NCBI GenBank assembly: GCA_944325035.1
Contig: CALUYM010000001.1
Coordinates: forward strand, 310,001 to 374,000
Length of the DNA stretch: 64,000 bases
Origin: an uncultured Anaeroplasmataceae bacterium
GTDB taxonomy: Bacteria; Bacillota_I; Bacilli_A; Acholeplasmatales; Anaeroplasmataceae
Reading direction: 5' to 3'
Part shown: piece by piece, positions 1-64,000 of the stretch
Layout of the letters: each line of letters starts with the position of its first letter
How positions within the stretch are numbered: position 1 is the first letter of the stretch
Translations under genes and position numbers: made by a program
Notes under the pieces: model-generated
Told to the model about the DNA's origin: nothing
Seen by the model: the letters and a program-made list of their open reading frames with translations, nothing else
Databases searched by the model: none

Positions 1-553
1 AGTTATAATGGTAGTAGATCCAAGGCGATGTACATATTCAACACATTCGACTAAAAAATATAAGAAATATAGTTTTGGTAAGATAGATGAATTCTTAAAA
101 AAGAATGCAGAAATTCAGATGTTGAAATTGACTAATATACCCTAAATTGCACATATAGGAATAATGATTTGATTTGTTCTTTTGCTAATAAGTTATATCA
201 AAATAGAACTCCTGCAACTTTTATAAACAAAGCTTATGATGAAGTAGATGGTGTAAAAATAATAGGAATTGAAGATGTTGATGCATACATTAAAAAAACA
301 AAGCTGTTCAATTAAGAGATAACAAAAAAATTAATGTTAATACGAAATATCCATGTTATAACTTTGGAGAATCAAAAGGATTAGAATTTAAGAGAACATT
401 AATTTATCCTACTAACCAATGTGCGATTGGATTATTGACAAATTTAAAGAATTAAAAGATCAAAGTAAGTCAAAGTTATATGTTGCAATTACTCGTGCAT
501 TTGATAATGTTGTTATAGTGCGCAAGGATAAACAAAATGTGATTTACCTATGA
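1..553 (+). pseudogene. UvrD/PcrA-type helicase C-terminal remnant
   Basis: This is the decayed C-terminal part of a superfamily 1 DNA helicase, cut by the window edge. Conceptual translation gives helicase-like pieces in more than one frame. The first piece runs from base 2 to a stop near 144, and a second begins near 165 (NNDLICSFANKLY). The last contains KLYVAITRAFDNVVIV near 475-525, which matches the motif VI region (VALTRA-type) of UvrD-family enzymes. Stops and frame changes separate the pieces, so no working protein is made. It belongs with the other broken genes up to 5,600. The family call rests mainly on the VAITRA motif. Confidence 0.6.
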
Positions 554-598
554 TAAAATTATAAATTGGTATAAACGAAAGAAATATGTGTATGTCTA

Positions 599-1055
599 AT
601 GAAAAATATTGAGATTTCTATACTGACTGACAATGACGGATATGTTCTGTTAAAGTGTCTTACTTGTGGTGAAATATTTATGCTCAAGCCTTCTGATATT
701 GAAGAAGAAAGCAAGATAGATATCTGGTGCCCTAAGTGTGGACTTAAACATGATACTTATTTAGATGACGAAGTCTATGAATTGACAAATAGAATGGTAC
801 AGAATTATGTTACAGACATGTTAAATGTTTTTACAAAAAATATTAAGAAAATATTTAAAAAATAATAAGAATATAAAAGTTAAGACGAGAAAAATAACAA
901 AAAAGGAGCCAGAATTACCAATAAGTAGAAAAATTGGGGATTTTGAAATAAAGAATTATTGTTGTTGCGATATACAAGCGAAGATTAAGAGTATAAATAG
1001 TTTTGAGGGTGGTTACTGCCCATTTTGTGGAGAGATTTTAGATGGAAATAACTAA
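599..1055 (+). pseudogene. Zinc-ribbon protein split by a frameshift
   Basis: Two overlapping reading frames (599-865 and 825-1055) look like halves of one protein of about 150 residues. The first half carries CLTCGE and CPKCG, a four-cysteine zinc ribbon, followed by a helical stretch. The second carries YCCCD and YCPFCG, a second cysteine pair set. The frame changes around 848-858 within an A-rich tract, where slippage is likely. I recognise the arrangement as that of a TFIIB-like zinc-ribbon protein found on integrative elements, but its function is not known to me. It may be a true pseudogene, a sequencing slip or, less likely, programmed frameshifting. The gene downstream overlaps its end and is broken too. 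Confidence 0.55.
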
Positions 1056-1844
1056 AAATAACTTAGAAAAATTAGTAGAAAATTTAGAGTTTTAGTCTCT
1101 AATGTAATGAATGCGTATTTTCAAGAACAAGGGGATGCTTTGAAATAACTTATCAATTGCATTAATGAAACACCATTGATATATGATTATTTGCAAAGTA
1201 TATCTTATTATATTACTGTCTTAGAAGAAACTCTAGATAGTATTAATTCTTCTTATGGAAGAGAAGCTTTGAATTTAGATGCTAACAGTAAGCAAAGGGC
1301 ATATTTACTATATAAAATATTTGAGTATATTTTACATAAGAACATATCAACATATATTTTTGGATCACATTATACAAACGAAAATAAGTATCAAGACATG
1401 GCAAAATCATTTGGATATCGATTAGTATATCCGTTTGTTACTGAAATTGATGAATACATTAAAGATATTGCAACAGATATGGCTTTCGATGATGTAAATA
1501 AGTATAATATTAATAAAAATTGCTTTAGTGTTCAAGTTAACATAGCAGAACATGGTGGAACGGTTCATGCTGAACAAGAAAATGCTCTCAGAGTAGAGGA
1601 ATTAGAAAATACTATAAAAAAAGTCTCTAATATTATCGATAATTTAGATAATCAAGAATGGAAGTCAATACTTATTCAAAATCTTGATACTATAAAAAGT
1701 GAAATTCAAGAAAAAAAACCTAAAAAATTGAGTATCAATTCTTGTTTAAATACGATGAAATTTATAGCATCGTCTGTAGCGATGATACCAGATTTATCAT
1801 CTGGCATACAGATGATAGCAACATTATTAGGGATAACTATTTAA
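1042..1844 (+). pseudogene. Unknown protein, broken near its start
   Basis: The product is not recognised. An ATG at 1042 overlaps the end of the zinc-ribbon gene and opens MEITKNNLEKLVENL. The frame then shifts near 1085, continues as MNAYFQEQGDALK (ATG at 1107), hits TAA at 1146-1148, and resumes for a long open stretch of about 230 codons to 1844. The open part is helical, has a short motif HGGTVHAEQENA near its middle, a predicted coiled coil (VEELENTIKKVSNIIDNL), and a mildly hydrophobic C-terminus. If translation restarts, a TTG at 1176 could give a shortened 222-residue protein, but no good ribosome-binding site is seen there. I read it as a recently broken cargo gene of the mobile element. 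Confidence 0.5.
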
Positions 1845-1862
1845 ATGTGTTATATTATCTAT

Positions 1863-2314
1863 CTAACACTTTTCCAATATATATTCATAATTCTTTTTGA
1901 TTTGATATAGCAAAATTTCAGATTTATGTTCTTCAAAAAGCGCTCTTTCATTGATATCCTTTAAAGCCATAAGAATTTTAATTTCCATTTGCATAGTAAG
2001 TTTTCTTTTAGAAGAAGTAAATGGATTAGGTTCCTTGAATGTTTTTCCACAACCACAAAGAAAAACTCTACGATATAATTTAATGATTATTTTATCCTCG
2101 ATAGCAGAAGAATGATTAATTGTTTGAAAGCACTAGTTTCTTAATTTATATTCACCAATTGTACCACAATAATGGCAACATAAAGTGACGTCTTTAAATA
2201 ACTTTAATTTTATGATATGATTATTTGTACTCGGGTCATATATTTCATTGCGATTTGCTAGATCGATGTTTTTATAGGGCCTAAGTACAATCTATGGATA
2301 TCTTCTTTATCCAT
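1863..2314 (-). pseudogene. ISL3-family transposase N-terminal remnant
   Basis: Translating the minus strand from the ATG at 2314 gives MDKEDIHRLY, then, after a frame change, a segment with CCHYCGTIGEY, an internal stop, and a segment with LYRRVFLCGCGKTFKEPNPF. The paired CxxC and CxCG motifs followed by KTFxExNPF are the N-terminal zinc-binding head of ISL3-family transposases. The reading ends at 1863 without the catalytic DDE domain. The gene therefore carries at least one frameshift, one internal stop and a large deletion. I could not identify terminal inverted repeats. It shows that an insertion sequence once landed here and decayed. Confidence 0.65.
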
Positions 2315-2422
2315 AAAAAAAAACTCCCTTGATTATGGTTTCTAGGCAATTCCATTATATCAAAGAAGGTTTTTATTTTTTATCAATTATAAATCTATTA
2401 TTTTAAATATTATTTATAAAGG

Positions 2423-2443
2423 GGCTGTAAATTCAGCCTTTTT
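2423..2443. terminator. Intrinsic terminator after the small minus-strand ORF
   Basis: The stem GGCTG/CAGCC (2423-2427 and 2434-2438) with a six-base loop is flanked by A and T runs, so it could act in both directions. It lies directly after the stop of the 31-residue minus-strand ORF. The T-run is better on the plus strand, where no gene precedes it. Confidence 0.5.
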
Positions 2444-2444
2444 A

Positions 2445-2540
2445 TTATTTAAATAGTAAATGCTGAACTAGCATTGTAATTATTTCAGCAATGCTAGAAC
2501 ATATTATTTCTAACATTAACTTTTTAATAAAGCTTTTCAT
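2445..2540 (-). CDS. Possible 31-residue hydrophobic peptide
   Basis: A short ORF on the minus strand starts at ATG 2540 and ends at TAA 2445-2447. An unusually good ribosome-binding site (AAAAGGAGAG) sits seven bases before the start. The peptide begins MKSFIKKLMLEI, continues through a hydrophobic core with C, I, A, L and V residues, and ends in LLFK, so it looks like a single amphipathic or membrane-associated helix with a basic N-terminus. A hairpin terminator follows at once. This layout fits type I toxin peptides or leaderless bacteriocin-like peptides on mobile elements. I do not see the signature of a named family such as Fst, so no function is assigned. No promoter was clear. Confidence 0.4.
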   Translation of the reverse strand: MKSFIKKLMLEIICSSIAEIITMLVQHLLFK

Positions 2541-2712
2541 ATAATCACTCTCCTTTTATTAAATATATAGTTTTTTAGATTCTTGGCTCAGTATTTTTTT
2601 ATATCGCTAATACCTAAAATCAAATTTTTTTTCAAATTTTATTTTTTATGTTTTTACGTGTCTATATATGGAAAAGATATAATGTAAGTATGAAGAAGGG
2701 ATAATTGATAAC

Positions 2713-3624
2713 ATGAAATATAAAGTAGGAGAAGACAATTTAGTTTATATAGATTCATCTAATTGGAGACAACTATATGAGTTGCTAGATGAATTTTCTT
2801 TAGTTCCTGAAGAAATTTGTTCTATATTAAAATGCGATAGAAAATATGTGCAAAGAATTACTGATTAGATACCACATTTGTTTTTAATTCCTAAAATAAG
2901 ACAAATTTTACTGCAAAACGTAAATGCCTCACCTTTCTAACCGAATATTATGTTTGAGGGCAATTATTTGTTTTTAAGAAATTTTTATTTCTTTAGTAAG
3001 AAAGCTTTCCAGGAATGGCTTGAAAATAAAGCTATCTATTTGTGTGAATCTTTATTTATAGATTTAACATGGTTTTTTAAAGGATCTATAAATGATGAAA
3101 TTGTAAATGCTTATGATTGCATTAGACATTATGAAAAAGTAGCACCTAAGTTTCTTTCATCTGAAGAAAGGGAACAATGGTATAAAAACCAAAGGGGAGA
3201 ATATAGAGCAAGCTAAAAACATATTGGCATCTTCATTGAATGAAGAGGTGTAAAAATACTTAATATATTTTTAGCAGATAAGTTTAAAAAATATGATTTT
3301 ACTGTGGAAAATAAAGTTTTTATGCCTCAAATTGAGAAGAAAATAGACTTAAAATTTAATACAAATAATTTATTTAGTGGCAAGATGTCTTTATATACAG
3401 TAGAAGAATTAGCTGATGGTAAGAGTAGGAAAATGGGATATATTAATGGTTATAGAGCTGGAGCTATAAAGGTAAAATTAGGAAATCAAAATTCAAAGGT
3501 TTTATTTGGTATCATTAATACGATAAATGCTTTTAAAATACCAGTTTTATGTAGTTGTATTGAATTAAAGAATATATTTGATTCTAATGAAATTATTGAA
3601 CTTATTAATAGACAATTTGATTGA
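2713..3624 (+). pseudogene. Unknown element-borne gene with four in-frame stops
   Basis: One reading frame stays coherent from ATG 2713 to TGA 3622-3624 (about 300 codons) but is cut by TAG at 2866, TAA at 2938, TAA at 3214 and TGA at 3241. The parts read as one acidic-to-mixed soluble protein: an N-terminal section (VPEEICSILKCDRKYVQRI) that looks like a helix-turn-helix, a middle with aromatic residues, and a C-terminal alpha/beta section. A TATAAT box near 2679 and a GAAGGG site precede the start. The product is not recognised; position beside topB suggests a plasmid or conjugative-element gene. Loss by point mutation without frameshifts implies fairly recent decay. Confidence 0.5.
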
Positions 3625-3768
3625 AACTTGATTTGGTAGATAGACACAGTGAGGGAGGATTGTGCGAGAAATTTTAAATTATATTGAGTATAATTTAAAT
3701 GTAGAATAGTGATTTATGATGACTAAGAAATATAATACAGTTTTTGTTCTTTATGCTATGAAGATTTA

Positions 3769-3981
3769 GTGATTATGCATGGAATATGTTCATTTGTTGT
3801 AGTTGAAAATAATTGCAAAAAATGCTATGTCAAAGGCAGTGATTTGTCAGAAGTAATGCAGTGGGATAAAATAGGTGCGATAGAAAGGCCTGATCCAGAA
3901 ACTGGTGAATATAGGCAATTGTGGCAGTCTGTAGATGCAGGATTAAACTGTAAACTAGCCAGAAATGGGGAGTTATATTAA
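3769..3981 (+). pseudogene. Small unknown ORF, probably the tail of a broken gene
   Basis: This open stretch of about 70 codons encodes a soluble segment with NNCKKCYVKG and a charged middle (ERPDPETGEYRQ), and ends in ARNGELY. It has no convincing start or ribosome-binding site. Its TAA overlaps the ATG of the broken topoisomerase gene at 3981, the kind of tight coupling expected in an element operon, so it is most likely the 3' end of a decayed gene that preceded topB. The product is not recognised. Confidence 0.35.
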
Positions 3982-5469
3982 TGAAATCGTTGATTATTGC
4001 AGAAAAAAGTTCCTTGGCAAAAAACATTGTTGAAGCAATCAAATTTTTAGATGAACATGTGCCTTCACAAAAGGTATTATTGGGGATTATTTTTGAGTCT
4101 GAATCTTATGTTTTTGCTGCTAGATGACATTTATACCAATTAAAATATATCGAGGATTATACAGGGATTAGATCTTGGAAAGAGTTGGCATTACCATATT
4201 TTCTAGCTCAATTTGGACGGAAGTAAGCTTGTGCTGCTAAAGATTACATAAAAATAATCCAATCACAGCTCTCAAGAACAGATATTGATATAATTATTAA
4301 TGCTGGAGTTGCTAGATGAAAAGAATAATATTTAATACGTGAAATTTTGTTCAAGCTTGGAAATAAAAAGAAAGTTAAAAGGCTATGGATGCCATCTCAA
4401 ATGCCAGAAGCAATTGCGGCAGCTTTAAAATGTATGGCTTGATTCGGAGGATGATAGATTATTTGAAGAAACATTAGCAAGAGCAATCTCAGATTGGTGT
4501 TATGGGATGAATTACACCATGTTTGCAATTATAAAAAATAGCGGTTCATTGCTTAGAGTTGGTAAAGTTGTTTCAACAATTGTTCGTATCATTAAAGAAA
4601 GAGGTGAAGAAATTAATTTATTTGTTCTAGAATTGTATTATACCGTTGAGTCAAATACGACTATTGGTGGATAACAGTTACATTTGGAACATGATATGGA
4701 CTTTCAAAAAAGTGAGTTAAATGAAGCTAATATTTTAGTTCAAACTTTAAATCAAATGACGGGAATTGTAAGTGATATGGCTACAAAAGATGTGACAGTA
4801 CGACCACCAAGATTATTTTCATTATCAAAACTACAAAATTATATGAGCAATAAGTATAACTGGCCAGCTAGTAAAACATTAAATAAATTGGAAGAATTAT
4901 ATTTGAATAAGTATGTAGCATATCTAAGAACAAATACATAATTTTTGCCTGAAGGAGAGAAAGAAAAAGTTGAAAGAATAATTGGACACTTTAGACAAAA
5001 CGGTTATGATGTTCTAGCAAAACCCGATGATAAAATTTTTGATGATTTCAAAATTAAGGATTATGGAGCGATAATTCCTAAAATTAATTTTCCTGAGGAA
5101 GAGATATTAGATGAAAGCAAACGTTTATTATATGATTCAATAAAAAATAGATTGTTGGCATATTTTCGTAAAGAACCAAGAGTTGTAACATAAGTAGAAA
5201 TGACTGTTAGCTTTGAAGATATTGATGACATCATTATAAAAGGTCATACGGTTAAATCTAAAGGTTTGGCAAAATTTGATTCTCATAAAATTGTTAAAGA
5301 TATAGAAATACTAGGCCTAAATATAGGGGGTATGGTAAAACCTAATTTTAGAGTAGTCGAATATGAGACAGTCGCTAAGAAATATTACACTGTTGAGATA
5401 CTTAATAATTACTTAGAAAATCCATTAAAGAAAAGCAAAGGTAAACAGATGCAGCTATCATATATGTAA
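3981..5469 (+). pseudogene. topB: DNA topoisomerase III (TopB), multiply broken
   Basis: These are remains of a type IA topoisomerase, an enzyme that cuts and passes single DNA strands and is common on plasmids and conjugative elements. The start MKSLIIAEKSSLAKNIVEAI is the TOPRIM N-terminus. Later pieces include DIDIIINAG, VKRLWMPSQMPEAI and the active-site region LNKYVAYLRTNT followed by FLPEGEKEKV. The usual proline before the RTxT stretch is leucine here. Stops occur at 4125 and several later places, and the frame shifts near 4430. After NNYLENPLKKSKG the similarity ends abruptly near 5,440, where the sequence joins a fragment of hsdS on the opposite strand. No active enzyme can be made. 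Confidence 0.75.
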
Positions 5470-5590
5470 TAAATGAAGCTTCTTCATGATCGAAATCTGA
5501 GGATGTTTTCCCTGATAAACTAGTAAATGTTGTTTCTACTTCCCCCAACTTACGCTGTTCCCAAGAAATATTTATAATGTTATTTAACAT
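5402..5590 (-). pseudogene. hsdS: Type I restriction specificity subunit (HsdS) fragment
   Basis: On the minus strand the reading from ATG 5590 includes SWEQRKLGEV, then TSLSGKTSSDFDHEEASFITYM. This is the typical start of a target-recognition domain in HsdS, the subunit that chooses the DNA site of type I restriction-modification systems. After ITYM, near base 5,460, the similarity stops and the sequence becomes the reverse complement of the topB remnant. Only about 45 HsdS residues remain, so it is inactive alone. Such stubs can be leftovers of recombining specificity cassettes, but no other hsd gene lies in the window. Confidence 0.6.
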
Positions 5591-5751
5591 TCATAATAAA
5601 TACCTTTACATATAAAATGATGTTAAAAATAAAAAAATTTACAAAAGTATATTTATTAAATATACTTATAAAGTGTAACTAATAAAGAATAATTACAATT
5701 AAAATAAAAAAAAATAGATTTATAATTAATTAAATATTTTTTAATTGTATC

Positions 5752-5780
5752 TTGACATATACATTTAGATAGTTTAAAAT
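5752..5780 (+). promoter_or_regulatory. Sigma-A promoter of the rplU operon
   Basis: A perfect TTGACA (5752-5757) and TAAAAT (5775-5780) are separated by 17 bases. Transcription would start near 5787, giving a leader of about 90 bases before rplU. Confidence 0.8.
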
Positions 5781-5796
5781 TATTATGTTGTAACAT

Positions 5797-5846
5797 GCAC
5801 CACTTAGAACAGGTTATAAATACTATAATGTTACCTGTATAGTGTG
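5797..5846 (+). ncRNA. Structured rplU leader (L21-leader-like)
   Basis: Between promoter and rplU lies a stem-loop: ACAGGT (5809-5814) pairs with ACCTGT (5833-5838), extended outward by CACT/AGTG around 5801 and 5841. Firmicute rplU genes often carry an L21 leader RNA thought to bind L21 for feedback control. The position and shape fit, but a covariance-model match was not tested. Confidence 0.45.
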
Positions 5847-5875
5847 TCTTAAAAATTTTCAGGAGGTGTAACGAC

Positions 5876-6187
5876 ATGTATGCAATAATTGAAACTGGTG
5901 GAAAACAAGTTAAAGTTGAAGCTGGACAAAGTATTTTCGTTGAATTATTAAACGATGCAGTAGTTGGTGAATCTTATACATTTGATAAGGTATTATTCAT
6001 CGGAGGAGAAAAGAACGAAATTGGTGCTCCTTACGTTAAAGGTGCTACTGTAACTGCTAAGGTTGAAAAGAATGGTAGAGCTAAGAAGATTATTATCTTC
6101 AAGTATCGTCCTAAGAAAAAGTCTCGTACTAAGAAGGGACATCGTCAATCTTATACTAAGCTTACTATTGAATCTATTAACGCTTAA
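5876..6187 (+). CDS. rplU: 50S ribosomal protein L21
   Basis: This 103-residue protein of the large ribosomal subunit binds 23S rRNA. The opening [11 protein letters not shown] and the basic C-terminal [17 protein letters not shown] are diagnostic, and the length is the family norm. The start is set by AGGAGGTG (5861-5868) seven bases upstream. It leads the rplU-prp-rpmA operon, the standard Firmicute order. Regulation is likely through the strong promoter and the leader hairpin. Nothing looks unusual. Confidence 0.97.
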
Positions 6188-6192
6188 TCTAT

Positions 6193-6504
6193 ATGATTAA
6201 ATATAAGATTATTAAAAATAATCTAGATTATAAAATTGAGGTCAAAGGACATGCTAATCAAAATCCTTATGGATCAGATATTGTATGTGCTAGTGTCTCA
6301 ACAATGCTTGTCTTGACAATTAATTTGTTAGAAAAGTTAGGCCTTAATTGTTGCAACGTCTCAAAGCCAATCTTTGAGGAAGGCTATGCTTTAATTCATA
6401 TTAATATGACAAATGACACAGCAATCAAAATTCTTGATAATTTACAAGAATCTCTTGATATGTTAAAATTAACATATCCTAAGAATATAAAATCTGAAAA
6501 ATAG
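6193..6504 (+). CDS. prp: Ribosomal-processing cysteine protease Prp
   Basis: This 103-residue protein is the cysteine protease that trims the N-terminal extension of ribosomal protein L27. The catalytic pair is visible: the histidine in VKGHANQNPYGSD and the cysteine in DIVCASVS about a dozen residues later. It sits five bases after rplU and just before rpmA, the conserved Firmicute order. The rpmA product here carries the extension Prp would cut, which supports the call. Older names for the family are YsxB and DUF464. Confidence 0.93.
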   Translation: MIKYKIIKNNLDYKIEVKGHANQNPYGSDIVCASVSTMLVLTINLLEKLGLNCCNVSKPIFEEGYALIHINMTNDTAIKILDNLQESLDMLKLTYPKNIKSEK

Positions 6505-6516
6505 GAGGTACCTACC

Positions 6517-6798
6517 ATGTTGTTTTTAAATATTCAAGCATTTGCATCTAAAAAAGGTGTTGGTTCCACTAAGAACGGACGTGATTCAGAATCAAAACGT
6601 CTTGGTGCAAAGAAATCTGATGGTGAATTTGCCACTGCTGGTTCAATTATTTATCGTCAAAGAGGAACTAAAATTTTCCCAGGCAATAATGTAGGAATCG
6701 GTGGAGACGATACTTTATTTGCTAAAGTTGCTGGAATCGTTAAGTTTGAACGTAAAGGCCGCGATAAAAAACAAGTATCAGTTTACCCATTACAATAA
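6517..6798 (+). CDS. rpmA: 50S ribosomal protein L27 with cleavable extension
   Basis: This 93-residue protein of the peptidyl-transferase side of the large subunit has the core [20 protein letters not shown]. It begins with the short extension MLFLNIQAF before ASKKG, which in Firmicutes is cut by Prp so that the mature N-terminus can reach the active site. The extension differs slightly from the common LQFF-type cutting site (here IQAF). AGGAGG lies ten bases before ATG 6517. A strong terminator follows and ends the operon. Confidence 0.96.
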
Positions 6799-6806
6799 TA
6801 AAAAAG

Positions 6807-6830
6807 CCCACGTTCGTGGGTGTTTTTTTT
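6807..6830 (+). terminator. Rho-independent terminator after rpmA
   Basis: CCCAC (6807-6811) and GTGGG (6816-6820) form a short stem with a four-base loop, followed by eight T from 6823. Confidence 0.85.
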
Positions 6831-6881
6831 GTGATAAAATGCATTGAATGGTCACTAGACTATTCAGAAAGGAGAATGCCT

Positions 6882-8162
6882 ATGTTTATCGATGAGGTCA
6901 AAGTTGAACTAACTGCGGGAAAAGGTGGAAACGGAATCGTTGCCTATCGCCGTGAATTAAAAATTGAAAAAGGTGGACCATATGGTGGAAATGGTGGAGC
7001 AGGTGGTTCAATTATCTTTATTGGAGATAAGAATTTATCGACATTACTTGATTTAAGATACAATCGTATAATTAAGGGTAAAGATGGTGAAAACGGTCGA
7101 ACTAAGGGAATGTATGGAAAATGCGCTGATGATACTTATATTCGAGTTCCATTAGGTACAACAATTTTTGATGATGATACAAAATTAGTTATTGCTGATA
7201 TCACACGTGATGGACAAGAAGCTATTATTTGTAAAGGTGGTCGTGGTGGCCGCGGCAATATGGCTTTTGCTACGGGAATTAACAAATGTCCTGATTTTGC
7301 CGAAAAAGGTGAACCAGGGGAACATCGTTACATTCGTTGTGAGTTAAAAGTATTAGCTGACTGTGGACTAGTAGGTTTCCCAAGTGTTGGTAAATCAACA
7401 TTAATCAGTGCTGTATCCGCAGCTAGACCTAAAATAGCTGCTTACCATTTTACAACCTTAAATCCTAATTTAGGTATGGTAGAAGTACCAGATGGAAGAA
7501 GTTTTGTAATGGCCGATTTACCTGGTATTATTGAAGGAGCTAGCCAAGGAGCTGGTTTAGGACTTCAATTTTTACGTCATATCGAAAGATGTCGTGTTAT
7601 TGTTCATGTCATTGATATGGCTGGAGTAGATGGAAGAGATCCATACCAAGATTATCTTACTATTAATCAGGAATTAAAAGAATACAAAATGAATTTATCA
7701 CTTCGTCCACAAATTGTCGTTGCCAATAAGATGGATTTACCAGAAGCAAAAGAAAACTTACAAAGATTTAAAGAACTTCTTCCAGAAGTTGATATCTTAC
7801 CAATTAGTGCACTTACTAAAGAACATTTAAATGAACTTTTATATAAAATAGCTGATTTATTAGCTGTTACTCCAGATTTCTCATTGGTTGAAGCAGATGA
7901 GATAAATGAAGTCGTAACTTATAAATTTGAAGAAGAAGAAAAACCATTTAAAATTCGCCGTGATAGTGATGGATTATTTGTGGTTGAAGGTGAAAAACTT
8001 AAGAAATTATTTGATATGACAAATATTGAAAATGATTCAGCAATGCGTCGTTTTGCTCGTCAGTTACGAACTATGGGTGTTGATGATGAGTTACGCCGTT
8101 TAGGTGTTAAGAACGGTGATATTGTAAAAATATTCAGTTATGCTTTTGAATTTATAGATTAA
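6882..8162 (+). CDS. obg: GTPase Obg/CgtA
   Basis: A 426-residue essential GTPase of ribosome assembly and stress response. The glycine-rich Obg fold (MFIDEVKVELTAGKGGNG to about residue 158) is followed by the G domain with GFPSVGKST, DLPGIIEGA and NKMD, then a C-terminal OCT domain. I chose ATG 6882 because GAAAGGAG lies seven bases before it and because Obg proteins start MF(I/V)D. An ATG at 6876 is too close to that site, and longer readings run into the rpmA terminator. In B. subtilis obg follows spo0B near rpmA; here it follows rpmA directly. A long hairpin terminator closes it. Confidence 0.95.
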   Translation: MFIDEVKVELTAGKGGNGIVAYRRELKIEKGGPYGGNGGAGGSIIFIGDKNLSTLLDLRYNRIIKGKDGENGRTKGMYGKCADDTYIRVPLGTTIFDDDTKLVIADITRDGQEAIICKGGRGGRGNMAFATGINKCPDFAEKGEPGEHRYIRCELKVLADCGLVGFPSVGKSTLISAVSAARPKIAAYHFTTLNPNLGMVEVPDGRSFVMADLPGIIEGASQGAGLGLQFLRHIERCRVIVHVIDMAGVDGRDPYQDYLTINQELKEYKMNLSLRPQIVVANKMDLPEAKENLQRFKELLPEVDILPISALTKEHLNELLYKIADLLAVTPDFSLVEADEINEVVTYKFEEEEKPFKIRRDSDGLFVVEGEKLKKLFDMTNIENDSAMRRFARQLRTMGVDDELRRLGVKNGDIVKIFSYAFEFID

Positions 8163-8165
8163 CAT

Positions 8166-8226
8166 AAAAGACTGTGAAAATATTTAAATGAGTTTAAATA
8201 CTTACTTAAATACACAGTCTTTTTTT
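8166..8226 (+). terminator. Terminator after obg
   Basis: AAAAGACTGTG (8166-8176) pairs with CACAGTCTTTT (8213 onward) and runs into a T-run. The loop of about 36 bases holds a second AT-rich inverted repeat. Confidence 0.8.
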
Positions 8227-8399
8227 ACTAGTATATCTATAAAAAAATTTTATAAATAGTACAACGTCTAAAAGAATATTAAACAAAAATCTGATTAAAC
8301 TAATAGTATATTAAAAAACTTGCAAAATTAACAAAAAGTTGTAAAATATATTTGCTTAAGGTACCCGGTTTGGGACTAAAAAGAAAGGAAAAAATTAAT

Positions 8400-9056
8400 A
8401 TGAACAAAAACAGAAAACAAATTATGCGTCTTGTATCAATGGCGATGTTAACAGCACTTGTAATTGCGCTTCAATATTTCGCATCGTTCATTAAACTTGG
8501 ACCATACTCACCTGCCTTAGTATTGGTACCTATTACAATTGGGGCTATGCTATATGGAAGTGCTGCTGGAGCATATTTAGGATTTATTTTTAGTTTAGTT
8601 GTATTATTAACGCCAGGTCAATGTGAATATTTTTATAGTATTAGTGTTATTGGTACAATTATTACAGTAGTTGCGAAAGGCACTTTAGCAGGTTTATTCG
8701 CAGGTCTTTCATTCCATGCTTTAAAAAAGAAAAATTTTATATTAGCTGTCTTTATCGCGAGTATTATTGGGCCACTTACAAATTCATTATTATTTAGAGT
8801 TGGTGTAATCACTTTCTTCTATGAAATGGTTTCAACTGGGGCTAGTGAACAAAGTACATCAACATTTGTATATTTATTCTTATTTTTAACTGGACCAAAT
8901 TTCTTTATCGAGTTAGGGCTAAATGTATTATTAGCACCTGCAATGGCTCGTATTTGTGATATTATAGCAGATAAATTAAAACTTGATGCGTTTGCTTTTA
9001 AAAAGGATAAAAATCCGGGTTATAAAAGAATAAAAGAAAAAAATGAAAATATATAA
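8400..9056 (+). CDS. ECF transporter S component
   Basis: A 218-residue, six-helix membrane protein of the substrate-binding (S) subunit family of energy-coupling-factor vitamin transporters. It would capture a vitamin-like substrate and work with the shared EcfAA'T module, which is not in this window. Visible are the N-terminal SMAMLTALVIALQYF helix, the GPYSPALVLVPITIGAMLYG region typical of the family, and a basic C-terminal tail. ATG 8400 follows AAAGGA at a good distance; longer readings start in non-coding sequence. The substrate cannot be read from the sequence; folate- or pantothenate-type S components are possible. It stands alone between two terminators. Confidence 0.85.
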   Translation: MNKNRKQIMRLVSMAMLTALVIALQYFASFIKLGPYSPALVLVPITIGAMLYGSAAGAYLGFIFSLVVLLTPGQCEYFYSISVIGTIITVVAKGTLAGLFAGLSFHALKKKNFILAVFIASIIGPLTNSLLFRVGVITFFYEMVSTGASEQSTSTFVYLFLFLTGPNFFIELGLNVLLAPAMARICDIIADKLKLDAFAFKKDKNPGYKRIKEKNENI

Positions 9057-9066
9057 AAATTAATGA

Positions 9067-9092
9067 GCAAGGTTTAAATCCTTGCTTTTTTT
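9067..9092 (+). terminator. Terminator after the ECF gene
   Basis: GCAAGG (9067-9072) pairs with CCTTGC (9080-9085), followed by seven T. Confidence 0.85.
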
Positions 9093-9237
9093 AAATCTAA
9101 ATCTATTTATAAAAAAATTTCTAAGAATAATTTAAGTATTTAGCTATATTTTTAAATAAGAATACAAATTTTGATTAGATGAGTAATATTATTACCATCA
9201 AAAAGTATAAAAATAAAAATATTTGACCAATAATATC

Positions 9238-9265
9238 TTGTAAATACCTAAAAATATACTATAAT
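9238..9265 (+). promoter_or_regulatory. Probable promoter of the zinc-ribbon membrane protein gene
   Basis: TTGTAA (9238-9243) and a perfect TATAAT (9260-9265) are 16 bases apart. The -35 box is weak. The 9,093-9,237 stretch before it shows nothing else. Confidence 0.5.
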
Positions 9266-9312
9266 ATACTTATAATATGCATTATTTAATTTTTATTAAT
9301 TGAGGAGTAAAA

Positions 9313-9645
9313 ATGTTTTGTAGAAATTGTGGAAAAGAAATAGAAGATGATTCATTATTTTGTACATTTTGTGGTACACCAATAAAGAATAATCAAAATA
9401 ATAATTTGACAAACACAGTTAATGATAGTGGTTCTTTTTTATGGGCAATTTTAGCCTTTTTTCTTCCAATTGTTGGTTTAATATTATGTATTATGTGGAA
9501 TCAAGAAAAACCAAAAACGGCAAAAAAATTAGTCATTGGGACTATAGTAGGATTTATTTTTGACATAATTCTTTCGATTATTTTATCAATATTAATAGGC
9601 TTTATTATGTTTTCGAATATAGAATGGTTTAGCCAATATTTTTAG
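9313..9645 (+). CDS. Zinc-ribbon membrane protein
   Basis: This 110-residue protein has an N-terminal zinc ribbon, MFCRNCGKEI then LFCTFCGTPI (two CxxC pairs), a linker rich in asparagine, and two hydrophobic helices (about 42-62 and 74-98). The family is common in Firmicutes and its role is not established; such proteins are thought to sense or organise something at the membrane. TTGAGGAG just before ATG 9313 sets the start. It is a one-gene unit with its own promoter and terminator. Confidence 0.8.
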   Translation: MFCRNCGKEIEDDSLFCTFCGTPIKNNQNNNLTNTVNDSGSFLWAILAFFLPIVGLILCIMWNQEKPKTAKKLVIGTIVGFIFDIILSIILSILIGFIMFSNIEWFSQYF

Positions 9646-9646
9646 T

Positions 9647-9677
9647 AAAAGAGATTAATAACATAAAAATCTCTTTT
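9647..9677. terminator. Terminator, likely bidirectional
   Basis: AAAAGAGAT (9647-9655) pairs perfectly with ATCTCTTTT (9669-9677) and is flanked by A-rich and T-rich runs. Confidence 0.75.
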
Positions 9678-9741
9678 ATTATTTTTATATTGTTTTTTTG
9701 TCTTTCTTATTGTAAAATCATTTTTGTTTGGAAGTGTTATT

Positions 9742-11115
9742 GTGAATAATGATTTAGCAAATGCTAACTTAAAAAAATTAGTTTTAAAACTAGCAATCCC
9801 ATCAATGATTGCTCAGTTTATTAATGTCTTATATGGTATTGTTGACCGTATATTTATCTCAAATATCTCAGGATATGGTGAACTCGCATTAGCTGGAGTT
9901 GGAATTGCTGCACCAATTACGACGCTGTTTACCTCATTTTCCTTTTTGATTGGTCAAGGTGGAGCTCCACTAGTCGCTATGAAATTAGGTGAACGTGATA
10001 AAAAAAGTGCTGAAAGAATAATGGCTAATTCATTTTTATTTTTAATTTTAACATCAATTCTTCTAACAGTTATTTTTTTAACATTAAGAAAACCAATTTT
10101 ATATTTATTTGGTGCATCTGACAACACATATGAATATGCTAGTAGTTATATGACTATTTATGCTATTGGATCAATTTTTGCAATAACTGGATTGGGATTA
10201 AATTCATTTATCACATGTCAAGGCTATTCAAAAATTGCAATGACTAGTGTCGTTATTGGAGCGTTAACTAATATTATTTTAGACCCAATTTTAATCTTTA
10301 ATGCTAATTTAGGTGTGGCCGGTGCTGCTTATGCTACGGTTATTGCCCAAGCCTTATCTTTTCTATTTGTTTTTATTTTTTTATTATCAAAATTTAGTGG
10401 TGTAAATTTAAAGTTTACAGGCTATTCATTTAAAACTTTAAAACAAATTATAGCTGTTGGCTTTTCACCGTTTTTAATTAGTGCAACTGATAGCATTATC
10501 TTAATATGTTTAAATGCAGTGTTGAAATCAAGCGTCAAAGATAATCCGGATTTATTTATTAGTGCTAATACAATTGTATTAAGCTTTATGACGTTAATAT
10601 CTTTACCTCTTTCTGGAATTACCTTAGGCGTTCAACCTATCTTGAGTTTTAACTATGGAGCTTCCAATAATAAACGTGTAAAAAAAGCATTTTATGGTAT
10701 GCTTAGCTTATGTGGTATTTATTGTATTGTTATGTTGATTCTTGCACAATTATTTAATGGTTTTTTTATTAATATTTTTAATCCATCAATTGACGTTTAC
10801 AATTTAGCTAATAAAGCTATTCGCCTTTATACAATTGGCGTTTTACTATTGCCGTTCCAATGGGCATGTGTTGACTCGTTAGTAGGACTTGGTAAATCAA
10901 ATATTGCTATTTGGTTATCTTTGTTTAGAAAAATATCAATTTTTGCTTTAACTGTTTTAATTCCACAGTTCTTTTCTCCTATTTATACTTTCTTATCAGA
11001 ATCAATCGGAGATTTAATATGCTCAATTACTTCAGCAATTGTTTTCTTTCTTGTTTTTGAAAAGATTTTAAATAAAAATAAAATTAAAGAAGAAGTGCTA
11101 GATAGTATTGATTAA
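9742..11115 (+). CDS. MATE-family efflux transporter
   Basis: A 457-residue multidrug or toxin exporter driven by Na+ or H+. About twelve hydrophobic helices in two similar halves are visible. The opening KKLVLKLAIPSMIAQFINVLYGIVDRIF is typical, and the second half repeats the pattern (GFSPFLISATDSIILICLN). I prefer GTG 9742 because GGAAG lies seven bases before it; TTG 9724 is an alternative that adds six residues. The substrate cannot be told. It is a single-gene unit closed by a strong terminator and has no clear link to the large operon that follows. Confidence 0.9.
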   Translation: MNNDLANANLKKLVLKLAIPSMIAQFINVLYGIVDRIFISNISGYGELALAGVGIAAPITTLFTSFSFLIGQGGAPLVAMKLGERDKKSAERIMANSFLFLILTSILLTVIFLTLRKPILYLFGASDNTYEYASSYMTIYAIGSIFAITGLGLNSFITCQGYSKIAMTSVVIGALTNIILDPILIFNANLGVAGAAYATVIAQALSFLFVFIFLLSKFSGVNLKFTGYSFKTLKQIIAVGFSPFLISATDSIILICLNAVLKSSVKDNPDLFISANTIVLSFMTLISLPLSGITLGVQPILSFNYGASNNKRVKKAFYGMLSLCGIYCIVMLILAQLFNGFFINIFNPSIDVYNLANKAIRLYTIGVLLLPFQWACVDSLVGLGKSNIAIWLSLFRKISIFALTVLIPQFFSPIYTFLSESIGDLICSITSAIVFFLVFEKILNKNKIKEEVLDSID

Positions 11116-11140
11116 TCCTCACTATAAATGAGGATTTTTA
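11114..11140 (+). terminator. Terminator after the MATE gene
   Basis: AATCCTCA (11114-11121) pairs with TGAGGATT (11129-11136) and is followed by a T-run. Confidence 0.85.
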
Positions 11141-11205
11141 TTTTTTTAACAAGTCTAAAATTTAAAATTTTCTTCTAACAAAATTTAATTAAAAATTAAC
11201 AAATA

Positions 11206-11235
11206 TTGACATCACTTTCAAGACTATTGTATAAT
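11206..11235 (+). promoter_or_regulatory. Promoter of the 24-kb envelope operon
   Basis: A perfect TTGACA (11206-11211) and perfect TATAAT (11230-11235) are 18 bases apart. It is the only good promoter I see before the nine long genes that end at 35,272. Transcription would start near 11,242. Confidence 0.75.
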
Positions 11236-11261
11236 TATGCTGAGTGCTTGGAGGGGTTTTA

Positions 11262-11297
11262 ATGTTTATTTTGAGAGAAGATTTAATCTTTACTTAA
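11262..11297 (+). CDS. Possible 11-residue leader peptide
   Basis: ATG 11262 to TAA 11295 encodes MFILREDLIFT. A strong ribosome-binding site (TTGGAGGGG) precedes it by about six bases, better than those of many real genes here. It lies about 20 bases after the predicted transcription start and ends ten bases before a perfect hairpin with a T-run. This is the layout of a transcription-attenuation leader, in which translation of a short ORF decides whether a terminator forms. The peptide is not enriched for one amino acid, so the signal cannot be guessed. Confidence 0.45.
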   Translation: MFILREDLIFT

Positions 11298-11306
11298 ATA
11301 AATTTT

Positions 11307-11335
11307 GTTGATAATTTTTAATTATCAACGTTTTT
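11307..11335 (+). terminator. Leader terminator or attenuator
   Basis: GTTGATAATT (11307-11316) pairs perfectly with AATTATCAAC (11320-11329), with a three-base loop, followed by GTTTTTG. It lies between the promoter and the first gene of the operon, so full transcription must pass it. No competing antiterminator stem was worked out. Confidence 0.55.
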
Positions 11336-11368
11336 GACTTTTATATACCATTTATAAGGAGTGATACT

Positions 11369-12778
11369 ATGGTTGAGAATAAAAAAATCAAAGGTGTTGG
11401 ATTAAAAGTAACTTTTATTTTAGTCGTTACATTTTATATAAATCTAATGATTATTATGTTTAGAGAATCTAATTTATTGATTGAAGAATTAAAGATGATT
11501 TCTTTAATTTTATTATTAGTTTTAGATTTTTTTATATTTATATATATTATTTCGCTTGTTAAATCAAATAAAAAAAGATTTCGCTTTTCTGAAAACGATT
11601 TAAGAAAAATGGTCAGTACCCTACCTTGTCCTAATTATGAAGAAATAGTTCGTGAAGAAATTAAAAAAAATGATAAAGAGATTAAAATGGTAGATGCAAA
11701 AGAAGAAATTGATCATCAATTAGATACAGCTTTGGAACTTGCTAGTATGAATATGGAAGTTGATTTATCAAAATTAGAAGATGCTAATGATGAAGTCAAT
11801 TCATTAATTAGTTCTTCAGAATGGGATTTTACGTCTACATTTAATGAAATTGCAGAAAAATTAAACGATATTTTATTAACAAAAGGCTATAGAATTGAAA
11901 GGAAAAGTATTGTTACTTTTTTAAGTGCAATGTCAACTACAAAAGTTATTTTTCTAGATGGAGATAGTTTAGTTTCATCTTTATTTATTGAAGCTTTTAA
12001 TATTTTTATAGCATCAAGTATGACATATACAGAAATAAAACCAAAGTTTCATCATCCAATTGATTTATACTTTGAGGCTAGAGATAATAAACGGTATAAA
12101 TCAGAATTTATAAAGTCTTTATATTACGCATCAGATAATAAAGATGGAATTCATTTTGCAGTTTTAAATGATGTCTATTTACCACGAGCTGAGGAGTATT
12201 TAGCTGAGTTATTGCCAATTTTTGATAATCCGGTTGAAAAACATACAATTTTACTACGTACAAAAGACAAAAATATAAAATTAGATTTTTCTACAAATCT
12301 ATGGATTATTGGTATTTTAAAAGATAATAGTTCATTCGTTTCTAACCGTATTTTAATGAAAAATTCATGTGTTGTAAAAATAAAAGGTGAACTATGTGAA
12401 AAAGAGGATATAGATTTAGAAGAAACACAGATGTTATCTTTTGGACACTTTAACGAATTAATTCGAATAAATCGTGAAGAATTTTTATTAAGTGAAGAAA
12501 CATGGAAAAAAATTGATGATTTGAGCGACTTTTTAAAAACAAAGGAGCGAGTTGCATTAGGAAATAAAGAATATTGTTTAATAGAAGATTATATTTCAAC
12601 TTATGCTAGTATGGGTTATAGTCTAGAAGAAGCACTTGATTCTGTTTTAGCATTGCGAATCTTACCATTTATTTTATCAAATAACTTAGAAGAGGAACGT
12701 AGACATGAGTTACTTGAGATTTTAGACAAAATCTTAGGAGTTGATAATAATATTTTATCTTCAAAATTATTAAAGTAA
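11369..12778 (+). CDS. Membrane-anchored McrB-like pseudo-ATPase
   Basis: A 469-residue protein with two N-terminal membrane helices (about 11-31 and 41-63), a charged linker, and a cytosolic domain. The domain lines up with the AAA+ domain of the two downstream ATPases: the region before the Walker A (SIVTFLSAMSTTKVIFL versus DIRRFIAGLATTHIIIL), the Walker B region (IHFAVLNDVYLPRAEEYLAE versus IYITVLDEMNIARVEYYFAE) and the sensor strand (NLWIIGILKDNSSFVSNRI versus NMWFIGTANNDDSTFAISD). The Walker A GMSGTGKT is replaced by GDSLVSSL, and the Walker B LDE by LND, so nucleotide hydrolysis is unlikely. It is the first gene of the operon; AAGGAG precedes ATG 11369. A structural or regulatory partner of the active ATPases is my inference. 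Confidence 0.7.
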   Translation: MVENKKIKGVGLKVTFILVVTFYINLMIIMFRESNLLIEELKMISLILLLVLDFFIFIYIISLVKSNKKRFRFSENDLRKMVSTLPCPNYEEIVREEIKKNDKEIKMVDAKEEIDHQLDTALELASMNMEVDLSKLEDANDEVNSLISSSEWDFTSTFNEIAEKLNDILLTKGYRIERKSIVTFLSAMSTTKVIFLDGDSLVSSLFIEAFNIFIASSMTYTEIKPKFHHPIDLYFEARDNKRYKSEFIKSLYYASDNKDGIHFAVLNDVYLPRAEEYLAELLPIFDNPVEKHTILLRTKDKNIKLDFSTNLWIIGILKDNSSFVSNRILMKNSCVVKIKGELCEKEDIDLEETQMLSFGHFNELIRINREEFLLSEETWKKIDDLSDFLKTKERVALGNKEYCLIEDYISTYASMGYSLEEALDSVLALRILPFILSNNLEEERRHELLEILDKILGVDNNILSSKLLK

Positions 12779-12794
12779 GGAGGAAATTTTGGTA

Positions 12795-14300
12795 ATGAAT
12801 TTGATACTTGCCACAGCTTTAAATTTCCTTGACATTGCTGGGATTTCAAAATCAGTGTGGGAATTTTTATCTAAGCCATTGATGATTATTATATATGTAT
12901 CTTTAATGGTATTTATGGTTATTTTGCTATGTTTACTAGTTATTACTAATGAGTATCGTAAACCTAACTATTATAAAACTAAAAAAATAGAAAATCCGGA
13001 TATTATAATTGGCGATATAGATTCATCGCAAGATAGTAAGAGAAAACGACATAAAGATAAAGCTGATTTTGTTGGTCAATCTGAGTTATTAGAAGATACA
13101 ATTGAAAAAGATTACCGAGAAGATGAAAATGACGATGATAATCAAATAAAAGCTGATAATTTATCTAAAAAAGAACTTTATATCTCTAATTCAATAAATC
13201 AAGAAGAAGTAAATCAGGATAAAACAAGATTTTATATGCTAAGTCAAATTGATAAAGAATATGAAGTTGAACATGATTTTAATTTTAATAATACATTAAG
13301 CTTACAAGAAATATGTAATATATTCAGAGATTTTTCTAGTTATAGACTTAATTTATATTATGATATATCAGATATTCGTCGTTTTATAGCAGGACTAGCA
13401 ACCACCCATATTATAATTTTGCAAGGTATGTCAGGAACTGGAAAAACATCTTTAGCCTATGCTTTTGGGGAGTTTTTAAATAATTCTACGACAATTTTAC
13501 CTATTCAGCCAATGTGGAAAGAAAGAACTGACTTAATTGGATATTACAACGAATTTACAAAGAAATTTAATGAAACAGTACTACTTCAAAAATTATATGA
13601 AGCAAATTATAATGATCAAATATATATTACAGTATTAGATGAGATGAATATAGCAAGAGTAGAGTATTATTTTGCGGAGTTTTTATCATTATTAGAAATA
13701 CCTAATTTAGAAGGAAGAATGCTAGATGTAATATCAGATGAATGGGAAAGTGACCCTAAATTATTAAAGAAAGGTCAATTACGTTTACCTGCAAATATGT
13801 GGTTCATTGGAACAGCGAATAACGATGATTCAACATTTGCGATATCAGATAAAGTATATGATAGAGCAATGGTAATAAATTTAGATACTAAGTGTTTACC
13901 GTTTGAGGCTAAAAAAACTAATTTTGAAGCAATAAGTGCAAGTTATTTAGAAGAGAAGTTTAAAGAAGCGGTAAAGAAATTTAGAATAACGACTAGAAAT
14001 TTAAACCGATTACAAAAATTAGATGAATATATGATTGAAAGGTTTCATATAACATTTGGGAATCGAATTATGAAGCAGATAAAGACATATGTACCAGTGT
14101 ATGTAGCTTGTGGTGGAGATGAAGTTGACGCCTTAGATGATATATTATCAAGAAAAGTATTTAGAAAGTTAGAAAGTCAAAACCCGGTGTATGTTAGAAG
14201 TGAAGCTAAAAAATTAGTTAATTTCATGGATGATTTATTTGGAACTGAGAATATGAAACTTTGTAAAGAAGTAATTTACAAAATAGAAAGAACTGTTTAG
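12795..14300 (+). CDS. Membrane-anchored McrB-type AAA+ ATPase, copy 1
   Basis: A 501-residue protein: one N-terminal membrane helix (about 28-51), a charged linker of some 110 residues, then a McrB/MoxR-type AAA+ domain with Walker A GMSGTGKT (about 211-218), Walker B ITVLDEMN (about 277), and sensor 1 in FIGTANNDDS. In McrBC systems such ATPases drive a nuclease partner; here the neighbour is a coiled-coil protein without a visible nuclease. I took ATG 12795, 11 bases after AGGAGG; TTG 12789 is the alternative. From base 13,128 the gene is identical to copy 2, while the membrane anchor and linker differ. The cytosolic side for the motor follows from the basic residues after the helix. Confidence 0.85.
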   Translation: MNLILATALNFLDIAGISKSVWEFLSKPLMIIIYVSLMVFMVILLCLLVITNEYRKPNYYKTKKIENPDIIIGDIDSSQDSKRKRHKDKADFVGQSELLEDTIEKDYREDENDDDNQIKADNLSKKELYISNSINQEEVNQDKTRFYMLSQIDKEYEVEHDFNFNNTLSLQEICNIFRDFSSYRLNLYYDISDIRRFIAGLATTHIIILQGMSGTGKTSLAYAFGEFLNNSTTILPIQPMWKERTDLIGYYNEFTKKFNETVLLQKLYEANYNDQIYITVLDEMNIARVEYYFAEFLSLLEIPNLEGRMLDVISDEWESDPKLLKKGQLRLPANMWFIGTANNDDSTFAISDKVYDRAMVINLDTKCLPFEAKKTNFEAISASYLEEKFKEAVKKFRITTRNLNRLQKLDEYMIERFHITFGNRIMKQIKTYVPVYVACGGDEVDALDDILSRKVFRKLESQNPVYVRSEAKKLVNFMDDLFGTENMKLCKEVIYKIERTV

Positions 14301-14306
14301 AAAGGA
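13128..14306 (+). repeat. 1,179-bp direct repeat, copy 1
   Basis: By eye this stretch is identical, base for base, to 16,544-17,722. It covers the end of the linker, the whole AAA+ domain, the stop codon and six bases beyond. The distance between copies is 3,416 bp. The identity includes silent positions, so recent duplication or gene conversion is needed to explain it. Confidence 0.9.
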
Positions 14307-14315
14307 TGGCCTTAG

Positions 14316-16154
14316 ATGAGAAAAGTTGATATTTTATACCGAAGTTATCTTAATTATCGCCATTTGACTGAGAAAAATTCGGATTTATTAAAAGAACGAA
14401 AAATATTTAAGGCTAATCATTCAGAACTTGATAGTTTAGAATCAAAACATTATAAGATTACAATTGACGCTGACTGGATAAAATTTATCGAATCAAAGTT
14501 AGATTATATTGAAAAAGCTATTAAAGAAGATAGACAATTTATTCTAACGAATGGTGAAGTAGTTCCAATTGAAAAAAATCGGCGTGTAAGTAGAGCATCG
14601 GTTGTTCATTTAGCAAAGCATAGTAATCTAATTAAGACAATACCACAAAATCCAAATGATACTTTAATTCCTGAAAAAATTTATCAAGAGGAAAAATTAA
14701 CAGATTATGCAGTTTATGAAAATCGTTTTTTGTATATGCTTTTAGTAAATTTAAAGGAATTCGTCCAGCTGAGACTTGATAAAATTGCTGAAATTAGCAA
14801 AACCTTTGAAACTAAAATTCAAATGGATAAAAAAATAAGTATAAGTGAACGTGAAATTAATTTTAAATTAACGTATGATGAATTAAATTTAGAAAATATT
14901 GAAGAAGCACTTGATGAAACAAGTAAGGAATTATTCATTCGCATTGAAGATGTAATGGTAAGAGTGAATAGTTTTTTAAAAACAGATTTAATGATTGAAG
15001 TTTCAAAAGCTCCGATTATTAAACCGCCACTTATAAAAACGAATGTCTTAAAGATGAATCAAAACTTTAAACGTTGTGTCGAATTATATGATTTTATTTC
15101 AGCATTTAATGAAGATGGCTTTTCAAAACAAGAGATTTATACGCGTTTTAATCCGTTTAGCGATAAAGTTGCGGATAATGTTTTAGAACTTATTTCACTT
15201 ACTTCATTTTTTGGTTTGAGATATGGATCAAACATTGAAGAAAACCTAAAAGCTGAATACGAGAAAGAAGAAGAAAGAATTCGTCAAGAAAAAGCTAAAG
15301 AACACCTATTGAAACTAAAACAATTAAAACGTGTATTACAAGAATCTAAGACTTCATTAGAAGAATACTTATTGGCTTTAGAAGAAAGAAATAAATTCTT
15401 AGAAGCTCAAGTCCTTAAACTTAAGACACTAGTTAATGAAAAAGATTTAAAAATTCAAGAATTAAATGACAGTATTATTACCTTAAAAAAAGAAATTACA
15501 AGTCTTACTCTCCAAATTGAGGAATTAACATTCGTTATAAAACAAAAGGATGAAGAGATTGTAAAACTTAAACTTGAATATGAACAGGCTATAAAAAAAT
15601 TGGTTTTAGAGTATGATAATAAACTTGAAAAACAAAAAAATGATTTTGAAGAAAATCTCATTAATCTTGAAAATCGTAATAAAGAAGTTCTTCAAAGCCT
15701 GGAAAGCGAATGCGAAAGTAAGATTAAAATAATCATTGAATCATATGAAGATAGAATTTCTATGATGAAAGATGACATCAATAATCTTAAATTAACATAT
15801 GAAAATGATATGAATCTTCAAACAGTTGAGAGTAGTAAGAAGTTCGAAAATTTAGCTCAAGAATTTGATTTGTTTAAAGAGAGTGTTAATCAAGATAATA
15901 GATCTTTAAAACAAAAAATAGATGAGATAACAAAAAAATATAATGATTTAAAGAAGGAAAATGATTTAGCTTCAGCCCAAATTCATGGCCTTCGATACAA
16001 TCAAGGGTTAATCAAAGAAAATGAGGATTATACTTCAAAAGATGCGTTTTTAAAGCTTGAAGCTGAGTATGATGCTTTTACGAAGTTCTATAAAGCTCAG
16101 TGGAAGAAAACAAAAAAAAGGATTAAAGAAGATATTTTAAAAAATAAAAAGTAA
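14316..16154 (+). CDS. Coiled-coil protein, DUF2357-like N-terminal region
   Basis: A 612-residue soluble protein. The first 300 residues are mixed alpha/beta and contain IYQEEKLTDYAVYENRFLYM, which resembles the ENRF-type motif of DUF2357 proteins, known partners of McrB-like ATPases. From about 305 to 560 it is a long, highly charged coiled coil (repeated E/K/L heptads such as LEERNKFLEAQVLKLKTL). I see no PD-(D/E)XK nuclease motif, so it would not be a restriction nuclease. It lies between the two ATPase genes, 15 bases after the first. ATG 14316 follows AAAGGA. I infer a cytosolic scaffold or adaptor for the AAA+ proteins. The DUF2357 link is tentative. Confidence 0.6.
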   Translation: MRKVDILYRSYLNYRHLTEKNSDLLKERKIFKANHSELDSLESKHYKITIDADWIKFIESKLDYIEKAIKEDRQFILTNGEVVPIEKNRRVSRASVVHLAKHSNLIKTIPQNPNDTLIPEKIYQEEKLTDYAVYENRFLYMLLVNLKEFVQLRLDKIAEISKTFETKIQMDKKISISEREINFKLTYDELNLENIEEALDETSKELFIRIEDVMVRVNSFLKTDLMIEVSKAPIIKPPLIKTNVLKMNQNFKRCVELYDFISAFNEDGFSKQEIYTRFNPFSDKVADNVLELISLTSFFGLRYGSNIEENLKAEYEKEEERIRQEKAKEHLLKLKQLKRVLQESKTSLEEYLLALEERNKFLEAQVLKLKTLVNEKDLKIQELNDSIITLKKEITSLTLQIEELTFVIKQKDEEIVKLKLEYEQAIKKLVLEYDNKLEKQKNDFEENLINLENRNKEVLQSLESECESKIKIIIESYEDRISMMKDDINNLKLTYENDMNLQTVESSKKFENLAQEFDLFKESVNQDNRSLKQKIDEITKKYNDLKKENDLASAQIHGLRYNQGLIKENEDYTSKDAFLKLEAEYDAFTKFYKAQWKKTKKRIKEDILKNKK

Positions 16155-16171
16155 TGAAAGGAGATTTGGTG

Positions 16172-17716
16172 ATGAAAAGTAGAAGGCAAATTAAAATAGC
16201 ACTGGTTTGTTTATTTTTAGTTATGAGTTTAGTAGCTGTTTTATTACTAGGTTCATTAATTTATCGTTATCTAAATGGTGACTTTTCATCTACCACTCTT
16301 TTAAAGTCAGAAACGACTTATGTCATCATGTTTGCTGGATTATTAGCGTTTATAATTCTTTTATTACTGATAATTAATGCTGCTAAAGCTGTTGATATTT
16401 ATATTCCAGAAGTTAATTTAGATATTGATAAAGAATTAAGTATATCAAGATTTCAAGGTAATGATGTTATAGAAGAATCACAATCAACCAGATTAGAAAC
16501 TTACGAAAATTCATTATTGGAAAAAGATTATAAAGAAGATGAGAATGACGATGATAATCAAATAAAAGCTGATAATTTATCTAAAAAAGAACTTTATATC
16601 TCTAATTCAATAAATCAAGAAGAAGTAAATCAGGATAAAACAAGATTTTATATGCTAAGTCAAATTGATAAAGAATATGAAGTTGAACATGATTTTAATT
16701 TTAATAATACATTAAGCTTACAAGAAATATGTAATATATTCAGAGATTTTTCTAGTTATAGACTTAATTTATATTATGATATATCAGATATTCGTCGTTT
16801 TATAGCAGGACTAGCAACCACCCATATTATAATTTTGCAAGGTATGTCAGGAACTGGAAAAACATCTTTAGCCTATGCTTTTGGGGAGTTTTTAAATAAT
16901 TCTACGACAATTTTACCTATTCAGCCAATGTGGAAAGAAAGAACTGACTTAATTGGATATTACAACGAATTTACAAAGAAATTTAATGAAACAGTACTAC
17001 TTCAAAAATTATATGAAGCAAATTATAATGATCAAATATATATTACAGTATTAGATGAGATGAATATAGCAAGAGTAGAGTATTATTTTGCGGAGTTTTT
17101 ATCATTATTAGAAATACCTAATTTAGAAGGAAGAATGCTAGATGTAATATCAGATGAATGGGAAAGTGACCCTAAATTATTAAAGAAAGGTCAATTACGT
17201 TTACCTGCAAATATGTGGTTCATTGGAACAGCGAATAACGATGATTCAACATTTGCGATATCAGATAAAGTATATGATAGAGCAATGGTAATAAATTTAG
17301 ATACTAAGTGTTTACCGTTTGAGGCTAAAAAAACTAATTTTGAAGCAATAAGTGCAAGTTATTTAGAAGAGAAGTTTAAAGAAGCGGTAAAGAAATTTAG
17401 AATAACGACTAGAAATTTAAACCGATTACAAAAATTAGATGAATATATGATTGAAAGGTTTCATATAACATTTGGGAATCGAATTATGAAGCAGATAAAG
17501 ACATATGTACCAGTGTATGTAGCTTGTGGTGGAGATGAAGTTGACGCCTTAGATGATATATTATCAAGAAAAGTATTTAGAAAGTTAGAAAGTCAAAACC
17601 CGGTGTATGTTAGAAGTGAAGCTAAAAAATTAGTTAATTTCATGGATGATTTATTTGGAACTGAGAATATGAAACTTTGTAAAGAAGTAATTTACAAAAT
17701 AGAAAGAACTGTTTAG
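16172..17716 (+). CDS. Membrane-anchored McrB-type AAA+ ATPase, copy 2
   Basis: A 514-residue protein whose last 391 residues are identical to those of copy 1, including Walker A GMSGTGKT (about 224-231), Walker B VLDEMN and the TANNDDS sensor. Its N-terminus is unrelated: two membrane helices (about 8-30 and 50-71) instead of one, then a different linker until DENDDDNQIKADN. ATG 16172 has AAAGGAG eight bases before it; an upstream ATG at 16154 overlaps that site and is less likely. It follows the coiled-coil gene by overlap of the region and precedes the first giant repeat protein. Two motors with one engine and different anchors could form a mixed hexamer. Confidence 0.85.
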   Translation: MKSRRQIKIALVCLFLVMSLVAVLLLGSLIYRYLNGDFSSTTLLKSETTYVIMFAGLLAFIILLLLIINAAKAVDIYIPEVNLDIDKELSISRFQGNDVIEESQSTRLETYENSLLEKDYKEDENDDDNQIKADNLSKKELYISNSINQEEVNQDKTRFYMLSQIDKEYEVEHDFNFNNTLSLQEICNIFRDFSSYRLNLYYDISDIRRFIAGLATTHIIILQGMSGTGKTSLAYAFGEFLNNSTTILPIQPMWKERTDLIGYYNEFTKKFNETVLLQKLYEANYNDQIYITVLDEMNIARVEYYFAEFLSLLEIPNLEGRMLDVISDEWESDPKLLKKGQLRLPANMWFIGTANNDDSTFAISDKVYDRAMVINLDTKCLPFEAKKTNFEAISASYLEEKFKEAVKKFRITTRNLNRLQKLDEYMIERFHITFGNRIMKQIKTYVPVYVACGGDEVDALDDILSRKVFRKLESQNPVYVRSEAKKLVNFMDDLFGTENMKLCKEVIYKIERTV

Positions 17717-17722
17717 AAAGGA
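16544..17722 (+). repeat. 1,179-bp direct repeat, copy 2
   Basis: This is the second copy of the repeat at 13,128-14,306. Just outside, the two copies differ at once (A versus G at 13,127/16,543; TGGCC versus GTTAA after the repeat). Recombination between the copies would delete the coiled-coil gene and fuse the ATPase genes. Confidence 0.9.
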
Positions 17723-17733
17723 GTTAATATAAC

Positions 17734-20700
17734 ATGGTTAAAAGAAATAAACTAATGTTTGCTTTATCTTGTTTTTTAATGAGTCTAATTGCATTAATCG
17801 GAGTCTACTTTGTTTTAGCCGCAGTTGGTTGTATTGGCTACCGAACTAATCATATAAAGATAATTTCAACAAGTTCTGAAAAAACTTATGATGGAACTGA
17901 ATTGGTAAGCAATGACTATAAAATGGTAGGTGAACTGGGTTTTGGTGCTACATTGGATATTGATTTTACTGGTTCGCAATTAAATGCAGGTACATCAGAC
18001 AATACTTTTCAAGTAAAAGTACGTGATGCAAATGGGATAGACATTTCATCAGATTATGAAATTGAAACTGTTTTTGGAAAATTAAAGGTAAATCCTATCA
18101 CAATTGGTATTGAAGCGAAAAGCGCTGAGAAATTATATGATGGTGTTGCTTTAGAAGCTAATGAATATACAGTTACTCAAGGTGCTCCAATTGAAGGTGA
18201 TAGAATTGAAGCAGTTGTAATTGGTTCAATTACTGATATTGGTGTAATTGAAAATAAGGTAACTGCCAGGGTTGTTAATGAAGTTGGAGAAGATGTGTCT
18301 AGTAATTATAATTTAGTTTTAACTAATGGTAAACTAACAGTACTTGCATCAAGACTTAGTGTTCAAACTCAAACTATTTCTAAATATTATGATGGAACAC
18401 CATTAGTTACTGATCCTAAGACTGATTGGCAGATAACAAGCGGACAACTTTTAAAAGGACATTATACTGAAGTTTACATGAATGCTAAAATTACGAATGT
18501 AGGTGAAGTATCAAACACTTTAGTATTTTATATTAAAGATGAAAATGGAAATGATGTTACTAATTTATATGAAATTAATTACTCATATGGGAAATTAATA
18601 GTCGAAGCTTCTCCACTTGTAATTCAATGTGGTAGTGATAAAAAAATTTACGATGCCACCCCTTTTAGTGTTGAAGATTATACAATTATTAGTGGAAATT
18701 TAGCTGAAAATAATCAGGTAGTTGTTACAAATGCTCCAAGAGGGATAAATGTAGATGAATATATTAATGATTTGCAATTTCGAGTTGTTGATTCATATGG
18801 TAATGATATTTCTAGAAATTATCAGATCAAAGTGTTACCTGGGATGTTTGAAATTTTGCCAAGAATAATTAAAATTAAGACAAACGATGCGACTAAAATC
18901 TATGATGGATATGCTTTAACTGTTGATGACTATGAATTACTTGAAAATTCGATGACTTTAATTGATGGTCACCAATTAGTTTATATTAATGATGTTTTTG
19001 TAGACGTTGGAAAGTATGAAAACATATTCAAATCAATAAAGATTTATGATGGACAAACTGATGTAAGTTCAAATTATGAGTTTTATTTTGAAAGTGGGTT
19101 AATTTCAATTTTACCAAGAGATATCGAGTTAACTATTCTAAAAGGTGAGAAAGTGTTTGATTATAAACCTTTTTACTATACTGATTATCAAATAACTGGT
19201 GGAATGACTTTAGAAGGTATTTTGAGTAAAACATTTTTTAAAGTTGATGAAGAAAAAAGCGATAAAATAATCAAAGCTGGATATTATAATGCGAGTGATT
19301 ACTTCCTTTTTAAAGCATATTTAGGTGATCAAGATATTACGTCTAACTTTAATATTATTTTAAAAGACGTTGAAACTAATAACGTTTATATAAGTCCATA
19401 CCAACTTACTATCAAAACACCTAGCGTGACTAAGGTATTTGATAATAAACCGTTTAATATTTCAGAAGTTGAAATTGTTTCAGGTCGTGAGTTTATTCGA
19501 GATATTGGTGCGAATGTTACTATGAACCCGCATGAAAATATTATTTATGCAGGTACATATTTTAATAGTCTTACTACTTTGAATATTAATATAAATGGCG
19601 TTGATTATTCAAAAAGCTTTGAAGTATCTGAAATAGTAGAAATGGGAACATTAACTATAACTCCTTACGAATTTACAGTTATTACTCCTAATATTACACA
19701 TGAATTTGATACCGAAAATCATTATACAGTTAATGTAGATGAACTTGTTTTACCAGAATTTATTACTAGTAATGAAAATAGATTTAACTTGTTTGTATTT
19801 AAAGTTGATAGTGCAGGTAATAAAGAAGATACAACATCATTTATAAAATTTGATAATACGATGGTAGGTACTCATACAAATCGAATATCTTTAGTAATAA
19901 GAGATACAAATTTTAATGATATTAGTTCGTCTTTTTATATTAATTATGTATATGGTTCAGTCACAATTACTAAAGCTAATATTTTAGTAACACAAACAAA
20001 AGATATCAATTCAATATATACTGGTACATCAGAATTAATGCCAAAAGAAGATTTTAAAATCACTGATAAAGATGGTTATGAAATTATTTGGCTAAATACG
20101 TTAGAGTACCAAATTATTTCTACTAATACTAATCTTAATGTAGGAAAACGCTTAAATAAGGTTGAGTTAACAGATGTTTATATAAATTTTGGCGGTTATA
20201 AAATTCCCACTGATTATATTTTAAATATTTCATATAATTATGGATATATTGAAATAATTCCAAGAAAACTTATTGTATCTCAATTAGAAGATTATGTGAC
20301 ATATTTTGATGGAAATGTTAAAAAAGTACCTAATAGATTATATGAAGTAAAAGATGGATCAAGTTCAAATAATACTTGGTTAAATGAATATTTAAAAAAT
20401 AATACAATAATATTTAATCAAAGAAATGATATCTTAAATGCTTATAATTATATAAATAATTTTAATATAACTATATCTAATGGAGAAAATGACTTAACAG
20501 CTAACTTTGAGATAAGTTATAATTATAGAAACATCATTGTGATGCCTAGAACTATTAATGTATCTCAAGTATCAGAAATTGCCAAAACATATGATGGAAC
20601 AATGGTTAAAACTACGATAAATGATTTAACAATATTACCACTAATACAGCCGGATGATATAGTATCAAAAGATGAAATTATGGATATCTTAACTAATTAT

Positions 20701-22404
20701 TACAATTATGAAATAATTCAAATCGCAACATTAGTTAATTTTGGCTCAATGGATAATAAATTTAGAATTGATTTAAGCGTAAAAGATGAGACATCTATCT
20801 ATTCAAATTCTAATTTTTTAATGAAATATGATTTTAAAGAAATTAGAATTTATAAACGAATTTTGAATGTTTATCAGAAAAGCGATTTAGAATTAATTTA
20901 TAATGGTGAAGCACAAGGCTTAACTAATTCAATGTTTAATGATTATGTTGGAATTTTGTGTAAAACGGAATTTTTAAATTATTTAAACAATAATGTTACA
21001 TTTAAAATAATTAATGCATTAAAAAAAATTGATGTAATCAATACTGAAAACAGTTTTGAATTAAGCATTTACGACAGTACAGGAGAAATAACGGATAATT
21101 TCATCCTTAAATACGAATATTTAAAATTAATTATCAAGCCTATTGAAGTATCTGTTGAAGTTTTACAAAAAACAGATATCGAATACGATGGACAATCTCA
21201 CCAATTTAAATTATCTGATGTAATTGTTGATTCTTCAAATATAATTAAGAAAGATTTAAATAGATTTAGTTTAAATCTAATTAGTTCTCAAAGTGCAATT
21301 ACGCCAGGAATCCATAATTTGCGTGTAAGAGTTGAACCCCAAATTGATTCAATTTATACAGAAAATTATATAATTAAGGAAACAAGTGGAACATTTACAA
21401 TTAAACCACGTTTTATACTAATTACGTCAATGGGTAAACAAGCCTACTTTGATCCTAATAAAGAACTTTATAACAAGGATTTCTATATTGCTAAAGAAAC
21501 TCCATTAATTTCTGGACATGAGATTAAGGTAGTAGAATTTACACGTCTTTCAACTATTGGCAGTGTTCGCAACATTTTGACGTTTATAATAACTGAAAAC
21601 GGAAAAAATGTGAGTGATTATTATGAAATAATGCAAATATCACAGGAACTTGTTTATTTAAAAAATAAAACATCATATTTTATTGCACCAGAAAGATATA
21701 TTGTTGATTATAGTTCATTAGGCGATTCTAAAGTTGCCTATGCCAATGGTGCTAATATAGAATTAGTCGGATTAGATTTAGAAGAGTTTGAAGGATGCAC
21801 TTATAAAGTTATATATTCCGGCCAAGCAACTTTAGGTAACTCTGGAATAATCAAAATTGAGGAATTTCATCTTTATAATAAATTAGGTGAGGAAATAACT
21901 TATGATTATGATTTTATTTTTGGAGAAAATATAATTCAAGTTGTAAATTTTGATGCGACTGTAACTACGTTAAATCATACTAAAGAATATGATGGAACCC
22001 CATTAAGTGGGTCAATAACTGATGTAATAGTATCACCACTGACGGAAGGATATTTCTACGAAGTTTCAGAGATAGCTGGAAGTATTACTATGCCAGGTAT
22101 TACTGCTAATACAGTTAAGATTGATATTTATTATTTAAATGATAATAATGAAAAAGTATATGTTACAAATCAGTTTAGAATTACATATAATTACGGAACT
22201 TTAAAAGTAGACCGACGCAATTTTACAATCATTGTAACAACTAATGGCGATATACTAACTGATGGTTTGCTTGACAGTCATAAGGATTTAATAGAGTTCA
22301 TCTATTCAGATGATGCTGGTACAATCACAGTTCAAGGATTTTATTTTACTGATACTAATATTTCAAAACTATATGTAACAAATCCAAAATATGTTTATGA
22401 ATAA
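17734..22404 (+). CDS. Giant MBG (YDG) repeat surface protein 1
   Basis: A 1,556-residue protein with an N-terminal membrane anchor (about 7-34, no clear cleavage site) and then some 15 tandem modules of about 80-110 residues. Each module carries a K-x-YDG-x-x-L type motif (KTYDGTEL, KLYDGVAL, KYYDGTPL, KIYDGYAL, KEYDGTPL; degenerate forms such as KVFDNKPF in the middle), a GxLxxGH-like turn, and an ending of the form DVTxNYxIxYxxGxLxI. These are MBG/YDG domains, immunoglobulin-like folds of bacterial surface fibres. No LPXTG motif or C-terminal membrane helix is seen, so it would be a type II membrane protein with the repeats outside. AAAGGAG precedes ATG 17734. Confidence 0.8.
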   Translation: MVKRNKLMFALSCFLMSLIALIGVYFVLAAVGCIGYRTNHIKIISTSSEKTYDGTELVSNDYKMVGELGFGATLDIDFTGSQLNAGTSDNTFQVKVRDANGIDISSDYEIETVFGKLKVNPITIGIEAKSAEKLYDGVALEANEYTVTQGAPIEGDRIEAVVIGSITDIGVIENKVTARVVNEVGEDVSSNYNLVLTNGKLTVLASRLSVQTQTISKYYDGTPLVTDPKTDWQITSGQLLKGHYTEVYMNAKITNVGEVSNTLVFYIKDENGNDVTNLYEINYSYGKLIVEASPLVIQCGSDKKIYDATPFSVEDYTIISGNLAENNQVVVTNAPRGINVDEYINDLQFRVVDSYGNDISRNYQIKVLPGMFEILPRIIKIKTNDATKIYDGYALTVDDYELLENSMTLIDGHQLVYINDVFVDVGKYENIFKSIKIYDGQTDVSSNYEFYFESGLISILPRDIELTILKGEKVFDYKPFYYTDYQITGGMTLEGILSKTFFKVDEEKSDKIIKAGYYNASDYFLFKAYLGDQDITSNFNIILKDVETNNVYISPYQLTIKTPSVTKVFDNKPFNISEVEIVSGREFIRDIGANVTMNPHENIIYAGTYFNSLTTLNININGVDYSKSFEVSEIVEMGTLTITPYEFTVITPNITHEFDTENHYTVNVDELVLPEFITSNENRFNLFVFKVDSAGNKEDTTSFIKFDNTMVGTHTNRISLVIRDTNFNDISSSFYINYVYGSVTITKANILVTQTKDINSIYTGTSELMPKEDFKITDKDGYEIIWLNTLEYQIISTNTNLNVGKRLNKVELTDVYINFGGYKIPTDYILNISYNYGYIEIIPRKLIVSQLEDYVTYFDGNVKKVPNRLYEVKDGSSSNNTWLNEYLKNNTIIFNQRNDILNAYNYINNFNITISNGENDLTANFEISYNYRNIIVMPRTINVSQVSEIAKTYDGTMVKTTINDLTILPLIQPDDIVSKDEIMDILTNYYNYEIIQIATLVNFGSMDNKFRIDLSVKDETSIYSNSNFLMKYDFKEIRIYKRILNVYQKSDLELIYNGEAQGLTNSMFNDYVGILCKTEFLNYLNNNVTFKIINALKKIDVINTENSFELSIYDSTGEITDNFILKYEYLKLIIKPIEVSVEVLQKTDIEYDGQSHQFKLSDVIVDSSNIIKKDLNRFSLNLISSQSAITPGIHNLRVRVEPQIDSIYTENYIIKETSGTFTIKPRFILITSMGKQAYFDPNKELYNKDFYIAKETPLISGHEIKVVEFTRLSTIGSVRNILTFIITENGKNVSDYYEIMQISQELVYLKNKTSYFIAPERYIVDYSSLGDSKVAYANGANIELVGLDLEEFEGCTYKVIYSGQATLGNSGIIKIEEFHLYNKLGEEITYDYDFIFGENIIQVVNFDATVTTLNHTKEYDGTPLSGSITDVIVSPLTEGYFYEVSEIAGSITMPGITANTVKIDIYYLNDNNEKVYVTNQFRITYNYGTLKVDRRNFTIIVTTNGDILTDGLLDSHKDLIEFIYSDDAGTITVQGFYFTDTNISKLYVTNPKYVYE

Positions 22405-22433
22405 AGTAATTTTGAAAAGGAGCATTTAAACCT

Positions 22434-25400
22434 ATGATAAGTTATAAAAAATATGAAGAAAAAATGCGAAAAATTGCAAAAGTACGTCATACCATTTATC
22501 GACTTCGTCTTTTAATTGGCAGTATGATTTTGTTAGTCATTGCACTAATAGTATCTTTTTTGTCAACTAAAGGGATTATCATTAAAGGTCTGGAATGCCC
22601 TTTAGAAATTACGTATGGAGATGACTATTTATATACAGCTAAAGCATTATTTTCTGATGTAAGTTATGAATTTAGACCAAAGGGAAGAAGTGAGTGGAGT
22701 GATGAAAAGCCGTATTTACCAGGAGAATATGAGATGCGCGCTATTTCTAATCGTTTTTTTGGTGCTAAAGGCTATTCAGATATTCAAGTTTTTTCCATTT
22801 TACCAAAAGATATTGAAATCAAAGTTAAGGATTCAAAAATAACATATGGTGATGAACCATCATTAACAGCTGATTTAGTTGGAAATGATAGAATCGCTGA
22901 AGTTGAGTTTAATTATGAAAACATTGAATTAACATCTACTGTTGTAAATCCCATTGATAGTTCAATTGTAATTGTTGATGAAACTGGACGAGATGTAACT
23001 AAAGCATATGACATTAAAACGGTTAAAAGCGATATAACCTTTTTAAAACGTAATTTAACTTTACAAATAAATTCAGAAACTAAAATATATGATGGTAAAG
23101 AACTTAATGCCAAAGATTATACAATTGTAGATGGTAGTTTTGGTTTTTCAGATACTATTAACATCGATTTTTCTACGGGAATAAGTAGTGTTGGTAATAC
23201 CATTGTAAAAAGTAAAAATGCTATAATCAAAAATTATGATAAAGATGTTACAAACCATTATAATTTAACTATTTTAGAGGGAAACTTAGAAATTACAAAA
23301 CGTCCTCTTACTATAACTACTGCAAGCGAAAAGAAGGTTTATGATGGTTTACCACTCACAAATAGTGAGATTAATTTATCGCAAAATGGATTAGTCGCTG
23401 GTCATCATATCGAAAAGATTAAAACAACTAGTATCGTAAATGCAATTTGTGCTAAAAATCAAGTTGAGGAAATTCAAATCTTAGATGAAGCTGGTAATGA
23501 TGTTACAGAAAATTATGATATAAATTATGAATATGGATTGCTTGAAATTGAAAAAAGAAAAATCACCTTAGAATCATTTAGCAAAACTAAGGTATATGAT
23601 GGTTTAAAACTAAGTAATAATTTATATCAAATTAATTCTGGTTCATTAGCTGATGGAGATAAACTTAGTGTATCTTTAGAATCTTCCATTATAAATGTAG
23701 AAAAAACAACTAACCAATTTAGTGATGTTCTAATTACTAATTTTGCAGGTGATAATGTTACAGCTAATTATAACATTAACTATATTGAAGGAACATTAGA
23801 GATTTTACCAAGAAGAATTTCTTTAAGTGGACTAGATCATATTTTTGTCTATAATGGTTTAGAACAAAAAGCTTCAGGCTATCAAATTAACTCGGGAAGT
23901 TTAGTTCCAATGCAGACTCTTAATGTAACAATTTCAGGTAGTTTAATTAAAGTTGGTCAAATACCAACATCATTTGAAAGCATTGTCATCAAAGATGAAT
24001 ATGGAAATGATGTTACAGCTAATTATGAAATTGACGAAGTAGTTGGAAGTATTACTATTTTAAAGCGAAAGATTAGTATAAAACCAATTGATTTGGAAAT
24101 TTATTATACTGGTTATGAAATAATGACATCACATTATGAATTTACAGACGCCTCTTTATATCAATTAGCATATGGTGATTTTTTAACAGATGTGACAACA
24201 AGCAAATCATTGGTCGATGCTGGTAATTACTTCAATCAAATTATTTCGTGTAAAATATATAATATTAATAAAGAAGATGTAACGGATTGTTATGAAATTG
24301 ATATGTCAAGTGAAGCTCGCTTGAATATCAAACGTCGTCCAATTATAATTATACCTGAATCTAAAAATAAGGTTTATGATGGAGTTAATTTAGTTACAGA
24401 TCAAATTATTATCACAGATGAATCTCGTTTTAATCTTGCAAGTACTGATTTTTTTAGTGATGTAAGACTTAATAATTCAAGAATTTTGAATGCAGGTAGC
24501 ATTGATGTCACGATTGCAAACTATGTAATTGTTAATAGTGAAGGAAAAGATGTAACAAATAACTACGAAATTACAGAAAAAATTGGTAAACTAACAATAA
24601 CTCCACGTCCAATTACAATTAAACCAATTGATGTTAGCAAAGTTTATGATGGACAAACTTTAGGAACTAATAATATAGTTCTTTCTAATAAAAGTAGCTA
24701 TAGTTTAATTCCTGGTGATGCAATTTACGGTTTAACAACTAAAGTCATCACTTATGTAGGAAAAAGTTTAAATAGTATTTCTAAAAAGTCTGTTATAATT
24801 ACGAATTCAACAGGAGATATAACCTCTAATTATGAAATAACATATGAAGATGGTTATTTGGAAATTTTGCCAAGAAATATATCAATAAAACCAATTGATA
24901 AAAGTAAAGTGTATGATGGAACTAATTTAGAAATTTTAGCAGATAATGGTTTTGAATATCTTAGTTCAACTCGATATTTTCTAGCTATAGGCGATGAATT
25001 AAATGCTACTTATAATGGCTTTCAACGATATGTTGGTTCTACAAATATTTCATTTGAAACCATTCAAATTCAAAATAGTGAAAATATAGATGTAACTGAT
25101 TGCTATATAATAGACAAAGAAGATGGTATTTTAACTATTTATGAAAGAAGTATTTCGATAAAACCTGAAGATGTCGTTAAGGTATATGACGGAATTGCTT
25201 TGACTTCAAATAAAGCAGTGCTTGCTGAGAATTCTAGATATGATCTTGCGATTAAAGACAGAGTTGAAATTACTACTAATGGAAGTGTAGTAAATGCGAC
25301 TGAAACTGAATACTTGGATAATGCCGTTATAAACGAAATAGTTGATTATAAAATTTTAAATAGTGAAGGTTTAGATGTTACATATTGTTATAATGTTGAT

Positions 25401-28400
25401 GTGAATATTGGCTATTTATCTGTATTAAGAAGAGAAATAAGTATAAGTCCACAAATAGCATCTAAAGTCTATGATGGTACTTTCTTAACATCAAATAAAG
25501 TAGTTTTATTAAAAGATTCTAAGTATCAATTAGTATCAAACCATGAAATTGAAATTATAACTAATGGCAAAGTAAAGTATGTAAGTGATGGTAGGGTTAA
25601 AAATCAAATAGAATCATTTATTATATATAATAATAATCAAGAAGATGTAAGTTATAATTACAAAGTTAATACAGTCGATTCTAGTCTAGAAATTCTAGCA
25701 CGAAAATTATCGATTAAACCGATGGATATAAATAAGGTATATGACGGATTTTCTTCATCAGTTACAAGTGTTGATTATTTGAATAACACTATGCTAGCTT
25801 ATGAAGATGTTATTAAATTTGAGCTATTAAACTACAATAATTTCAAAAATGTATCAGATTCAACTGATAATAATACAATATCAAATGTTCAAATTTTTAA
25901 TACTGATGGTATTGATGTAACTAGTTCATATGAAATTGACTTAAATCCTGGATGCGTAATAATTAGTAAACGCAAAATTGCAATTCAACCACAAAATGTG
26001 ACAAGAGTATATGATGGCGATGAATTTATTCAAACCAAGGGAGTTCTTGTAAATTCAACTTTAGGTAAAGGCGATAATTTGAGCATTACCTCAGAAACAT
26101 TAAAAGATAACACACATGGCGTAATACAGTATAATGTTATACATCATGAAATTTATGATAATTATTTAGTTAATACTACAAATAATTATGAAGTAACATA
26201 TTTAAAAGGCGAAATTAATATTTTACCAAGACCAATTACGATTAAACCAATTGATATTGAACATGAGTATGATGGTACTATTTTTAAATATAATCTTAAT
26301 ACAGTTGAAGTTTTAGATAATAGTTATGGACTAGTTAAAACTCATAGTCTATTAGTAAATAGTGTTTTGGGGTCAATTGTAAATGTTGGTATTACTAAAT
26401 CTACTATAAATTCAGTTTCAATCTATCAAGATGAGATTAATGTAACAGATAATTACGACATTACCTTTATAGATGGCACTTTAACAGTTTTAAAACGACA
26501 AATCACCATTAATCTAAATGACCTTGAAAAAGTTTATGACGGAACAAATCGAATAGATCTAAATGATGCTTATACATTGTCAAAAGAACTTGCGCCAAAT
26601 GATAAAATATCGTTAAATATTTTAAGTGACAACTCAACCATCGGAACACATGTGACTAGAGTATTAACAGCTTTTGTCTTTAAAGACAATAACGATGTTA
26701 CAAATAACTATGATTTATCATTTACAAATGGAAGTATAAAAATTAATAAACGAGATCTTGTAGTTAGTCCAGTTAATGCAACCAAAGTTTATGATGGTCA
26801 ACCATTAGGAATTACTGAAGTTATTGTAAATGGCTTAGTGGAAAATCATGAATTTATCTTTACTTCAAATACAATTACAAATGTAGGAAGTGTTGATTTT
26901 TTAGTGCAATCTTACGATATTTTGGCCAAAAATGGAAAATCATTGCTAGAAAATTATAATGTTAGATTTGAAAAAGCCTTAATATCTGTAAAAAAACGCG
27001 AAATTAACGTTGAATTTAGGTCAGAATTTGAATATGATGGAACAAATCATCACATTGAACATTACTATTTTACGAATGAAACTTATCTTGCTAAAGGTGA
27101 TATCTTTACTTTTAGTACAAATAATAGTCAAATGAAACCAGGAACGTATTATTTTGATATAGCAAATTATCAAATTTTCAACAGTTATGGATATGATGTA
27201 ACTAATAATTATATCATTAATAAAGAAACAGGTTGTTTAGTAATAAATAAACGGAAAGTTACAGTTCAAATTCTTGATAAACAAAAGGTATATGATGGTA
27301 TGCCGCTTACTTCAAATGAATATGAGGTTATATTGGGTTCTTTAGTAACTGGAGATATATTAGAAGTAATGACTAATGGTTCGATTGTTTATTATCAAGA
27401 AGGTGGAATAATAAATGATTATTTAAGTCACAAAATATATGATTTAAATAATCAAGAAGTTTCAACATATTATGAAATAGAATTTATTTCAGGTAAATTA
27501 AATATTATAAAACGTGATATTACTATCAAAACATCATCGGCCAACTTCGTATATAATACAAACTTCCATTCTAGTGATGACTATGAAATAGTATCTGGGA
27601 ATTTAGTATTGAAAGATATTATTAAAGTGCAATCGAAGTTTTTTAAAGATGTACAAATAATAAATGGAAAAGTTGTTGGATATGATAATACTTTAAGTGT
27701 ATTAATTTATAACGATAGTATTGATGTAACAAGTTCTTATAACATAACTTATGAATATGGCATTGTAACAATTGAACAGTATACTGTATATTATAAAACA
27801 CCTTCTAACTCAATAATGTATGATATAAATAATCCGATTTTTACTAGTTTTACAATTGCTGGAGATGAAGCGAATAGTTATTTAAACACTGATAAATTAA
27901 TTATAAAATCTAAATCTTTAGCTAATTCAAAAGATAAACTAGGTATTGTTCAAAATATTCAAGAACTTTCAGTTGATTCAAATAACTATCAATTTGAGTG
28001 TCTTTCTATAGGACAAATCCGTGTTAGTTTATCAATAACATATAAATCTAAAGATTTAATGGGAGAGTATAATGGACAAGCATATCAATGCTTAGAACTT
28101 GGTACTATATCTTATACGGATACATTTGGTGGTCAGATTAGATTTGAATTAAATCAAAGTGAATCTAAAAAATACATTAATGCTGGTGTGTATAATAATG
28201 AACAATCTCTTATCTTTAAATATGAAAATAAAGATGTGACCGATTTTATAGTTGTTAAAAATGATTATGGAAAAATCACGATAACAACTCGAGAAATTAC
28301 AATCCAAACAGCATCAGCTAAAATGGAGTATAATGGTCAAGCTCTAACTACAAAACATGAAAATGTCGTAGTAAAAACAATCTTAGGTCATATAGTTAAA

Positions 28401-29756
28401 TATAATACATTATCAGAAATAACTTATCCTGGTAGCATTGATAACGTTGTAGATAAAATCAACATTTATGATGGTTTATTGGATGTAACTAACAATTATT
28501 CGATTAGATATAATTATGGTACATTAACTGTATATGCTAGATTAAAAATCACAACTGCTAGTCAAACTTTTGTATACGATCAAGAAAAACATTATTTACA
28601 TAGTTATACAATTGATGAAGATTCAAATATTTTGTTTAAGGAAGCAAAATATAAGTTTAATTTAGAATTTTTATATAATAAGTCTAATCCAATGATACAC
28701 GCTGGTACTTATTATAATATTGCAAGTTTAGCTAATGTTTATAATGACTTAGAAGTCGATGTTACGAATTATATTCAATTTGAATATACTCCAGGTAATA
28801 TTTGTATTGAACGTGCAGATTTAACAATCGAATCAATTTCTTTACAAAAAAACTTTGATGGAACAAATATTATAAATCATAGTTATAAAATTAATGGATT
28901 AAATACTATTTATAATGATTCTACTATTTTAGTAGCTAATAAACCTGATAAATTAACTTTAGAATTTAATGATGATGAACAAGCTATTTATAGTGGAGAA
29001 TCTAGAGAAAATAAATTTACATTCAATATTACAAATAACAATTTTAATGTTAGTAGAAATTATAATGTAACAGTTATTTATGGTCTATTAGTTATCTCGG
29101 GTTCGAAACAAGTGTTGATTTTAACACCTAGTTCAATTACTAAACTATATGATGGTGTTACAATTAATAAAGCTAACATTTCATATCGCTTTGGACTTGG
29201 CTATTTACCAACTGGATTTGATATTAAAATATCAGAAATTAAAATAATGAAAAATAATAATGAGGTTGATTCAATTACAGATGTTGGAGAGTACATTATT
29301 AGCTTTACTAATAAAGATGATATTAGAATATATAATGAACAGGATATTGATATTACTAATAACTATGATATATATATTCAAACGTCAAAAATTAGAGTTA
29401 TCAAAGCAAGTATATCTGTTAGTACTGAAGATATGTACCGAGTTTATACAGGTAAGAGTGTATCTACGAAAGAAGTTAATATTTCGATTTCAAATGGAAA
29501 ACTACCAGCTGGTACAGAAATTAAAGAGGCAAAATTTGAGTATATTTATAATAAAAACCCAGAGATAAATCATGCAGTTATCGCTGGAGAGTATACTATT
29601 AGAATTGCAAGTTTTGTACTTGTAGATGCTAGTGGAAATGTAATATTTGAATTTAAATATAACGATTCAAGCAATCTAGATGTTGATTCGGTTGATGGTA
29701 ATTTTAGAATCAGCTTTAGTTTTGGAATACTAACTATTGCAGATACCAATTCTTAA
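22434..29756 (+). CDS. Giant MBG (YDG) repeat surface protein 2
   Basis: A 2,440-residue protein, the largest in the window. A basic cytosolic N-terminus leads to one membrane helix (about 26-46), then a first module of different type (ITYGDDYLY, ITYGDEPSL), then about 25 modules, most with a clear KVYDG-type motif (KIYDGKEL, KVYDGLPL, KVYDGQTL, RVYDGDEF, KLYDGVTI and others). Modules are about 80-95 residues and end in DVTxNYEIxxxxGxLxILxR. If each folds as an Ig-like domain, the chain could reach well beyond the cell wall. There is no sorting signal. AAAGGAG lies before ATG 22434, 29 bases after protein 1. Binding target unknown. Confidence 0.8.
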   Translation: MISYKKYEEKMRKIAKVRHTIYRLRLLIGSMILLVIALIVSFLSTKGIIIKGLECPLEITYGDDYLYTAKALFSDVSYEFRPKGRSEWSDEKPYLPGEYEMRAISNRFFGAKGYSDIQVFSILPKDIEIKVKDSKITYGDEPSLTADLVGNDRIAEVEFNYENIELTSTVVNPIDSSIVIVDETGRDVTKAYDIKTVKSDITFLKRNLTLQINSETKIYDGKELNAKDYTIVDGSFGFSDTINIDFSTGISSVGNTIVKSKNAIIKNYDKDVTNHYNLTILEGNLEITKRPLTITTASEKKVYDGLPLTNSEINLSQNGLVAGHHIEKIKTTSIVNAICAKNQVEEIQILDEAGNDVTENYDINYEYGLLEIEKRKITLESFSKTKVYDGLKLSNNLYQINSGSLADGDKLSVSLESSIINVEKTTNQFSDVLITNFAGDNVTANYNINYIEGTLEILPRRISLSGLDHIFVYNGLEQKASGYQINSGSLVPMQTLNVTISGSLIKVGQIPTSFESIVIKDEYGNDVTANYEIDEVVGSITILKRKISIKPIDLEIYYTGYEIMTSHYEFTDASLYQLAYGDFLTDVTTSKSLVDAGNYFNQIISCKIYNINKEDVTDCYEIDMSSEARLNIKRRPIIIIPESKNKVYDGVNLVTDQIIITDESRFNLASTDFFSDVRLNNSRILNAGSIDVTIANYVIVNSEGKDVTNNYEITEKIGKLTITPRPITIKPIDVSKVYDGQTLGTNNIVLSNKSSYSLIPGDAIYGLTTKVITYVGKSLNSISKKSVIITNSTGDITSNYEITYEDGYLEILPRNISIKPIDKSKVYDGTNLEILADNGFEYLSSTRYFLAIGDELNATYNGFQRYVGSTNISFETIQIQNSENIDVTDCYIIDKEDGILTIYERSISIKPEDVVKVYDGIALTSNKAVLAENSRYDLAIKDRVEITTNGSVVNATETEYLDNAVINEIVDYKILNSEGLDVTYCYNVDVNIGYLSVLRREISISPQIASKVYDGTFLTSNKVVLLKDSKYQLVSNHEIEIITNGKVKYVSDGRVKNQIESFIIYNNNQEDVSYNYKVNTVDSSLEILARKLSIKPMDINKVYDGFSSSVTSVDYLNNTMLAYEDVIKFELLNYNNFKNVSDSTDNNTISNVQIFNTDGIDVTSSYEIDLNPGCVIISKRKIAIQPQNVTRVYDGDEFIQTKGVLVNSTLGKGDNLSITSETLKDNTHGVIQYNVIHHEIYDNYLVNTTNNYEVTYLKGEINILPRPITIKPIDIEHEYDGTIFKYNLNTVEVLDNSYGLVKTHSLLVNSVLGSIVNVGITKSTINSVSIYQDEINVTDNYDITFIDGTLTVLKRQITINLNDLEKVYDGTNRIDLNDAYTLSKELAPNDKISLNILSDNSTIGTHVTRVLTAFVFKDNNDVTNNYDLSFTNGSIKINKRDLVVSPVNATKVYDGQPLGITEVIVNGLVENHEFIFTSNTITNVGSVDFLVQSYDILAKNGKSLLENYNVRFEKALISVKKREINVEFRSEFEYDGTNHHIEHYYFTNETYLAKGDIFTFSTNNSQMKPGTYYFDIANYQIFNSYGYDVTNNYIINKETGCLVINKRKVTVQILDKQKVYDGMPLTSNEYEVILGSLVTGDILEVMTNGSIVYYQEGGIINDYLSHKIYDLNNQEVSTYYEIEFISGKLNIIKRDITIKTSSANFVYNTNFHSSDDYEIVSGNLVLKDIIKVQSKFFKDVQIINGKVVGYDNTLSVLIYNDSIDVTSSYNITYEYGIVTIEQYTVYYKTPSNSIMYDINNPIFTSFTIAGDEANSYLNTDKLIIKSKSLANSKDKLGIVQNIQELSVDSNNYQFECLSIGQIRVSLSITYKSKDLMGEYNGQAYQCLELGTISYTDTFGGQIRFELNQSESKKYINAGVYNNEQSLIFKYENKDVTDFIVVKNDYGKITITTREITIQTASAKMEYNGQALTTKHENVVVKTILGHIVKYNTLSEITYPGSIDNVVDKINIYDGLLDVTNNYSIRYNYGTLTVYARLKITTASQTFVYDQEKHYLHSYTIDEDSNILFKEAKYKFNLEFLYNKSNPMIHAGTYYNIASLANVYNDLEVDVTNYIQFEYTPGNICIERADLTIESISLQKNFDGTNIINHSYKINGLNTIYNDSTILVANKPDKLTLEFNDDEQAIYSGESRENKFTFNITNNNFNVSRNYNVTVIYGLLVISGSKQVLILTPSSITKLYDGVTINKANISYRFGLGYLPTGFDIKISEIKIMKNNNEVDSITDVGEYIISFTNKDDIRIYNEQDIDITNNYDIYIQTSKIRVIKASISVSTEDMYRVYTGKSVSTKEVNISISNGKLPAGTEIKEAKFEYIYNKNPEINHAVIAGEYTIRIASFVLVDASGNVIFEFKYNDSSNLDVDSVDGNFRISFSFGILTIADTNS

Positions 29757-29779
29757 AATGGGAATTTAGGAGGATTATA

Positions 29780-31144
29780 ATGAATCAAGGGTTTAAAACC
29801 TATTTTGGGGAAGGCATGCAAACCTCAAAAAGGACTTTAAAGAAAAAAGGAAATCTTATTAAATTTTATTTTCTTTGGATAATCAGTTTTTTAGGAAATT
29901 TATCAATCATATTTGCACCGGTTGTCAGTCTTGTTAAAACAAGATTGGCATACCGTGCTAATTTAAGTGAAGATATTTATGTATACGATGCACTTCGTAA
30001 GTCTGATAGTATCAAGCAAAATTGGACAAATTTTGTTTTTGCATTTACTAAAGGTTTATTACTATTAGCTGGAATAGTGTTAATCGGTATAATTGGAGGA
30101 TTAGCCTTTGGATTTGGATATGTTTTAACAAAAAAAGGTCAAGATGATTTTATGTTAGGCACTTTATTGTCAATTCCATTTGGCGTTATTATGTTTATAT
30201 ACATAATTGTTTTTTGGATTTATTTTGCACCAAGTAAGTATCTTCTAAACTATAGTCAAGATTTAACTAATTCTAAGGTGCTATATAACTCAGTAAACAC
30301 AATGCGAAATGGTGGTAAATGGACATATTTCATGCTAAATTTTGTATATGGTCTATTGATATTTTTATATCTAGGAATTACCTCATTTATCATAACTATG
30401 ATGATGTTAAATCAAGAATATATCGTTATAGTATTTGGTTATATTTTATTGATTATATTTGTAATTGTTTTTTTAGCTATTTATCCAAGATTATCTTTAG
30501 CAAGAGCTTGTAGCTTATATCGACTATATGATGATATTATAGAAGTTGATTTTGAATGTGAATGTGCAACTTCAATGGAAACGGCTTCTTATGTTTCTAG
30601 AAAACGGAATAGTAAAGATAAAAATAAGTTTATAGCAGCAAATAAAGAACAAATTCTTGTAAGCTTGTTTAAAGAAACAAAGGCAGATAAGGGCAAAAAG
30701 AACAATGATATTTTAGCTAATTTTAAAGATAATACTAAATTTAAAGTTACTGAATTAAGTGATGAAGAAAAAGATATAAACTTTGATAATGCTGAAAATA
30801 TAAAAATTGAGCGTTTATCTGAGATTGATAAAAAAACCTACGATAATGATTTTTCAGATAATGCGCCTAATGTGGAATTAAATTTTGCTCAAGAGAATTC
30901 TATGTTAGAAGAAAAATCGAAAATTACTGCTAATTCATTTGAGGTACCAAAGCAAATGAAAAAACAATTGTATAAGGATAGACAATCAGAAACTAGTATT
31001 TTTAATGATAAAGCAAACGCTAATTCTGAAAAAAAATATAATAGTGAAGATATTGATGTAATTGGTGGAAGAGAACCACAAACTATGTCAAACAACAAAA
31101 ATAATCTAAAAATGACAAAAACATCAATAGATAATAATGAATAA
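29780..31144 (+). CDS. Membrane protein with long disordered cytosolic tail
   Basis: A 454-residue protein not recognised by name. The first 240 residues hold about five hydrophobic helices with APVVSLVKTRLAYRANLSED between the first two, a layout that recalls DUF975-type integral membrane proteins. The rest (about 245-454) is polar, rich in K, E, N and D, with no hydrophobic stretch, so it is probably disordered and cytosolic. GGAGG precedes ATG 29780, and the gene is 24 bases after giant protein 2. A role in placing or secreting the repeat proteins, or in docking the ATPases through the tail, is a guess from position alone. Confidence 0.65.
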   Translation: MNQGFKTYFGEGMQTSKRTLKKKGNLIKFYFLWIISFLGNLSIIFAPVVSLVKTRLAYRANLSEDIYVYDALRKSDSIKQNWTNFVFAFTKGLLLLAGIVLIGIIGGLAFGFGYVLTKKGQDDFMLGTLLSIPFGVIMFIYIIVFWIYFAPSKYLLNYSQDLTNSKVLYNSVNTMRNGGKWTYFMLNFVYGLLIFLYLGITSFIITMMMLNQEYIVIVFGYILLIIFVIVFLAIYPRLSLARACSLYRLYDDIIEVDFECECATSMETASYVSRKRNSKDKNKFIAANKEQILVSLFKETKADKGKKNNDILANFKDNTKFKVTELSDEEKDINFDNAENIKIERLSEIDKKTYDNDFSDNAPNVELNFAQENSMLEEKSKITANSFEVPKQMKKQLYKDRQSETSIFNDKANANSEKKYNSEDIDVIGGREPQTMSNNKNNLKMTKTSIDNNE

Positions 31145-31170
31145 TTTTCTTAGAAAGGAATGAATTAAAA

Positions 31171-31875
31171 ATGACAACGTATCGGATTTTAGCTATTGTG
31201 GCAATAGTCCTTGTTTTAGTTATCGGTTTAATCCGCTTTAAACTAAAGCTATTTAAAAAAGTCTATGTCTTTAATTACATAAAACCGTCAGCTAAGAAAA
31301 TTGTCAAAGATAGTGGAATGATGTCAATCATTTATGAACCTAATAAAGAGACTAGACGTTTTATTAGCGAATACTCCTTAAGTAAAATTAATAAAAGAAA
31401 ATTTTTTCTAGCTAAATATCAAAAAATATATAAACAAATCATTTATTTTATTTATGTTTATGATCGTAATAACAAGCTGATTAAATTAATTGAGGTTAAA
31501 GATGCTAAACGTAATTCAACATCACAAATGATAAAACTTCCTAAAAAAACAAAGTCTGTAAATGTCTATTTAAAAAGTGTCAATAATGAAGTTTATAACA
31601 TGTATGCTATAAGACCGATAACAAAACTTCGTTTATTTGCGGCTTCAATAATGTCTAGTCTACAAGTCTTTTTAATAGTTTTTGCTTTAAGGAATTTAAT
31701 ACTAGAGTTTTATAATCCAATTCAAGTTGAATCATTTTTAAAATCAGATCTAAATTTAACAACGATAATTTACGTATTTTTATTAACAATTGTCTTTTTT
31801 ATTAGCTACTTTTTAATAGCCTTAATCTTAAATGGTAATTTTAGAAAGAAAGGAGGAACTTTATATGATTTCTAA
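31171..31875 (+). CDS. Three-helix membrane protein of unknown function
   Basis: A 234-residue protein with one helix at the N-terminus (about 4-22), a basic soluble middle of some 130 residues that looks beta-rich (KLIKLIEVKDAKRNSTSQM), and two helices near the C-terminus (about 158-178 and 197-221). I do not recognise the family. GAAAGGA precedes ATG 31171. Its last 11 bases overlap the start of the next gene, so the two are translationally coupled. It appears to be a dedicated component of the operon. Confidence 0.6.
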   Translation: MTTYRILAIVAIVLVLVIGLIRFKLKLFKKVYVFNYIKPSAKKIVKDSGMMSIIYEPNKETRRFISEYSLSKINKRKFFLAKYQKIYKQIIYFIYVYDRNNKLIKLIEVKDAKRNSTSQMIKLPKKTKSVNVYLKSVNNEVYNMYAIRPITKLRLFAASIMSSLQVFLIVFALRNLILEFYNPIQVESFLKSDLNLTTIIYVFLLTIVFFISYFLIALILNGNFRKKGGTLYDF

Positions 31876-34800
31876 ATCAAGTAAAAAAAATAATATAATT
31901 GATTTACAGGAGTATTTATTCCAAATTGATCCTGAAAGTAAGAATAAGTATGTCTTTTTAAAACTGATTAATAATTATAAAGAACCTCTTTATGCTTTAA
32001 AAGCTGGAATAAAGCAGTTTGATAATTTAGGTAATGTAATTGCCGATGAAGATTTTGATATCGATGGTTTAAATGTTAATAAGCACCAAGAATTTGTACC
32101 ATATGTTAGAATTCAAGTAAAAGATCAATGCTGTAAAATAAAATTTGACCTAAAAGGTGCTAAATTTAAAAAATTTGTTTTCCCATCTATTGAGGTAAAA
32201 AAAGCAGAAAAACTAATTAAAGATACATTTAAGTCTACTAATAGAAAAAGTAGAAATCGTTTTAGACTAATTTTATTGAGTGTTGCTTTAAGTATGATTG
32301 CAATTTCATCATTTGTAAGCTATTATTTTATTAATGATTACTTAAATAATAATTTACATATTGCATATGATGGATATGAATTTGATGTCAATCGTAAAAA
32401 TGCAACTATTACTAAATTACCAGATGATGAGGAATTAATTATTCCTACTATTTTAGCAAATGATTTTAGGGTTGTTGGAATTGAAGCTAGTGCCTTCGAT
32501 GGACTAAAAGCTAAAAAAATTGTTATTGAATCTGAAAATATTTCTATTCCTAGTTATGCATTTAGTGAATCTGAAACTTTAACTAGTTTTGAAGCTCAAA
32601 ATTTAGCAAGTATTGGTGATTACGCTTTTAATAATGCTAAAAACTTAGTATCAGTAAAAATAAACATTGTAAATAGTATTGGACTTAATGCTTTTGAAAG
32701 CTGTACAAATTTGGAAAAAGTTGAAATTAATGCAAAAACTATTTCTTCATATGCTTTTAAAGATTGTTCAAACATCACAAGCTTTAGCTCGGATATAGTA
32801 GAATATATTTCTTCATATGCTTTTCTAAACGCTATCAAATTAACAACCTTAAATGTCCCTAATGCTACATTAGGAAATAGGTGTCTTGAAAATACAGCTA
32901 TTGAAACATTAACGTTTGGTAATGTTGATTATAATGTGATGACATTTGGCACATTATTTGGAATTGAAAATGAAAATGCAACAGTAAAAAATCTTGAAGT
33001 AAATATGCCTGATATTCCAAGTAATTTTTTTCAGTATTTGCCGAATTTAAATCTTGTTTTAAGTGATTCTGTATATGTAAATTATGGTGCCTTTAATCAC
33101 TCAAAATTAGCTGGTTATAAAATAGTTAATGGAATGGAAATTCTAAATAATACGCTTATATCTATTTCTCCTGCTTTAAATGAAATAAGCATTCCAAGCG
33201 AGATTACTAGTATCAATAGTCAAGTTTTTAAAAATAGTCAGATTTCATCGATTACAATAAATTCAAGTAATATTAATTTGAATGAATCTCTCGATTCTAT
33301 TAAAAATTACTTTTCATTATATATGTCTGAAAATACACGTATTATAGGTGGAATTATTAATAATCAAAACCTAGGTAGTGTTACAATGAGTGCCAATAAT
33401 ATTAATACATTTGGTAAACTTTTTACTCAATATCAACCATCTTATGTTATGATTATAGGAACATCAATTCATTCGGGATTTTTCTCAGATTATATGGCTA
33501 ATGGTGAAATTGACATTACATCTTCTGTTAGAAATATTGCTTCTAATGCTTTTGAAAATGCCAATGTCAAGAAATTATCAATTCCAGCATTAGGAGATAG
33601 ACTTGATACTTATGGTACATTTTCTTTGCTTGAGGAACTAAGTGTTATTAATAATAATGAATCAAGTTTACCGGCAAATTTTGTAAGAGGTTTTACTGAA
33701 TTGAAAAAACTTAGTATTTCTTCAAATATTACATCTATGTCTTTACCCTTGATTGGAAGTAATTGTACAAGTTTAGAAGAAGTTATTACTCCATTTGTCG
33801 GTAGAAGTAGTGACTTTACTACCTCACTAAGTACATTTAATAGCTCGTATACTAATTTAAAATACTTAACAATAACAGGATACGGTACATTAGGTGCACT
33901 TGGTGCTAATAATTTAAAGGAATTATCTTTCAATACTTTAAATGTTTCATCATCAACTCATGTTTTAGACGGAAGTGATAATCTAGTAAAATTATCTTAT
34001 TCAGGTGCTCAATCCTTATCGAATTTGTTTTCCGTTATTCCAACTAGTCTTATTTATGTATCTATTTTTAATAATGGGCTTTTGAATACTTCTAATCTAT
34101 TGGAAGGGTCAAATGTGAAGATTTTTGAATCACATGGTATTTCAAGCTATAATGATAAAGCATTTACAGGAGCGCAATCTTTAGAGTATGCATATTTCGA
34201 TGATTATATAAATAGTTTTCACTCATTAGGGAATTTAAATGAATTGATTTACCCTAATATATTAAAAATTTTATCGCCTACTTTTTTATCTGGAACGTAT
34301 AATAATACAATTCAAGTTTTAAATTACATAAATTATAATCATATCTATAATTTGAAATATGAGGATAAAAATTATCAATATGATAGTATTTTTATCTATG
34401 ATCTTGAGGTTTTAATGGATAAGTTAAATATAAATAGTAAGTCAGATTTAATCTTACAAGAAAACGGAACAACATTAAGTCTTCCATATTTCGGCTCGTT
34501 ACCTTTAACCCTTAAAAAGCAACAAGAAGAAGTAAATGTAACAATAATGAACCCAAATACAGTTACTTTAAGATTAGTAGATAAAACAATTACTACTTAT
34601 AAAACACTACTTCCAGATGAAAAATATAAATTGCCAAAAAATGTTATTGATTCTACTCAAATTTTTGCAGGTTGGTATACTGATTCTCAATTTCAAAATT
34701 TACTTAATAAAGAAGAATTTTTTGAAACAAATCAAACACTATATAAACGATATCTAAACAAGTCAGATTATCAGATTGCCGGAACAACTAGAACGTATAA

Positions 34801-35272
34801 TTTTGGAAATAATAGTCAATTTAACTTCTTAGCAACTGCAACGGGTAAAATTGAGATGTATTTATATGGAGATGATATAAATAAGATTTCAGTCTATCAA
34901 AATGGTATGAATATAAATTTAACGCAAACAAAGGAAGAAGAGTTAGTTAAAATTTCCTTTATGACTTCTATGTATAAAACATACCAAGTATACTTATATT
35001 CAGATTCTTCCCCAACTAAAACCACAGTTTTAGCATCATATACTGATAGTGTTTTATATCATAAATTTGAAGCATCATCAGGACTTGGATATACGGAAGT
35101 TAAGGCAGTAATAGCTTCTAATAAAATTGAAATTCCATATTTTGAAGGATTTACTTTTAAAGGATATTACAGTAAATCTAATGATTTAACCAGCGTATGT
35201 TACTTTAATGAAAAAGGAATTCAAGTAACACCATGTCCAGAAAATGCTAAATTGTATCCAATATATGAATAG
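31865..35272 (+). CDS. BspA-like leucine-rich-repeat surface protein
   Basis: A 1,135-residue protein in three parts. Residues 1-130 are a beta-rich domain that would lie in the cytosol (LINNYKEPLYALKAGIKQFD). A membrane helix follows (about 133-155). Outside comes a long LRR_5 (BspA-type) region with repeats such as IPSYAFSESETLTSFEA, IGDYAFNNAKNLVSVKI and ISSYAFKDCSNITSF. The C-terminus has InlB_B-like pieces (FAGWYTDSQFQNLL, FTFKGYY). LRR_5 proteins often bind host or bacterial surfaces. ATG 31865 is preceded by AGGAGG at eight bases and overlaps the previous gene; the longer reading is not needed. A terminator ends the operon. The cytosolic domain on a BspA protein is unusual. Confidence 0.8.
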   Translation: MISKSSKKNNIIDLQEYLFQIDPESKNKYVFLKLINNYKEPLYALKAGIKQFDNLGNVIADEDFDIDGLNVNKHQEFVPYVRIQVKDQCCKIKFDLKGAKFKKFVFPSIEVKKAEKLIKDTFKSTNRKSRNRFRLILLSVALSMIAISSFVSYYFINDYLNNNLHIAYDGYEFDVNRKNATITKLPDDEELIIPTILANDFRVVGIEASAFDGLKAKKIVIESENISIPSYAFSESETLTSFEAQNLASIGDYAFNNAKNLVSVKINIVNSIGLNAFESCTNLEKVEINAKTISSYAFKDCSNITSFSSDIVEYISSYAFLNAIKLTTLNVPNATLGNRCLENTAIETLTFGNVDYNVMTFGTLFGIENENATVKNLEVNMPDIPSNFFQYLPNLNLVLSDSVYVNYGAFNHSKLAGYKIVNGMEILNNTLISISPALNEISIPSEITSINSQVFKNSQISSITINSSNINLNESLDSIKNYFSLYMSENTRIIGGIINNQNLGSVTMSANNINTFGKLFTQYQPSYVMIIGTSIHSGFFSDYMANGEIDITSSVRNIASNAFENANVKKLSIPALGDRLDTYGTFSLLEELSVINNNESSLPANFVRGFTELKKLSISSNITSMSLPLIGSNCTSLEEVITPFVGRSSDFTTSLSTFNSSYTNLKYLTITGYGTLGALGANNLKELSFNTLNVSSSTHVLDGSDNLVKLSYSGAQSLSNLFSVIPTSLIYVSIFNNGLLNTSNLLEGSNVKIFESHGISSYNDKAFTGAQSLEYAYFDDYINSFHSLGNLNELIYPNILKILSPTFLSGTYNNTIQVLNYINYNHIYNLKYEDKNYQYDSIFIYDLEVLMDKLNINSKSDLILQENGTTLSLPYFGSLPLTLKKQQEEVNVTIMNPNTVTLRLVDKTITTYKTLLPDEKYKLPKNVIDSTQIFAGWYTDSQFQNLLNKEEFFETNQTLYKRYLNKSDYQIAGTTRTYNFGNNSQFNFLATATGKIEMYLYGDDINKISVYQNGMNINLTQTKEEELVKISFMTSMYKTYQVYLYSDSSPTKTTVLASYTDSVLYHKFEASSGLGYTEVKAVIASNKIEIPYFEGFTFKGYYSKSNDLTSVCYFNEKGIQVTPCPENAKLYPIYE

Positions 35273-35276
35273 CCTA

Positions 35277-35304
35277 AAAACCAGTTTTGCAAAGCTGGTT
35301 TTTA
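35277..35304 (+). terminator. Terminator of the 24-kb operon
   Basis: AAAACCAG (35277-35284) pairs with CTGGTTTT (35295-35302), followed by further T. A second weaker hairpin with a T-run (CACTT/AAGTG, 35331-35345) lies just downstream and may back it up. Confidence 0.8.
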
Positions 35305-35376
35305 AAATAATAAAGTCAGTTATTGGCAAACACTTCCAAAAAGTGCGTTTTTTACATTATCCTTGCTTATTAAGAA

Positions 35377-35406
35377 TTGACAAAAGCTATTGTAAAATAT
35401 TATAAT
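35377..35406 (+). promoter_or_regulatory. Promoter of the uronate-breakdown operon
   Basis: A perfect TTGACA (35377-35382) and TATAAT (35401-35406) are 18 bases apart, 41 bases before eda. The -10 box lies within the palindrome ATATTATAATAT. An IclR-type regulator encoded downstream may act here, but no operator was proved. Confidence 0.7.
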
Positions 35407-35447
35407 ATGTTCGATATAGATTTTATATTAGAAAGAGGAATTATAAA

Positions 35448-36101
35448 ATGAAAAAATTTGAAGTGTTAAATCGTATTGCATCTGTTGGTGTAGTAGCTGT
35501 AGTTCGTGCTAACAGCGAAGATGAAGCAGTTAAAATTTCATCTGCTTGTATTAATGGTGGAGTTCCTGCAATTGAAGTTACTTTCACTGTTCCTGGAGCT
35601 GATCAAGTAATTAAGACTTTAAAAAAGACTTTCAGTGATGATCAATTAATCGTTGGTGCTGGTACAGTACTTGACTCTGAAACTGCACGTATTGCAATTT
35701 TAGCAGGAGCTGAATATATCGTAAGTCCTGGTTTCGATCTTGAAACAGCTAAGTTATGTAACAGATATCAAATTCCATATATGCCTGGTTGTATGACAAT
35801 TACTGAAATTGTACGTGCTATGGAAGCTGGTTGTGATATTGTTAAGTTATTCCCTGGTTCATTACCTGGTGCATCATATGTTAAAGCTGTGAAAGGACCT
35901 CTTCCACAAGCTAATATTATGCCTACTGGTGGTGTAAGCTTAGATAACGTAGCTGATTGGATTAAAGCCGGTGTAGTTGCTGTTGGTACAGGTTCAGATT
36001 TAACTGGTCCTGCTAAGAAGGGTGACTATGAAGGTGTTACTGCTAATGCTAAGGCATTCGTTAAGGCTGTAGCAGATGCTCGTGCTAACTTAAAGAAATA
36101 A
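35448..36101 (+). CDS. eda: KDPG/KHG aldolase
   Basis: A 217-residue class I aldolase that splits 2-keto-3-deoxy-6-phosphogluconate into pyruvate and glyceraldehyde 3-phosphate, the last step of uronate breakdown. Visible are VVAVVRANSEDEA, the EVTFT strand, GAGTVLD, and the Schiff-base lysine in DIVKLFPGSLPG. The length is typical. GAGGA precedes ATG 35448. It heads an operon with two sugar kinases, a YhcH-type protein, a regulator and kduI, which together point to unsaturated uronates from pectin-like or glycosaminoglycan polymers. Confidence 0.93.
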   Translation: MKKFEVLNRIASVGVVAVVRANSEDEAVKISSACINGGVPAIEVTFTVPGADQVIKTLKKTFSDDQLIVGAGTVLDSETARIAILAGAEYIVSPGFDLETAKLCNRYQIPYMPGCMTITEIVRAMEAGCDIVKLFPGSLPGASYVKAVKGPLPQANIMPTGGVSLDNVADWIKAGVVAVGTGSDLTGPAKKGDYEGVTANAKAFVKAVADARANLKK

Positions 36102-36128
36102 GAATGAACCCTAACTTGGAGGAATGTT

Positions 36129-37157
36129 ATGGCTAAAAAAGAAAAAATTATTACATTTGGAGAAATAATGTTGAGATTATCTACTCCAGATCATCAAACA
36201 ATTAATCAGACACATTCCTATATTGCTAATTATGGTGGTGGAGAAGCGAATGTTGCGGTAGCTTTATCGCATATGGGACATAAAACTTATTTTATGTCAA
36301 AGCTTCCACCTAATCAATTAGGCGATGGAGCCATTTCCCATTTGATGGCCAATGGTGTTAATACTGACTACATTGTCCGTGGTTCGACAACGCTAGGTAT
36401 TTACTTCCTTGAAACAGGTTTTGGTGGAAGACCTAGTAAAGTAATTTATAACCGTAAGCACAGTGCTATCACTAGAATTGACTTATCAGAATTTGATTTT
36501 GACGATGTGTTTGATGGTGCAACATGGTTCCACATCTCAGGAATTAGTTTAGCATTAAATGAGCGTGTTGCTAAATTTGCGGTTGAAGCTTGCAAATATT
36601 GTCATGAACATGGAGTTAAAGTATCATTTGATTTTAACTATCGTGCTAAATTATGGTCAATTGAACAAGCAAGACCTTGGTATAAATTAATTATGCCTTA
36701 TGTTGATGTTGTGTTTGCGTCATTCTATGACTGTAATACTATTCTTGAAATACCGTTAGACAAAGGCTTAGAAGATGCTTCAATGCATGATAGACGCATG
36801 AATGTATTCCCTAAGATGATTGAAAAATATAATCTTTCTTATGTTTTTGGTACTGATCGTGTTGTCTATAGCTCAACTGACAATTCATTAGCCGGTTATT
36901 ATTACACAAAAAATACATCAAAAATCACCAATCCAATTCGTTTTATGATTTATGATAGAATCGGTGGTGGAGATGCATTTGCGTCTGGTGTAATTCATGG
37001 TTTAATTAAAAACTTTGATGATCCAGATTATGCTGTAAGTTATGGCTTAAATACATCAGTATTAAAGCATACTATCTATGGTGATGCATGTTTATTATCT
37101 TGTGAGGATATCGAACAATTTATGGCAAGCAATTGTTCTGCCGAAGTACAGAGGTAA
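36129..37157 (+). CDS. PfkB-family sugar kinase, KdgK-like 1
   Basis: A 342-residue carbohydrate kinase of the PfkB (ribokinase) family. It has the family N-terminal pattern YGGGEANVAVALSHMG and the C-terminal catalytic motif DRIGGGDAFASG, with the base aspartate present. In this setting it most likely phosphorylates 2-keto-3-deoxygluconate. It is clearly paralogous to the second kinase of the operon but differs in many positions, including an unusual middle (LEIPLDKGLEDAS). GGAGG precedes ATG 36129. Which of the two is the main KDG kinase cannot be told; this one may act on a related sugar acid. Confidence 0.85.
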   Translation: MAKKEKIITFGEIMLRLSTPDHQTINQTHSYIANYGGGEANVAVALSHMGHKTYFMSKLPPNQLGDGAISHLMANGVNTDYIVRGSTTLGIYFLETGFGGRPSKVIYNRKHSAITRIDLSEFDFDDVFDGATWFHISGISLALNERVAKFAVEACKYCHEHGVKVSFDFNYRAKLWSIEQARPWYKLIMPYVDVVFASFYDCNTILEIPLDKGLEDASMHDRRMNVFPKMIEKYNLSYVFGTDRVVYSSTDNSLAGYYYTKNTSKITNPIRFMIYDRIGGGDAFASGVIHGLIKNFDDPDYAVSYGLNTSVLKHTIYGDACLLSCEDIEQFMASNCSAEVQR

Positions 37158-37162
37158 TTAAA

Positions 37163-37621
37163 ATGATTATAGGAAAATTAAAAAATATCGCTAGATATAA
37201 AGGTATCGCTAAAAATATCGATACAGCTATCGATTATGTTTTAAATAATGATATCTTAGCTTTAGCTCCTGGTAAATATCAAATTGATGGAGATAATGTA
37301 ATTTTAAATCGTGACACATATGTCGCAAAACCATTAGAAGATTGTTTCTATGAAAATCATGAAAAATATTTAGACTTACAAATTGTTTTAAAAGGTCAAG
37401 AATATTTTGCATACACAGATATTTCTAATCCAACTTTAAAAGAAACAGCTGAATATAATGAAGCTAAAGACGTAAGAAAGTTCAGTGCACAACAAGGAGT
37501 TTTCTTTGTCTTAGAAGAAGGATTTGCTATTGTTTATCCAGAAGATGTACATTTAGCTAAGTGCGATGTGAATGGTGGAACAGTAGAAAAAGCTGTTATT
37601 AAAATTAAAATTGAACAATAA
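37163..37621 (+). CDS. YhcH/YjgK/YiaL-family protein
   Basis: A 152-residue cupin-like protein of the DUF386 family, often found with sialic acid, uronate and related sugar-acid genes; a role as a sugar-acid isomerase or anomerase is suspected, not proved. Visible is the conserved YENHEKYLDLQIVLKGQEYFAY followed near the C-terminus by VYPEDVHLAKC, with the glutamate and histidine residues expected to bind a metal. I chose ATG 37163 because AGAGG lies eight bases before it and the family starts MIIG; the longer reading overlaps the previous gene. Confidence 0.85.
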   Translation: MIIGKLKNIARYKGIAKNIDTAIDYVLNNDILALAPGKYQIDGDNVILNRDTYVAKPLEDCFYENHEKYLDLQIVLKGQEYFAYTDISNPTLKETAEYNEAKDVRKFSAQQGVFFVLEEGFAIVYPEDVHLAKCDVNGGTVEKAVIKIKIEQ

Positions 37622-37636
37622 TTAAGGAGAAATACA

Positions 37637-38680
37637 ATGAAAAATTTAAAATTCAATTCTAAAAAAGTAGTTACAATGGGCGAAATTATGCTTCGTTTAT
37701 CTACTCCTGCAAATACACGTTTTGTACAAGCTAACCAATTCGATATTATTTTTGGTGGTGGTGAAGCAAACGTAGCTGTATCATGTGCAAACTATGGTTT
37801 AGATGCTTGTTTCGTTTCTAAATTACCTGATAACCCAATTGGTCAAGCAGCTGTTAATTCTTTACGTCGTTATGGTGTAGATACAAAACATATCGCTCGC
37901 GGTGGTGAAAGAATTGGTATTTACTACTCTGAAACAGGTGCTTCAATGCGTGCTTCTCAAGTAGTTTATGACCGTGCTCACTCATCAATTGCAGAAGCTA
38001 AGCCAGAAGATTTCGACTTTGATGCAATTATGAAGGATGCTGGTTGGTTCCATTGGTCAGGAATTACTCCTGCTATTTCTGATGACTCAGCTAAATGCCT
38101 TGAACAAGCATTAATTGCTGCTAAAAAATATGGTGTAGTAGTATCTGTAGACTTAAACTTCCGTGCTAAGTTATGGACATCTGAAAAAGCAATTTCAGTT
38201 ATGAGACCATTAATGAAGTATGTAGATGTATGTATCGGAAATGAAGAAGATGCTGAATTATGTCTAGGATTTAAGCCTGAAGCAGATGTAACTGGTGGTA
38301 AGACTGATGCTGCTGGATACAAGGGAATTTTCCAAGCAATGGCTAAAGAATTTGGTTTCAAATATGTTGTTTCTACATTACGTGAATCATTCTCAGCTTC
38401 TCATAATGGTTGGAAAGCATTAATCTTCGATGGTGAAGAATTCTATGAATCTAAACGTTATGATATTAATCCAATCGTTGACCGCGTTGGTGGTGGAGAT
38501 TCATTCTCTGGTGGTCTAGTTTATGGTATGATGACTAAAGAAACTCAAGGAGAAGCTTTAGAATTCGCTGTAGCTGCATCTGCATTAAAGCACACAATTA
38601 ACGGAGACTACAACTTAGTTACTGCTAAGGAAGTTGAAAAACTTGCTGGTGGAGACGCTTCTGGTCGTGTACAACGTTAA
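37637..38680 (+). CDS. kdgK: 2-keto-3-deoxygluconate kinase
   Basis: A 347-residue PfkB-family kinase that makes KDPG, the substrate of the aldolase encoded upstream. It shows FGGGEANVAVSCANYG near the N-terminus, DLNFRAKLW in the middle and the catalytic DRVGGGDSFSGG near residue 285. This sequence is the closer of the two kinases to the usual Firmicute KDG kinase. AAGGAG precedes ATG 37637. Codon use is richer in favoured codons than in the first kinase, so it may be expressed more strongly. The regulator gene begins four bases after the stop. Confidence 0.88.
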   Translation: MKNLKFNSKKVVTMGEIMLRLSTPANTRFVQANQFDIIFGGGEANVAVSCANYGLDACFVSKLPDNPIGQAAVNSLRRYGVDTKHIARGGERIGIYYSETGASMRASQVVYDRAHSSIAEAKPEDFDFDAIMKDAGWFHWSGITPAISDDSAKCLEQALIAAKKYGVVVSVDLNFRAKLWTSEKAISVMRPLMKYVDVCIGNEEDAELCLGFKPEADVTGGKTDAAGYKGIFQAMAKEFGFKYVVSTLRESFSASHNGWKALIFDGEEFYESKRYDINPIVDRVGGGDSFSGGLVYGMMTKETQGEALEFAVAASALKHTINGDYNLVTAKEVEKLAGGDASGRVQR

Positions 38681-38684
38681 TTAA

Positions 38685-39431
38685 ATGGCAGATAATAAGT
38701 CAGTTGATAGGATTTTAAGAATTTTAGAATTAATTTCCAAAAATCCAAATGGTCTCACATTAGCTGAGATTTATAAAGAATTAAATCTTCCTAAATCAAC
38801 TGTCTTTGATTTTTTACAAGCGTTATATAAGGCTGATGCGATTTATTATAAGGACGAAATCAGTAAACGTTATGTTATTGGTTCTAAAATATACGCAATC
38901 GGTCAAGCCTATACGAAGAATTCATCTCTTATTACTGTCTGTAAACCAATTGTTAAAAATTTATGTAATAAATATGGTAACTTATTAATTGTTACTAAAC
39001 GTGTTGCAAGTAACATTGTTTACATACATAAATATGAAAGTGATGATAGTAAGATTGCTACCTTCGAGATAGGAGGTAGCATTTCTTATATTCATACCAA
39101 TTCCATTGGTAAATGTTACCTAGCTTTTGATAAGTACTTTCAAAACTATACATGTGATAACTTGGAATTAGTTACTCCATATACTATTGTGAAAAAGAGT
39201 GAATTAGAAGCAGATATCGCTTTAGCTAAAACCTTAGGCTATACACAAGATTTAAAGGAAGACGATTTAAGATATAAATCAATCAGCTTTCCAATTTATA
39301 ATTTTGAAAACCGTTGTTGCGGAGCTTTAACATATCAAGCGCCTGTTGATTTTGATTTTAGTGATAATCTAATTCAGGATCTAGAAAAAGCTTCAAAATT
39401 GATTTCAATAAAGCTTGGTTACAAAAAATAA
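38685..39431 (+). CDS. IclR-family transcriptional regulator
   Basis: A 248-residue regulator with an N-terminal winged helix (VDRILRILELISKNPNGLTLAEIYKELNLPKSTVFDFLQAL) and a C-terminal effector-binding domain. IclR proteins such as KdgR repress sugar-acid genes and release DNA when they bind KDG or KDPG-like compounds. Its place inside the uronate operon makes it the likely local regulator. The ATG at 38685 is only four bases after kdgK and has no good ribosome-binding site, so it probably depends on translational coupling. Confidence 0.88.
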   Translation: MADNKSVDRILRILELISKNPNGLTLAEIYKELNLPKSTVFDFLQALYKADAIYYKDEISKRYVIGSKIYAIGQAYTKNSSLITVCKPIVKNLCNKYGNLLIVTKRVASNIVYIHKYESDDSKIATFEIGGSISYIHTNSIGKCYLAFDKYFQNYTCDNLELVTPYTIVKKSELEADIALAKTLGYTQDLKEDDLRYKSISFPIYNFENRCCGALTYQAPVDFDFSDNLIQDLEKASKLISIKLGYKK

Positions 39432-39440
39432 AAGAAAGGA

Positions 39441-39459
39441 ATTAGTATTTTATACTAAT
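39441..39459 (+). promoter_or_regulatory. Perfect inverted repeat before kduI
   Basis: ATTAGTAT (39441-39448) and ATACTAAT (39452-39459) form a perfect eight-base inverted repeat with a TTT loop, between the regulator stop and kduI. A GAAAGGA lies just before it and an AAGGA just after. It could be an operator or an RNA hairpin that shapes kduI translation; it lacks a T-run and is not a terminator. Confidence 0.4.
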
Positions 39460-39473
39460 AAGGAAATGCAAAT

Positions 39474-40310
39474 ATGAAAATGGAAGTACGTTATGCTAAT
39501 CATCCAGAAGATTCAAAGTATTATACTACTGAAGAATTAAGAAAGAATTATTTAAAACAAGATGTTTTTGTTAAGGATGACATATCATTAGTTTACTCAC
39601 ATCAAGATCGCATTATTTCAGGTGGAGTTTACCCAGTTGAAAAAGAATTAAGCTTGGAAGCATCAGATTGCCTAAGAGCTAATTATTTTCTAGAACGCCG
39701 TGAATTAGGTATTATCAATATCGGTGGTGAAGGTGTTGTTACTTTAGATGGAACTGTTTATAATGTTAAGTCTAAAGATGGTATGTATGTAGGAATGGGA
39801 ACTAAGGAAGTAAAATTTGCATCAGTAGACCCTAAAAACCCTGCTAAATTCTATATTTCATCTTGCCCTGCACATACATCATATCCAACATATTATATTG
39901 ACTTTGAAAAAGCAAATCATCGTCCATGTGGTGAAGCTTCAACACTAAATAAGCGTGTTATTAATCAATATATTCACCCTGACGTATGTAAGTCTTGTCA
40001 ATTAGCGATGGGAATGACTGAACTTGAAGAAGGTTCTGGATGGAATACAATGCCATCACACACACATGAACGTCGTATGGAAGTTTATTTCTATTTTAAT
40101 GTTAAACCTGGAAATGTTGTTTTCCATATGATGGGGACAAAAGATGAAACTCGCCATATTGTAATGAAGAATGAAGAATTAGTAATCTCTCCAAGCTGGT
40201 CAATTCATTCAGGAGTTGGAACTTCTAATTACTCATTTATTTGGGCAATGTGTGGAGAAAATCAGGAATTTGATGATATGGATAATATTCCTACTGAAGA
40301 ATTAAAATAA
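39474..40310 (+). CDS. kduI: 5-keto-4-deoxyuronate isomerase
   Basis: A 278-residue zinc-dependent cupin enzyme that isomerises 5-keto-4-deoxyuronate to 2,5-diketo-3-deoxygluconate. Length and sequence match KduI: MEVRYANHPEDSKYYTTEELR at the start and the metal-site region MPSHTHERRMEVYFYF with the histidines and glutamate. AAGGA precedes ATG 39474. It is the last gene of the operon. The next enzyme, KduD, is not in the window, so it must be encoded elsewhere. A strong terminator follows. Confidence 0.95.
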   Translation: MKMEVRYANHPEDSKYYTTEELRKNYLKQDVFVKDDISLVYSHQDRIISGGVYPVEKELSLEASDCLRANYFLERRELGIINIGGEGVVTLDGTVYNVKSKDGMYVGMGTKEVKFASVDPKNPAKFYISSCPAHTSYPTYYIDFEKANHRPCGEASTLNKRVINQYIHPDVCKSCQLAMGMTELEEGSGWNTMPSHTHERRMEVYFYFNVKPGNVVFHMMGTKDETRHIVMKNEELVISPSWSIHSGVGTSNYSFIWAMCGENQEFDDMDNIPTEELK

Positions 40311-40320
40311 AGTATTAAAA

Positions 40321-40343
40321 AATCGCTGTTATAAGCGATTTTT
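40321..40343 (+). terminator. Terminator after kduI
   Basis: AATCGCT (40321-40327) pairs with AGCGATT (40334-40340), flanked by A and T runs. Confidence 0.85.
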
Positions 40344-40356
40344 ATTTTGCAAAAAC

Positions 40357-40385
40357 TTGAAAATTTATATTAAATTTTGTATTCT
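40357..40385 (+). promoter_or_regulatory. Probable promoter of the GGDEF gene
   Basis: TTGAAA (40357-40362) and TATTCT (40380-40385) are 17 bases apart, 20 bases before the start codon. Confidence 0.5.
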
Positions 40386-40405
40386 ATATCTGATGAGGTG
40401 CATGT

Positions 40406-41908
40406 ATGGGATTGAGTAAATTAGTTAGAGAAGTTGAAGATAATAAAATACAAACAAAAAACTATAATATATTTGAAGGATTTTTGGAAAGTAAAAGTTC
40501 GACTGACATTAATCATTTCATAGAAGTTATAAGGAAAATAGCTAATGAATTAGATGAAAATGATTTTTTTAAAATTTCAGAAGTATGTGATTACTTTTTA
40601 TTATCAGCATTTATTTTACATAATCAAAAAAAACATGTTTATAATATTAAAATTTATGCATCGTTATTTATTAACGATGTATATGCAGCTGTAGATGCTC
40701 TTTTTAAATTAAAAAGTTTAGACGAAAATGATATTAAAATTCAGTCATTGAGCTTCTTGTATTTTTTCTCAATTTGTTATAGCCAAGAATTATATGCAGA
40801 GATTTTAATGGCAAATTGTGAATTTCAATCGAAATATAACGTTGACCATATGCCAATTGAATACCAATTTTATTATTATATCAATTTTATGATGTTATTT
40901 TCTAATAAATTAGACTATGAAAATACAAATAAAATGAAGAAAAAAGCGATGGAGGTTATAAATAGATTAAATGATGATTTCTATTCAAATTTTTTTGAAT
41001 TAGTAAATCTTTCATCAAGAGTCGTCTTTTTTGAAAAGTATCCATTTGATATTAGAAATGATGAAAAGTTAAATCTCTATATAAATGTACTCTCTCATAT
41101 AGATTTCTCGCATACATTTTCCATTGTTAGTCTTGAAAGTCATTCAAATATTATTAGTTTATTAATTAAGCATAATTTATTAGCTGTAGCTGAAAAAATA
41201 TCATTAATTGTTTATAAGAGCTCACCTTCATCTAATGCTAAGTTAAGAATGCTTAAATGTATTCGATCAATTTATAACAAAAATAAAAAAGAAAACTTAC
41301 GACCATTTATAGAAGAATACTTAGATATTCTTGAAAAAAATTATTCAATCAATAGGGTTTTATTTAAAAATTATTTATCCAATTCAAATAGGATATTTGA
41401 ACAATCAAAAGAATTGGATAGAATTTATGAAGCATATAATCATGATGCATTAACGGCTTGTTTATCTAGAGCAGCTTTTTTAGATATGAAATCTAGTCCA
41501 CACAATGAAAATGGTTATTTAATTTTCTTTGATTTAAATGATTTTAAGAAAATAAATGATATATATGGACATAATATTGGTGATAAGTATTTAATAAATT
41601 TTGCCAATATTTTGAATAAACACTTTGATATTGAATCAAGCTCTTATCGAATTGGTGGAGATGAATTTGTAGTAATTACAACTATTTCTAGAATAAAATT
41701 AATTGAAGTATTAGAAAAAATATGTTCTGACTCTAAATTGATATTTCAAGATTATTATACCGGCCATTGTCCATATTCAGCTGGAATTGCTTATTTTACT
41801 AATACAGAGAATTTAGACAAAACACTAGAAAAAGCTGATAAGGCAATGTACTATGCTAAAAATACGCCTGATACATATTATTACTTTTCAGAAGATATTT
41901 TAGAATAA
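40406..41908 (+). CDS. GGDEF-domain protein (probable diguanylate cyclase)
   Basis: A 500-residue protein. The first 330 residues are all-helical and look like a TPR-like or similar solenoid sensor; no membrane helix is seen, so it should be soluble. The C-terminal domain (about 345-500) is a GGDEF domain: DALTACLSRAAF, FFDLNDFKKINDIYGHNIGD and the catalytic RIGGDEF are intact, so it can make cyclic di-GMP. The RxxD inhibitory site just before the motif is absent (FDIESSS). GAGGTG precedes ATG 40406. No EAL or PilZ gene is nearby. Confidence 0.88.
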   Translation: MGLSKLVREVEDNKIQTKNYNIFEGFLESKSSTDINHFIEVIRKIANELDENDFFKISEVCDYFLLSAFILHNQKKHVYNIKIYASLFINDVYAAVDALFKLKSLDENDIKIQSLSFLYFFSICYSQELYAEILMANCEFQSKYNVDHMPIEYQFYYYINFMMLFSNKLDYENTNKMKKKAMEVINRLNDDFYSNFFELVNLSSRVVFFEKYPFDIRNDEKLNLYINVLSHIDFSHTFSIVSLESHSNIISLLIKHNLLAVAEKISLIVYKSSPSSNAKLRMLKCIRSIYNKNKKENLRPFIEEYLDILEKNYSINRVLFKNYLSNSNRIFEQSKELDRIYEAYNHDALTACLSRAAFLDMKSSPHNENGYLIFFDLNDFKKINDIYGHNIGDKYLINFANILNKHFDIESSSYRIGGDEFVVITTISRIKLIEVLEKICSDSKLIFQDYYTGHCPYSAGIAYFTNTENLDKTLEKADKAMYYAKNTPDTYYYFSEDILE

Positions 41909-41933
41909 TTATTAATAAAACTAGGGTGGTATT

Positions 41934-42899
41934 ATGTTCATTAAGAAAAAAATAATTAATATATATTCAAACAAAATTCGTAGATATGATTTAGATAAGG
42001 CATTTCATTATTTTGATTATTCGACATATACGGGTTTGAAGAAAACAGATTTTTCGTTTAAGTCAAACACTAATACACTAAATGGTTGTTTTTTTTATTA
42101 TGAAATGTATAATAAGGATGAATTGATCATTTTTACGCATGGACTTGATTCAGGATATATAGCATATATGCCAGAAATTGAACGTCTTGCTAGAATGGGG
42201 TATCGCGTTTTAGCATACGACAACACTGGCTGCGTATCTTCTAGCGGAAAGAGCATTAGAGGACTAAGTCAATCATTAGCTGATTTAGATAATGCTATTA
42301 ATCATTTAAGAAGTCTTACCGAATTTAAAACGATGCCTATTTCAGTTATTGGACATAGTTGGGGGGCTTATGCAGCTTTAAATATTCGTGAGTATCAATC
42401 AAATATTAAATCCATTGTATCATTGGCAGGATTTATAAGTATTTCAAATTTATGTAATCAATACGTTCCATTTATATTAAGGCCATTAAAACATATAGTT
42501 TTAGGGCTTGAAAAAGAAGTAAATTCCAAGTATTATAAGGCTAATGCCTTAAATTCTTTGGACCATGATGATACCAAATTTTTAATTATTCACTCTAAAG
42601 ATGATGAAACAGTTTCATTTAAATATAATGCTAATTATTTGTTCAAACATTGTCAAAAGCCAAACGTTAAATATTTGTTTGTTCAAGGGAAAAATCATGG
42701 ACCACAGTATTCTAAAGAAGCTATTCGTTATTCTAATCAGGTTTTAAAGAAATATCGTTATTTAGTATCATCTGGAAAATTAAAAACGGAAGAAGAAAGA
42801 ATTACATATATGAAAAATACCGATTTTAAAAAGCTATCTTTATTAGATGAGTATATATGGAAAGAAATAGAAAATACATTAAAAAATAAAGGAGAATAA
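41934..42899 (+). CDS. Alpha/beta hydrolase
   Basis: A 321-residue serine hydrolase. The oxyanion region (IIFTHGLDSGY), nucleophile elbow GHSWG, probable catalytic aspartate in HSKDDETV and histidine in GKNHGP are all present in order, so it should be active. It resembles the serine aminopeptidase S33 group of esterases and lipases; the substrate is unknown. There is no signal peptide. It lies between the GGDEF gene and coaX, with its stop two bases before coaX begins. Confidence 0.85.
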   Translation: MFIKKKIINIYSNKIRRYDLDKAFHYFDYSTYTGLKKTDFSFKSNTNTLNGCFFYYEMYNKDELIIFTHGLDSGYIAYMPEIERLARMGYRVLAYDNTGCVSSSGKSIRGLSQSLADLDNAINHLRSLTEFKTMPISVIGHSWGAYAALNIREYQSNIKSIVSLAGFISISNLCNQYVPFILRPLKHIVLGLEKEVNSKYYKANALNSLDHDDTKFLIIHSKDDETVSFKYNANYLFKHCQKPNVKYLFVQGKNHGPQYSKEAIRYSNQVLKKYRYLVSSGKLKTEEERITYMKNTDFKKLSLLDEYIWKEIENTLKNKGE

Positions 42900-42901
42900 T
42901 C

Positions 42902-43666
42902 ATGGTTTTATTAGTAGATATCGGAAATTCGAATATAGTTTTAGGGTTAGCCAGTCCTCATGATAATAAAATTCATAAATTATTACGATTAAAAACATTT
43001 ATTGACAAGACATTTGACGAGTATTATTTATTATTTGAAAATCTATTAAAAGATGAAAGTTTTGATGGTGTAGCAATTTCAAGTGTTGTTCCAATTGTTA
43101 CAAGTGCTTTGAAAAAAATGTTTGAAGCTTATTATAAAATTACCCCACTTATTTTAGGACCAGGTACAAAATCAGGAATTATGATTAAAGCCGATGACCC
43201 TCGTAGTGTCGGCGCTGATTTAATTTGTGCCGTAGCAGGAGCTCTTATATATTCAAAAGATGTAATAATTGTTGATTTAGGTACAGCAACTAAATATATC
43301 TATGCTAAAGATAATACTTTTCATGGGGTTTCAATTGCACCGGGAATAGCTATTTCCATGAAAGCATTAGTTTCAAGTGCTGCATTACTTCCGTCAATTG
43401 AACTACAAGTTCCTAAAAAAGTCTTAGGAAATAATACAATTGCATGTATGCAATCGGGTATTATTTATGGTGCAGCTGCTCAAGTTGATGGTATGATTGA
43501 ACTGATTAAAGAAGAAATTAAAAATCCCAATGTAGATGTTATTGTAACAGGTGGACTTGCCAAAATTATTATTCCATTATCAAAACATAAACTGATGTAT
43601 AATGAAAATTTGGTACTTGAGGGCTTACTTCAAATATATAAAAAAAATACAGAGAATGTAGCCTAG
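42902..43666 (+). CDS. coaX: Type III pantothenate kinase
   Basis: A 254-residue enzyme for the first step of coenzyme A synthesis. It has the ASKHA-fold motifs LLVDIGNSNIVLG, PRSVGADLICAVAGA, IVDLGTATKY and VTGGLAKII. The length is standard. AAAGGAG precedes ATG 42902. Type III enzymes are not inhibited by CoA. The conserved position after GAD is leucine instead of the arginine common in the family, which some relatives share. Confidence 0.93.
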   Translation: MVLLVDIGNSNIVLGLASPHDNKIHKLLRLKTFIDKTFDEYYLLFENLLKDESFDGVAISSVVPIVTSALKKMFEAYYKITPLILGPGTKSGIMIKADDPRSVGADLICAVAGALIYSKDVIIVDLGTATKYIYAKDNTFHGVSIAPGIAISMKALVSSAALLPSIELQVPKKVLGNNTIACMQSGIIYGAAAQVDGMIELIKEEIKNPNVDVIVTGGLAKIIIPLSKHKLMYNENLVLEGLLQIYKKNTENVA

Positions 43667-43684
43667 TTTAGGCTATGCTTTTAT
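43659..43684 (+). terminator. Terminator overlapping the coaX stop codon
   Basis: TAGCCTA (43659-43665) pairs with TAGGCTA (43669-43675), followed by a T-rich run. Confidence 0.6.
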
Positions 43685-43742
43685 TATAAAAATTTCTTGA
43701 AAAAGAAGTTGCTTTTTGTTATATTTTACTAGGTGATAATTA

Positions 43743-45296
43743 ATGTCTATTTTAAAAGTTACAAACGTAAGTCATGGATTTGGAGAACGTACAATTTTAG
43801 AAAATGCCTCATTTCAGATGAATAAAGGTGAGCACATTGGACTTGTTGGTGCTAATGGTGAGGGTAAAACCACTTTTTTAAATATTATAACTGGTAAAAT
43901 AAGTCCAGATTCTGGAAAAATTGAATGGTGTAAACGAATTACAACTGGATATCTGGATCAATATACAAAACTTACACCTGGTCTAACAATTCGTGAATTT
44001 TTAAAAACAGCTTTTGTTCATATGTATGATTTAGAACAAGAAATGTTTAAAATGTATGAAAAAATGAGTGAAGTATCTGAAGATGAAATGAATTTAATGT
44101 TAGAAGATATTGGTGAGATTCAAAATGAATTGGAAACATCAGGATTTTATACACTAGATAGTAAAATCGAAGAAGTAGGTAATGGTTTAGGGCTTGGTGA
44201 TATAGGTTTTGATAAAGATGTAACTGAGTTATCTGGAGGACAAAGATCAAAGGTCTTATTAACTAAATTATTATTAGAAAATCCGATGATATTAATTTTA
44301 GATGAACCTACCAATTATTTAGATGAATCGCATATTCGATGGCTAACTAATTATTTACAAAATTATGAAAATGCATTTATTTTAGTTAGTCATGATATCC
44401 CATTTCTAAATCAAGTTGTTAATGTTATTTATCACATTGAACAAGGAGAATTAACAAGATATAGCGGTAATTATGATTTATTTATGTCACTTCATGAAAC
44501 AGAACTTCGTCATCAAGAAATAGCATATCAAAAACAACAAAAAGAAATTGAAAAGCTTGAAACTTTTATTGCTAAAAATAAAGCTAGAGTTGCGACTACA
44601 AACTTAGCTAAATCTCGTCAAAGAATTCTTGATAAAATGGTTATTTTAGATAAACCATCTGAACAAATTAAACCAAATTTCCGTTTCAATGAGTCACATG
44701 GGACTGGTCGTTTTGTCGTTACTTGTCGCGATTTGGTAATCGGATATGATTCGCCTTTATCTAAACCTTTAAATTTAGTAATTGAAAAAGGACAAAAAGT
44801 AGCAATTCGTGGAGCTAACGGAATTGGTAAGTCAACTTTATTAAAGACAATGCTAGGTTTGATTAAACCAATATCTGGAAGAGTTGATTTAGATTATAAA
44901 TTAGAGCCAGGATATTTTGAACAAGAAGAACATGCATCTAGAAATACAGCATTAGATGAAGTTTGGAATATGTATCCAGCTATGACTAATGCAGAAGTTC
45001 GCGGTGCTTTAGCAAGCTGTGGATTAAATAAAGATAAAATCGAATCTTTAATGTTAGTTTTATCTGGTGGTGAACAAGCTAAAGTTAGAATTTGTAAGGT
45101 AATGCTTAAAGAAACTAACTTTTTAGTTATAGATGAACCAACAAATCATTTAGACCAATTAGCAAAGGAAGCTTTAAAAGAAGCCTTACAAAAATATAAA
45201 GGAACTATTCTGCTAGTAAGTCATGAACCTGAATTCTATGAGGGCTTATGTGATGTTATTTTTAATGCTGAAGAGTGGACTACTAAAATTGTTTAA
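43743..45296 (+). CDS. ABC-F family ATPase (YfmM-like)
   Basis: A 517-residue soluble protein with two ABC ATPase domains and no membrane part, the mark of ABC-F translation factors that act at the ribosomal exit site. Domain one has GANGEGKTT, LSGGQRSK and ILDEPTNYLD; domain two has GANGIGKST, LSGGEQAK and VIDEPTNHLD. The linker FIAKNKARVATTNLAKSRQR is the P-site tRNA interaction motif region. The opening VTNVSHGFGERTILENASF recalls B. subtilis YfmM. It could give antibiotic tolerance, but a housekeeping role is more likely. Start ATG 43743 follows GGTGAT. Confidence 0.9.
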   Translation: MSILKVTNVSHGFGERTILENASFQMNKGEHIGLVGANGEGKTTFLNIITGKISPDSGKIEWCKRITTGYLDQYTKLTPGLTIREFLKTAFVHMYDLEQEMFKMYEKMSEVSEDEMNLMLEDIGEIQNELETSGFYTLDSKIEEVGNGLGLGDIGFDKDVTELSGGQRSKVLLTKLLLENPMILILDEPTNYLDESHIRWLTNYLQNYENAFILVSHDIPFLNQVVNVIYHIEQGELTRYSGNYDLFMSLHETELRHQEIAYQKQQKEIEKLETFIAKNKARVATTNLAKSRQRILDKMVILDKPSEQIKPNFRFNESHGTGRFVVTCRDLVIGYDSPLSKPLNLVIEKGQKVAIRGANGIGKSTLLKTMLGLIKPISGRVDLDYKLEPGYFEQEEHASRNTALDEVWNMYPAMTNAEVRGALASCGLNKDKIESLMLVLSGGEQAKVRICKVMLKETNFLVIDEPTNHLDQLAKEALKEALQKYKGTILLVSHEPEFYEGLCDVIFNAEEWTTKIV

Positions 45297-45372
45297 AAAA
45301 ATAAATTTGTGAAATTAGTAAATTTATAGAAAAAATAATTTAAATATTAGAGTTTTAGATATTATTAATAAT

Positions 45373-45429
45373 AAAAAGTCTTATTTTTTAAGGAAAATCT
45401 TCTTTTTCTCACAAAAATAAGACTTTTTT
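45373..45429 (+). terminator. Long terminator after the ABC-F gene
   Basis: AAAAAGTCTTATTTTT (45373-45388) pairs perfectly with AAAAATAAGACTTTTT (45413-45428). Confidence 0.85.
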
Positions 45430-45434
45430 GCAAT

Positions 45435-45463
45435 TTGCATTAAGATTTAACATTGATTATAAT
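45435..45463 (+). promoter_or_regulatory. Promoter of the SSB-like gene
   Basis: TTGCAT (45435-45440) and TATAAT (45458-45463) are 17 bases apart. Confidence 0.65.
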
Positions 45464-45503
45464 GAAACTACCATATGGAAAAAGAAAAAAGAAGGAGGGT
45501 TTA

Positions 45504-45851
45504 ATGTATAACTATGCAATGTTAATAGGTCGTTTGTGTCAAGATGTAGAAGTGAAAAACACAATGGATGGGAAAAAAGTTTCTAAATTGACACTAGCAG
45601 TTACTCGCCCATTTAAGAATAATTTAACAGATCAGTATGAATCTGATTTTATTGATGTTTCAATTTGGGATGCGTTATGTGATATTGCAGCGACTTATTT
45701 AAAAAAAGGTTCTCGTTTAGCGGTCAAGGGACGCCTTGTAACTAAAAAAATTACGCTAGAAAGTGGAGCTATTATAAATAACCTTGAGTTAATTGGAGAA
45801 AAGGTCATATTTATTTCATCTGAGCCAAAAGAGAAAAATCAAGAGGCTTAA
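45504..45851 (+). CDS. ssb: Short single-strand DNA-binding protein
   Basis: A 115-residue OB-fold protein of the SSB family. MYNYAMLIGRLCQDVEVK, KLTLAVTRPF, DVSIWDALCDIAATYLKKG and LAVKGRL follow the SSB pattern. It lacks the acidic C-terminal tip (DDIPF type) by which main SSB proteins recruit partners, so it may be a second, specialised SSB, as SsbB in competence. I chose ATG 45504 because AAGGAGGG precedes it and SSB proteins start like this. The longer reading starts in the leader. It is a single-gene unit. Confidence 0.85.
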   Translation: MYNYAMLIGRLCQDVEVKNTMDGKKVSKLTLAVTRPFKNNLTDQYESDFIDVSIWDALCDIAATYLKKGSRLAVKGRLVTKKITLESGAIINNLELIGEKVIFISSEPKEKNQEA

Positions 45852-45856
45852 ACACA

Positions 45857-45891
45857 AAAAGGAAGACATCACATCTTCCTTTTCTTTTTTT
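45857..45891 (+). terminator. Terminator after the SSB-like gene
   Basis: AAAAGGAAGA (45857-45866) pairs with TCTTCCTTTT (45874-45883), followed by a further T-run. Confidence 0.85.
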
Positions 45892-45940
45892 ACATTTTTT
45901 TAAAACCTTAAATGGTAAATTAATAATACGAGGTGATTTC

Positions 45941-46651
45941 TTGTATATCGAAAAAATATTATTAGTAGACTCTGTGATTCATTATAGTTTAGTTAATGTC
46001 TCTAGTTATTTAACCTTATCAAAAGTAAATAAACGTAGGTTTTTGATAAGTATTTTGTTAAATTTAATAATGGTCAGTTGTTATATCTTAGGTCAAAGAG
46101 GTATAGGTATTTATCTAACTAGTAGTATTATCTGTATTTATCCTTTTTATACAAAAAATATAAAAAAAATTTTTAAACCTAGTTTTATCTATTTAATGTT
46201 GAATTTTTTATTAGGTGGTATTGTAGAAGCTGTTTATCTAACAAGTATTGTCTCAACTTTATTTATCTTTATTATATTAGTCATCTTGATTATAAGTGTG
46301 GTTATATATAAATTAATATATAACATTAAGATTAATTTAAATAATCTTTATTATGATTTGATTTTGATTGATAAAAAAAATAAATATATTGTTAAAGCTT
46401 ATTTAGATACTGGTAATTTTATGGAGAGTAATAATAGAAGTATTATGATTTTAAATATCGGTAAAACAATCGGTAGAAAAATCGGTGTAGATTATAGTAC
46501 AAGTATTAGTGGGACAAAAGAAATAAGTTTATATGAAGTTGATAGAATTTACTTAAAAAAGGATAAAAAGTATATCGAGATAGATGCTTATTTAATTTAT
46601 GAAAATATTAAATTTGACGCTTTAATTGGTTTAAACATCATCGGAGGGTAA
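45941..46651 (+). CDS. spoIIGA: Sporulation sigma-E processing peptidase SpoIIGA
   Basis: A 236-residue membrane aspartic protease that activates pro-sigma-E at the start of mother-cell development. The first 125 residues hold about five hydrophobic helices. The C-terminal domain has the catalytic motif in VKAYLDTGNFMES and ends in FDALIGLNIIGG. The family is usually near 300 residues, so this is a compact form. TTG 45941 follows GAGGTG by five bases. The stop nearly touches sigE, the normal pairing with its substrate. No Spo0A box was seen upstream. Confidence 0.85.
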   Translation: MYIEKILLVDSVIHYSLVNVSSYLTLSKVNKRRFLISILLNLIMVSCYILGQRGIGIYLTSSIICIYPFYTKNIKKIFKPSFIYLMLNFLLGGIVEAVYLTSIVSTLFIFIILVILIISVVIYKLIYNIKINLNNLYYDLILIDKKNKYIVKAYLDTGNFMESNNRSIMILNIGKTIGRKIGVDYSTSISGTKEISLYEVDRIYLKKDKKYIEIDAYLIYENIKFDALIGLNIIGG

Positions 46652-46652
46652 T

Positions 46653-47363
46653 ATGTTGCAATTTATAATTAAATTATTAAAAAAAATATTAAAAAAAGAA
46701 GATTTAAACTATAGTTATACACCATTTAATTTTCCAGAACCATTAAAGGAAGATATTGAAAGAGAATTACTCTTAAAAGTTGAAAAAAAAGATTTAGCAA
46801 GTAGAAATATGTTAATTGAACATAATATGCGTCTTGTAGTATTTATTGCTAAAAAATTTGAGGGACCTAAATTAATGTTAGAAGACTTAATTTCAATTGG
46901 TTCGTTAGGTTTAATTAAAGGCATAGAATCTTTTAAAATGGATAAGAATATTAAGTTAGCTACCTATTGTTCACGTTGTATTGAAAATGAAATATTAATG
47001 TTTTTAAGGAAAACTAGTAAGTTAAAATTAGAAATAAGTCTTGATAATACATTGAATATGGATGGTGATGGAAACGAACTAGTTTTAGCAGACATTTTGG
47101 GAACTGATGAAAATGAGATAATGGATAATGTTATCAATAAAGAAAAACGTGCAATCTTATATGAATCGTTAGAAAAACTATCTAAAAGAGAAAGAGAAAT
47201 TTTATCACTTCGATTTGGACTTTATGACAAAGATGAAATGACACAAAAAGAAGTAGCTACTTTTTTGGGAATATCACAATCTTACATCTCTCGACTAGAA
47301 AAAAAGACAATCGACAAGTTAAAAGATATTATAGATGAACGAATGAAAATAAAACATGTTTAA
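46653..47363 (+). CDS. sigE: RNA polymerase sigma-E (sporulation), pro-form
   Basis: A 236-residue sigma-70 family factor for early mother-cell genes. The amphipathic N-terminus (MLQFIIKLLKKILKKEDLNY) fits the membrane-binding pro-sequence removed by SpoIIGA. Region 2 (NMRLVVFIAKKFEGPKLMLEDLISIGSLGLIKGIESF) and region 4 (KLSKREREILSLRFGL, helix-turn-helix EVATFLGISQSYISRLEKK) are intact. CGGAGGG precedes ATG 46653. The order spoIIGA-sigE-sigG is that of spore-formers. Confidence 0.92.
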   Translation: MLQFIIKLLKKILKKEDLNYSYTPFNFPEPLKEDIERELLLKVEKKDLASRNMLIEHNMRLVVFIAKKFEGPKLMLEDLISIGSLGLIKGIESFKMDKNIKLATYCSRCIENEILMFLRKTSKLKLEISLDNTLNMDGDGNELVLADILGTDENEIMDNVINKEKRAILYESLEKLSKREREILSLRFGLYDKDEMTQKEVATFLGISQSYISRLEKKTIDKLKDIIDERMKIKHV

Positions 47364-47431
47364 GTGAATAATTATTAAAAAAAAAAGAATAGAAGAAAAT
47401 TACATGTAAATACTTCTTATAGGTGATGAAA

Positions 47432-48205
47432 ATGTATAAAGTAGAAATAACAGGAGTAGATACAGCAAAACTTGAAACGATTAGTGCTGATAAAATGAGA
47501 GAACTGATTCAAGCTTATCAAGATGGTTGTGAAGAGGCTCGCAATATTTTAATCAAAGGGAATTTAAAACTTGTATTAAGTGTTATACGTAAATTTAGCG
47601 GTAGAAATGAAAATGCTGATGATTTATTTCAAGTAGGATGCATTGGATTAATGAAAGCAATTGATAATTTTGATTTGAAACATAATGTACGATTTTCAAC
47701 TTATGCTGTTCCCATGATTATTGGTGAAATTAGAAGACATTTACGTGATAGTGGTTCGATTAGGGTTTCTAGGAGTTATAAAGACTTAGCATATAAAGCT
47801 TTAGCACTAAAGGATAAATTATATCAGGAAAATCACACTGAGCCTCGAATGGAGGAAATAGCCAAGACATTAGGTGTTGAAGTTATTGATATAGTCTTAG
47901 CATTAGAAGCAATTCAAGATACGATAAGTATGTCAACTCCTATTTATGATAATGGGGGAGACGTAATCGAACTTGAAGATCAATTAGGTAGTGATGATAA
48001 AATACTTGATAAGTTTGTGGAGTCAAGAATGTTAACTAAAGCTTTTAAAAATTTAGAAGAAAGAGAAAAAGCTATTATCTATAAACGATATTTTTTAGAT
48101 CAAACACAAATGGAAATAGCTACAGAGCTCAATATAAGTCAAGCTCAAGTTTCTCGACTTGAAAAAGGTGCATTAAGTACTATGTATACATTTATGAAAA
48201 ACTAA
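47432..48205 (+). CDS. sigG: RNA polymerase sigma-G (sporulation)
   Basis: A 257-residue forespore sigma factor. The family-specific start MYKVEITGVDTAKLE matches the KVEICGVDT opening of B. subtilis SigG. Region 2 (DLFQVGCIGLMKAIDNFDLKHNVRFSTYAVPMIIGEIRR) and region 4 (EIATELNISQAQVSRLEKG) are intact. I took ATG 47432, which follows AGGTGA; GTG 47423 and ATG 47426 overlap that site. No convincing sigma-F or sigma-G promoter was identified in the 68-base gap after sigE. Confidence 0.93.
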   Translation: MYKVEITGVDTAKLETISADKMRELIQAYQDGCEEARNILIKGNLKLVLSVIRKFSGRNENADDLFQVGCIGLMKAIDNFDLKHNVRFSTYAVPMIIGEIRRHLRDSGSIRVSRSYKDLAYKALALKDKLYQENHTEPRMEEIAKTLGVEVIDIVLALEAIQDTISMSTPIYDNGGDVIELEDQLGSDDKILDKFVESRMLTKAFKNLEEREKAIIYKRYFLDQTQMEIATELNISQAQVSRLEKGALSTMYTFMKN

Positions 48206-48227
48206 AGTGTTTAGTATAAACTCTTTT
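48204..48227 (+). terminator. Weak terminator after sigG
   Basis: GTTTA (48209-48213) pairs with TAAAC (48217-48221), extended by AAAG/CTTT across a mismatch, followed by TTTTAAT. It overlaps the sigG stop region. Confidence 0.4.
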
Positions 48228-48243
48228 AATCTTCATTTTAGTA

Positions 48244-48252
48244 TGGTATAAT
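48244..48252 (+). promoter_or_regulatory. Extended -10 promoter of ppa
   Basis: TGGTATAAT is an extended -10 element (TGnTATAAT) 30 bases before the ppa start. No good -35 box is needed or seen. Confidence 0.55.
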
Positions 48253-48282
48253 AAATTGCTAGAAAGAAAGAAGGTTTATAGA

Positions 48283-48810
48283 ATGAATATATGGAAAGAT
48301 GTCGATAAAAGACGTATAACACCAGAGAAATTTTTAGCATGTATAGAAATTTCTCAAGGAATGAAGAACAAGTATGAATTAGATAAGGAAACTGGCTTTT
48401 TATATCTTGACCGAATCCTATATACTTCAACTCATTATCCTGCAAATTATGGGTTCATTCCTCATACATACTGTGGAGATAATGACCCGCTTGATGTTTT
48501 AGTATTATGTAGTGAGCCTATTTTACCAATGACTATCTTAGATTGTCGGGCAATTGGTGTTTTGAAGATGACAGATCAAAATCAACCAGATGAAAAAATT
48601 ATTGCTGTTCCACTCAATGATCCTAACTATAATACATATAATGATATTTCTGAATTACCATGTCATATTCATGAAGAAATACAACATTTTTTCTCGGTTT
48701 ATAAAAACCTTGAAGGTAAAAAAACGGTTGTTAATGAGGTTTTAGGCGTAAAAGATGCTAAGAAAGTTATTCAAGACTGCATTAATTTATATGAAGCTAC
48801 ATTTGAATAA
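48283..48810 (+). CDS. ppa: Inorganic pyrophosphatase, family I
   Basis: A 175-residue soluble enzyme that hydrolyses pyrophosphate and pulls biosynthetic reactions forward. Family I motifs are present: [32 protein letters not shown] with the metal-binding aspartates, and KYKNLEGKK-like [12 protein letters not shown] near the C-terminus. I chose ATG 48283 (MNIWKDV), preceded by a purine-rich GAAAGAAGG; an in-frame start at 48256 overlaps the promoter. It is monocistronic. Confidence 0.93.
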
Positions 48811-48848
48811 GGTTAGCTAAGTTTTATCTTTAATTTCTAATTCAAATT

Positions 48849-48857
48849 TGCTATAAT
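48849..48857 (+). promoter_or_regulatory. Extended -10 promoter of ychF
   Basis: TGCTATAAT is an extended -10 element 30 bases before the ychF start codon. Confidence 0.55.
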
Positions 48858-48886
48858 AACTTTGTTATTTTTATGGAGGTGTTATT

Positions 48887-49987
48887 ATGGCATTAACTGC
48901 CGGTATTGTTGGTTTACCTAATGTTGGAAAATCAACTTTATTTAATGCGATAACTAAAGCAGGTGCTTTAGCCGCTAACTATCCTTTTGCCACAATTGAA
49001 CCAAATGTTGGTGTAGTGAATGTACCTGATAAACGTTTAGAAGTATTAAACGATATGTATAAACCAAAGTCACTTGTTCCTGCCTTTTGTGAAATTACTG
49101 ATATTGCAGGCTTAGTTAAAGGTGCTTCTAAAGGAGAAGGACTTGGGAATCAATTTTTATCAAACATTAGAAATTGTGATGCGATAATTGAAGTTGTTAG
49201 ATGTTTTGAAGATTCTAATATTACCCATGTTGAAGGAAGTGTCGATCCAATTAGAGATATTGAAATTATCAATATGGAATTGATTTTATCAGATTTAGAT
49301 ATAATCGAAACACGAATTTCTAAAATTGAAAAGAAAGCTCAATCAAAAATTGATGATGCGCCTTTTGAATTTGCTTTATTAAAAAAGTTAAGAGAAGTTT
49401 TAATTGACTCAAAACCTGTTCGTATTCTAGATTTTGATGACCAGGAAATGCCTTACATTAAACGTTATGGTTTTTTAACTGCAAAACCTATTATGTATAT
49501 TGCTAATATGGCTGATAGCGAAATTCAACATCCTGAAAGTTCACAACATTATAATAACTTAGTAGAGTATGCGAAAGCTGAGGGAAGTAAAGTGGTTCCA
49601 ATTTCCGCAGAAATTGAAGCTGAAGTTGCCACTTTAGAAGATGAAGAACGAGAAATGTTTTTACAAGAATTAGGGATTCCTGAAGCTGGATTAAATGTCT
49701 TAATTCGTGAAACATATAGTTTACTTGGATATGCTACATATTTTACAGCTGGTGAAAAAGAAGTGAGAGCTTGGACTTTTAAAAAAGGAATGACTGCTCC
49801 TCAATGTGCTGGTATTATTCACTCAGATTTTGAACGTGGTTTCATACGTGCCGAAACTGTTGCTTTTGACGATTTAGCTAAATATGGTTCAATGCAAGCA
49901 GTCAAAGAGGCTGGCCGTGTGCGTCAAGAAGGTAAAGATTATATCGTTCAAGATGGCGACATTATGTTATTTAAATTTAATGTATAA
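48887..49987 (+). CDS. ychF: Ribosome-binding ATPase YchF
   Basis: A 366-residue Obg-family P-loop protein that prefers ATP and is linked to ribosome function and stress. It has GLPNVGKSTLFNAIT, DIAGLVKGASKGEGLGNQFL, the altered G4 motif ANMAD that explains ATP preference, and a C-terminal TGS domain (TYFTAGEKEVRAWTF). TGGAGGTG precedes ATG 48887. Length is the family norm. Confidence 0.96.
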   Translation: MALTAGIVGLPNVGKSTLFNAITKAGALAANYPFATIEPNVGVVNVPDKRLEVLNDMYKPKSLVPAFCEITDIAGLVKGASKGEGLGNQFLSNIRNCDAIIEVVRCFEDSNITHVEGSVDPIRDIEIINMELILSDLDIIETRISKIEKKAQSKIDDAPFEFALLKKLREVLIDSKPVRILDFDDQEMPYIKRYGFLTAKPIMYIANMADSEIQHPESSQHYNNLVEYAKAEGSKVVPISAEIEAEVATLEDEEREMFLQELGIPEAGLNVLIRETYSLLGYATYFTAGEKEVRAWTFKKGMTAPQCAGIIHSDFERGFIRAETVAFDDLAKYGSMQAVKEAGRVRQEGKDYIVQDGDIMLFKFNV

Positions 49988-49993
49988 ACTGAT

Positions 49994-50028
49994 GGTATTT
50001 TAGAATTTAATCTAAAATACCTTTCTTT
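49994..50028 (+). terminator. Terminator after ychF
   Basis: GGTATTTTAGA (49994-50004) pairs perfectly with TCTAAAATACC (50011-50021), followed by TTTCTTTT. The remaining stretch to 50,229 is extremely AT-rich and shows no clear promoter. Confidence 0.9.
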
Positions 50029-50229
50029 TATCAAAAAATAATATATTTTTTTTAAATAATATTTTTTTATTATTTATCTTTGCTAGGTTGAAATATATGA
50101 TTTTTTTTGATATTATTTAAAATGTCAGTTGTGTATAAAAATGTCAAATTTAATTAGTAAAGTAAATTTTTGATATTTAATATAAAGATGAAATTTTTAG
50201 GAAAGGGTTATATTAATTAAGGGACAAAT

Positions 50230-51696
50230 ATGGATATTTTTGATTTAATACCTGATAACTTTTTCTCAATTTTATCATCTAAAAATAAACGCCTATATGT
50301 GGCATGTTTAATTGAAACATTCAGAATATATGAAAATGGTTCAATTCTTGGTACGGATAAAAAGATGTTAGCAGATGAACTAGCGCATTTTTTAGAACAC
50401 CACGAATCATATAGATATGATTCGTCTGAAGATGAAAAAATTGATGAAATTGATGAAGACATAGAAGAAGCTAAGAACTCGAAACGTTCCCTAGCATATT
50501 ATGTTTTACGTAAATTTGAAGAATGTGGCTGGATTTATATTGATGTTGATAACGATTATCAAGAAATTTTAAATTTCACTGATGCCGGAATAACGATTAT
50601 GGAAGCGTTGATGCAAATAAATCCTAACTATGAAAATTCAAGTTATAATAATGATTTTTATGACGATAATGACTATCAACCATACAGATATCATCAATCT
50701 GATTACAATGGTTATATCTATACAATTTATTGCCTTCTTACAAATCCGATTATTGAAGATTATGCTGTTGTATGTCAAGAAGTATATCGAAATACACGCC
50801 TTTTAATCCGTTCACTTCGTAAACTTGATTCACGAATGAAAGATTATATATCACAAGTAGTTGAAACAACAGAAATTAAAGATTTAATTACAAAATTAAT
50901 TGATTACAAATCTGAATTGATAGATGGAAGTTATTTAAAATTAAAAACGGGAGATAACATAAATAAATATCGTTTACCAATTGTATCAAAGTTAGAAGAA
51001 TTTGAGCAAAACGATAATATTATGTATGTTATTAGTAACAGTTATAAAGGTCATTTTCAATCTGCAGATGATGCTTATAAAAAAGCATACCGTGTTTTAG
51101 ATGAGATGATTGATATTTTTAATAGTCTTGATGAGTTTATTTCTGAGATTGATTTTAAAAATAAAAAATACATTGATTCTACAATCGGTAAAATTAAATT
51201 TTTATTAACAGAAGATGATAATATAACAGGTAAAATAAACACTATTTTACGTTATATTAAACTACAAAATAAACATGGACATATTGATAGCGCAATTCAA
51301 ACTTGTCAAAGCTTATTTACTCTACGTCAAGTTAAAACTTATAATCAAGAATCAAGTTTATATACACCACGTGGAAAATATAGCCGTAATTTAAATCAAT
51401 CACTTGATTTAAGTGAATTTGAATTTACAGATGATGCGCAAACTTTCTTAAAAGAATATAGTCTTCCATATAGTGAAGAATCAATAGCTCGTTTTGTTAA
51501 GTCGCGTCAATATGATGGCCAGATTCGCGCCTCACATATCGTCAAGTTCTCAACTGACATTGATGAAGTGATGATGTTAATTTATACATTAATGTATGCG
51601 TGTGAAGTTGGTTTAGAAATTACAAAGTGCGATAATGTAATTGTCCACTATAAATTTACATTTAATGATTTTATTATAAAGGTTGGTGACTTCTAA
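50230..51696 (+). CDS. JetA/MksF-like condensin subunit
   Basis: A 488-residue protein that resembles JetA of Wadjet systems (DUF5716 type), the kleisin-like subunit that bridges the SMC-like heads. An N-terminal winged-helix region (about 1-120, SSKNKRLYVACLIETFRIYE) is followed by a long helical middle and a C-terminal domain (SHIVKFSTDIDEVMMLIYTLMYACEVGL). AAGGGA precedes ATG 50230. The stop overlaps the start of the next gene (TAATG), so the operon is coupled. Assignment rests on operon context as much as on sequence. Confidence 0.75.
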   Translation: MDIFDLIPDNFFSILSSKNKRLYVACLIETFRIYENGSILGTDKKMLADELAHFLEHHESYRYDSSEDEKIDEIDEDIEEAKNSKRSLAYYVLRKFEECGWIYIDVDNDYQEILNFTDAGITIMEALMQINPNYENSSYNNDFYDDNDYQPYRYHQSDYNGYIYTIYCLLTNPIIEDYAVVCQEVYRNTRLLIRSLRKLDSRMKDYISQVVETTEIKDLITKLIDYKSELIDGSYLKLKTGDNINKYRLPIVSKLEEFEQNDNIMYVISNSYKGHFQSADDAYKKAYRVLDEMIDIFNSLDEFISEIDFKNKKYIDSTIGKIKFLLTEDDNITGKINTILRYIKLQNKHGHIDSAIQTCQSLFTLRQVKTYNQESSLYTPRGKYSRNLNQSLDLSEFEFTDDAQTFLKEYSLPYSEESIARFVKSRQYDGQIRASHIVKFSTDIDEVMMLIYTLMYACEVGLEITKCDNVIVHYKFTFNDFIIKVGDF

Positions 51697-52292
51697 TGTT
51701 AGAAAACTACGAAGCTTTAAGTCAAACCCAAAAGAATTTATTTCAAGATATTGCGAACAGATTATTATCAAGTACCTTTTTGTCACGTGATAAACGTGAT
51801 AATAAAGATAACTTTTATTTCGTTGTTTCGTTCAAAGAAATTTTCGATGAATTCTTTCAAATCTTAGGATATGAGTTATTATTAGATCAAGCTCAAGGTG
51901 TGGTTATGATTAAAAGTAACTCTACATCTAATACATTAAAATTAAAGCGTGATGAAACTATTATTTTACTTATCTTACGTCTTTTATTTCATGAGAAGTT
52001 AAAAGAAACATCTTTGAATGAAAATGTTGTAATTAGTATTCAAGATATTCATGATAAGTATAACTATTTAGAAATTAAAAGAAGAATTAACAAAACTGAT
52101 TTAGTTAGTGCTCTTCGTTTATTCCGTCGTTTTAATTTAATTGAAACAATGGGTGATATTACGGTTTCAAACACAAAATTGGTTTTATTACCTTCTTTAC
52201 TTTATGCAATCAACACAGAGGAAATAACCGAAGTGTTTAATTCGATTTCTCGAATAATTCAGGAGGTTTCAGACGATGAAAAAGCTAACTAA
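51696..52292 (+). CDS. JetB/MksE-like condensin subunit (DUF4194)
   Basis: A 198-residue protein of the DUF4194/MksE type, the winged-helix KITE subunit that binds the kleisin. The pattern DETIILLILRLLFHEKL, then ISIQDIHDKYNYLEIKRRINKTDLVSALRLFRRFNLIE is characteristic. It starts inside the stop of the first subunit gene and overlaps the third by 17 bases. AGGTTGGTGAC precedes its start. The three subunits are therefore likely made in fixed proportion. Confidence 0.82.
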   Translation: MLENYEALSQTQKNLFQDIANRLLSSTFLSRDKRDNKDNFYFVVSFKEIFDEFFQILGYELLLDQAQGVVMIKSNSTSNTLKLKRDETIILLILRLLFHEKLKETSLNENVVISIQDIHDKYNYLEIKRRINKTDLVSALRLFRRFNLIETMGDITVSNTKLVLLPSLLYAINTEEITEVFNSISRIIQEVSDDEKAN

Positions 52293-55200
52293 GATTAGAC
52301 TTATTAATTGGCATTATTTAGCAAATGAAACTGTTACTGTTAAAAATAATATTCTTTTAACCGGTCCTAATGCATCTGGTAAATCTACAATTTTAGATGC
52401 TATTACTTATGTTATTACAGCTGGTGATACGCAGTTTAATATGGCAGCCAATGAAAAGGGTAAACGTGATTTACGTGGCTATATTAAATGTAAACTAGGT
52501 GTTGAAGATAAAGAGTACCTACGTGATGGCGATGTAACCGGAGATATTGTATTAGAGTTTTACGATGAAAAAGAAGATAAGTATTTTTTAATTGGTGCAG
52601 TAATGGATGCTTTTGGCGATTTATCGCCAGTTAAAACTTTATTTTTTCATGCGGAAAATACACGTCTAGATGATTCATTTTTAGTTGATAGTGACAATAA
52701 AATATATTCAACTGTTGAATTTAGAAAGAAAAATTCAAATTTTGAATACTTCTTAACTAAACGTGAAGCTAAACGTGGATTTAGAACAGCTTTTGGTTCA
52801 ATCAACGAAGATTTCTTTCGTATGATTCCAAAAGCATTAGCATTTAAACCAATTGCGGATGTTAAAGAATTTATTTATCAAAATATTCTCGAGGAAAAAG
52901 AAATTGATGTATCATCAATTAAAGATTCAATTCGTTCATATAAGGAGTTAGAAAACACACTAAAAGTAATTAAATCTAAGATAACTGATTTAAAAGAAAT
53001 TGAAACTCTTTATAGTGAAATTGAAGAAATTAATGAACGTGTTAATTATCTAAATTATCTATTAAAATTATTTGAAGTTGAATCTTTTACTTCTCGTAAA
53101 AATGATACTTTGACTCAAATTGAAGTATTAAAAGAAAGAAAAGAAGCCAAATTCCAAGAAGTTAATCATTTTGATAATGAAATTGAAGAATTAAATGAAA
53201 AATCGCGTGAGTTATATAAAGTACTTTCTAATAATGAAGAATTTAAACAAGAAGAATATCTAAATCGTCAGATTAATCAAGTCTCGGCCAATTTACGTGA
53301 AATTGATGGTGCTTCACAAAATTATTTAAAGCGTGCTTCTCATATTAAAGATACCATTAATAGTTTACGTCGACAAAATGATTTAGATATATTCAAAAGC
53401 TTTCAAAACATATCTTTAAATAATTTAGATCCATTGATGATTCAAAGTACTAAACAAGATTTAATCGTTTTTAATCAACAATTCCAAGAATTAATTAATC
53501 AGAATTTAGTTGAATCTGGTCGTCTACAAAGTCAAAAAGATGAAGTAATTCGTGATATTGAAGAAGTAAGAAAAGCATTTTTACCTTTAAAACAAAACAA
53601 ACTTCGTTATAATTCAGATTTACTTGATATTCGTCAAGATATAATTGAGGGATTAAAAAGAATTTATAATAAAGAAATTTCGGTTCATATTTTTGCTGAA
53701 CTTATTCAAATAAAAAATATGGAATGGGCTAATACAATTGAAGATTTCCTCGCAAATCGTCGATTTGACTTAATTGTTGAACCAAAATATTATGATGCCG
53801 CCTTAGAAATTTTTGCAAGAAATAAAGGTAAGTATCGTACATATGGCTTAGGTTTGGTTAATACTCAAGAAATGGAACGGTATAGTGAATCTTTACCAAA
53901 TTCGCTTGGTTCAATAATGGATTCAGAAAATATTGATGCGATGCGCTATATTAATTTTACATGTGGTGCAGTAATTATGTGTGAGCATGAAAGTGAGCTA
54001 AAAAAATATCCAACAGCCATAACTAATGATGGTTTAATATATCGTGGTTATGTAGTTCGTAACTTACGTCCTGTTGAAAATCGTTTTATTGGTCATAATG
54101 CACTTGCTGAACAAACAGAATATTGGAATCGTCGTGGAAGCGAATTAAGAGAACGCTATAATGAAATTAATGAAAAAATGATCATTTTAAATGAACAAAA
54201 TAAAGCGTTAAATAGTTTAGATATAATTCAGTTAATTCAATCTTTAGACAAAGTGTTAAAATTTAATGAACTTTCTAAAAAGTTAGAAGAATTAAATTTA
54301 CAAAAAGCTAAATCTAAGAAACTTTCATTAACAGAACTTGAAGAAGAGTATAAACACGTTGGAGTTTTACTTAAGAATTTCGAAGCTAAAAAAATGCTTA
54401 GTGTTCAAGATATTGGAGCAATTGATAACTCAATTCAAACTTATGAACGTGAAATTGAAGGAATGGAACGTGAAAAAGCCATTGTTGAAGGAGAGCTTAA
54501 GTCGTTACTACATTCCGATTTATCATTAGAACATAAAGCTCGTGAAGAGTATCAAGAGTTAATAAGTACAGGGTCAGAACGTCGTGTATTATCTGATTTA
54601 GAAGCTAAGCTTCAAACAGAAATTAATAATTATGATAATCTAGTTGACGGTATAGTACATAAACAAGTTAACTATGTAAATCAATATAATTCAAATTTAG
54701 AAGTTGGTTTCGCAAATATTGATACATTCTTACGTGAACTTGAAAAACTTGAAAAATCAGAACTAATTAAATATGAACAAAAAGTTCGCTCTGCTAGAGA
54801 AACTGCTGAAATTATTTTTAAGGAAGATTTTATTTCTAAGTTAAGAAATAATATAGAAACTGCTGAGGCTGAAATATCTAAGATTAATGATACTTTACGC
54901 TTGATAAAATTTGGTCGTGATTCATATGAATTTATTTTCCCTAAATCAAATGAGTATGGAGCTTTTTATGATATGTTTAAATCAAATAATGTTCAAGATG
55001 GTCAGTCAATTTTTACATATGATTTCGAAAGACAATATAATCAACAACTTGATGAACTATTTGCATCACTTGCCCAAGATGAACTAAATTCAAATGGTGC
55101 AATTAATAAATTTACTGATTATAGAACATATATGGATTATGATATTAAGATTATTAATGAACAAGGTCAAACAATGCTTTATTCTAAAGTATTTAAAGAA

Positions 55201-55527
55201 AAATCAGGTGGTGAAACTCAAGTACCATTCTACGTGGCAATTATTGCATCATTTGTAAGGATTTACACACAAAATAAAGCAGCAACAAAAGATTCAATCG
55301 GTATAGTATTATTTGATGAAGTTTTTGATAAAATGGATTCAAACCGTATGAGAGCTATGATGGATTTCATTATAACTATGCCATTACAAGTCATTATTGC
55401 TTGTCCACCACAAAGAATGGGTATATTGCAGCCATATACTGATACTACATTAGTAATGGTGAGAAAGAATAATCGTGCCCAAGTTTTACCATTTGAAACG
55501 ACAGATGAAAACGCAGGTGAGATTTAA
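52276..55527 (+). CDS. JetC/MksB-like SMC-type ATPase
   Basis: A 1,083-residue SMC-like ATPase. Walker A LTGPNASGKST lies at about residue 29-39. A long coiled coil folds back at a hinge-like middle (about 430-620, with NRRFDLIVEPKYYDAALEIF), and the C-terminal head has KSGGETQVPFYVA and Walker B IGIVLFDEVFDKMDSNR. In Wadjet and MksBEF this subunit extrudes DNA loops. AGGAGG precedes ATG 52276. It ends one base into the SepF-like gene. Everything needed for ATP-driven loop extrusion appears present; the nuclease is not. Confidence 0.88.
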   Translation: MKKLTKIRLINWHYLANETVTVKNNILLTGPNASGKSTILDAITYVITAGDTQFNMAANEKGKRDLRGYIKCKLGVEDKEYLRDGDVTGDIVLEFYDEKEDKYFLIGAVMDAFGDLSPVKTLFFHAENTRLDDSFLVDSDNKIYSTVEFRKKNSNFEYFLTKREAKRGFRTAFGSINEDFFRMIPKALAFKPIADVKEFIYQNILEEKEIDVSSIKDSIRSYKELENTLKVIKSKITDLKEIETLYSEIEEINERVNYLNYLLKLFEVESFTSRKNDTLTQIEVLKERKEAKFQEVNHFDNEIEELNEKSRELYKVLSNNEEFKQEEYLNRQINQVSANLREIDGASQNYLKRASHIKDTINSLRRQNDLDIFKSFQNISLNNLDPLMIQSTKQDLIVFNQQFQELINQNLVESGRLQSQKDEVIRDIEEVRKAFLPLKQNKLRYNSDLLDIRQDIIEGLKRIYNKEISVHIFAELIQIKNMEWANTIEDFLANRRFDLIVEPKYYDAALEIFARNKGKYRTYGLGLVNTQEMERYSESLPNSLGSIMDSENIDAMRYINFTCGAVIMCEHESELKKYPTAITNDGLIYRGYVVRNLRPVENRFIGHNALAEQTEYWNRRGSELRERYNEINEKMIILNEQNKALNSLDIIQLIQSLDKVLKFNELSKKLEELNLQKAKSKKLSLTELEEEYKHVGVLLKNFEAKKMLSVQDIGAIDNSIQTYEREIEGMEREKAIVEGELKSLLHSDLSLEHKAREEYQELISTGSERRVLSDLEAKLQTEINNYDNLVDGIVHKQVNYVNQYNSNLEVGFANIDTFLRELEKLEKSELIKYEQKVRSARETAEIIFKEDFISKLRNNIETAEAEISKINDTLRLIKFGRDSYEFIFPKSNEYGAFYDMFKSNNVQDGQSIFTYDFERQYNQQLDELFASLAQDELNSNGAINKFTDYRTYMDYDIKIINEQGQTMLYSKVFKEKSGGETQVPFYVAIIASFVRIYTQNKAATKDSIGIVLFDEVFDKMDSNRMRAMMDFIITMPLQVIIACPPQRMGILQPYTDTTLVMVRKNNRAQVLPFETTDENAGEI

Positions 55528-55868
55528 TGGGATTATTTTCAAGAAAAAACAATGATTATGAAACAGCTTCAAAAGAATTAAATGCTTCTAAAGCTACATA
55601 TGCTAGTGAGCGTTTAATTATGGAACAAATCAAAGATGATGATGAAAGAGCCTGTGAACTTGTTGATAAGTTGAAGGAAGGTTCACCACTTATTATTAAT
55701 TTTGAAAAACTTCCTTTAATGGCTATTAATAAGTTACTAGCATTTTTTACTGGTGCTTGTTATGCTGTTGATGGAAATACCATTAAAATTAATGAATTTA
55801 CTTATTTATTTGCTAGAAAAGTAGATTTTCTTGATGGTACACTTAATAATTTTATTGAAAAGCTTTGA
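55527..55868 (+). CDS. SepF-like cell-division protein
   Basis: A 113-residue protein. MGLFSRK at the start fits the short membrane-targeting helix of SepF. The core EQIKDDDERACELVDKLKEG, SPLIINFEKLP, LAFFTGACYAVDGNTIKIN and FARKVDFLDG follow the SepF (DUF552) pattern. SepF anchors FtsZ to the membrane in Firmicutes. The normal neighbours are ylm and division genes; here it is the fourth gene of a condensin operon, overlapping jetC by one base, in the place where JetD nuclease would sit. TGA is the stop. It could be the main SepF of the cell or a specialised copy. Confidence 0.75.
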   Translation: MGLFSRKNNDYETASKELNASKATYASERLIMEQIKDDDERACELVDKLKEGSPLIINFEKLPLMAINKLLAFFTGACYAVDGNTIKINEFTYLFARKVDFLDGTLNNFIEKL

Positions 55869-55920
55869 TTAATCTTGAATTAGAATTATAAATAAGTTAT
55901 AATTCAAATCGTATATAAAC

Positions 55921-56128
55921 ATTGATGAGTTAGACGGAAAATTACGCCTTAATAGCGAGCTAGGATGGTGAAAGCTAGCACTAGTAGTTTTTAGATCACT
56001 AACAAAAATGGGTTATCGATGAGGTAACTCCGTTTTCCGCGTTAAGGATTAATGAGTGCGAGCTATGCTCGAATTAAGGTGGTACCGCGTTAATGACGTC
56101 CTTTCATATTAATTGAAAGGACTTTTTT
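55921..56128 (+). ncRNA. T-box riboswitch, isoleucine-specific
   Basis: This is the leader of ileS. Stem I closes with GTTAG (55929-55933) and CTAAC (55999-56003); just before the closing strand lies the specifier codon ATC (55995-55997), an isoleucine codon followed by a purine. The upper stem I has AGCGAG and GGATGGTGAAAGC motifs. The T-box sequence AAGGTGGTACCGCG is at 56,076-56,089, followed by the terminator GTCCTTTCA/TGAAAGGAC (56,098-56,122) and a T-run. Uncharged tRNA-Ile should stabilise the antiterminator and turn ileS on. Confidence 0.95.
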
Positions 56129-56149
56129 ATTTCATCTAGGAGGATAAAA

Positions 56150-58870
56150 ATGAAAGATTTTAAAGATACCCTATTAATGGGAAAGACAGATTTCGAAATG
56201 CGAGGAAATCTTGGAAATAAAGAACCATTATTTCAAAAGAAATGGGAAGAAATGGATCTTTATAATAAAGTTTTAGAAAAAAATAAAGGTAAGAAAGAAT
56301 ATACATTACATGATGGACCTCCATATGCAAATGGTGATATTCATTTAGGCCATGCCTTAAACAAAATTTTAAAGGATATTATTGTTCGTTATAAAAATAT
56401 GAATGGTTTTTATTCTTTATATATTCCAGGATGGGATACACATGGTCTTCCAATTGAAAATGCTTTGCAAAAAGCTGGTATAAATCGTAAAGAAAAAACA
56501 GCGGTAGAATTTAGAGAATTATGCCATGATTATGCTTTAAAACAAGTTGAACGTCAAATGATTGGATTTAAACGTCTTGGTGTTTTAGCTGATTGGGAAC
56601 ACCCATATATTACTTTACAAAAAGAATTTGAACGTGATCAAATTTTAGTATTTGCGAAGTTTTTAGAAAAAGGTTTAATTTATAAAGGATTAAAACCAGT
56701 TTATTGGTCACCATCATCCGAATCTGCTTTAGCTGAAGCTGAAATTGAATATAAAGATATTACATCTAAATCTATTTATATACGTTTCCCTATTGTAAAC
56801 GGAAAAGATGTATATGAAAATGCAAGCTTTTTGGTGTGGACAACAACTCCGTGGACATTACCAGGAAATTTAGCTGTAGCAGCTGGCCCTGAAATAGATT
56901 ATGTCGTTTTTAATTCTAATAAAGGAAAGTTAATTTGTGCAGAAGCTTTACTTAAATCTTTAACTGAAAAACTTGGTTTAGAAGATATTGAAGTATTAGC
57001 AAATGTGAAGGGAACTGACCTTTTATCATTAGAGTATAAACATCCATTATATGATCGAGTGAGTCCAACAATTAATGCTGAATATGTAACTACTACTGAT
57101 GGTACAGGTTTTGTTCATATTGCACCTGGATATGGTGAAGAAGACTATAATGCTGGTAAACAATATGGCTTAGATATTTTAGTCTGTGTTAATGATCGTG
57201 GTATTCAAACAAAAGAAGCAGGTCCTTATGAGGGATTATTCTATGAAGCAAGTGAAGATGTTATTATTAAAGACTTAGAAGCTGGTGATTTCTTATTAAA
57301 ATTAGATCCAATTGTTCACAGCTATCCACATGATTGGCGAACTAAAAAACCAGTTATTTTTAGAGCAACTCCACAATGGTTTGCATCAATTGATTTAATT
57401 AAAGATGATATTTTAAAATCAATTAATGAAGTTAAATGGAATCCTTCATGGGGAGATGTTCGACTATCTAATATGATAAAAGATCGTCATGATTGGTGTA
57501 TTTCTCGTCAAAGAGTATGGGGAGTTCCAATTCCTATTATTTACTGTGAAGATGGAGAACCTATTTTAGATGTAGAAGTAATTAAGCATATCGCAGATTT
57601 ATTTGGTCAATATGGTTCGACTGAATGGTTTAGACGTGAAGCGAAAGATTTATTACCTGAAGGATACACTAATCAACATTCTCCAAATGGTATTTTTAGA
57701 AAAGAAACAGATATTATGGATGTATGGTTCGATAGTGGGTCTTCACATTGTTTATTAAAACGCAGAGGTTTAAGTTATCCAGCTGATTTATACTTAGAAG
57801 GATCTGATCAATATCGTGGTTGGTTTAACTCCTCAATTATAACTGGTGTTGTTACAAACGGATGTGCACCATATAAAAATATCTTGTCACATGGATTTAC
57901 ATTAGATGGACAAGGTAGAAAAATGTCTAAATCTTTAGGTAATACAGTCGACCCAATAAAAGTATGTAACGAAAATGGCGCTGACATTTTACGCTTATGG
58001 GTGGCATCTGTTGATTTCAAGTCTGACTTCGTTATGTCTAAAGAATTAATAAAACAAGTCTCAGATTCTTATCGTAAAATCAGAAATACGATAAAGTTTA
58101 TGCTAGCTAATTTAGAAGGCTATTCTCAAGATAAAGCAATTTCATTTGACGATATGCCAAATGTTGATAAATTTATATTAATCAAGTTTAATGAATTCGT
58201 GGGTAACATTAAGAATGCCTATGACGAATTTGATTTTAATGAAGTTTATCGTTTGATTAATACTTTTATTACAAATACATTATCATCTTTTTACCTAGAT
58301 TTTATCAAGGATATTTTATATATTGAATCTGAAACATCATTAACACGTAGAAGTGTTCAAACTGTGTTATACACTGTTTGTCTTGGCTTAATTCAATTAG
58401 TTGCACCAATCATTCCACATACAGCTTCAGAAGCCTATTCATTCTTACCAGGTGACAAAGATGAAGATGTATATTTAACAGATTTACCTGAAGTAAAAGA
58501 TTTATCACAATATGATGAAATTAAAAATTCATTTGAAGAGTTTATGACTTATCGTGACCAAATTTTAAAAGCACTTGAAGAAGCACGTGCATCTAAAGTC
58601 ATTGGTAAATCGTTTAGTGCTAAGCTTACTTTAGTGGCTGATGATAAGGCTAAAAATTTATTTACAAAGTTAAATGCCAATTTAGCCCAAATTCTTATCG
58701 TGTCACAATTAGAAATTATAGATGGTAATGAGTTCAAAGTGTTAGTTGAACCGGCTGTTGGACATGTTTGTGCTAGATGTTGGGCTACTGTTGTTTCAGT
58801 TGATGAAGATGAACTTTGCCCTCGTTGTAAAGAAATTGTGGTAAATTTCAATGCGAATCCTCGTTGCTAA
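56150..58870 (+). CDS. ileS: Isoleucine--tRNA ligase
   Basis: A 906-residue class I aminoacyl-tRNA synthetase. The HIGH motif appears as GDIHLGHALNK, the KMSKS motif as GRKMSKSLGN, and the C-terminus carries a zinc site CARCW and CPRC. The editing domain lies between (WTTTPWTLPGN). AGGAGG precedes ATG 56150. Expression depends on the T-box upstream. Its last 20 bases overlap surE. Confidence 0.97.
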   Translation: MKDFKDTLLMGKTDFEMRGNLGNKEPLFQKKWEEMDLYNKVLEKNKGKKEYTLHDGPPYANGDIHLGHALNKILKDIIVRYKNMNGFYSLYIPGWDTHGLPIENALQKAGINRKEKTAVEFRELCHDYALKQVERQMIGFKRLGVLADWEHPYITLQKEFERDQILVFAKFLEKGLIYKGLKPVYWSPSSESALAEAEIEYKDITSKSIYIRFPIVNGKDVYENASFLVWTTTPWTLPGNLAVAAGPEIDYVVFNSNKGKLICAEALLKSLTEKLGLEDIEVLANVKGTDLLSLEYKHPLYDRVSPTINAEYVTTTDGTGFVHIAPGYGEEDYNAGKQYGLDILVCVNDRGIQTKEAGPYEGLFYEASEDVIIKDLEAGDFLLKLDPIVHSYPHDWRTKKPVIFRATPQWFASIDLIKDDILKSINEVKWNPSWGDVRLSNMIKDRHDWCISRQRVWGVPIPIIYCEDGEPILDVEVIKHIADLFGQYGSTEWFRREAKDLLPEGYTNQHSPNGIFRKETDIMDVWFDSGSSHCLLKRRGLSYPADLYLEGSDQYRGWFNSSIITGVVTNGCAPYKNILSHGFTLDGQGRKMSKSLGNTVDPIKVCNENGADILRLWVASVDFKSDFVMSKELIKQVSDSYRKIRNTIKFMLANLEGYSQDKAISFDDMPNVDKFILIKFNEFVGNIKNAYDEFDFNEVYRLINTFITNTLSSFYLDFIKDILYIESETSLTRRSVQTVLYTVCLGLIQLVAPIIPHTASEAYSFLPGDKDEDVYLTDLPEVKDLSQYDEIKNSFEEFMTYRDQILKALEEARASKVIGKSFSAKLTLVADDKAKNLFTKLNANLAQILIVSQLEIIDGNEFKVLVEPAVGHVCARCWATVVSVDEDELCPRCKEIVVNFNANPRC

Positions 58871-59501
58871 TGATGATGGAATATCATCACCATTATTAAA
58901 ACTACTAGCAAAAAGTTTAAAACGATTTGGTGAGGTTTTAGTCTGTGCCCCTAATATTCATAGAAGTGCGACAAGTCAAGCTATTGATTTTATAAATCAT
59001 AATAAAAGTGATTTAGAATTTGTTAAGGAAGAAGATGGGATTAGTTATTATACTCATCTATCTTATCCTACTGATTCATTACTATATATTTTAGATTTTC
59101 ATGACTTTAAGCCAGATTTAGTTGTTTCTGGAATAAATATAGGAATTAATTTATCAACAGATATTTATTATTCTGGTACTGTTGGCATTGCTACAGAAGC
59201 CGGATTAAAAGGTATTTCTAATTTTGCGATTTCAATTAGTAAAGATTATCAATTAAAAGATTTAAGATTTCTAGATGATATCATAGACTAAATTATAGAG
59301 AATAAATTATATAGTAAAGATTATATATTAAATGTTAATATTCCATGTAATGTAGACGAATTAAAATATAAAACCACTCCTTTATTTGGAATGCAAAACG
59401 ATAGTTATTATTCTAAATTAGGCTTTGTAACATTTACTCCTTTAATATTAGATAGAACAGATTTTTCTCAAATAAAAAAATTAAATAAAAACCTAAAATG
59501 A
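58851..59501 (+). pseudogene. surE: 5'-nucleotidase SurE, interrupted by an in-frame stop
   Basis: The first 146 codons encode a good SurE N-terminus: MRILVANDDGISSPLLKLLA with the metal-binding DD, SATSQAIDF, and SGINIGINLSTDIYYSGTVG. A TAA at 59,289-59,291 stops it. The same frame then stays open to TGA 59,499 and continues as SurE-like sequence (KDYILNVNIPCNVDELKYK, then PLFGMQNDSYY). One base change would restore about 216 residues. SurE removes phosphate from nucleoside monophosphates. The 146-residue product keeps the active site but lacks the C-terminal part used in dimer formation, so it is probably inactive. Confidence 0.8.
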
Positions 59502-59507
59502 TTTATG

Positions 59508-59542
59508 AGAATGGGAGATTACTAAAAACTCTCATTCTTTTT
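59508..59542 (+). terminator. Terminator after surE
   Basis: AGAATGGGAG (59508-59517) pairs with CTCTCATTCT (59529-59538) with one mismatch, followed by a T-run. Confidence 0.7.
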
Positions 59543-59569
59543 TATAATTGATAATAGGTATTTAATTTG

Positions 59570-59598
59570 TTTACAAGTTTATTATAAAATGGTAAAAT
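59570..59598 (+). promoter_or_regulatory. Promoter of the DUF1538-PII operon
   Basis: TTTACA (59570-59575) and TAAAAT (59593-59598) are 17 bases apart, about 70 bases before the first gene. Confidence 0.6.
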
Positions 59599-59670
59599 TA
59601 TGTGGAATGCATATTATAAATATTTTTCTTTTTTATTTATAGTTTATTATGTTAAATAGGAGGATGCGTA

Positions 59671-61251
59671 TTGAAATTATTACAAACTTTAAAAGAGATT
59701 TTTTTATCATCGCTACCACTTCTAGCGATTATTATTATTTGTCTTTTTATGGCACCATTAGATAGTACAAAGGACTATATTAAATTAACTGTAGGTTATC
59801 TGTCCGTTGTCATTGGACAGGCTTTATTTTTAGTTGGATTAGAAACCTCAATTCTACCATTAGGACATTTAATAGGTGGATCATTTGCAAAATATAAAAA
59901 AACAATTGTAATTATCTTGTTTGGTTTTTTATTCGGATTATTGGCTACAGTAGCAGAACCTGCTTTAGCAGTTTTAGCCAAACAAGCTAATATTATTTTA
60001 CCATTGATAAACAATACAGCGTTTATTTGGATTACGTCTACTGGTATTGGTATTTGTGTTTCACTAGCTTTATTTAGAATTTTAAAAGATATAAATATTA
60101 AATATATGTTTGGTATCTTATATATAATTGTATTTTTAGTTGTAATATTTGCCCCAAAAGAATTTGTTGCTTTAGCTTTTGATGGTAGTGGAGCAACAAC
60201 AGGAGACGTTTCTGTTCCATTTATTTTAGCATTAGGAATGGGTATTTCGGTAACTTTTTCCAAAAACAAAACAAATGATGACTCATTTGGCATTATTGGA
60301 ATTGCATCTGTTGGACCAATTATATCAGTTTTGATTTATGGTATTATATTAAAATCAACAAATGGTGGAGTTATTCCACCAACTAATGACTATGATTTGA
60401 GTACAACATCATCTTTATTGAATATTGTTGGTGGTAATTTATTAGATGTGTTACTAGCTATTTTACCGATTATTATTATTTCGTTACCTTTTCAATTCTT
60501 TTTACTAAAAATTCCAGCTAGAGAGTTTGGAAAGATGCTACTTGGAGTTTTGCCAGTATATGTTGGGTTATTAATTTTCCTGTCAGGAATTGATTATGGT
60601 TTTGGTTTTGCCGGTCAACATATTGGAGAGGCATTCTTTTCTGAGTCCAAACCAGAAGGCTTTTATTGGCTTTTATTATTAGTTGGTTTTATTTTAGGAG
60701 CGGCTATTACTTTAACTGAACCTGCAGTTTCCGTTTTAGGAAATCAAATTGAAGAAATCACCAATGGTCATATTAGAAAGAGAACTATTTCATTTACACT
60801 TGCTATCGGAATTGGTTTTGCATCATTACTGTCTATTTTAAAAATTTTAACTCAAATTAATATTTTATATTTCTTAGTTCCACTTTACGCATTAGCATTA
60901 ATTTTAATGATATTCACACCGAAAATGTTTGTTGGTTTAGCGTTTGATTCAGGAGGGGTAACGGGAGGTGCTTTAACTTCTGCCTTTTTAACTCCACTTA
61001 CATTAGGTATTGCTCAAACCGTTTCTACAAAATTTGGTGGAAATGAAACAATTTTAACTAATGGATTTGGAATTATTGCCTTTATTTCTGTAACTCCTTT
61101 GATTGCTGTTCAAATTCTAGGTATTATTTATGAACGTACTCGTATTAGAACAGTTCAAGAAGGTATAATGATTAAAAATGAACTTGACGAGTTCTTAAAT
61201 TTAAATAATGATCAGACTTTTACGAAAAAAGAGGAGGAGACATTATGTTAG
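59671..61251 (+). CDS. DUF1538 membrane transporter
   Basis: A 526-residue polytopic membrane protein with two similar halves, each with GETxxL-like patterns: DYIKLTVGYLSVVIGQALFLVGLETSILPLG with VAEPALAVLAKQ in the first half, and LPVYVGLLIFLSGIDYGF with LTEPAVSVLGNQ in the second. This is the fused UmpA-UmpB type DUF1538 layout; relatives have been linked to cation/proton exchange, but the substrate here is unknown. TTG 59671 follows AGGAGG. Two P-II-like genes follow with overlap, so its activity is probably controlled by them. Confidence 0.85.
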   Translation: MKLLQTLKEIFLSSLPLLAIIIICLFMAPLDSTKDYIKLTVGYLSVVIGQALFLVGLETSILPLGHLIGGSFAKYKKTIVIILFGFLFGLLATVAEPALAVLAKQANIILPLINNTAFIWITSTGIGICVSLALFRILKDINIKYMFGILYIIVFLVVIFAPKEFVALAFDGSGATTGDVSVPFILALGMGISVTFSKNKTNDDSFGIIGIASVGPIISVLIYGIILKSTNGGVIPPTNDYDLSTTSSLLNIVGGNLLDVLLAILPIIIISLPFQFFLLKIPAREFGKMLLGVLPVYVGLLIFLSGIDYGFGFAGQHIGEAFFSESKPEGFYWLLLLVGFILGAAITLTEPAVSVLGNQIEEITNGHIRKRTISFTLAIGIGFASLLSILKILTQINILYFLVPLYALALILMIFTPKMFVGLAFDSGGVTGGALTSAFLTPLTLGIAQTVSTKFGGNETILTNGFGIIAFISVTPLIAVQILGIIYERTRIRTVQEGIMIKNELDEFLNLNNDQTFTKKEEETLC

Positions 61252-61556
61252 AGAATTTAGGTATACAATATTTTGTAATTATAGTTAATCGAAATGATAA
61301 GAAAAAATACTGTGAATTGGCAAAAGAGTATCATGCATTTGGTATTCAAGTAATGTATGCGAAGGGGTCATATGAAGCAAGTATTCTATCAAAGGCCTTT
61401 GGGTTAAACGTTGAAAGAAAAAAAGTTTTTATTACATGCCTTTTACATAAAAATGATGCTATAAGACTAATTGAAACATTAAATAATGTGTATCATTTCG
61501 ATAAACCTAATACAGGGGTTGCGTATAGTATTAATATAGAAAGTGTAGGTTACTAA
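61245..61556 (+). CDS. P-II-like signalling protein 1
   Basis: A 103-residue ferredoxin-like fold protein of the P-II superfamily. The beta-alpha-beta pattern is visible (IQYFVIIVNRNDKKKYCELAKEY; VFITCLLHKNDAIRLIETLNNVY), with a short T-loop region lacking the tyrosine of classical GlnB. It starts inside the end of the transporter gene, with GGAGGAG nine bases before ATG 61245. Such proteins bind nucleotides and gate a neighbouring transporter. It differs strongly from the second copy, which has a conserved glycine-rich loop. Confidence 0.7.
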   Translation: MLENLGIQYFVIIVNRNDKKKYCELAKEYHAFGIQVMYAKGSYEASILSKAFGLNVERKKVFITCLLHKNDAIRLIETLNNVYHFDKPNTGVAYSINIESVGY

Positions 61557-61557
61557 A

Positions 61558-61860
61558 ATGACAAATTTAAAAGCGTTATATGTTATTGTTAATGCCGGAT
61601 TTTCATCACAAATTGTAGATCTAATTAATGAATGCGGCGGTGGAGGTGCGACTATTTTAAATGCACGTGGTTCATATGGTAAGTCAAAAACAATTCTTGG
61701 AATTACCATTGATAGTGAAAAAGAAATAGTTTTAAGTATTTTAAATAAAGAAATTGCTGATAAGGTAGTTGAAGAGATTAAGGAAAAAGCTGGTGTAGGA
61801 ACTAATGCCCATGGTGTTTGTTATTATATGCCTGTAGAAATGTCTACAATAAAAGCATAA
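61558..61860 (+). CDS. P-II family signalling protein 2
   Basis: A 100-residue P-II family protein. LKALYVIVNAGFSSQIVDLINECGGGGATILNARG matches the first half of P-II proteins found beside transporters, with the glycine-rich turn, and KEIVLSILNKEIADKVVEEIKEKAG the second beta-alpha-beta unit. It starts one base after the first P-II stop and has only a weak ribosome-binding site, so it is probably translated by coupling. The pair may form mixed trimers on the transporter. Confidence 0.8.
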   Translation: MTNLKALYVIVNAGFSSQIVDLINECGGGGATILNARGSYGKSKTILGITIDSEKEIVLSILNKEIADKVVEEIKEKAGVGTNAHGVCYYMPVEMSTIKA

Positions 61861-61883
61861 AAGCTAGGAAACTAGCTTTTTTT
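61859..61883 (+). terminator. Terminator after the P-II genes
   Basis: AAAAGCTAG (from 61859) pairs with CTAGCTTTT (61872-61880), with a GAAA-type loop and a T-run. Confidence 0.85.
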
Positions 61884-61971
61884 ATAAAATTTTTGATAGA
61901 AAGTCTAATCAAAATAGATAATAAAATGTATTAATTTTTAATAATTTAAAATTTACTTGAATATGGGTATC

Positions 61972-62000
61972 TTGCAATAAAGATATTTTTATAGTATAAT
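61972..62000 (+). promoter_or_regulatory. Promoter of the CNNM/CorC-type gene
   Basis: TTGCAA (61972-61977) and TATAAT (61995-62000) are 17 bases apart. A leader of about 70 bases follows and contains short hairpins (AAGC/GCTT near 62,008; GGC/GCC near 62,037), but I recognise no known riboswitch. Confidence 0.7.
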
Positions 62001-62078
62001 CATTAGCAAGCATTTGTTTGCTTAACGAAAGATTCTGGCGTAATGCCTTGAGTTCATAGAAATAGGAGATGATGAGAT

Positions 62079-63425
62079 TTGGACTCGGTACCCTTTCAAC
62101 TGTTTATACAATTTATTCTTATTTTAATTAATGCGTTTTTTGCTGCCTCTGAGATTGCGGTAATCTCGCTTAATAAGACAAAATTAAAAAAAGCTAGCGA
62201 AGAAGGAGATAAGACAGCTACTCGACTTCTAAAATTTGCTGAAACACCTGCAGGTTTTTTATCAACTATTCAAATTGGTATTACTCTAGCAGGATTTTTA
62301 GGTAGTGCATTTGCTGCTGATAACTTTGCTAGTCGTCTTACTAATTGGATGTATTATTCACTAGGCTGGACAGGATTAGGTTTTAGTGGCTTAAATACCA
62401 TTAATGTTGTGCTAATTACAATTATATTATCATATTTTACATTAGTTTTTGGTGAATTAGTACCAAAGCGTATTGCAATGCAAAAATCATATGGTGTTGC
62501 CAAAATTACATCTCGTGTTGTAAGCGGAATATATGTAGTTATGAGACCAGTAATTTGGTTCTTGTCTTTTTCAACTAACTTTGTATTACGTATTTTACGT
62601 TTTAAAGTTGAAGCTGAAGAAGATAGTGTAACAGAAGATGAAATAAAAATGATGGTTGACCTTGGTGAAGAAAAAGGTACAGTTGAGGAAACTGAAAGCA
62701 AATGGATTCAAAACATTTTTGAATTTAATGATACGATGATTAGAGAAGTCATGACTCCAAGTCGTGATATTAAATACCTTTGCTTACCTATTACTAAAGA
62801 AGATATAGATGCGATTGTTAAAGAATCTGGATTTTCACGTTATCCAGTTTGTAAAACGGATCTTAATGATGTAGTAGGAATACTTAATGTTAAAGATTAT
62901 TATGTTAATCAAGATAAAAAGATTGAAGATTTAATTCGACCAGTGTTATTTGTCCCAGAGACAACCTTAGCCGATGATTTATTCCATAATTTACAACGTA
63001 CCAAGAAAAGTTTGGCATTAGTTGTTGATGAATATGGAACTACTACTGGTTTAATTACAACAGAAGACTTACTTGAAGAGATTGTTGGTCATATGTATGA
63101 TGAATATACCACTCCTGATGATATTGAGTTTGAAGAATTAGAACCTGGTGTTTATAAGGCAAGTGGTAATTTAACTGTAAGCGAATTAAATGAATATTTA
63201 GATGAAGATATTGAAGAAAGTGATGTTTATGATACTATAGGTGGTTTAATTTTCAGTTTACTACCATATGTACCAAAAGATTCTAGCAATGTAGTAGTTG
63301 AAAAAGATGGATATCGTTTTGAAGTGAAAAAAATGGTTGATCGACGTATTCAAGAAGTATTAATCACTAAGATACATGAGATTAAAAATGAAACTATTAC
63401 GAATAATGATATAGTTAAGGAGTAA
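62079..63425 (+). CDS. CNNM/CorC-family membrane protein (HlyC/CorC type)
   Basis: A 448-residue protein with an N-terminal DUF21 membrane domain (about 1-190; FFAASEIAVISLNKTKLKK, AETPAGFLSTIQIGITLAGFLGS), two CBS domains (about 215-340; REVMTPSRDIKYL, LALVVDEYGTTTGLITTEDLLEEIVG) and a C-terminal CorC_HlyC domain (VYKASGNLTVSELNEYL, YDTIGGLIFSLL). These proteins are linked to Mg2+ export or tolerance, although older annotation calls them hemolysins. TTG 62079 is in frame with the family start; AGGAG lies ten bases before it. It is monocistronic. Confidence 0.9.
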   Translation: MDSVPFQLFIQFILILINAFFAASEIAVISLNKTKLKKASEEGDKTATRLLKFAETPAGFLSTIQIGITLAGFLGSAFAADNFASRLTNWMYYSLGWTGLGFSGLNTINVVLITIILSYFTLVFGELVPKRIAMQKSYGVAKITSRVVSGIYVVMRPVIWFLSFSTNFVLRILRFKVEAEEDSVTEDEIKMMVDLGEEKGTVEETESKWIQNIFEFNDTMIREVMTPSRDIKYLCLPITKEDIDAIVKESGFSRYPVCKTDLNDVVGILNVKDYYVNQDKKIEDLIRPVLFVPETTLADDLFHNLQRTKKSLALVVDEYGTTTGLITTEDLLEEIVGHMYDEYTTPDDIEFEELEPGVYKASGNLTVSELNEYLDEDIEESDVYDTIGGLIFSLLPYVPKDSSNVVVEKDGYRFEVKKMVDRRIQEVLITKIHEIKNETITNNDIVKE

Positions 63426-63442
63426 GGATACTTACTCCTTTT
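63417..63442 (+). terminator. Terminator overlapping the CNNM/CorC stop
   Basis: AAGGAGTAAG (63417-63426) pairs with CTTACTCCTT (63431-63440), followed by T. The stop codon lies inside the stem. Confidence 0.85.
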
Positions 63443-63549
63443 AATATTTATTCAACTTTATTATATTTTTTGAAACAAACTGCAAATTATAGTTTTTCTT
63501 TTTAGGGGTAAACCTCAATAATTAATAAAAATATAGAAAAAATAAGTTT

Positions 63550-63617
63550 TTTAAACGAATTTTATTCGTTTAAATGAAAATGATTTAACATTCTAAATCA
63601 AAGATTACTATTTAGAA
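63550..63617. repeat. Two perfect inverted repeats in the last intergenic gap
   Basis: TTTAAACGAA (63550-63559) pairs with TTCGTTTAAA (63565-63574), and TTCTAAAT (63591-63598) pairs with ATTTAGAA (63610-63617). They lie in the otherwise featureless 63,443-63,682 gap. They lack T-runs directly after the stems, so they are not typical terminators; operator or attachment-type sites are possible. Confidence 0.4.
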
Positions 63618-63682
63618 CTAATTATCATTAAAAAGTTTACTAAAAAATCTTTTTTTTGTTATTTTTGACACTTTAGATTAAT

Positions 63683-63711
63683 TTGACTTTATCGCTAAAA
63701 AATGCTAGTAT
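63683..63711 (+). promoter_or_regulatory. Promoter of the last gene
   Basis: TTGACT (63683-63688) and TAGTAT (63706-63711) are 17 bases apart, about 20 bases before the start codon. Confidence 0.55.
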
Positions 63712-63730
63712 TTTTATGGATGTGATTGTT

Positions 63731-64000
63731 ATGAAATTTCGTTACTACTTTTTTAAAGAACAAAATAGAGTATACGATAAGGCTGAACTTTTAACCTATT
63801 TAGAAGCTCAACCTTTTATGACTCTTCATCAGGAAGGTGCGATAAAAATTGCTGAATATCATAATAACGTTTTAGATATGAATGCTAGTTTTGTCTTAAA
63901 TACAAAATCGATTGTCCCTAATATTCAACGTCTAAATCCTGCTTATTTAGATTTAAATATTTATGTAGAATTTGATGTTGTAAATAACACATATAAAGTG
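63731..64000 (+). CDS. Unknown protein, cut by the window end
   Basis: The first 90 codons of a gene that runs off the edge. It starts at ATG 63731, with GGATGTG upstream; GTG 63722 is an alternative. The visible part is soluble, begins MKFRYYFFKEQNRVYDKAEL and looks mixed alpha/beta (EGAIKIAEYHNNVLDM, then LNIYVEFDVVNNTYKV). I do not recognise it. Confidence 0.6.
   Translation, partial: MKFRYYFFKEQNRVYDKAELLTYLEAQPFMTLHQEGAIKIAEYHNNVLDMNASFVLNTKSIVPNIQRLNPAYLDLNIYVEFDVVNNTYKV

Follow-up and report, generated by a model that had tools for sequence, protein, structure and literature searches.

A conserved operon that links membrane-anchored McrB-type motors and a nuclease-free McrC-like protein to two giant surface proteins

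Introduction

Work on McrB and McrC has treated them as a defence machine that cuts DNA. Here, we ask what such a motor–activator pair might do when it has lost its nuclease, sits at the membrane and is tied to giant surface proteins, as is the case in numerous Bacilli and Clostridia of the gut that have not been cultured. The question is raised by an operon in an uncultured bacterium whose closest named relatives are Anaeroplasma and Anaeroplasmataceae MAGs. The stretch of DNA analysed (‘the window’; 64,000 nucleotides, G000:C1:310001-374000) lies within a 1.55-Mb genome, and positions given below are those of the window unless a locus is named.

The original prediction, made from the letters of the window, was of a single envelope system in which cytosolic motors act on, or sense, extracellular fibres. 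Gene order and co-occurrence in other genomes speak for a single system; that the motors act on the fibres, or sense them, we only infer. We lean towards the view that the operon encodes a membrane-bound GTPase machine, derived from McrB/McrC, that serves two giant surface proteins anchored at their N-termini. If so, it is a concrete operon with which to probe the role of the non-nuclease branch of McrBC.

Operon architecture

Nine co-directional open reading frames, which we name A to I, occupy positions 11369-35272 on the plus strand; in the ORF list the gaps between them run from -44 to +29 bases. As had been predicted, they stand between one promoter and one terminator. The promoter is of the sigma-70 type (TTGACA-N18-TATAAT; 11206..11235, +) and matches the consensus at 12 of 12 positions. 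The intrinsic terminator (35275..35304, +), directly 3' of the gene I stop codon, is a 13-bp stem with a T run (MFE -13.7 kcal/mol, z -4.1); it was found by folding, and was missed by a terminator scanner. The next gene has a 12/12 promoter of its own, at 35377-35406, and the spacer is 18 bases long in both promoters.

The 5' leader (11242..11368, +) contains, by eye, an SD sequence and an 11-codon mini-ORF (11262-11297; MFILREDLIFT), followed in the fold by a hairpin (11307-11329) and a T-rich run. We regard this arrangement as attenuator-like, and putative; the leader as a whole shows no unusual folding stability (z -1.3), and an Rfam search of the window returned no RNA family.

A plausible ribosome-binding site precedes every gene of the operon. 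These sites make 12795, 16172 and 31865 the likely start positions for B, D and I, instead of those in the ORF list (TTG 12789, ATG 16154 and 31832, respectively). Membrane helices had been predicted for every product except the coiled-coil protein; simple hydropathy, the basis of our topology calls, agrees, with a predicted helix in all products except C.

The flanking genes are unrelated to the operon. Upstream are an Obg-type GTPase (read by eye), an ECF transporter and a MATE protein, and downstream are KDPG aldolase, PfkB, IclR and KduI. The downstream genes form a sugar-acid catabolism cluster (35448-40310) comprising KDPG aldolase, two PfkB kinases, an IclR regulator and KduI, with a GGDEF protein after it.

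Genes B and D: one motor on two anchors

Gene B (12795..14300, +) encodes a short anchor followed by an intact McrB-type AAA domain of the NxD kind (AAA_5, 4.9e-7), and gene D (16172..17716, +) encodes a different anchor followed by the same AAA domain (AAA_5). The original prediction of two AAA+ ATPases is thus confirmed, and to it can be added that their motor domains are identical over 1,179 bases. The two copies of this direct repeat (13128..14306 in B and 16544..17722 in D, both +) cover the AAA domains of both genes through to the stop.

Kinship with McrB emerges from a profile of 19 aligned relatives, which matched the E. coli McrB chains 6hz4, 6ut6 and 7vsr in the PDB (1.4e-4); single-protein PDB searches with P0003 and with P0004 gave no match. 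In these 19 relatives Walker A (GxSGTGKTS) and Walker B (LDE.N) are invariant, and so are N361, D363 and D364 (P0004 numbering) of the N-x-D-D motif, which contains the NxD signature and then D/E. No DNA-recognition domain is found at the N-termini of B and D; these are short transmembrane (TM) anchors.

Identity of the two motors is not peculiar to the window. In 20 of 37 loci the motor domains of B and D are at least 99% identical in protein sequence, mostly with 0-1 synonymous difference, and the best match of these motors to any other locus is only 69.5-94.9%. A tree of 66 rows pairs B and D by genome: the B and the D labels each need 21 changes for 22-23 rows, as if they had been dealt at random. 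The anchors behave differently from the motors. B anchors mostly have one TM helix across the loci and D anchors two or more, and leave-one-out profiles, built without the tested genome, assigned the correct type to 74 of 74 anchors. Judged from these sequences, B and D are in concerted evolution, with one motor kept on two distinct anchors. Same-genome identity of the motors, combined with conserved and distinct anchors, is explained by a duplication long ago, after which gene conversion has gone on acting on the motor part. At the remaining 17 of the 37 loci the B and D motors share 54-83% identity, so homogenization is common, not obligatory.

Two other origins of the identical pair were considered. 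Independent recent duplications were rejected since both anchor types are conserved. An assembly artefact was rejected on three points: a single contig of 1,554,229 bp (G206) carries both copies; several loci have few synonymous, and zero amino-acid, differences between B and D; and contigs tend to break at the B/D repeats. At three loci (L073, L074 and L081), and also at L065, a single AAA gene, without C, lies between A and the surface genes. Recombination between the identical B/D repeats, with C looped out, would produce such loci, and so would their collapse in assembly.

Gene C: a McrC-like partner without a nuclease

Gene C (14316..16154, +) had been described as a coiled-coil protein. 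The long helix is present, of some 215 residues, yet C is not a mere coiled coil: it is itself the McrC-like partner, with a DUF2357 domain that is detected in all 31 C orthologues searched (for C of the window, E 4.1e-6, 26.6 bits against a cut-off of 23.3). The AlphaFold model (mean pLDDT 80.5) has a compact domain to residue 305, the helix at 348-562 and a short, conserved C-terminal helix. Only helices are modelled beyond residue 305, and residues 71-130, inside the DUF2357 profile match, are of low confidence. Neither a PD-(D/E)xK nor any other nuclease was matched in 15 full-length members of the C family, nor is one present in the C model. With the full-length model, Foldseek found neither McrC nor any other useful match, the long helix dominating the search, and a PDB search with a profile of the N-domain of C found none.

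Gene A: a third, inactive paralogue

Gene A (11369..12778, +) encodes a TM hairpin and a pseudo-AAA domain without Walker A or B. It is a third paralogue of the motors (the A orthologue of G017 matches B and D at 1e-14), and the motor motifs are missing in all 16 aligned orthologues. Three A orthologues tested from Clostridia have an N-terminal GH3-like module, in which the GH3 C-terminal domain (1e-24 to 1e-32) and an Fn3-like domain (1e-8 to 1e-23) are recognized, whereas profiles give no match, or a marginal one, to the catalytic GH3 N-domain. A usually has two TM helices, and none in some lineages; with two, the GH3-like part should be cytosolic, as is the AAA part.

Surface and membrane proteins

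The two giant proteins are encoded by genes E (17734..22404, +; 1,556 aa) and F (22434..29756, +; 2,440 aa). E has an N-terminal TM helix and a YDG/AgI-II-C2-like repeat array, and F has a conserved N-terminal anchor unlike that of E and a long repeat array. Their original label, MBG, is weakly matched by profile: fragments match AgI_II_C2 above the cut-off (1e-6, 29.7 bits against 27.1) and YDG below it (7.6e-4, 20.1 bits against 25), and at full length neither protein has a Pfam match at 1e-3. Among 93 E/F-type proteins there are two separate N-terminal families: 46 match the N-terminus of F, 36 that of E and 2 both. Eleven E- or F-type proteins (L056, L065, L069, L070, L075, L079, L082, L084, L106 and L125) have an extracellular transglutaminase-like motif, confirmed by Pfam for L075_05 at 2.8e-23. 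The idea that the fibres are TM-anchored as a consequence of a wall-less host was rejected, since three genes for PBP transpeptidases are present in the genome.

Gene I (31865..35272, +) encodes a cytosolic N-domain, one TM helix and an extracellular BspA-type array with Flg_new. The LRR_5 assignment that had been made for this last gene is firm (7e-30, 104 bits against a cut-off of 27.7). Between F and I are two membrane proteins. G (29780..31144, +) has six TM helices and a long cytosolic tail and matches no family, and its orthologues occupy the same place. H (31171..31875, +) has three TM helices and an 8-strand beta domain that is modelled well; when its model was searched with Foldseek, a generic beta-sandwich and no specific relative came back.

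Conservation and co-occurrence

In a first survey, 41 relatives were searched with C and the loci then mapped; most of the relatives are MAGs. The full A-I order was found in G017 and G012, and portions of it, for the most part where a contig ends, in G001, G005, G016, G024 and G029. With G206 and G312, which came from a later draw of Bacilli genomes, the full order is present in the window and in four other genomes, and G097 has D-I. The core, AAA-DUF2357-AAA-surface-surface, extends across Bacilli and Clostridia. A-B-C-D-E-F occurs in many Clostridia MAGs, some labelled Oscillospiraceae and Lachnospiraceae, and the operon is carried by a cultured isolate, Anaerocaecibacter muris; in the Clostridia arrangement H and I usually precede A. 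Conserved gene order across species, which had been proposed as support for a single system, is thus found across genera, families and two classes. One genome, G295, has two diverged copies (L146 and L147) of a B-C-D-surface operon, and in that family an H-I-like fusion precedes B.

A contig scan found an MBG-type gene directly next in 25 of 29 BCD loci; the other four are, as far as examined, contig ends or effects of ORF calling. A draw of 296 Bacilli genomes contains at least 10 with C orthologues (E up to 1e-30), and every locus mapped from these 10 keeps AAA-C-AAA and the surface pair. A search of this draw with the F N-terminus found it in at least 12 genomes, among them each of the 10 with C; in the two additional genomes it belongs to pieces of the operon at the ends of contigs. 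Both counts are minimum values, the class search having scored part of the candidates. The chance that 10 genomes fall wholly within 12 of 296 is of the order of 1e-16 if shared ancestry is ignored, a significance that relatedness inflates. Co-distribution of C and F thus agrees with the predicted co-occurrence of ATPase and coiled-coil genes with MBG genes. In a Clostridia sample around A. muris the operon is patchy, being present in 2 of 341 genomes. We also sought ATPase genes accompanied by a nuclease and lacking surface genes, which would have spoken against the prediction, and recognized none among the loci mapped, where some of the neighbouring genes were profile-searched for nucleases. 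Where a relative lacks MBG genes, it is other secreted proteins that accompany the pair.

Related loci

Two such contexts are instructive. The first is a second locus type, found in the window genome and in most mapped members of the order, that comprises one AAA gene, one gene for a DUF2357 protein, two for signal peptidases of the SipW/archaeal type and others for small secreted proteins whose signal, FAWF, is TasA-like. In the window genome this is L035 9487-13170 (G000:C3, about 127-131 kb); GGDEF/EAL proteins lie just upstream, by eye. The locus type fits the short published description of CoCoPALM, a McrB-type system tied to secretion (PMC11090510, eLife 2024). In a tree whose rows include no published reference sequences, the 19 CoCoPALM-like rows fall together in a single clade (99/93) and the B/D rows in another, with a 100/100 branch between them.

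The second context is represented by L099 (7733-12997) and L100 (7733-13030). Here a single chain consists of a signal peptide, an external Pro/Thr-rich stretch of ~680 aa, a TM helix and a McrB-type AAA domain. The gene for this fused AAA is followed by C and then by threonyl-tRNA synthetase, without MBG genes. In both of these contexts, as in the operon, the AAA–DUF2357 pair is tied to secreted or external protein, and in none of the three was a nuclease recognized.

A proposed mechanism and its alternatives

How might such a system work? Letter-identical motors on different anchors point to a machine, so far undescribed, with surface fibres as its substrate, and they are a natural hint, of an uncommon kind, that the ring is mixed. 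We suggest that B and D are one AAA+ motor on two anchors, probably assembled into one mixed ring beneath the membrane, with GTP as the likely nucleotide. A, the dead paralogue, would be situated in or beside the ring as a regulatory subunit. C would dock on the ring through its DUF2357 domain and stimulate hydrolysis, by analogy with the action of McrC on McrB, and its coiled coil, roughly 30 nm long, would replace the nuclease and reach into the cytosol or along the membrane. Cycles of hydrolysis might then be transmitted through the anchors of B and D to the membrane ends of the E and F fibres, and to the LRR protein I, and the outcome would be control of the assembly, clustering or display of the E and F fibres.

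Besides the gene order, the co-occurrence, the motor motifs and the pattern of motors and anchors set out above, we count in favour of this machine that in L099 and L100 an AAA domain is fused to an external stretch, and that the sister clade pairs one AAA and C with SipW-like signal peptidases and TasA-like proteins. We count against it the loci with a single AAA gene and no C, the lineages in which A lacks TM helices, the 17 loci with diverged motors and the lack of a McrC match to the full-length C model. A bolder version is that the envelope machine produces force: a mixed AAA+ GTPase ring with two kinds of anchor and a nuclease-free McrC activator, in which hydrolysis moves, extends or pulls the two giant fibres and gene conversion keeps the motors interchangeable. 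This is possible but not probable, and we hold it only tentatively.

Signals could instead pass from the outside in. E, F and I would detect contact or a ligand, the AAA ring and C would relay the event to a cytosolic target, and the GH3-like module of A would be a sugar sensor. Protein I does span the membrane, with a cytosolic N-domain; A in Clostridia has GH3_C and Fn3-like domains with the catalytic part absent or marginal; and the coiled coil of C, as modelled, would make a plausible relay. No transcription factor, kinase or c-di-GMP enzyme is recognized inside the conserved block, however, and a pair of motors that are intact and the same fits work better than sensing. We consider this explanation rather improbable.

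We give a similarly low standing to the idea that the ring is a chaperone or export gate, handling E and F precursors during secretion, or extracting those that have failed, instead of acting on mature fibres. The clients are very long and have N-terminal anchors, and the sister clade is linked to signal peptidases, both in the loci mapped here and in its published description (PMC11090510). Against this, no signal peptidase is found among A-D and G-I, although signal peptidases are present in the paralogous CoCoPALM-like loci, and a gate leaves two anchors on one motor unexplained.

Derivation from McrBC brings to mind a non-nucleolytic anti-phage defence system, since type IV restriction typically involves McrB and DUF2357 and since B and D match the PADLOC candidate PDC-M26A at about 1e-47. 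The match is confined to the AAA part, however, and no nuclease was found. The flanks are housekeeping and sugar-acid metabolism genes, not a defence island (the sole PADLOC signal there is the HTH resemblance of the IclR regulator), and the linkage to giant surface proteins is strict. We regard defence as very unlikely. Least likely of all is that the ATPases and surface proteins are merely co-transcribed and function separately, as the presence of AAA and C without MBG genes in L099 and L100 might suggest, for two classes share the gene order and the co-occurrence, and the AAA of L099 and L100 itself bears a long external stretch.

Comparison with known systems

The membrane-bound machine that we favour has relatives of several kinds. 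With type IV restriction by E. coli McrB/McrC it shares the McrB-related AAA+ domain and the McrC-like DUF2357 activator domain; it differs in having membrane anchors, in having NxD and not NxxD, and in being without a DNA-recognition domain or a PD-(D/E)xK nuclease. CoCoNuTs resemble it in their NxD GTPase clade, their coiled coils and McrC homologues possibly without nuclease, as far as their description goes (PMC11090510). The operon, though, yielded neither HEPN nor any other nuclease, and neither a cold-shock nor an RNA-binding domain; membrane and surface partners are present instead. The likeness to PADLOC candidate PDC-M26 lies in the AAA region of B and D, which aligns with PDC-M26A; the best stretch covers positions 241-430 of 724, about a quarter of the profile, and no partner gene was recognized. 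We found no paper that gives the composition of PDC-M26. Among surface proteins, I resembles the BspA family through LRR_5, and E and F resemble the YDG and AgI/II_C2 repeats of YDG, MBG and AgI/II proteins; ours are distinguished by their N-terminal membrane anchors and by a conserved operon with McrB-type motors.

CoCoPALM is the closest comparison. The NxD clade of McrB GTPases has been defined, and in the short passage on the subject no NxD McrB had so far been characterized (PMC11090510); the clade and CoCoPALM are, to that extent, already known. In our literature search, CoCoPALM in this sense was found solely in the CoCoNuTs paper and its preprint. The original statement that no system of this make-up had been described therefore holds for the make-up itself, which we did not find described; the association of a related McrB with secretion has been published, as CoCoPALM. 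Common to both, so far as that passage goes, are an NxD McrB-type GTPase with a membrane helix, a coiled-coil DUF2357 partner and an association with secreted proteins. The CoCoPALM GTPase is described as fused to an FtsB-like TM helix and coiled coil, a fusion that is present in the paralogous locus, whereas B and D of the window have a TM helix and a variable linker (alignment, by eye). CoCoPALM-like loci have one AAA gene, with TM and coiled-coil regions, and have SipW-like signal peptidases and TasA-like proteins in their flanks. The operon has two AAA genes with identical motors on short anchors, a pseudo-AAA and two giant repeat proteins. What we take to be new, although the CoCoNuTs supplement may list some of the loci, is this combination of homogenized motors on twin anchors, a pseudo-AAA that can bear a GH3-like module and a constant pair of giant surface proteins.

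What the first reader, a model, noticed from the sequence alone, without database searches (positions are those of the whole stretch)
13128..17722. Two AAA+ genes share a perfect 1,179-bp repeat but have unrelated membrane anchors
Seen: 13,128-14,306 and 16,544-17,722 look identical at every base, silent positions included, while the N-terminal parts (one helix versus two) and linkers are unrelated. Either a recent partial duplication or ongoing gene conversion holds the motor domains equal. This fits subunits that must fit one ring but sit in different places. The repeat also allows deletion of the 3.4-kb piece with the coiled-coil gene, a possible on/off switch.
Basis: seen in the sequence. 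Interest (0 to 1): 0.75.

Follow-up and report, generated by a model that had tools for sequence, protein, structure and literature searches.

The report
Twin motor genes kept identical
Two neighbouring bacterial genes carry the same motor domain behind different membrane anchors, and DNA copying between them has kept the motors alike in many related species, in a little-known operon derived from a DNA-defence system that also encodes giant surface proteins.

Summary
The cause is recurrent, domain-limited gene conversion. The same order, A (one-TM anchor + motor), coiled-coil gene, B (two-TM anchor + motor), occurs in 46 non-redundant complete loci of Mollicutes-related Bacilli and gut Clostridia. 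Motor pairs are bimodal: 25 of 46 are 94-100% identical, 21 of 46 are 61-79%. In the 24 homogenised pairs the nearest motor is the partner in the same genome (48 of 48 copies), while 87 of 88 anchors group by position. Between a Haloplasma MAG and a close relative, motor sites show 60 concerted against 0 orthologous patterns. The motor is McrB-like; the gene between is McrC-like (DUF2357) with a coiled coil and no detected nuclease; the upstream gene is a McrB-like fold without a P-loop; giant YDG/MBG-type surface proteins follow. I read it as a CoCoPALM-like membrane GTPase machine acting on surface proteins (function inferred). Identity is not required: one clostridial lineage let A and B diverge. 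The on/off-switch idea is not supported. Exactness in draft assemblies may be inflated by repeat collapse, but not the near-identity.

The parts
11206..11235 (+). Promoter-like site (12 of 12 match, 18-nt spacer) at the head of the operon
   Evidence: consensus match only, and the region as a whole holds no more such sites than shuffles (41 found, mean 46.9). A terminator-like hairpin after the preceding gene lies at 11114-11136 (1 found, mean 1.0)
11369..12778 (+). U: McrB-like pseudo-NTPase (469 aa), P-loop lost, hydrophobic N-terminus
   Evidence: matches the motor HMM at 4.4e-24 with no Walker A; motif alignment; model (pLDDT 74.4, pTM 0.66) has McrB 6hz4_D as best Foldseek match, E 1.3e-7, TM-scores 0.29/0.46; hydrophobic N-terminus read
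12795..14300 (+). A: one-TM anchor, linker and McrB-like AAA+ motor
   Evidence: ORF from 12789; AAA_5 4.9e-7; main TM at ORF residues 33-51; start chosen from the RBS
13128..14306 (+). Repeat copy 1 (1,179 bp, exact)
14316..16154 (+). C: McrC-like protein, DUF2357 N-terminal part plus long coiled coil, no nuclease detected
   Evidence: DUF2357 27.4 bits against a cut-off of 23.3 at window 14538-14858; 11 of 26 homologues match, this one not in that scan; model with helices 308-344, 349-562 and 575-610; best Foldseek match McrC 6hz4_M, weak, E 0.024
16172..17716 (+). B: two-TM anchor, linker and the same motor
   Evidence: ORF from 16154; TMs at ORF residues 15-33 and 56-74; start chosen from the RBS
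16544..17722 (+). Repeat copy 2 (1,179 bp, exact)
17734..22404 (+). S1: giant surface protein (1,556 aa), N-terminal TM, YDG/MBG-type repeats
   Evidence: YDG weak and under the cut-off here (0.0022) but 1e-16 in homologue L038:11670-14513
22434..29756 (+). S2: giant surface protein (2,440 aa) with a conserved N-terminal tail before its TM
   Evidence: tail found downstream in 38 of 44 loci, 12 of which seeded the profile
29780..31144 (+). Protein of 454 aa with hydrophobic stretches, probably same operon
   Evidence: no Pfam match; homologue in L037
31171..31875 (+). Protein of 234 aa with hydrophobic stretches, probably same operon
   Evidence: homologue in L037; not scanned against Pfam
31832..35272 (+). 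BspA-type LRR surface protein (1,146 aa), probably same operon
   Evidence: LRR_5 7e-30; homologue in L037

Best explanation
A and B are old paralogues with different, position-specific membrane anchors. Recurrent gene conversion between direct repeats about 3 kb apart repeatedly overwrites one motor with the other. It stops where homology stops, so the motors evolve in concert while the anchors do not (shown by comparison; the recombination itself is inferred). The operon is a McrBC-derived, CoCoPALM-like membrane machine: a P-loop-less McrB-like subunit (U), two McrB-like subunits with intact Walker motifs and one or two TM helices (A, B), and a McrC-like DUF2357 activator whose nuclease is replaced by a coiled coil (C). 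Most likely A and B share a cytosolic GTPase ring or rings under the membrane. C docks there as McrC does and passes nucleotide-driven motion through its coiled coil to the membrane and to the tails of the giant surface proteins S1 and S2, to assemble, anchor or move them. My odds are about 0.9 for recurrent conversion, 0.85 for McrBC descent, 0.5 for action on the surface proteins and 0.4 for a mixed A+B ring.
For: Exact repeat. A-C-B order in 44 non-redundant loci with both motors complete, plus G214 and G237. Bimodal identity: 24 of 44 at 94.0-100%, 20 of 44 at 61-79%, none between; G214 98.8% in a 3.2-Mb contig and G237 74.6% (BLASTN). G063, a one-contig genome of 1,554,229 bp, is identical over 1,095 motor nt. 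Motor tree: 23 of 24 homogenised pairs form a pair of their own; L075 is unresolved beside its sister L083. Own partner nearest for 48 of 48 copies. Anchors: A one TM in 43 of 44 (the exception is the window's own A, by a weak second peak), B two TM in 42 of 44; leave-one-locus-out profiles place 87 of 88. Site patterns, concerted/orthologous/crossed: G214-G205 60/0/0, L075-L083 60/3/4, L102-L103 148/0/0, L072-L075 154/1/0, L072-L083 144/1/1, L070-L071 257/0/0, L072-L078 224/0/0. In 21 pairs of at least 98%, mismatches per tenth of the motor are 160, 13, 2, 1, 1, 0, 2, 1, 3, 34; L075 and L083 are mosaics. Descent: PDB hits of the motor profile at E up to 0.001 are McrB only (3 sequences, best 4e-6); DUF2357 over cut-off; U model matches McrB first. 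Surface link: first downstream gene has an N-terminal hydrophobic segment in 44 of 44, S2 tail in 38 of 44.
Against: No reads were available. Short-read assemblers can collapse near-identical copies and make them exactly identical. The 44 loci come from similarity-ranked searches, so 24 of 44 is not a prevalence. 20 of those 44 pairs have diverged, so identity is dispensable; two diverged B copies (L109, L119) have even lost the N-N-D motif. A-B dN/dS (0.031, 0.037, 0.041 in L083, L075, L087) lies within the orthologue range, so nothing here shows selection for equal motors. Diverged loci tend to higher G+C (0.28-0.64 against 0.27-0.53), a difference I cannot separate from ancestry. The McrC structural match is weak (E 0.024, none of 241 matches at E up to 0.001) and only 11 of 26 members hit DUF2357 in the per-protein scan. 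The surface-protein link is by gene neighbourhood only. One anchor (L042 A) was misplaced and L124 A was placed by 0.1 bit.
Confidence: 0.8

Rival explanations
1. One recent partial duplication in the window's lineage: a motor was copied recently behind a second anchor.
For: Within the window alone an exact repeat would look just like this.
Against: The A-C-B order with the same two anchor types is present in loci across Bacilli and Clostridia (44; two more). Mismatches gather at the tract edges and mosaics exist. Independent duplications behind the same two orthologous anchors in each lineage would be needed.
Confidence: 0.03
2. Assembly artefact: two diverged motors were collapsed or copied by the assembler.
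For: Most named loci are draft MAGs (titles). Contigs often end in the repeat: L048 and L043 ends share exact stretches of 141 and 86 nt; G016, G001, G036 and G008 break there. This can turn 99% into 100%.
Against: It cannot turn 61-79% identity into 94-99% with mismatches retained. A one-contig genome (G063) and a 3.2-Mb contig (G214, 98.8%) show the same. Species differ while copies within a species agree.
Confidence: 0.04
3. Strong purifying selection, not DNA transfer, keeps the two motors alike because they share one ring.
For: In L083, 63 nt differences leave the 365-residue motor core unchanged; over a slightly longer stretch one search counts 8 non-synonymous changes.
Against: Fourfold sites are 100% identical in 10 of 24 homogenised pairs. 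A-B dN/dS in partly converted pairs is within the range of orthologues. Motors diverged in 20 of 44 loci.
Confidence: 0.03
4. The repeat is a recombination switch: loop-out of C and B turns the machine off or changes its anchor.
For: Direct repeats make deletion possible. In L101 and L112 A is followed directly by a large surface-like gene. No C gene was found in the genomes of L089, L101 and L112 at E up to 1e-10. L013 shows C-B-C, the duplication or circle junction.
Against: All three loci without C and B come from one MAG series (titles with RGIG) whose only complete A-C-B locus among mine is a diverged pair, L124. L013 is a 3,008-bp contig. Either form can arise by graph traversal of an exact repeat.
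Confidence: 0.08
5. The operon is an anti-phage defence system like other McrBC relatives, the surface proteins being sensors or a barrier.
For: McrBC descent. PADLOC candidate family PDC-M26A matches A at 5.2e-47, B at 8.2e-47 and U at 1.3e-7.
Against: No nuclease or other effector family was found in C, its homologues or the operon proteins scanned. PDC-M26A is only a candidate family and one search found no paper in the library that names it. I noticed no other defence gene among the ORFs around the operon, read by eye, without a dedicated scan.
Confidence: 0.25

Closest known systems
CoCoPALM systems (named in Bell et al. 2024, PMC11090510; abstract, passages and section 7 read)
   Same: McrB-like NTPase fused to membrane and coiled-coil parts, McrC homologue with coiled coils, link to surface or pilus proteins; the N-N-D followed by D or E (86 of 88 motors) fits their NxD motif
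   Different: Two McrB-like copies with one-TM and two-TM anchors, an extra P-loop-less copy, giant YDG/MBG proteins, no signal peptidase in the operon. The paralogue on contig C3 (L051), with a weak S26 peptidase match, is nearer the CoCoPALM description.
E. coli McrBC (PDB 6hz4, 6ut6)
   Same: Motor profile matches only McrB in the PDB at E up to 0.001; C carries DUF2357
   Different: Membrane anchors instead of a DNA-binding domain; no nuclease detected
Long-lasting concerted evolution in prokaryotes (tuf, ftsH, psbA/psbD, mtrA; PMC6053082: abstract, passages and section 8 read)
   Same: Paralogues closer within than between species, silent sites included; mtrA is also a tandem pair with gene fusion and domain shuffling
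   Different: Here homogenisation is limited to one domain behind two unrelated anchors, and it was lost in one lineage; McrB-like genes do not appear in the parts I read
Salmonella tufA/tufB gene conversion (PMC5485169, passages read)
   Same: Repeat of about 1.18 kb; conversion is modelled to fall off towards the ends of the homology, as the edge mismatches do here
   Different: tuf copies are whole genes 762 kb apart; these are domains about 3 kb apart in one operon

Membership tests
McrB-like GTPase (A and B) | Walker A and Walker B | tested here: met
   Walker A in 44 of 44 A and 44 of 44 B; LDE(M/L/V)N in 88 of 88 rows of the motif alignment
McrB-like GTPase (A and B) | Closest solved relatives are McrB | tested here: met
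   3 of 3 PDB sequences with E up to 0.001 are McrB. NCBIfam gave only sub-cut-off hits (EccA, SpoVK, GvpN; McrB 3.6e-5 for L042 B)
McrB-like GTPase (A and B) | NxxD or NxD signature | tested here: inconclusive
   N-N-D followed by D or E in 86 of 88 motors, absent in L109 B and L119 B; the ungapped HMM alignment to McrB does not decide NxD against NxxD
McrB-like GTPase (A and B) | GTP hydrolysis | not testable with these tools
   needs protein
McrBC restriction system | McrC with DUF2357 | tested here: met
   27.4 bits against cut-off 23.3; 11 of 26 homologues at E up to 0.01
McrBC restriction system | PD-(D/E)xK nuclease in McrC | tested here: not met
   no such family among the 11 listed for 26 members at E up to 0.01; model almost wholly helical after residue 283
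McrBC restriction system | N-terminal DNA-binding domain on McrB | tested here: not met
   TM anchors instead; Pfam found no DNA-binding domain in A or B
CoCoPALM | Membrane-fused McrB-like NTPase and coiled-coil McrC homologue | tested here: met
CoCoPALM | Membrane domain homologous to FtsB | not tested
   no FtsB profile was run against the anchors specifically; the Pfam scan of whole A and B listed none
CoCoPALM | Associated signal peptidase | tested here: not met
   in this genome S26 hits lie only at C1:242129 and, under the cut-off, C3:130649, neither in this operon; not tested in the other loci
CoCoNuT | Associated HEPN or other nuclease | tested here: not met
   none among the eight of nine operon proteins scanned with Pfam (the 234-aa protein was not scanned)
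Concerted evolution by gene conversion | Paralogues closer within than between genomes while flanks are orthologous | tested here: met

The most novel reading that the evidence does not exclude
A membrane-bound GTPase machine, made of a P-loop-less subunit, two interchangeable motor subunits kept identical by gene conversion but anchored differently, and a coiled-coil McrC-like lever, drives or assembles giant surface fibres in Mollicutes-related and gut Firmicutes. It would be a restriction system turned into a surface motor, in which conversion maintains a mixed ring.
Probability: 0.3. Interest if true: 0.85.

Novelty: new variant of a known kind. Interest (0 to 1): 0.62.

Why it matters
Long-lasting concerted evolution is rare in prokaryotes (26 genes in the survey PMC6053082). 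Here it is confined to one domain of two genes with different anchors, and it has natural on and off lineages, so one can ask what keeps paralogues equal and what happens when conversion stops. It also points to an uncharacterised McrBC-derived membrane operon, found in many uncultured gut bacteria and in a cultured Anaeroplasma and Haloplasma relatives, tied to giant surface proteins.

Tried and rejected
Recent duplication, pure purifying selection and pure assembly artefact were considered and rejected (see rivals). The switch idea was tested by looking for deletion and junction forms: three loci without C and B and one C-B-C contig were found, none decisive. Selection for equal motors was tested by dN/dS and not found; of the seven A-B pairs computed there, L083, L075, L087, L084, L072 and L092 give about 0.03-0.08, and L039 gives 0.85, with its few differences lying mostly at the eroded 5' edge; orthologue values came only from nine clostridial loci, mostly with saturated dS. 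Plasmids: no match. The first leave-one-out anchor test is void: it returned no real score (every value was the script's default; I blame clashing hmmsearch options); it was repeated with other options. No test with shuffled labels was run. The tract-edge listing covers 21 of 24 homogenised pairs; L075, L083 and L087 could not be placed by its method. Literature: searches for McrBC+DUF2357+coiled-coil, DUF2357, CoCoPALM, McrB+transmembrane+gene conversion+Bacillota, and PDC-M26 listed no paper whose title or abstract start describes a two-motor, homogenised form; of those I opened only PMC11090510. Early in the work I called the 454-aa gene 'DUF975' from its look (label used inside); Pfam gave no match, so the name is dropped.

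Rows dropped before the counts: 15 loci that are the same contigs as others (L065, L066, L067, L074, L081, L088, L090, L095, L097, L106, L116, L121, L127, L129, L130; judged by equal contig length and gene coordinates) and all loci with a truncated motor. Of the truncated ones, one search gives L117 99.8% over 972 nt, L077 94.9% over 963, L111 98.0% over 408, L091 93.6% over 267, L126 96.9% over 131, L098 78.9% over 956. L166, L168 and L169 repeat the contigs of L085, L093 and L091 (contig lengths; L168 against L093 also by alignment) and were not counted again.
Full report
OBSERVATION. The two stretches are identical at all 1,179 bases and cannot be extended; they start 3,416 bp apart. They lie in two ORFs with different N-termini around a 612-aa gene. 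A short diverged stretch of homology before the repeat (EKDYRED against EKDYKED) looks like an eroded tract edge. In the whole genome (1,550,282 bases, 10 contigs) the only other matches are a 40% identical paralogue on C3 and the 21% identical upstream gene.

RELATIVES. A family-wide search (45 of 55 genomes with a match at E up to 1e-20, single-copy paralogues included), an order-wide search (23 of 160 at E up to 1e-110), a class sample (20 of 395 at E up to 1e-120) and one scan of named genomes (192 relatives found, best 80 kept as 69 loci) gave loci from Anaeroplasmataceae and relatives, Haloplasma, and many uncultured gut Clostridia. Forty-four non-redundant loci hold A, C and B with both motors complete. 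Two more came from the class sample: G214 and G237.

TWO REGIMES. Over the motor core, 24 of 44 pairs are 94.0-100% identical (8 exactly so, including the one-contig genome G063) and 20 of 44 are 61-79%, with nothing between. G214 (contig of 3,195,757 bp, genome in 2 contigs) has 98.8% over 1,104 nt and G237 74.6%, both by BLASTN. In the motor tree (quick search, LG+G4) 23 of 24 homogenised pairs sit together genome by genome; the two L075 copies are unresolved beside their sister L083. Sixteen clostridial loci instead form one A clade (support 96) and one B clade (support 83) with similar branching, so there homogenisation stopped and the copies diverged; of the other four diverged pairs, L124 and L128 pair by genome and L041 and L042 are unresolved. 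For the homogenised pairs, the nearest of all 87 other motors is the partner in the same genome for 48 of 48 copies; for the diverged pairs for 7 of 40.

ANCHORS. By a hydropathy window, A has one predicted TM segment in 43 of 44 loci (the exception is the window's own A, which has a weak second peak) and B two in 42 of 44. Profiles built without the tested locus assign 87 of 88 anchors to the right position; L042 A fails and L124 A passes by 0.1 bit. So anchors are orthologous by position while motors are not.

CONVERSION SIGNATURES. Four-sequence site patterns between species (concerted, orthologous, crossed): G214-G205 60, 0, 0; L075-L083 60, 3, 4; L102-L103 148, 0, 0; L072-L075 154, 1, 0; L072-L083 144, 1, 1; L070-L071 257, 0, 0; L072-L078 224, 0, 0 (these are all seven comparisons run). 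In the 21 pairs of at least 98% identity, mismatches per tenth of the motor are 160, 13, 2, 1, 1, 0, 2, 1, 3, 34, and L075 and L083 are mosaics of identical and diverged blocks. Diverged pairs also vary along the motor and are most diverged at its ends, so constraint may add to the edge effect. Tract ends vary between species (21 of 24 pairs measured). Edge erosion fits the drop of conversion near the ends of homology modelled for the Salmonella tuf genes (PMC5485169, passages).

SELECTION. In partly converted pairs the A-B dN/dS is 0.031 (L083), 0.037 (L075) and 0.041 (L087). Orthologues with measurable dS give about 0.02-0.11, with dS mostly near saturation. Nothing shows extra pressure for equality; ordinary constraint plus conversion is enough.

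WHAT THE PROTEINS ARE. The motor profile matches only McrB in the PDB at E up to 0.001 (best 4e-6), and both copies keep Walker A in 44 of 44 loci. N-N-D followed by D or E is kept in 86 of 88 motors. C carries DUF2357 (27.4 bits, cut-off 23.3; 11 of 26 homologues). Its model is a mixed head followed by long helices (mean pLDDT 79.7, pTM 0.47), and its best but weak structural matches include McrC (6hz4_M E 0.024, 6ut6_G E 0.35; nothing at E up to 0.001). The upstream gene U matches the motor HMM at 4.4e-24; an AAA-like upstream gene is found in 29 of 44 loci, none of the 29 with a Walker A. U's model matches McrB first (E 1.3e-7) among many AAA+ folds. Downstream, the first gene of at least 250 aa has an N-terminal hydrophobic segment in 44 of 44 loci, and a gene with the conserved S2 tail is found in 38 of 44, 12 of which seeded the profile. 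The YDG domain is recognised by Pfam over its cut-off in one relative's S1 (L038) and under it in the window and L042. A full-match promoter-like site precedes U, after a terminator-like hairpin.

MECHANISM. Shown: homogenised motors, orthologous anchors, McrB/McrC-type parts and a conserved operon order. Inferred: a membrane-bound GTPase ring or rings of A and B with U as an inactive partner; C as activator and lever; S1 and S2 as the objects moved, assembled or anchored. Gene conversion needs only homologous repeats in one operon. Loss of C and B by the same recombination would be the cost, and the order has nevertheless survived in many lineages.

KNOWN WORK. Bell et al. 2024 (PMC11090510; abstract, passages and section 7 read) named CoCoPALM systems: McrB-like GTPases fused to membrane and coiled-coil parts, tied to signal peptidases, to be described elsewhere. 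This operon resembles them but has two motors with different anchors, an inactive copy, giant surface proteins and no signal peptidase in the operon. Concerted evolution over long times is documented for 26 prokaryotic genes, including tuf, ftsH and mtrA (PMC6053082, abstract, passages and section 8).

LIMITS. No reads could be examined. Exact identity in draft assemblies can be an artefact of repeat collapse; near-identity cannot. Loci were found by similarity to the window's motor, so proportions are not prevalences. Function rests on descent and neighbourhood.

Noticed in passing
L051:8487-12170 (G000 contig C3): A second AAA + DUF2357 pair in the same genome, beside repeated 'YAWF' surface-like proteins and a weak S26 signal-peptidase match: close to the published CoCoPALM description.
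   Followed up: partly
L052:9046-13271 and L053:8533-12734: A third type in sister genomes: an AAA protein of about 880 aa followed by a C-like protein.
   Followed up: no
L101:7297-19456, L112:6531-15863, L089:644-3706: A-type gene without C and B (in L101 and L112 directly followed by large surface-like genes); all three come from one MAG series, so a real deletion or a collapsed repeat.
   Followed up: partly
L013:1-3008: C-B-C arrangement on a 3,008-bp contig: the junction expected from a tandem duplication or an excised circle, or a misassembly.
   Followed up: partly
window:12789-14300: PADLOC candidate defence family PDC-M26A matches the motor gene at 5.2e-47 and the upstream gene at 1.3e-7.
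   Followed up: partly
L165:5555-20000 (G214): A close relative of a Haloplasma MAG carries the cassette with a 1,676-aa S1; possible link to that genus's contractile protrusions (recalled from general knowledge, from no call).
   Followed up: no
L109:12719-14122 and L119:8935-10905: In these two diverged loci the B motor has lost the N-N-D motif that the other 86 of 88 motors keep: B may be losing its enzyme role where conversion has stopped.
   Followed up: no
window:36129-38680: Two neighbouring genes that look by eye like sugar kinases (342 and 347 aa) flank a 162-aa gene; another paralogue pair in which to look for conversion.
   Followed up: no
L021-L036 and others: Many family members show only one match, to a paralogue about 39-47% identical to the window motor with ORFs of about 510-540 aa, not the two-motor cassette.
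   Followed up: no

Follow-up and report, generated by a model that had tools for sequence, protein, structure and literature searches.

The Anaeroplasmataceae, gut bacteria with mycoplasmas among their relatives, carry the core of a Wadjet-type SMC complex, jetABC, in one operon with sepF, the gene of the Z-ring anchor, and with no nuclease gene. We consider it probable that this domesticated, nuclease-free Wadjet core is the main chromosome condensin of these bacteria and is co-expressed with the Z-ring anchor. The arguments are drawn from the gene content of the locus, from searches in which neither JetD nor SMC or ScpB was found, from the identity of SepF, from the family-wide linkage and from the order of events that can be read from neighbouring families. 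A stronger form, in which a domesticated anti-plasmid SMC complex is the family's sole chromosome condensin, with SepF as its tether to the FtsZ ring and this direct condensin–divisome link replacing SMC-ScpAB, seems unlikely.

The jetABC-sepF locus

The window, meaning the whole 64,000-nucleotide stretch that was analysed, contains the quartet between ychF upstream and ileS downstream, with the following features in and around it.

49994–50021, forward strand: terminator-like hairpin 3′ of ychF, 11-bp stem and T-rich tail, consensus match only (4 such hairpins found against a shuffled mean of 1.9)
50088–50116, forward strand: possible quartet promoter, TTGAAA-17-TATTAT with TG ahead of the second hexamer (the region has 45 promoter-like matches with 46.6 expected, no more than chance)
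50230–51696, forward strand: jetA, kleisin-like subunit, 488 aa (PF18982, E 4e-64; PADLOC JetA1, 410 bits)
51696–52292, forward strand: jetB, KITE/MksE-like subunit, 198 aa (DUF4194, 5e-30; MksE, 1e-7; PADLOC JetB1, 207 bits)
52276–55527, forward strand: jetC, SMC-like ATPase, 1083 aa (SbcC_Walker_B, 2e-24; PADLOC JetC1, 1032 bits)
55527–55868, forward strand: sepF, 113 aa (PF04472, E 4e-10)
55916–56106, forward strand: T-box leader of ileS (full-model match to RF00230 with E 2.4e-17 and 77.3 bits, under the gathering score of 93)

The bases read at the junctions confirm the overlaps between the Jet-like genes described in the original prediction (1 nt for jetA/jetB and 17 nt for jetB/jetC), as well as the single base shared by jetC and the fourth gene. 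The T-box, which emerged from a focused search, an Rfam scan of the window at gathering scores being empty, marks ileS as a separate transcription unit and, together with the hairpin after ychF, leaves the quartet looking like a unit of its own. The gene order is not due to chance, because the identical order recurs throughout the Anaeroplasmataceae.

By Pfam, PADLOC and PDB sequence searches, jetABC is identified as the Wadjet/Mks SMC core. JetC contains the motifs GPNASGKST (from residue 30), SGGETQ (977) and VLFDEVFDKMD (1011), its ATPase residues are invariant in an alignment of 15 family members, and it matches the JetC chains of PDB entries 9qxt (7e-12), 8as8, 8dk1 and 8dk2. The PDB sequence search gave no match for JetA, and no NCBIfam equivalog scored above its cut-off for any of the four proteins. 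As in Wadjet type I (JetABCD, EptABCD or MksBEFG), relatives of JetA, JetB and JetC are encoded in the same order in one operon with intact ATPase motifs, whereas here jetD is absent, the genes are universal in the family and sepF is the fourth gene. An SMC-type ATPase, a kleisin and a KITE protein with no nuclease also constitute an MksBEF-like set. The MksBEF complex of Pseudomonas aeruginosa, which shares this nuclease-free Mks/Jet core, works alongside SMC according to the available text of PMC7485682; here, by contrast, SMC and ScpB were not found and sepF is linked. Among plasmid records only distant JetC proteins were seen (19 records, all <60% identity).

The fourth protein is a genuine SepF, as judged by Pfam, a PDB profile, AlphaFold/Foldseek and its ancestral gene position. 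It scores 40.1 bits against PF04472 (cut-off 27) and matches the profile of Bacillus subtilis SepF (3zih, 2e-9), and its AlphaFold (AF2) model (pLDDT 83) retrieves SepF structures as the best Foldseek matches, the first being the SepF–FtsZ structure 6sat (E 7.5e-5, TM 0.57/0.72). These results bear out the prediction of a SepF-like protein, and Pfam, the PDB profile and Foldseek rule out a mere look-alike. The protein shares with SepF of B. subtilis and Corynebacterium glutamicum the core fold, a conserved glycine and an aromatic residue at the putative FtsZ-contact position, but it is shorter, with a short linker, and its gene is joined to a condensin operon. At the position aligned by eye with C. 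glutamicum F131, which contacts FtsZ according to the accessible part of PMC7118173, 42 of 43 sequences have Y or F, and at the position likewise placed by eye opposite K125, 24 of 43 have K or R. The C-terminus of FtsZ reads [LIMF]P-x-W-[LI] in 33/33 loci read. The N-terminus of SepF is a short MGLF-plus-basic start, with residues 1–9 mostly of low confidence in the AF2 model, and SepF of the linked family resembles that of unlinked families. A single SepF was found in the source genome. Matches were found in 92 of 100 genomes of the order, among them 54 of 55 Anaeroplasmataceae genomes with one match apiece (that of G049 below the family cut-off), which rules out a second, housekeeping SepF elsewhere in the source genome and in these 54. 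G042, the one genome of the family with no SepF match, has a jetC match that breaks off at residue 888; at the named locus L188, which has the same match coordinates, the contig ends there.

Elsewhere in the window, two AAA_5 genes (12789–17716), which we take to be McrB-like and which are separated by a coiled-coil-like gene, have an identical 1173-nt 3′ part (13128–14300 and 16544–17716) and hence represent a recent direct duplication. Directly downstream (17734–29756) are encoded giant proteins of 1556 and 2440 aa with repeated 'KVYDG/YDG'-type units recognized by eye, the former with no Pfam match at 1e-3, and 31832–35272 encodes a leucine-rich repeat protein of the BspA type that also matches the Listeria-Bacteroides repeat weakly. 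The segment 45941–48205 has a spoIIGA-like ORF, named by eye, and after it two genes of the sigma-70 type interpreted as sigE and sigG, and murG/murB-like genes (names by eye) adjoin ftsZ in the loci read. These sigma and mur-type genes agree with the available text of a 2024 study of peptidoglycan and sporulation genes in part of the Anaeroplasmataceae (PMC10868615).

Distribution and origin of the linkage

The order was sampled with 100 genomes in five families, f1–f5, the Anaeroplasmataceae being f1. JetC was found in 83 of them (f1 55/55, f2 3/3, f4 1/1, f3 22/28 and f5 2/13), usually in one copy in f1. In all 54 Anaeroplasmataceae genomes in which both were found, sepF follows jetC, as read at the junction in 40 and from coordinates, by eye, in 14. 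The four-gene order is therefore conserved as a family trait, which extends to the cultured Anaeroplasma bactoclasticum ATCC 27112. The spacing at the 40 junctions is −1 nt in 25, +1 in five, −14 in four, +2 in three, and +4, −4 and +67 in one each, such that 39 fall between −14 and +4 nt and the remaining one is at 67 nt. No JetC–SepF fusion was present at these 40 junctions, and a purine-rich, Shine-Dalgarno-like stretch lies ahead of many sepF starts.

Loci from named genomes were retrieved with an alignment query, a scan with the single protein having given nothing, and the best 80 of 244 were read, 51 of them at least 47% identical and 29 below 47% (Izemoplasmatales and others). Among these best 80, sepF is adjacent in 50/50 testable loci of the closer group and in 0/25 of the more distant group. 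The flanking genes of these 51 loci served as a control: ileS is no more than 350 nt away in 11 of 46 testable cases, and ychF no more than 400 nt away in 20 of 44. Hence the jetC–sepF pair has been kept while the old neighbours of sepF have often been lost. Because the named loci and the genome sample overlap, their counts should not be taken as independent of each other.

The origin of the arrangement can be read from the sister families. At 15 sepF loci in f2–f5, ychF precedes and ileS follows sepF, in some cases after an intervening ylmH or other gene, and yggS lies between ychF and sepF in 14 of the 15. In the f1 member that branches first in the tree (G008, locus L047), the order is ychF-jetABC-sepF-ylmH-ileS. 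By these orders jetABC entered beside a resident sepF in place of yggS, and sepF is the ancestral and single SepF of the order at its ancestral place (ychF-yggS-sepF-ileS). In a midpoint-rooted tree of 56 JetC sequences, the sepF-linked proteins form one clade (support 1.0). It is nested in a larger clade, likewise with support 1.0, that spans five families and is JetD-less; JetC of f3 forms a separate JetD-less clade. The tree requires a minimum of three changes for JetD and a single one for the SepF linkage, which points to three or more losses or gains of the nuclease among these complexes. Since the linkage arose once, the 54 genomes amount to one event plus retention. Replacement of jetD by sepF is ruled out by the sister-family gene orders and the JetC tree. 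The original prediction of SepF instead of JetD therefore holds for the missing nuclease and fails for the substitution. Similarly, its argument that a position between ychF and ileS speaks against defence reached a supported conclusion, housekeeping rather than defence, but the position belongs to sepF itself and so provides no independent evidence on jetABC.

JetD, SMC and ScpB across the order

No JetD (PF09983) was found in the source genome, of which the assembly is 92% complete, either among the ORFs downstream of jetABC or elsewhere, so that the trans-acting nuclease that would have counted against the original prediction did not come to light. Among the best 80 of 244 named loci, jetD is adjacent in 0/44 testable loci of at least 47% identity and in 0/24 of those below 47%. 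JetD occurs in seven of the 100 genomes of the order, five in f1 and two in f5; in four of the five among the 55 f1 genomes its neighbour is a divergent second JetC, and in the fifth, G013, a further piece of JetC. In a sample of the class it was found in 22 of 316 genomes. JetD-less JetABC without sepF is more widespread, occurring in the Izemoplasmatales and other families.

SMC was found in 0/100 genomes of the order (control 10/14; the search scored only six candidates in each genome), ScpB likewise in 0/100 (control 11/14), and an SMC-ScpAB complex comprising both was accordingly seen in none. With neither protein found, JetABC is left as the sole condensin detected in the order, and it is from the absence of SMC and ScpB that we infer a role for it in chromosome organization. 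ScpB occurs in 146 of 316 genomes of the class sample. It was found in none of 16 chosen JetC-containing genomes of other families, and the 14 JetC loci fetched from these have no adjacent JetD. A strict rule that JetD-less JetABC always replaces SMC-ScpAB is nevertheless ruled out by four (G106, G148, G164 and G200) of 11 listed genomes with both ScpB and JetC: JetD lies beside JetC in seven, and these four have no adjacent jetD, G106 and G164 having weak JetD_C matches on other contigs. Thus, JetD loss does not require SMC loss, and JetABC need not be an SMC replacement. The four loci (L227–L230) may represent an intermediate state or accessory condensins.

For 11 of the 13 genomes of f5, and for six of the seven of g23, the smallest-genome genus of f3, the searches gave no SMC, ScpB or JetC, and SepF was found in 0/7 g23 genomes. 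Such f5 and g23 genomes possibly have no condensin at all; as SMC and JetC are both missing from most genomes of f5 and of g23, a condensin would not be indispensable.

Possible roles of the quartet

We propose that JetABC, as kleisin, KITE and SMC-type ATPase, would have lost its nuclease and, where SMC-ScpAB was not found, would act as the main loop-extruding condensin of the chromosome, an activity to which the intact ATPase and the homology to Wadjet and MksBEF point. In the ancestor of the Anaeroplasmataceae, jetABC would have moved into a division gene cluster at the place of yggS, between ychF and sepF, and the four genes would have become a single unit of transcription and translation. 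SepF would be an ordinary membrane anchor of FtsZ, and co-expression may match the supply of condensin and Z-ring anchor, keeping septation in step with clearance of the chromosome; both the co-regulation and its benefit are proposed on the basis of the gene arrangement. The MukBEF complex of enterobacteria, for which we know of no link to sepF, offers a precedent for replacing Smc-ScpAB but belongs to a different family. There another SMC complex apparently took over, according to the available text of PMC10586767.

The main rival to this explanation is a historical accident followed by lock-in, in which jetABC came to lie by chance in front of an essential gene, coupling of sepF translation to that of jetC followed, and the two became inseparable with no functional relation. 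We regard this as improbable. The one origin, a single change on the tree, agrees with it and the overlaps suggest translational coupling, but Shine-Dalgarno-like stretches before many sepF genes and junctions ranging from −14 to +67 indicate that tight coupling is not universal, and lock-in leaves the intactness of jetABC unexplained. A plasmid defence system of the Wadjet type, with an unrecognized nuclease or one acting in trans, is very improbable. PADLOC profiles do name the proteins JetA1, JetB1 and JetC1, and five family members have JetD with another Jet copy; against this, JetD was not found in the source genome, was adjacent in none of the 44 testable family loci among the best 80 of 244, and JetC is present in 55/55 family genomes, unlike an accessory defence island.

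A physical bridge, the direct coupling of condensin and division ring put forward in the original prediction, is compatible with co-expression of a main condensin and the Z-ring anchor and could hold on top of it: SepF may bind or recruit JetABC at the membrane-bound Z ring, with loop extrusion anchored at, or cleared from, the septum. We consider such a bridge doubtful. The gene order persists in all testable members as the flanking genes vary, the genes are adjacent and often overlapping, and the SepF fold and the aromatic at the putative FtsZ-contact position are retained. However, the linkage data are of operon linkage only, none of the 40 junctions has a JetC–SepF fusion, linked-clade JetA, JetB and JetC have no consistent or obvious new tail relative to unlinked relatives when their termini are compared by eye, and SepF is like that of unlinked families.

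In the accessible parts of the open-access literature, no description was found of a jetABC-sepF operon or of JetABC as the condensin of these bacteria. Defence annotators may label such housekeeping condensins 'Wadjet'. The timing of chromosome folding relative to septation is an old question, and in the Anaeroplasmataceae a condensin and a Z-ring anchor have been fixed by evolution in one operon, with no other condensin found in the family. The cultured member A. bactoclasticum makes this link between condensin and Z ring testable.
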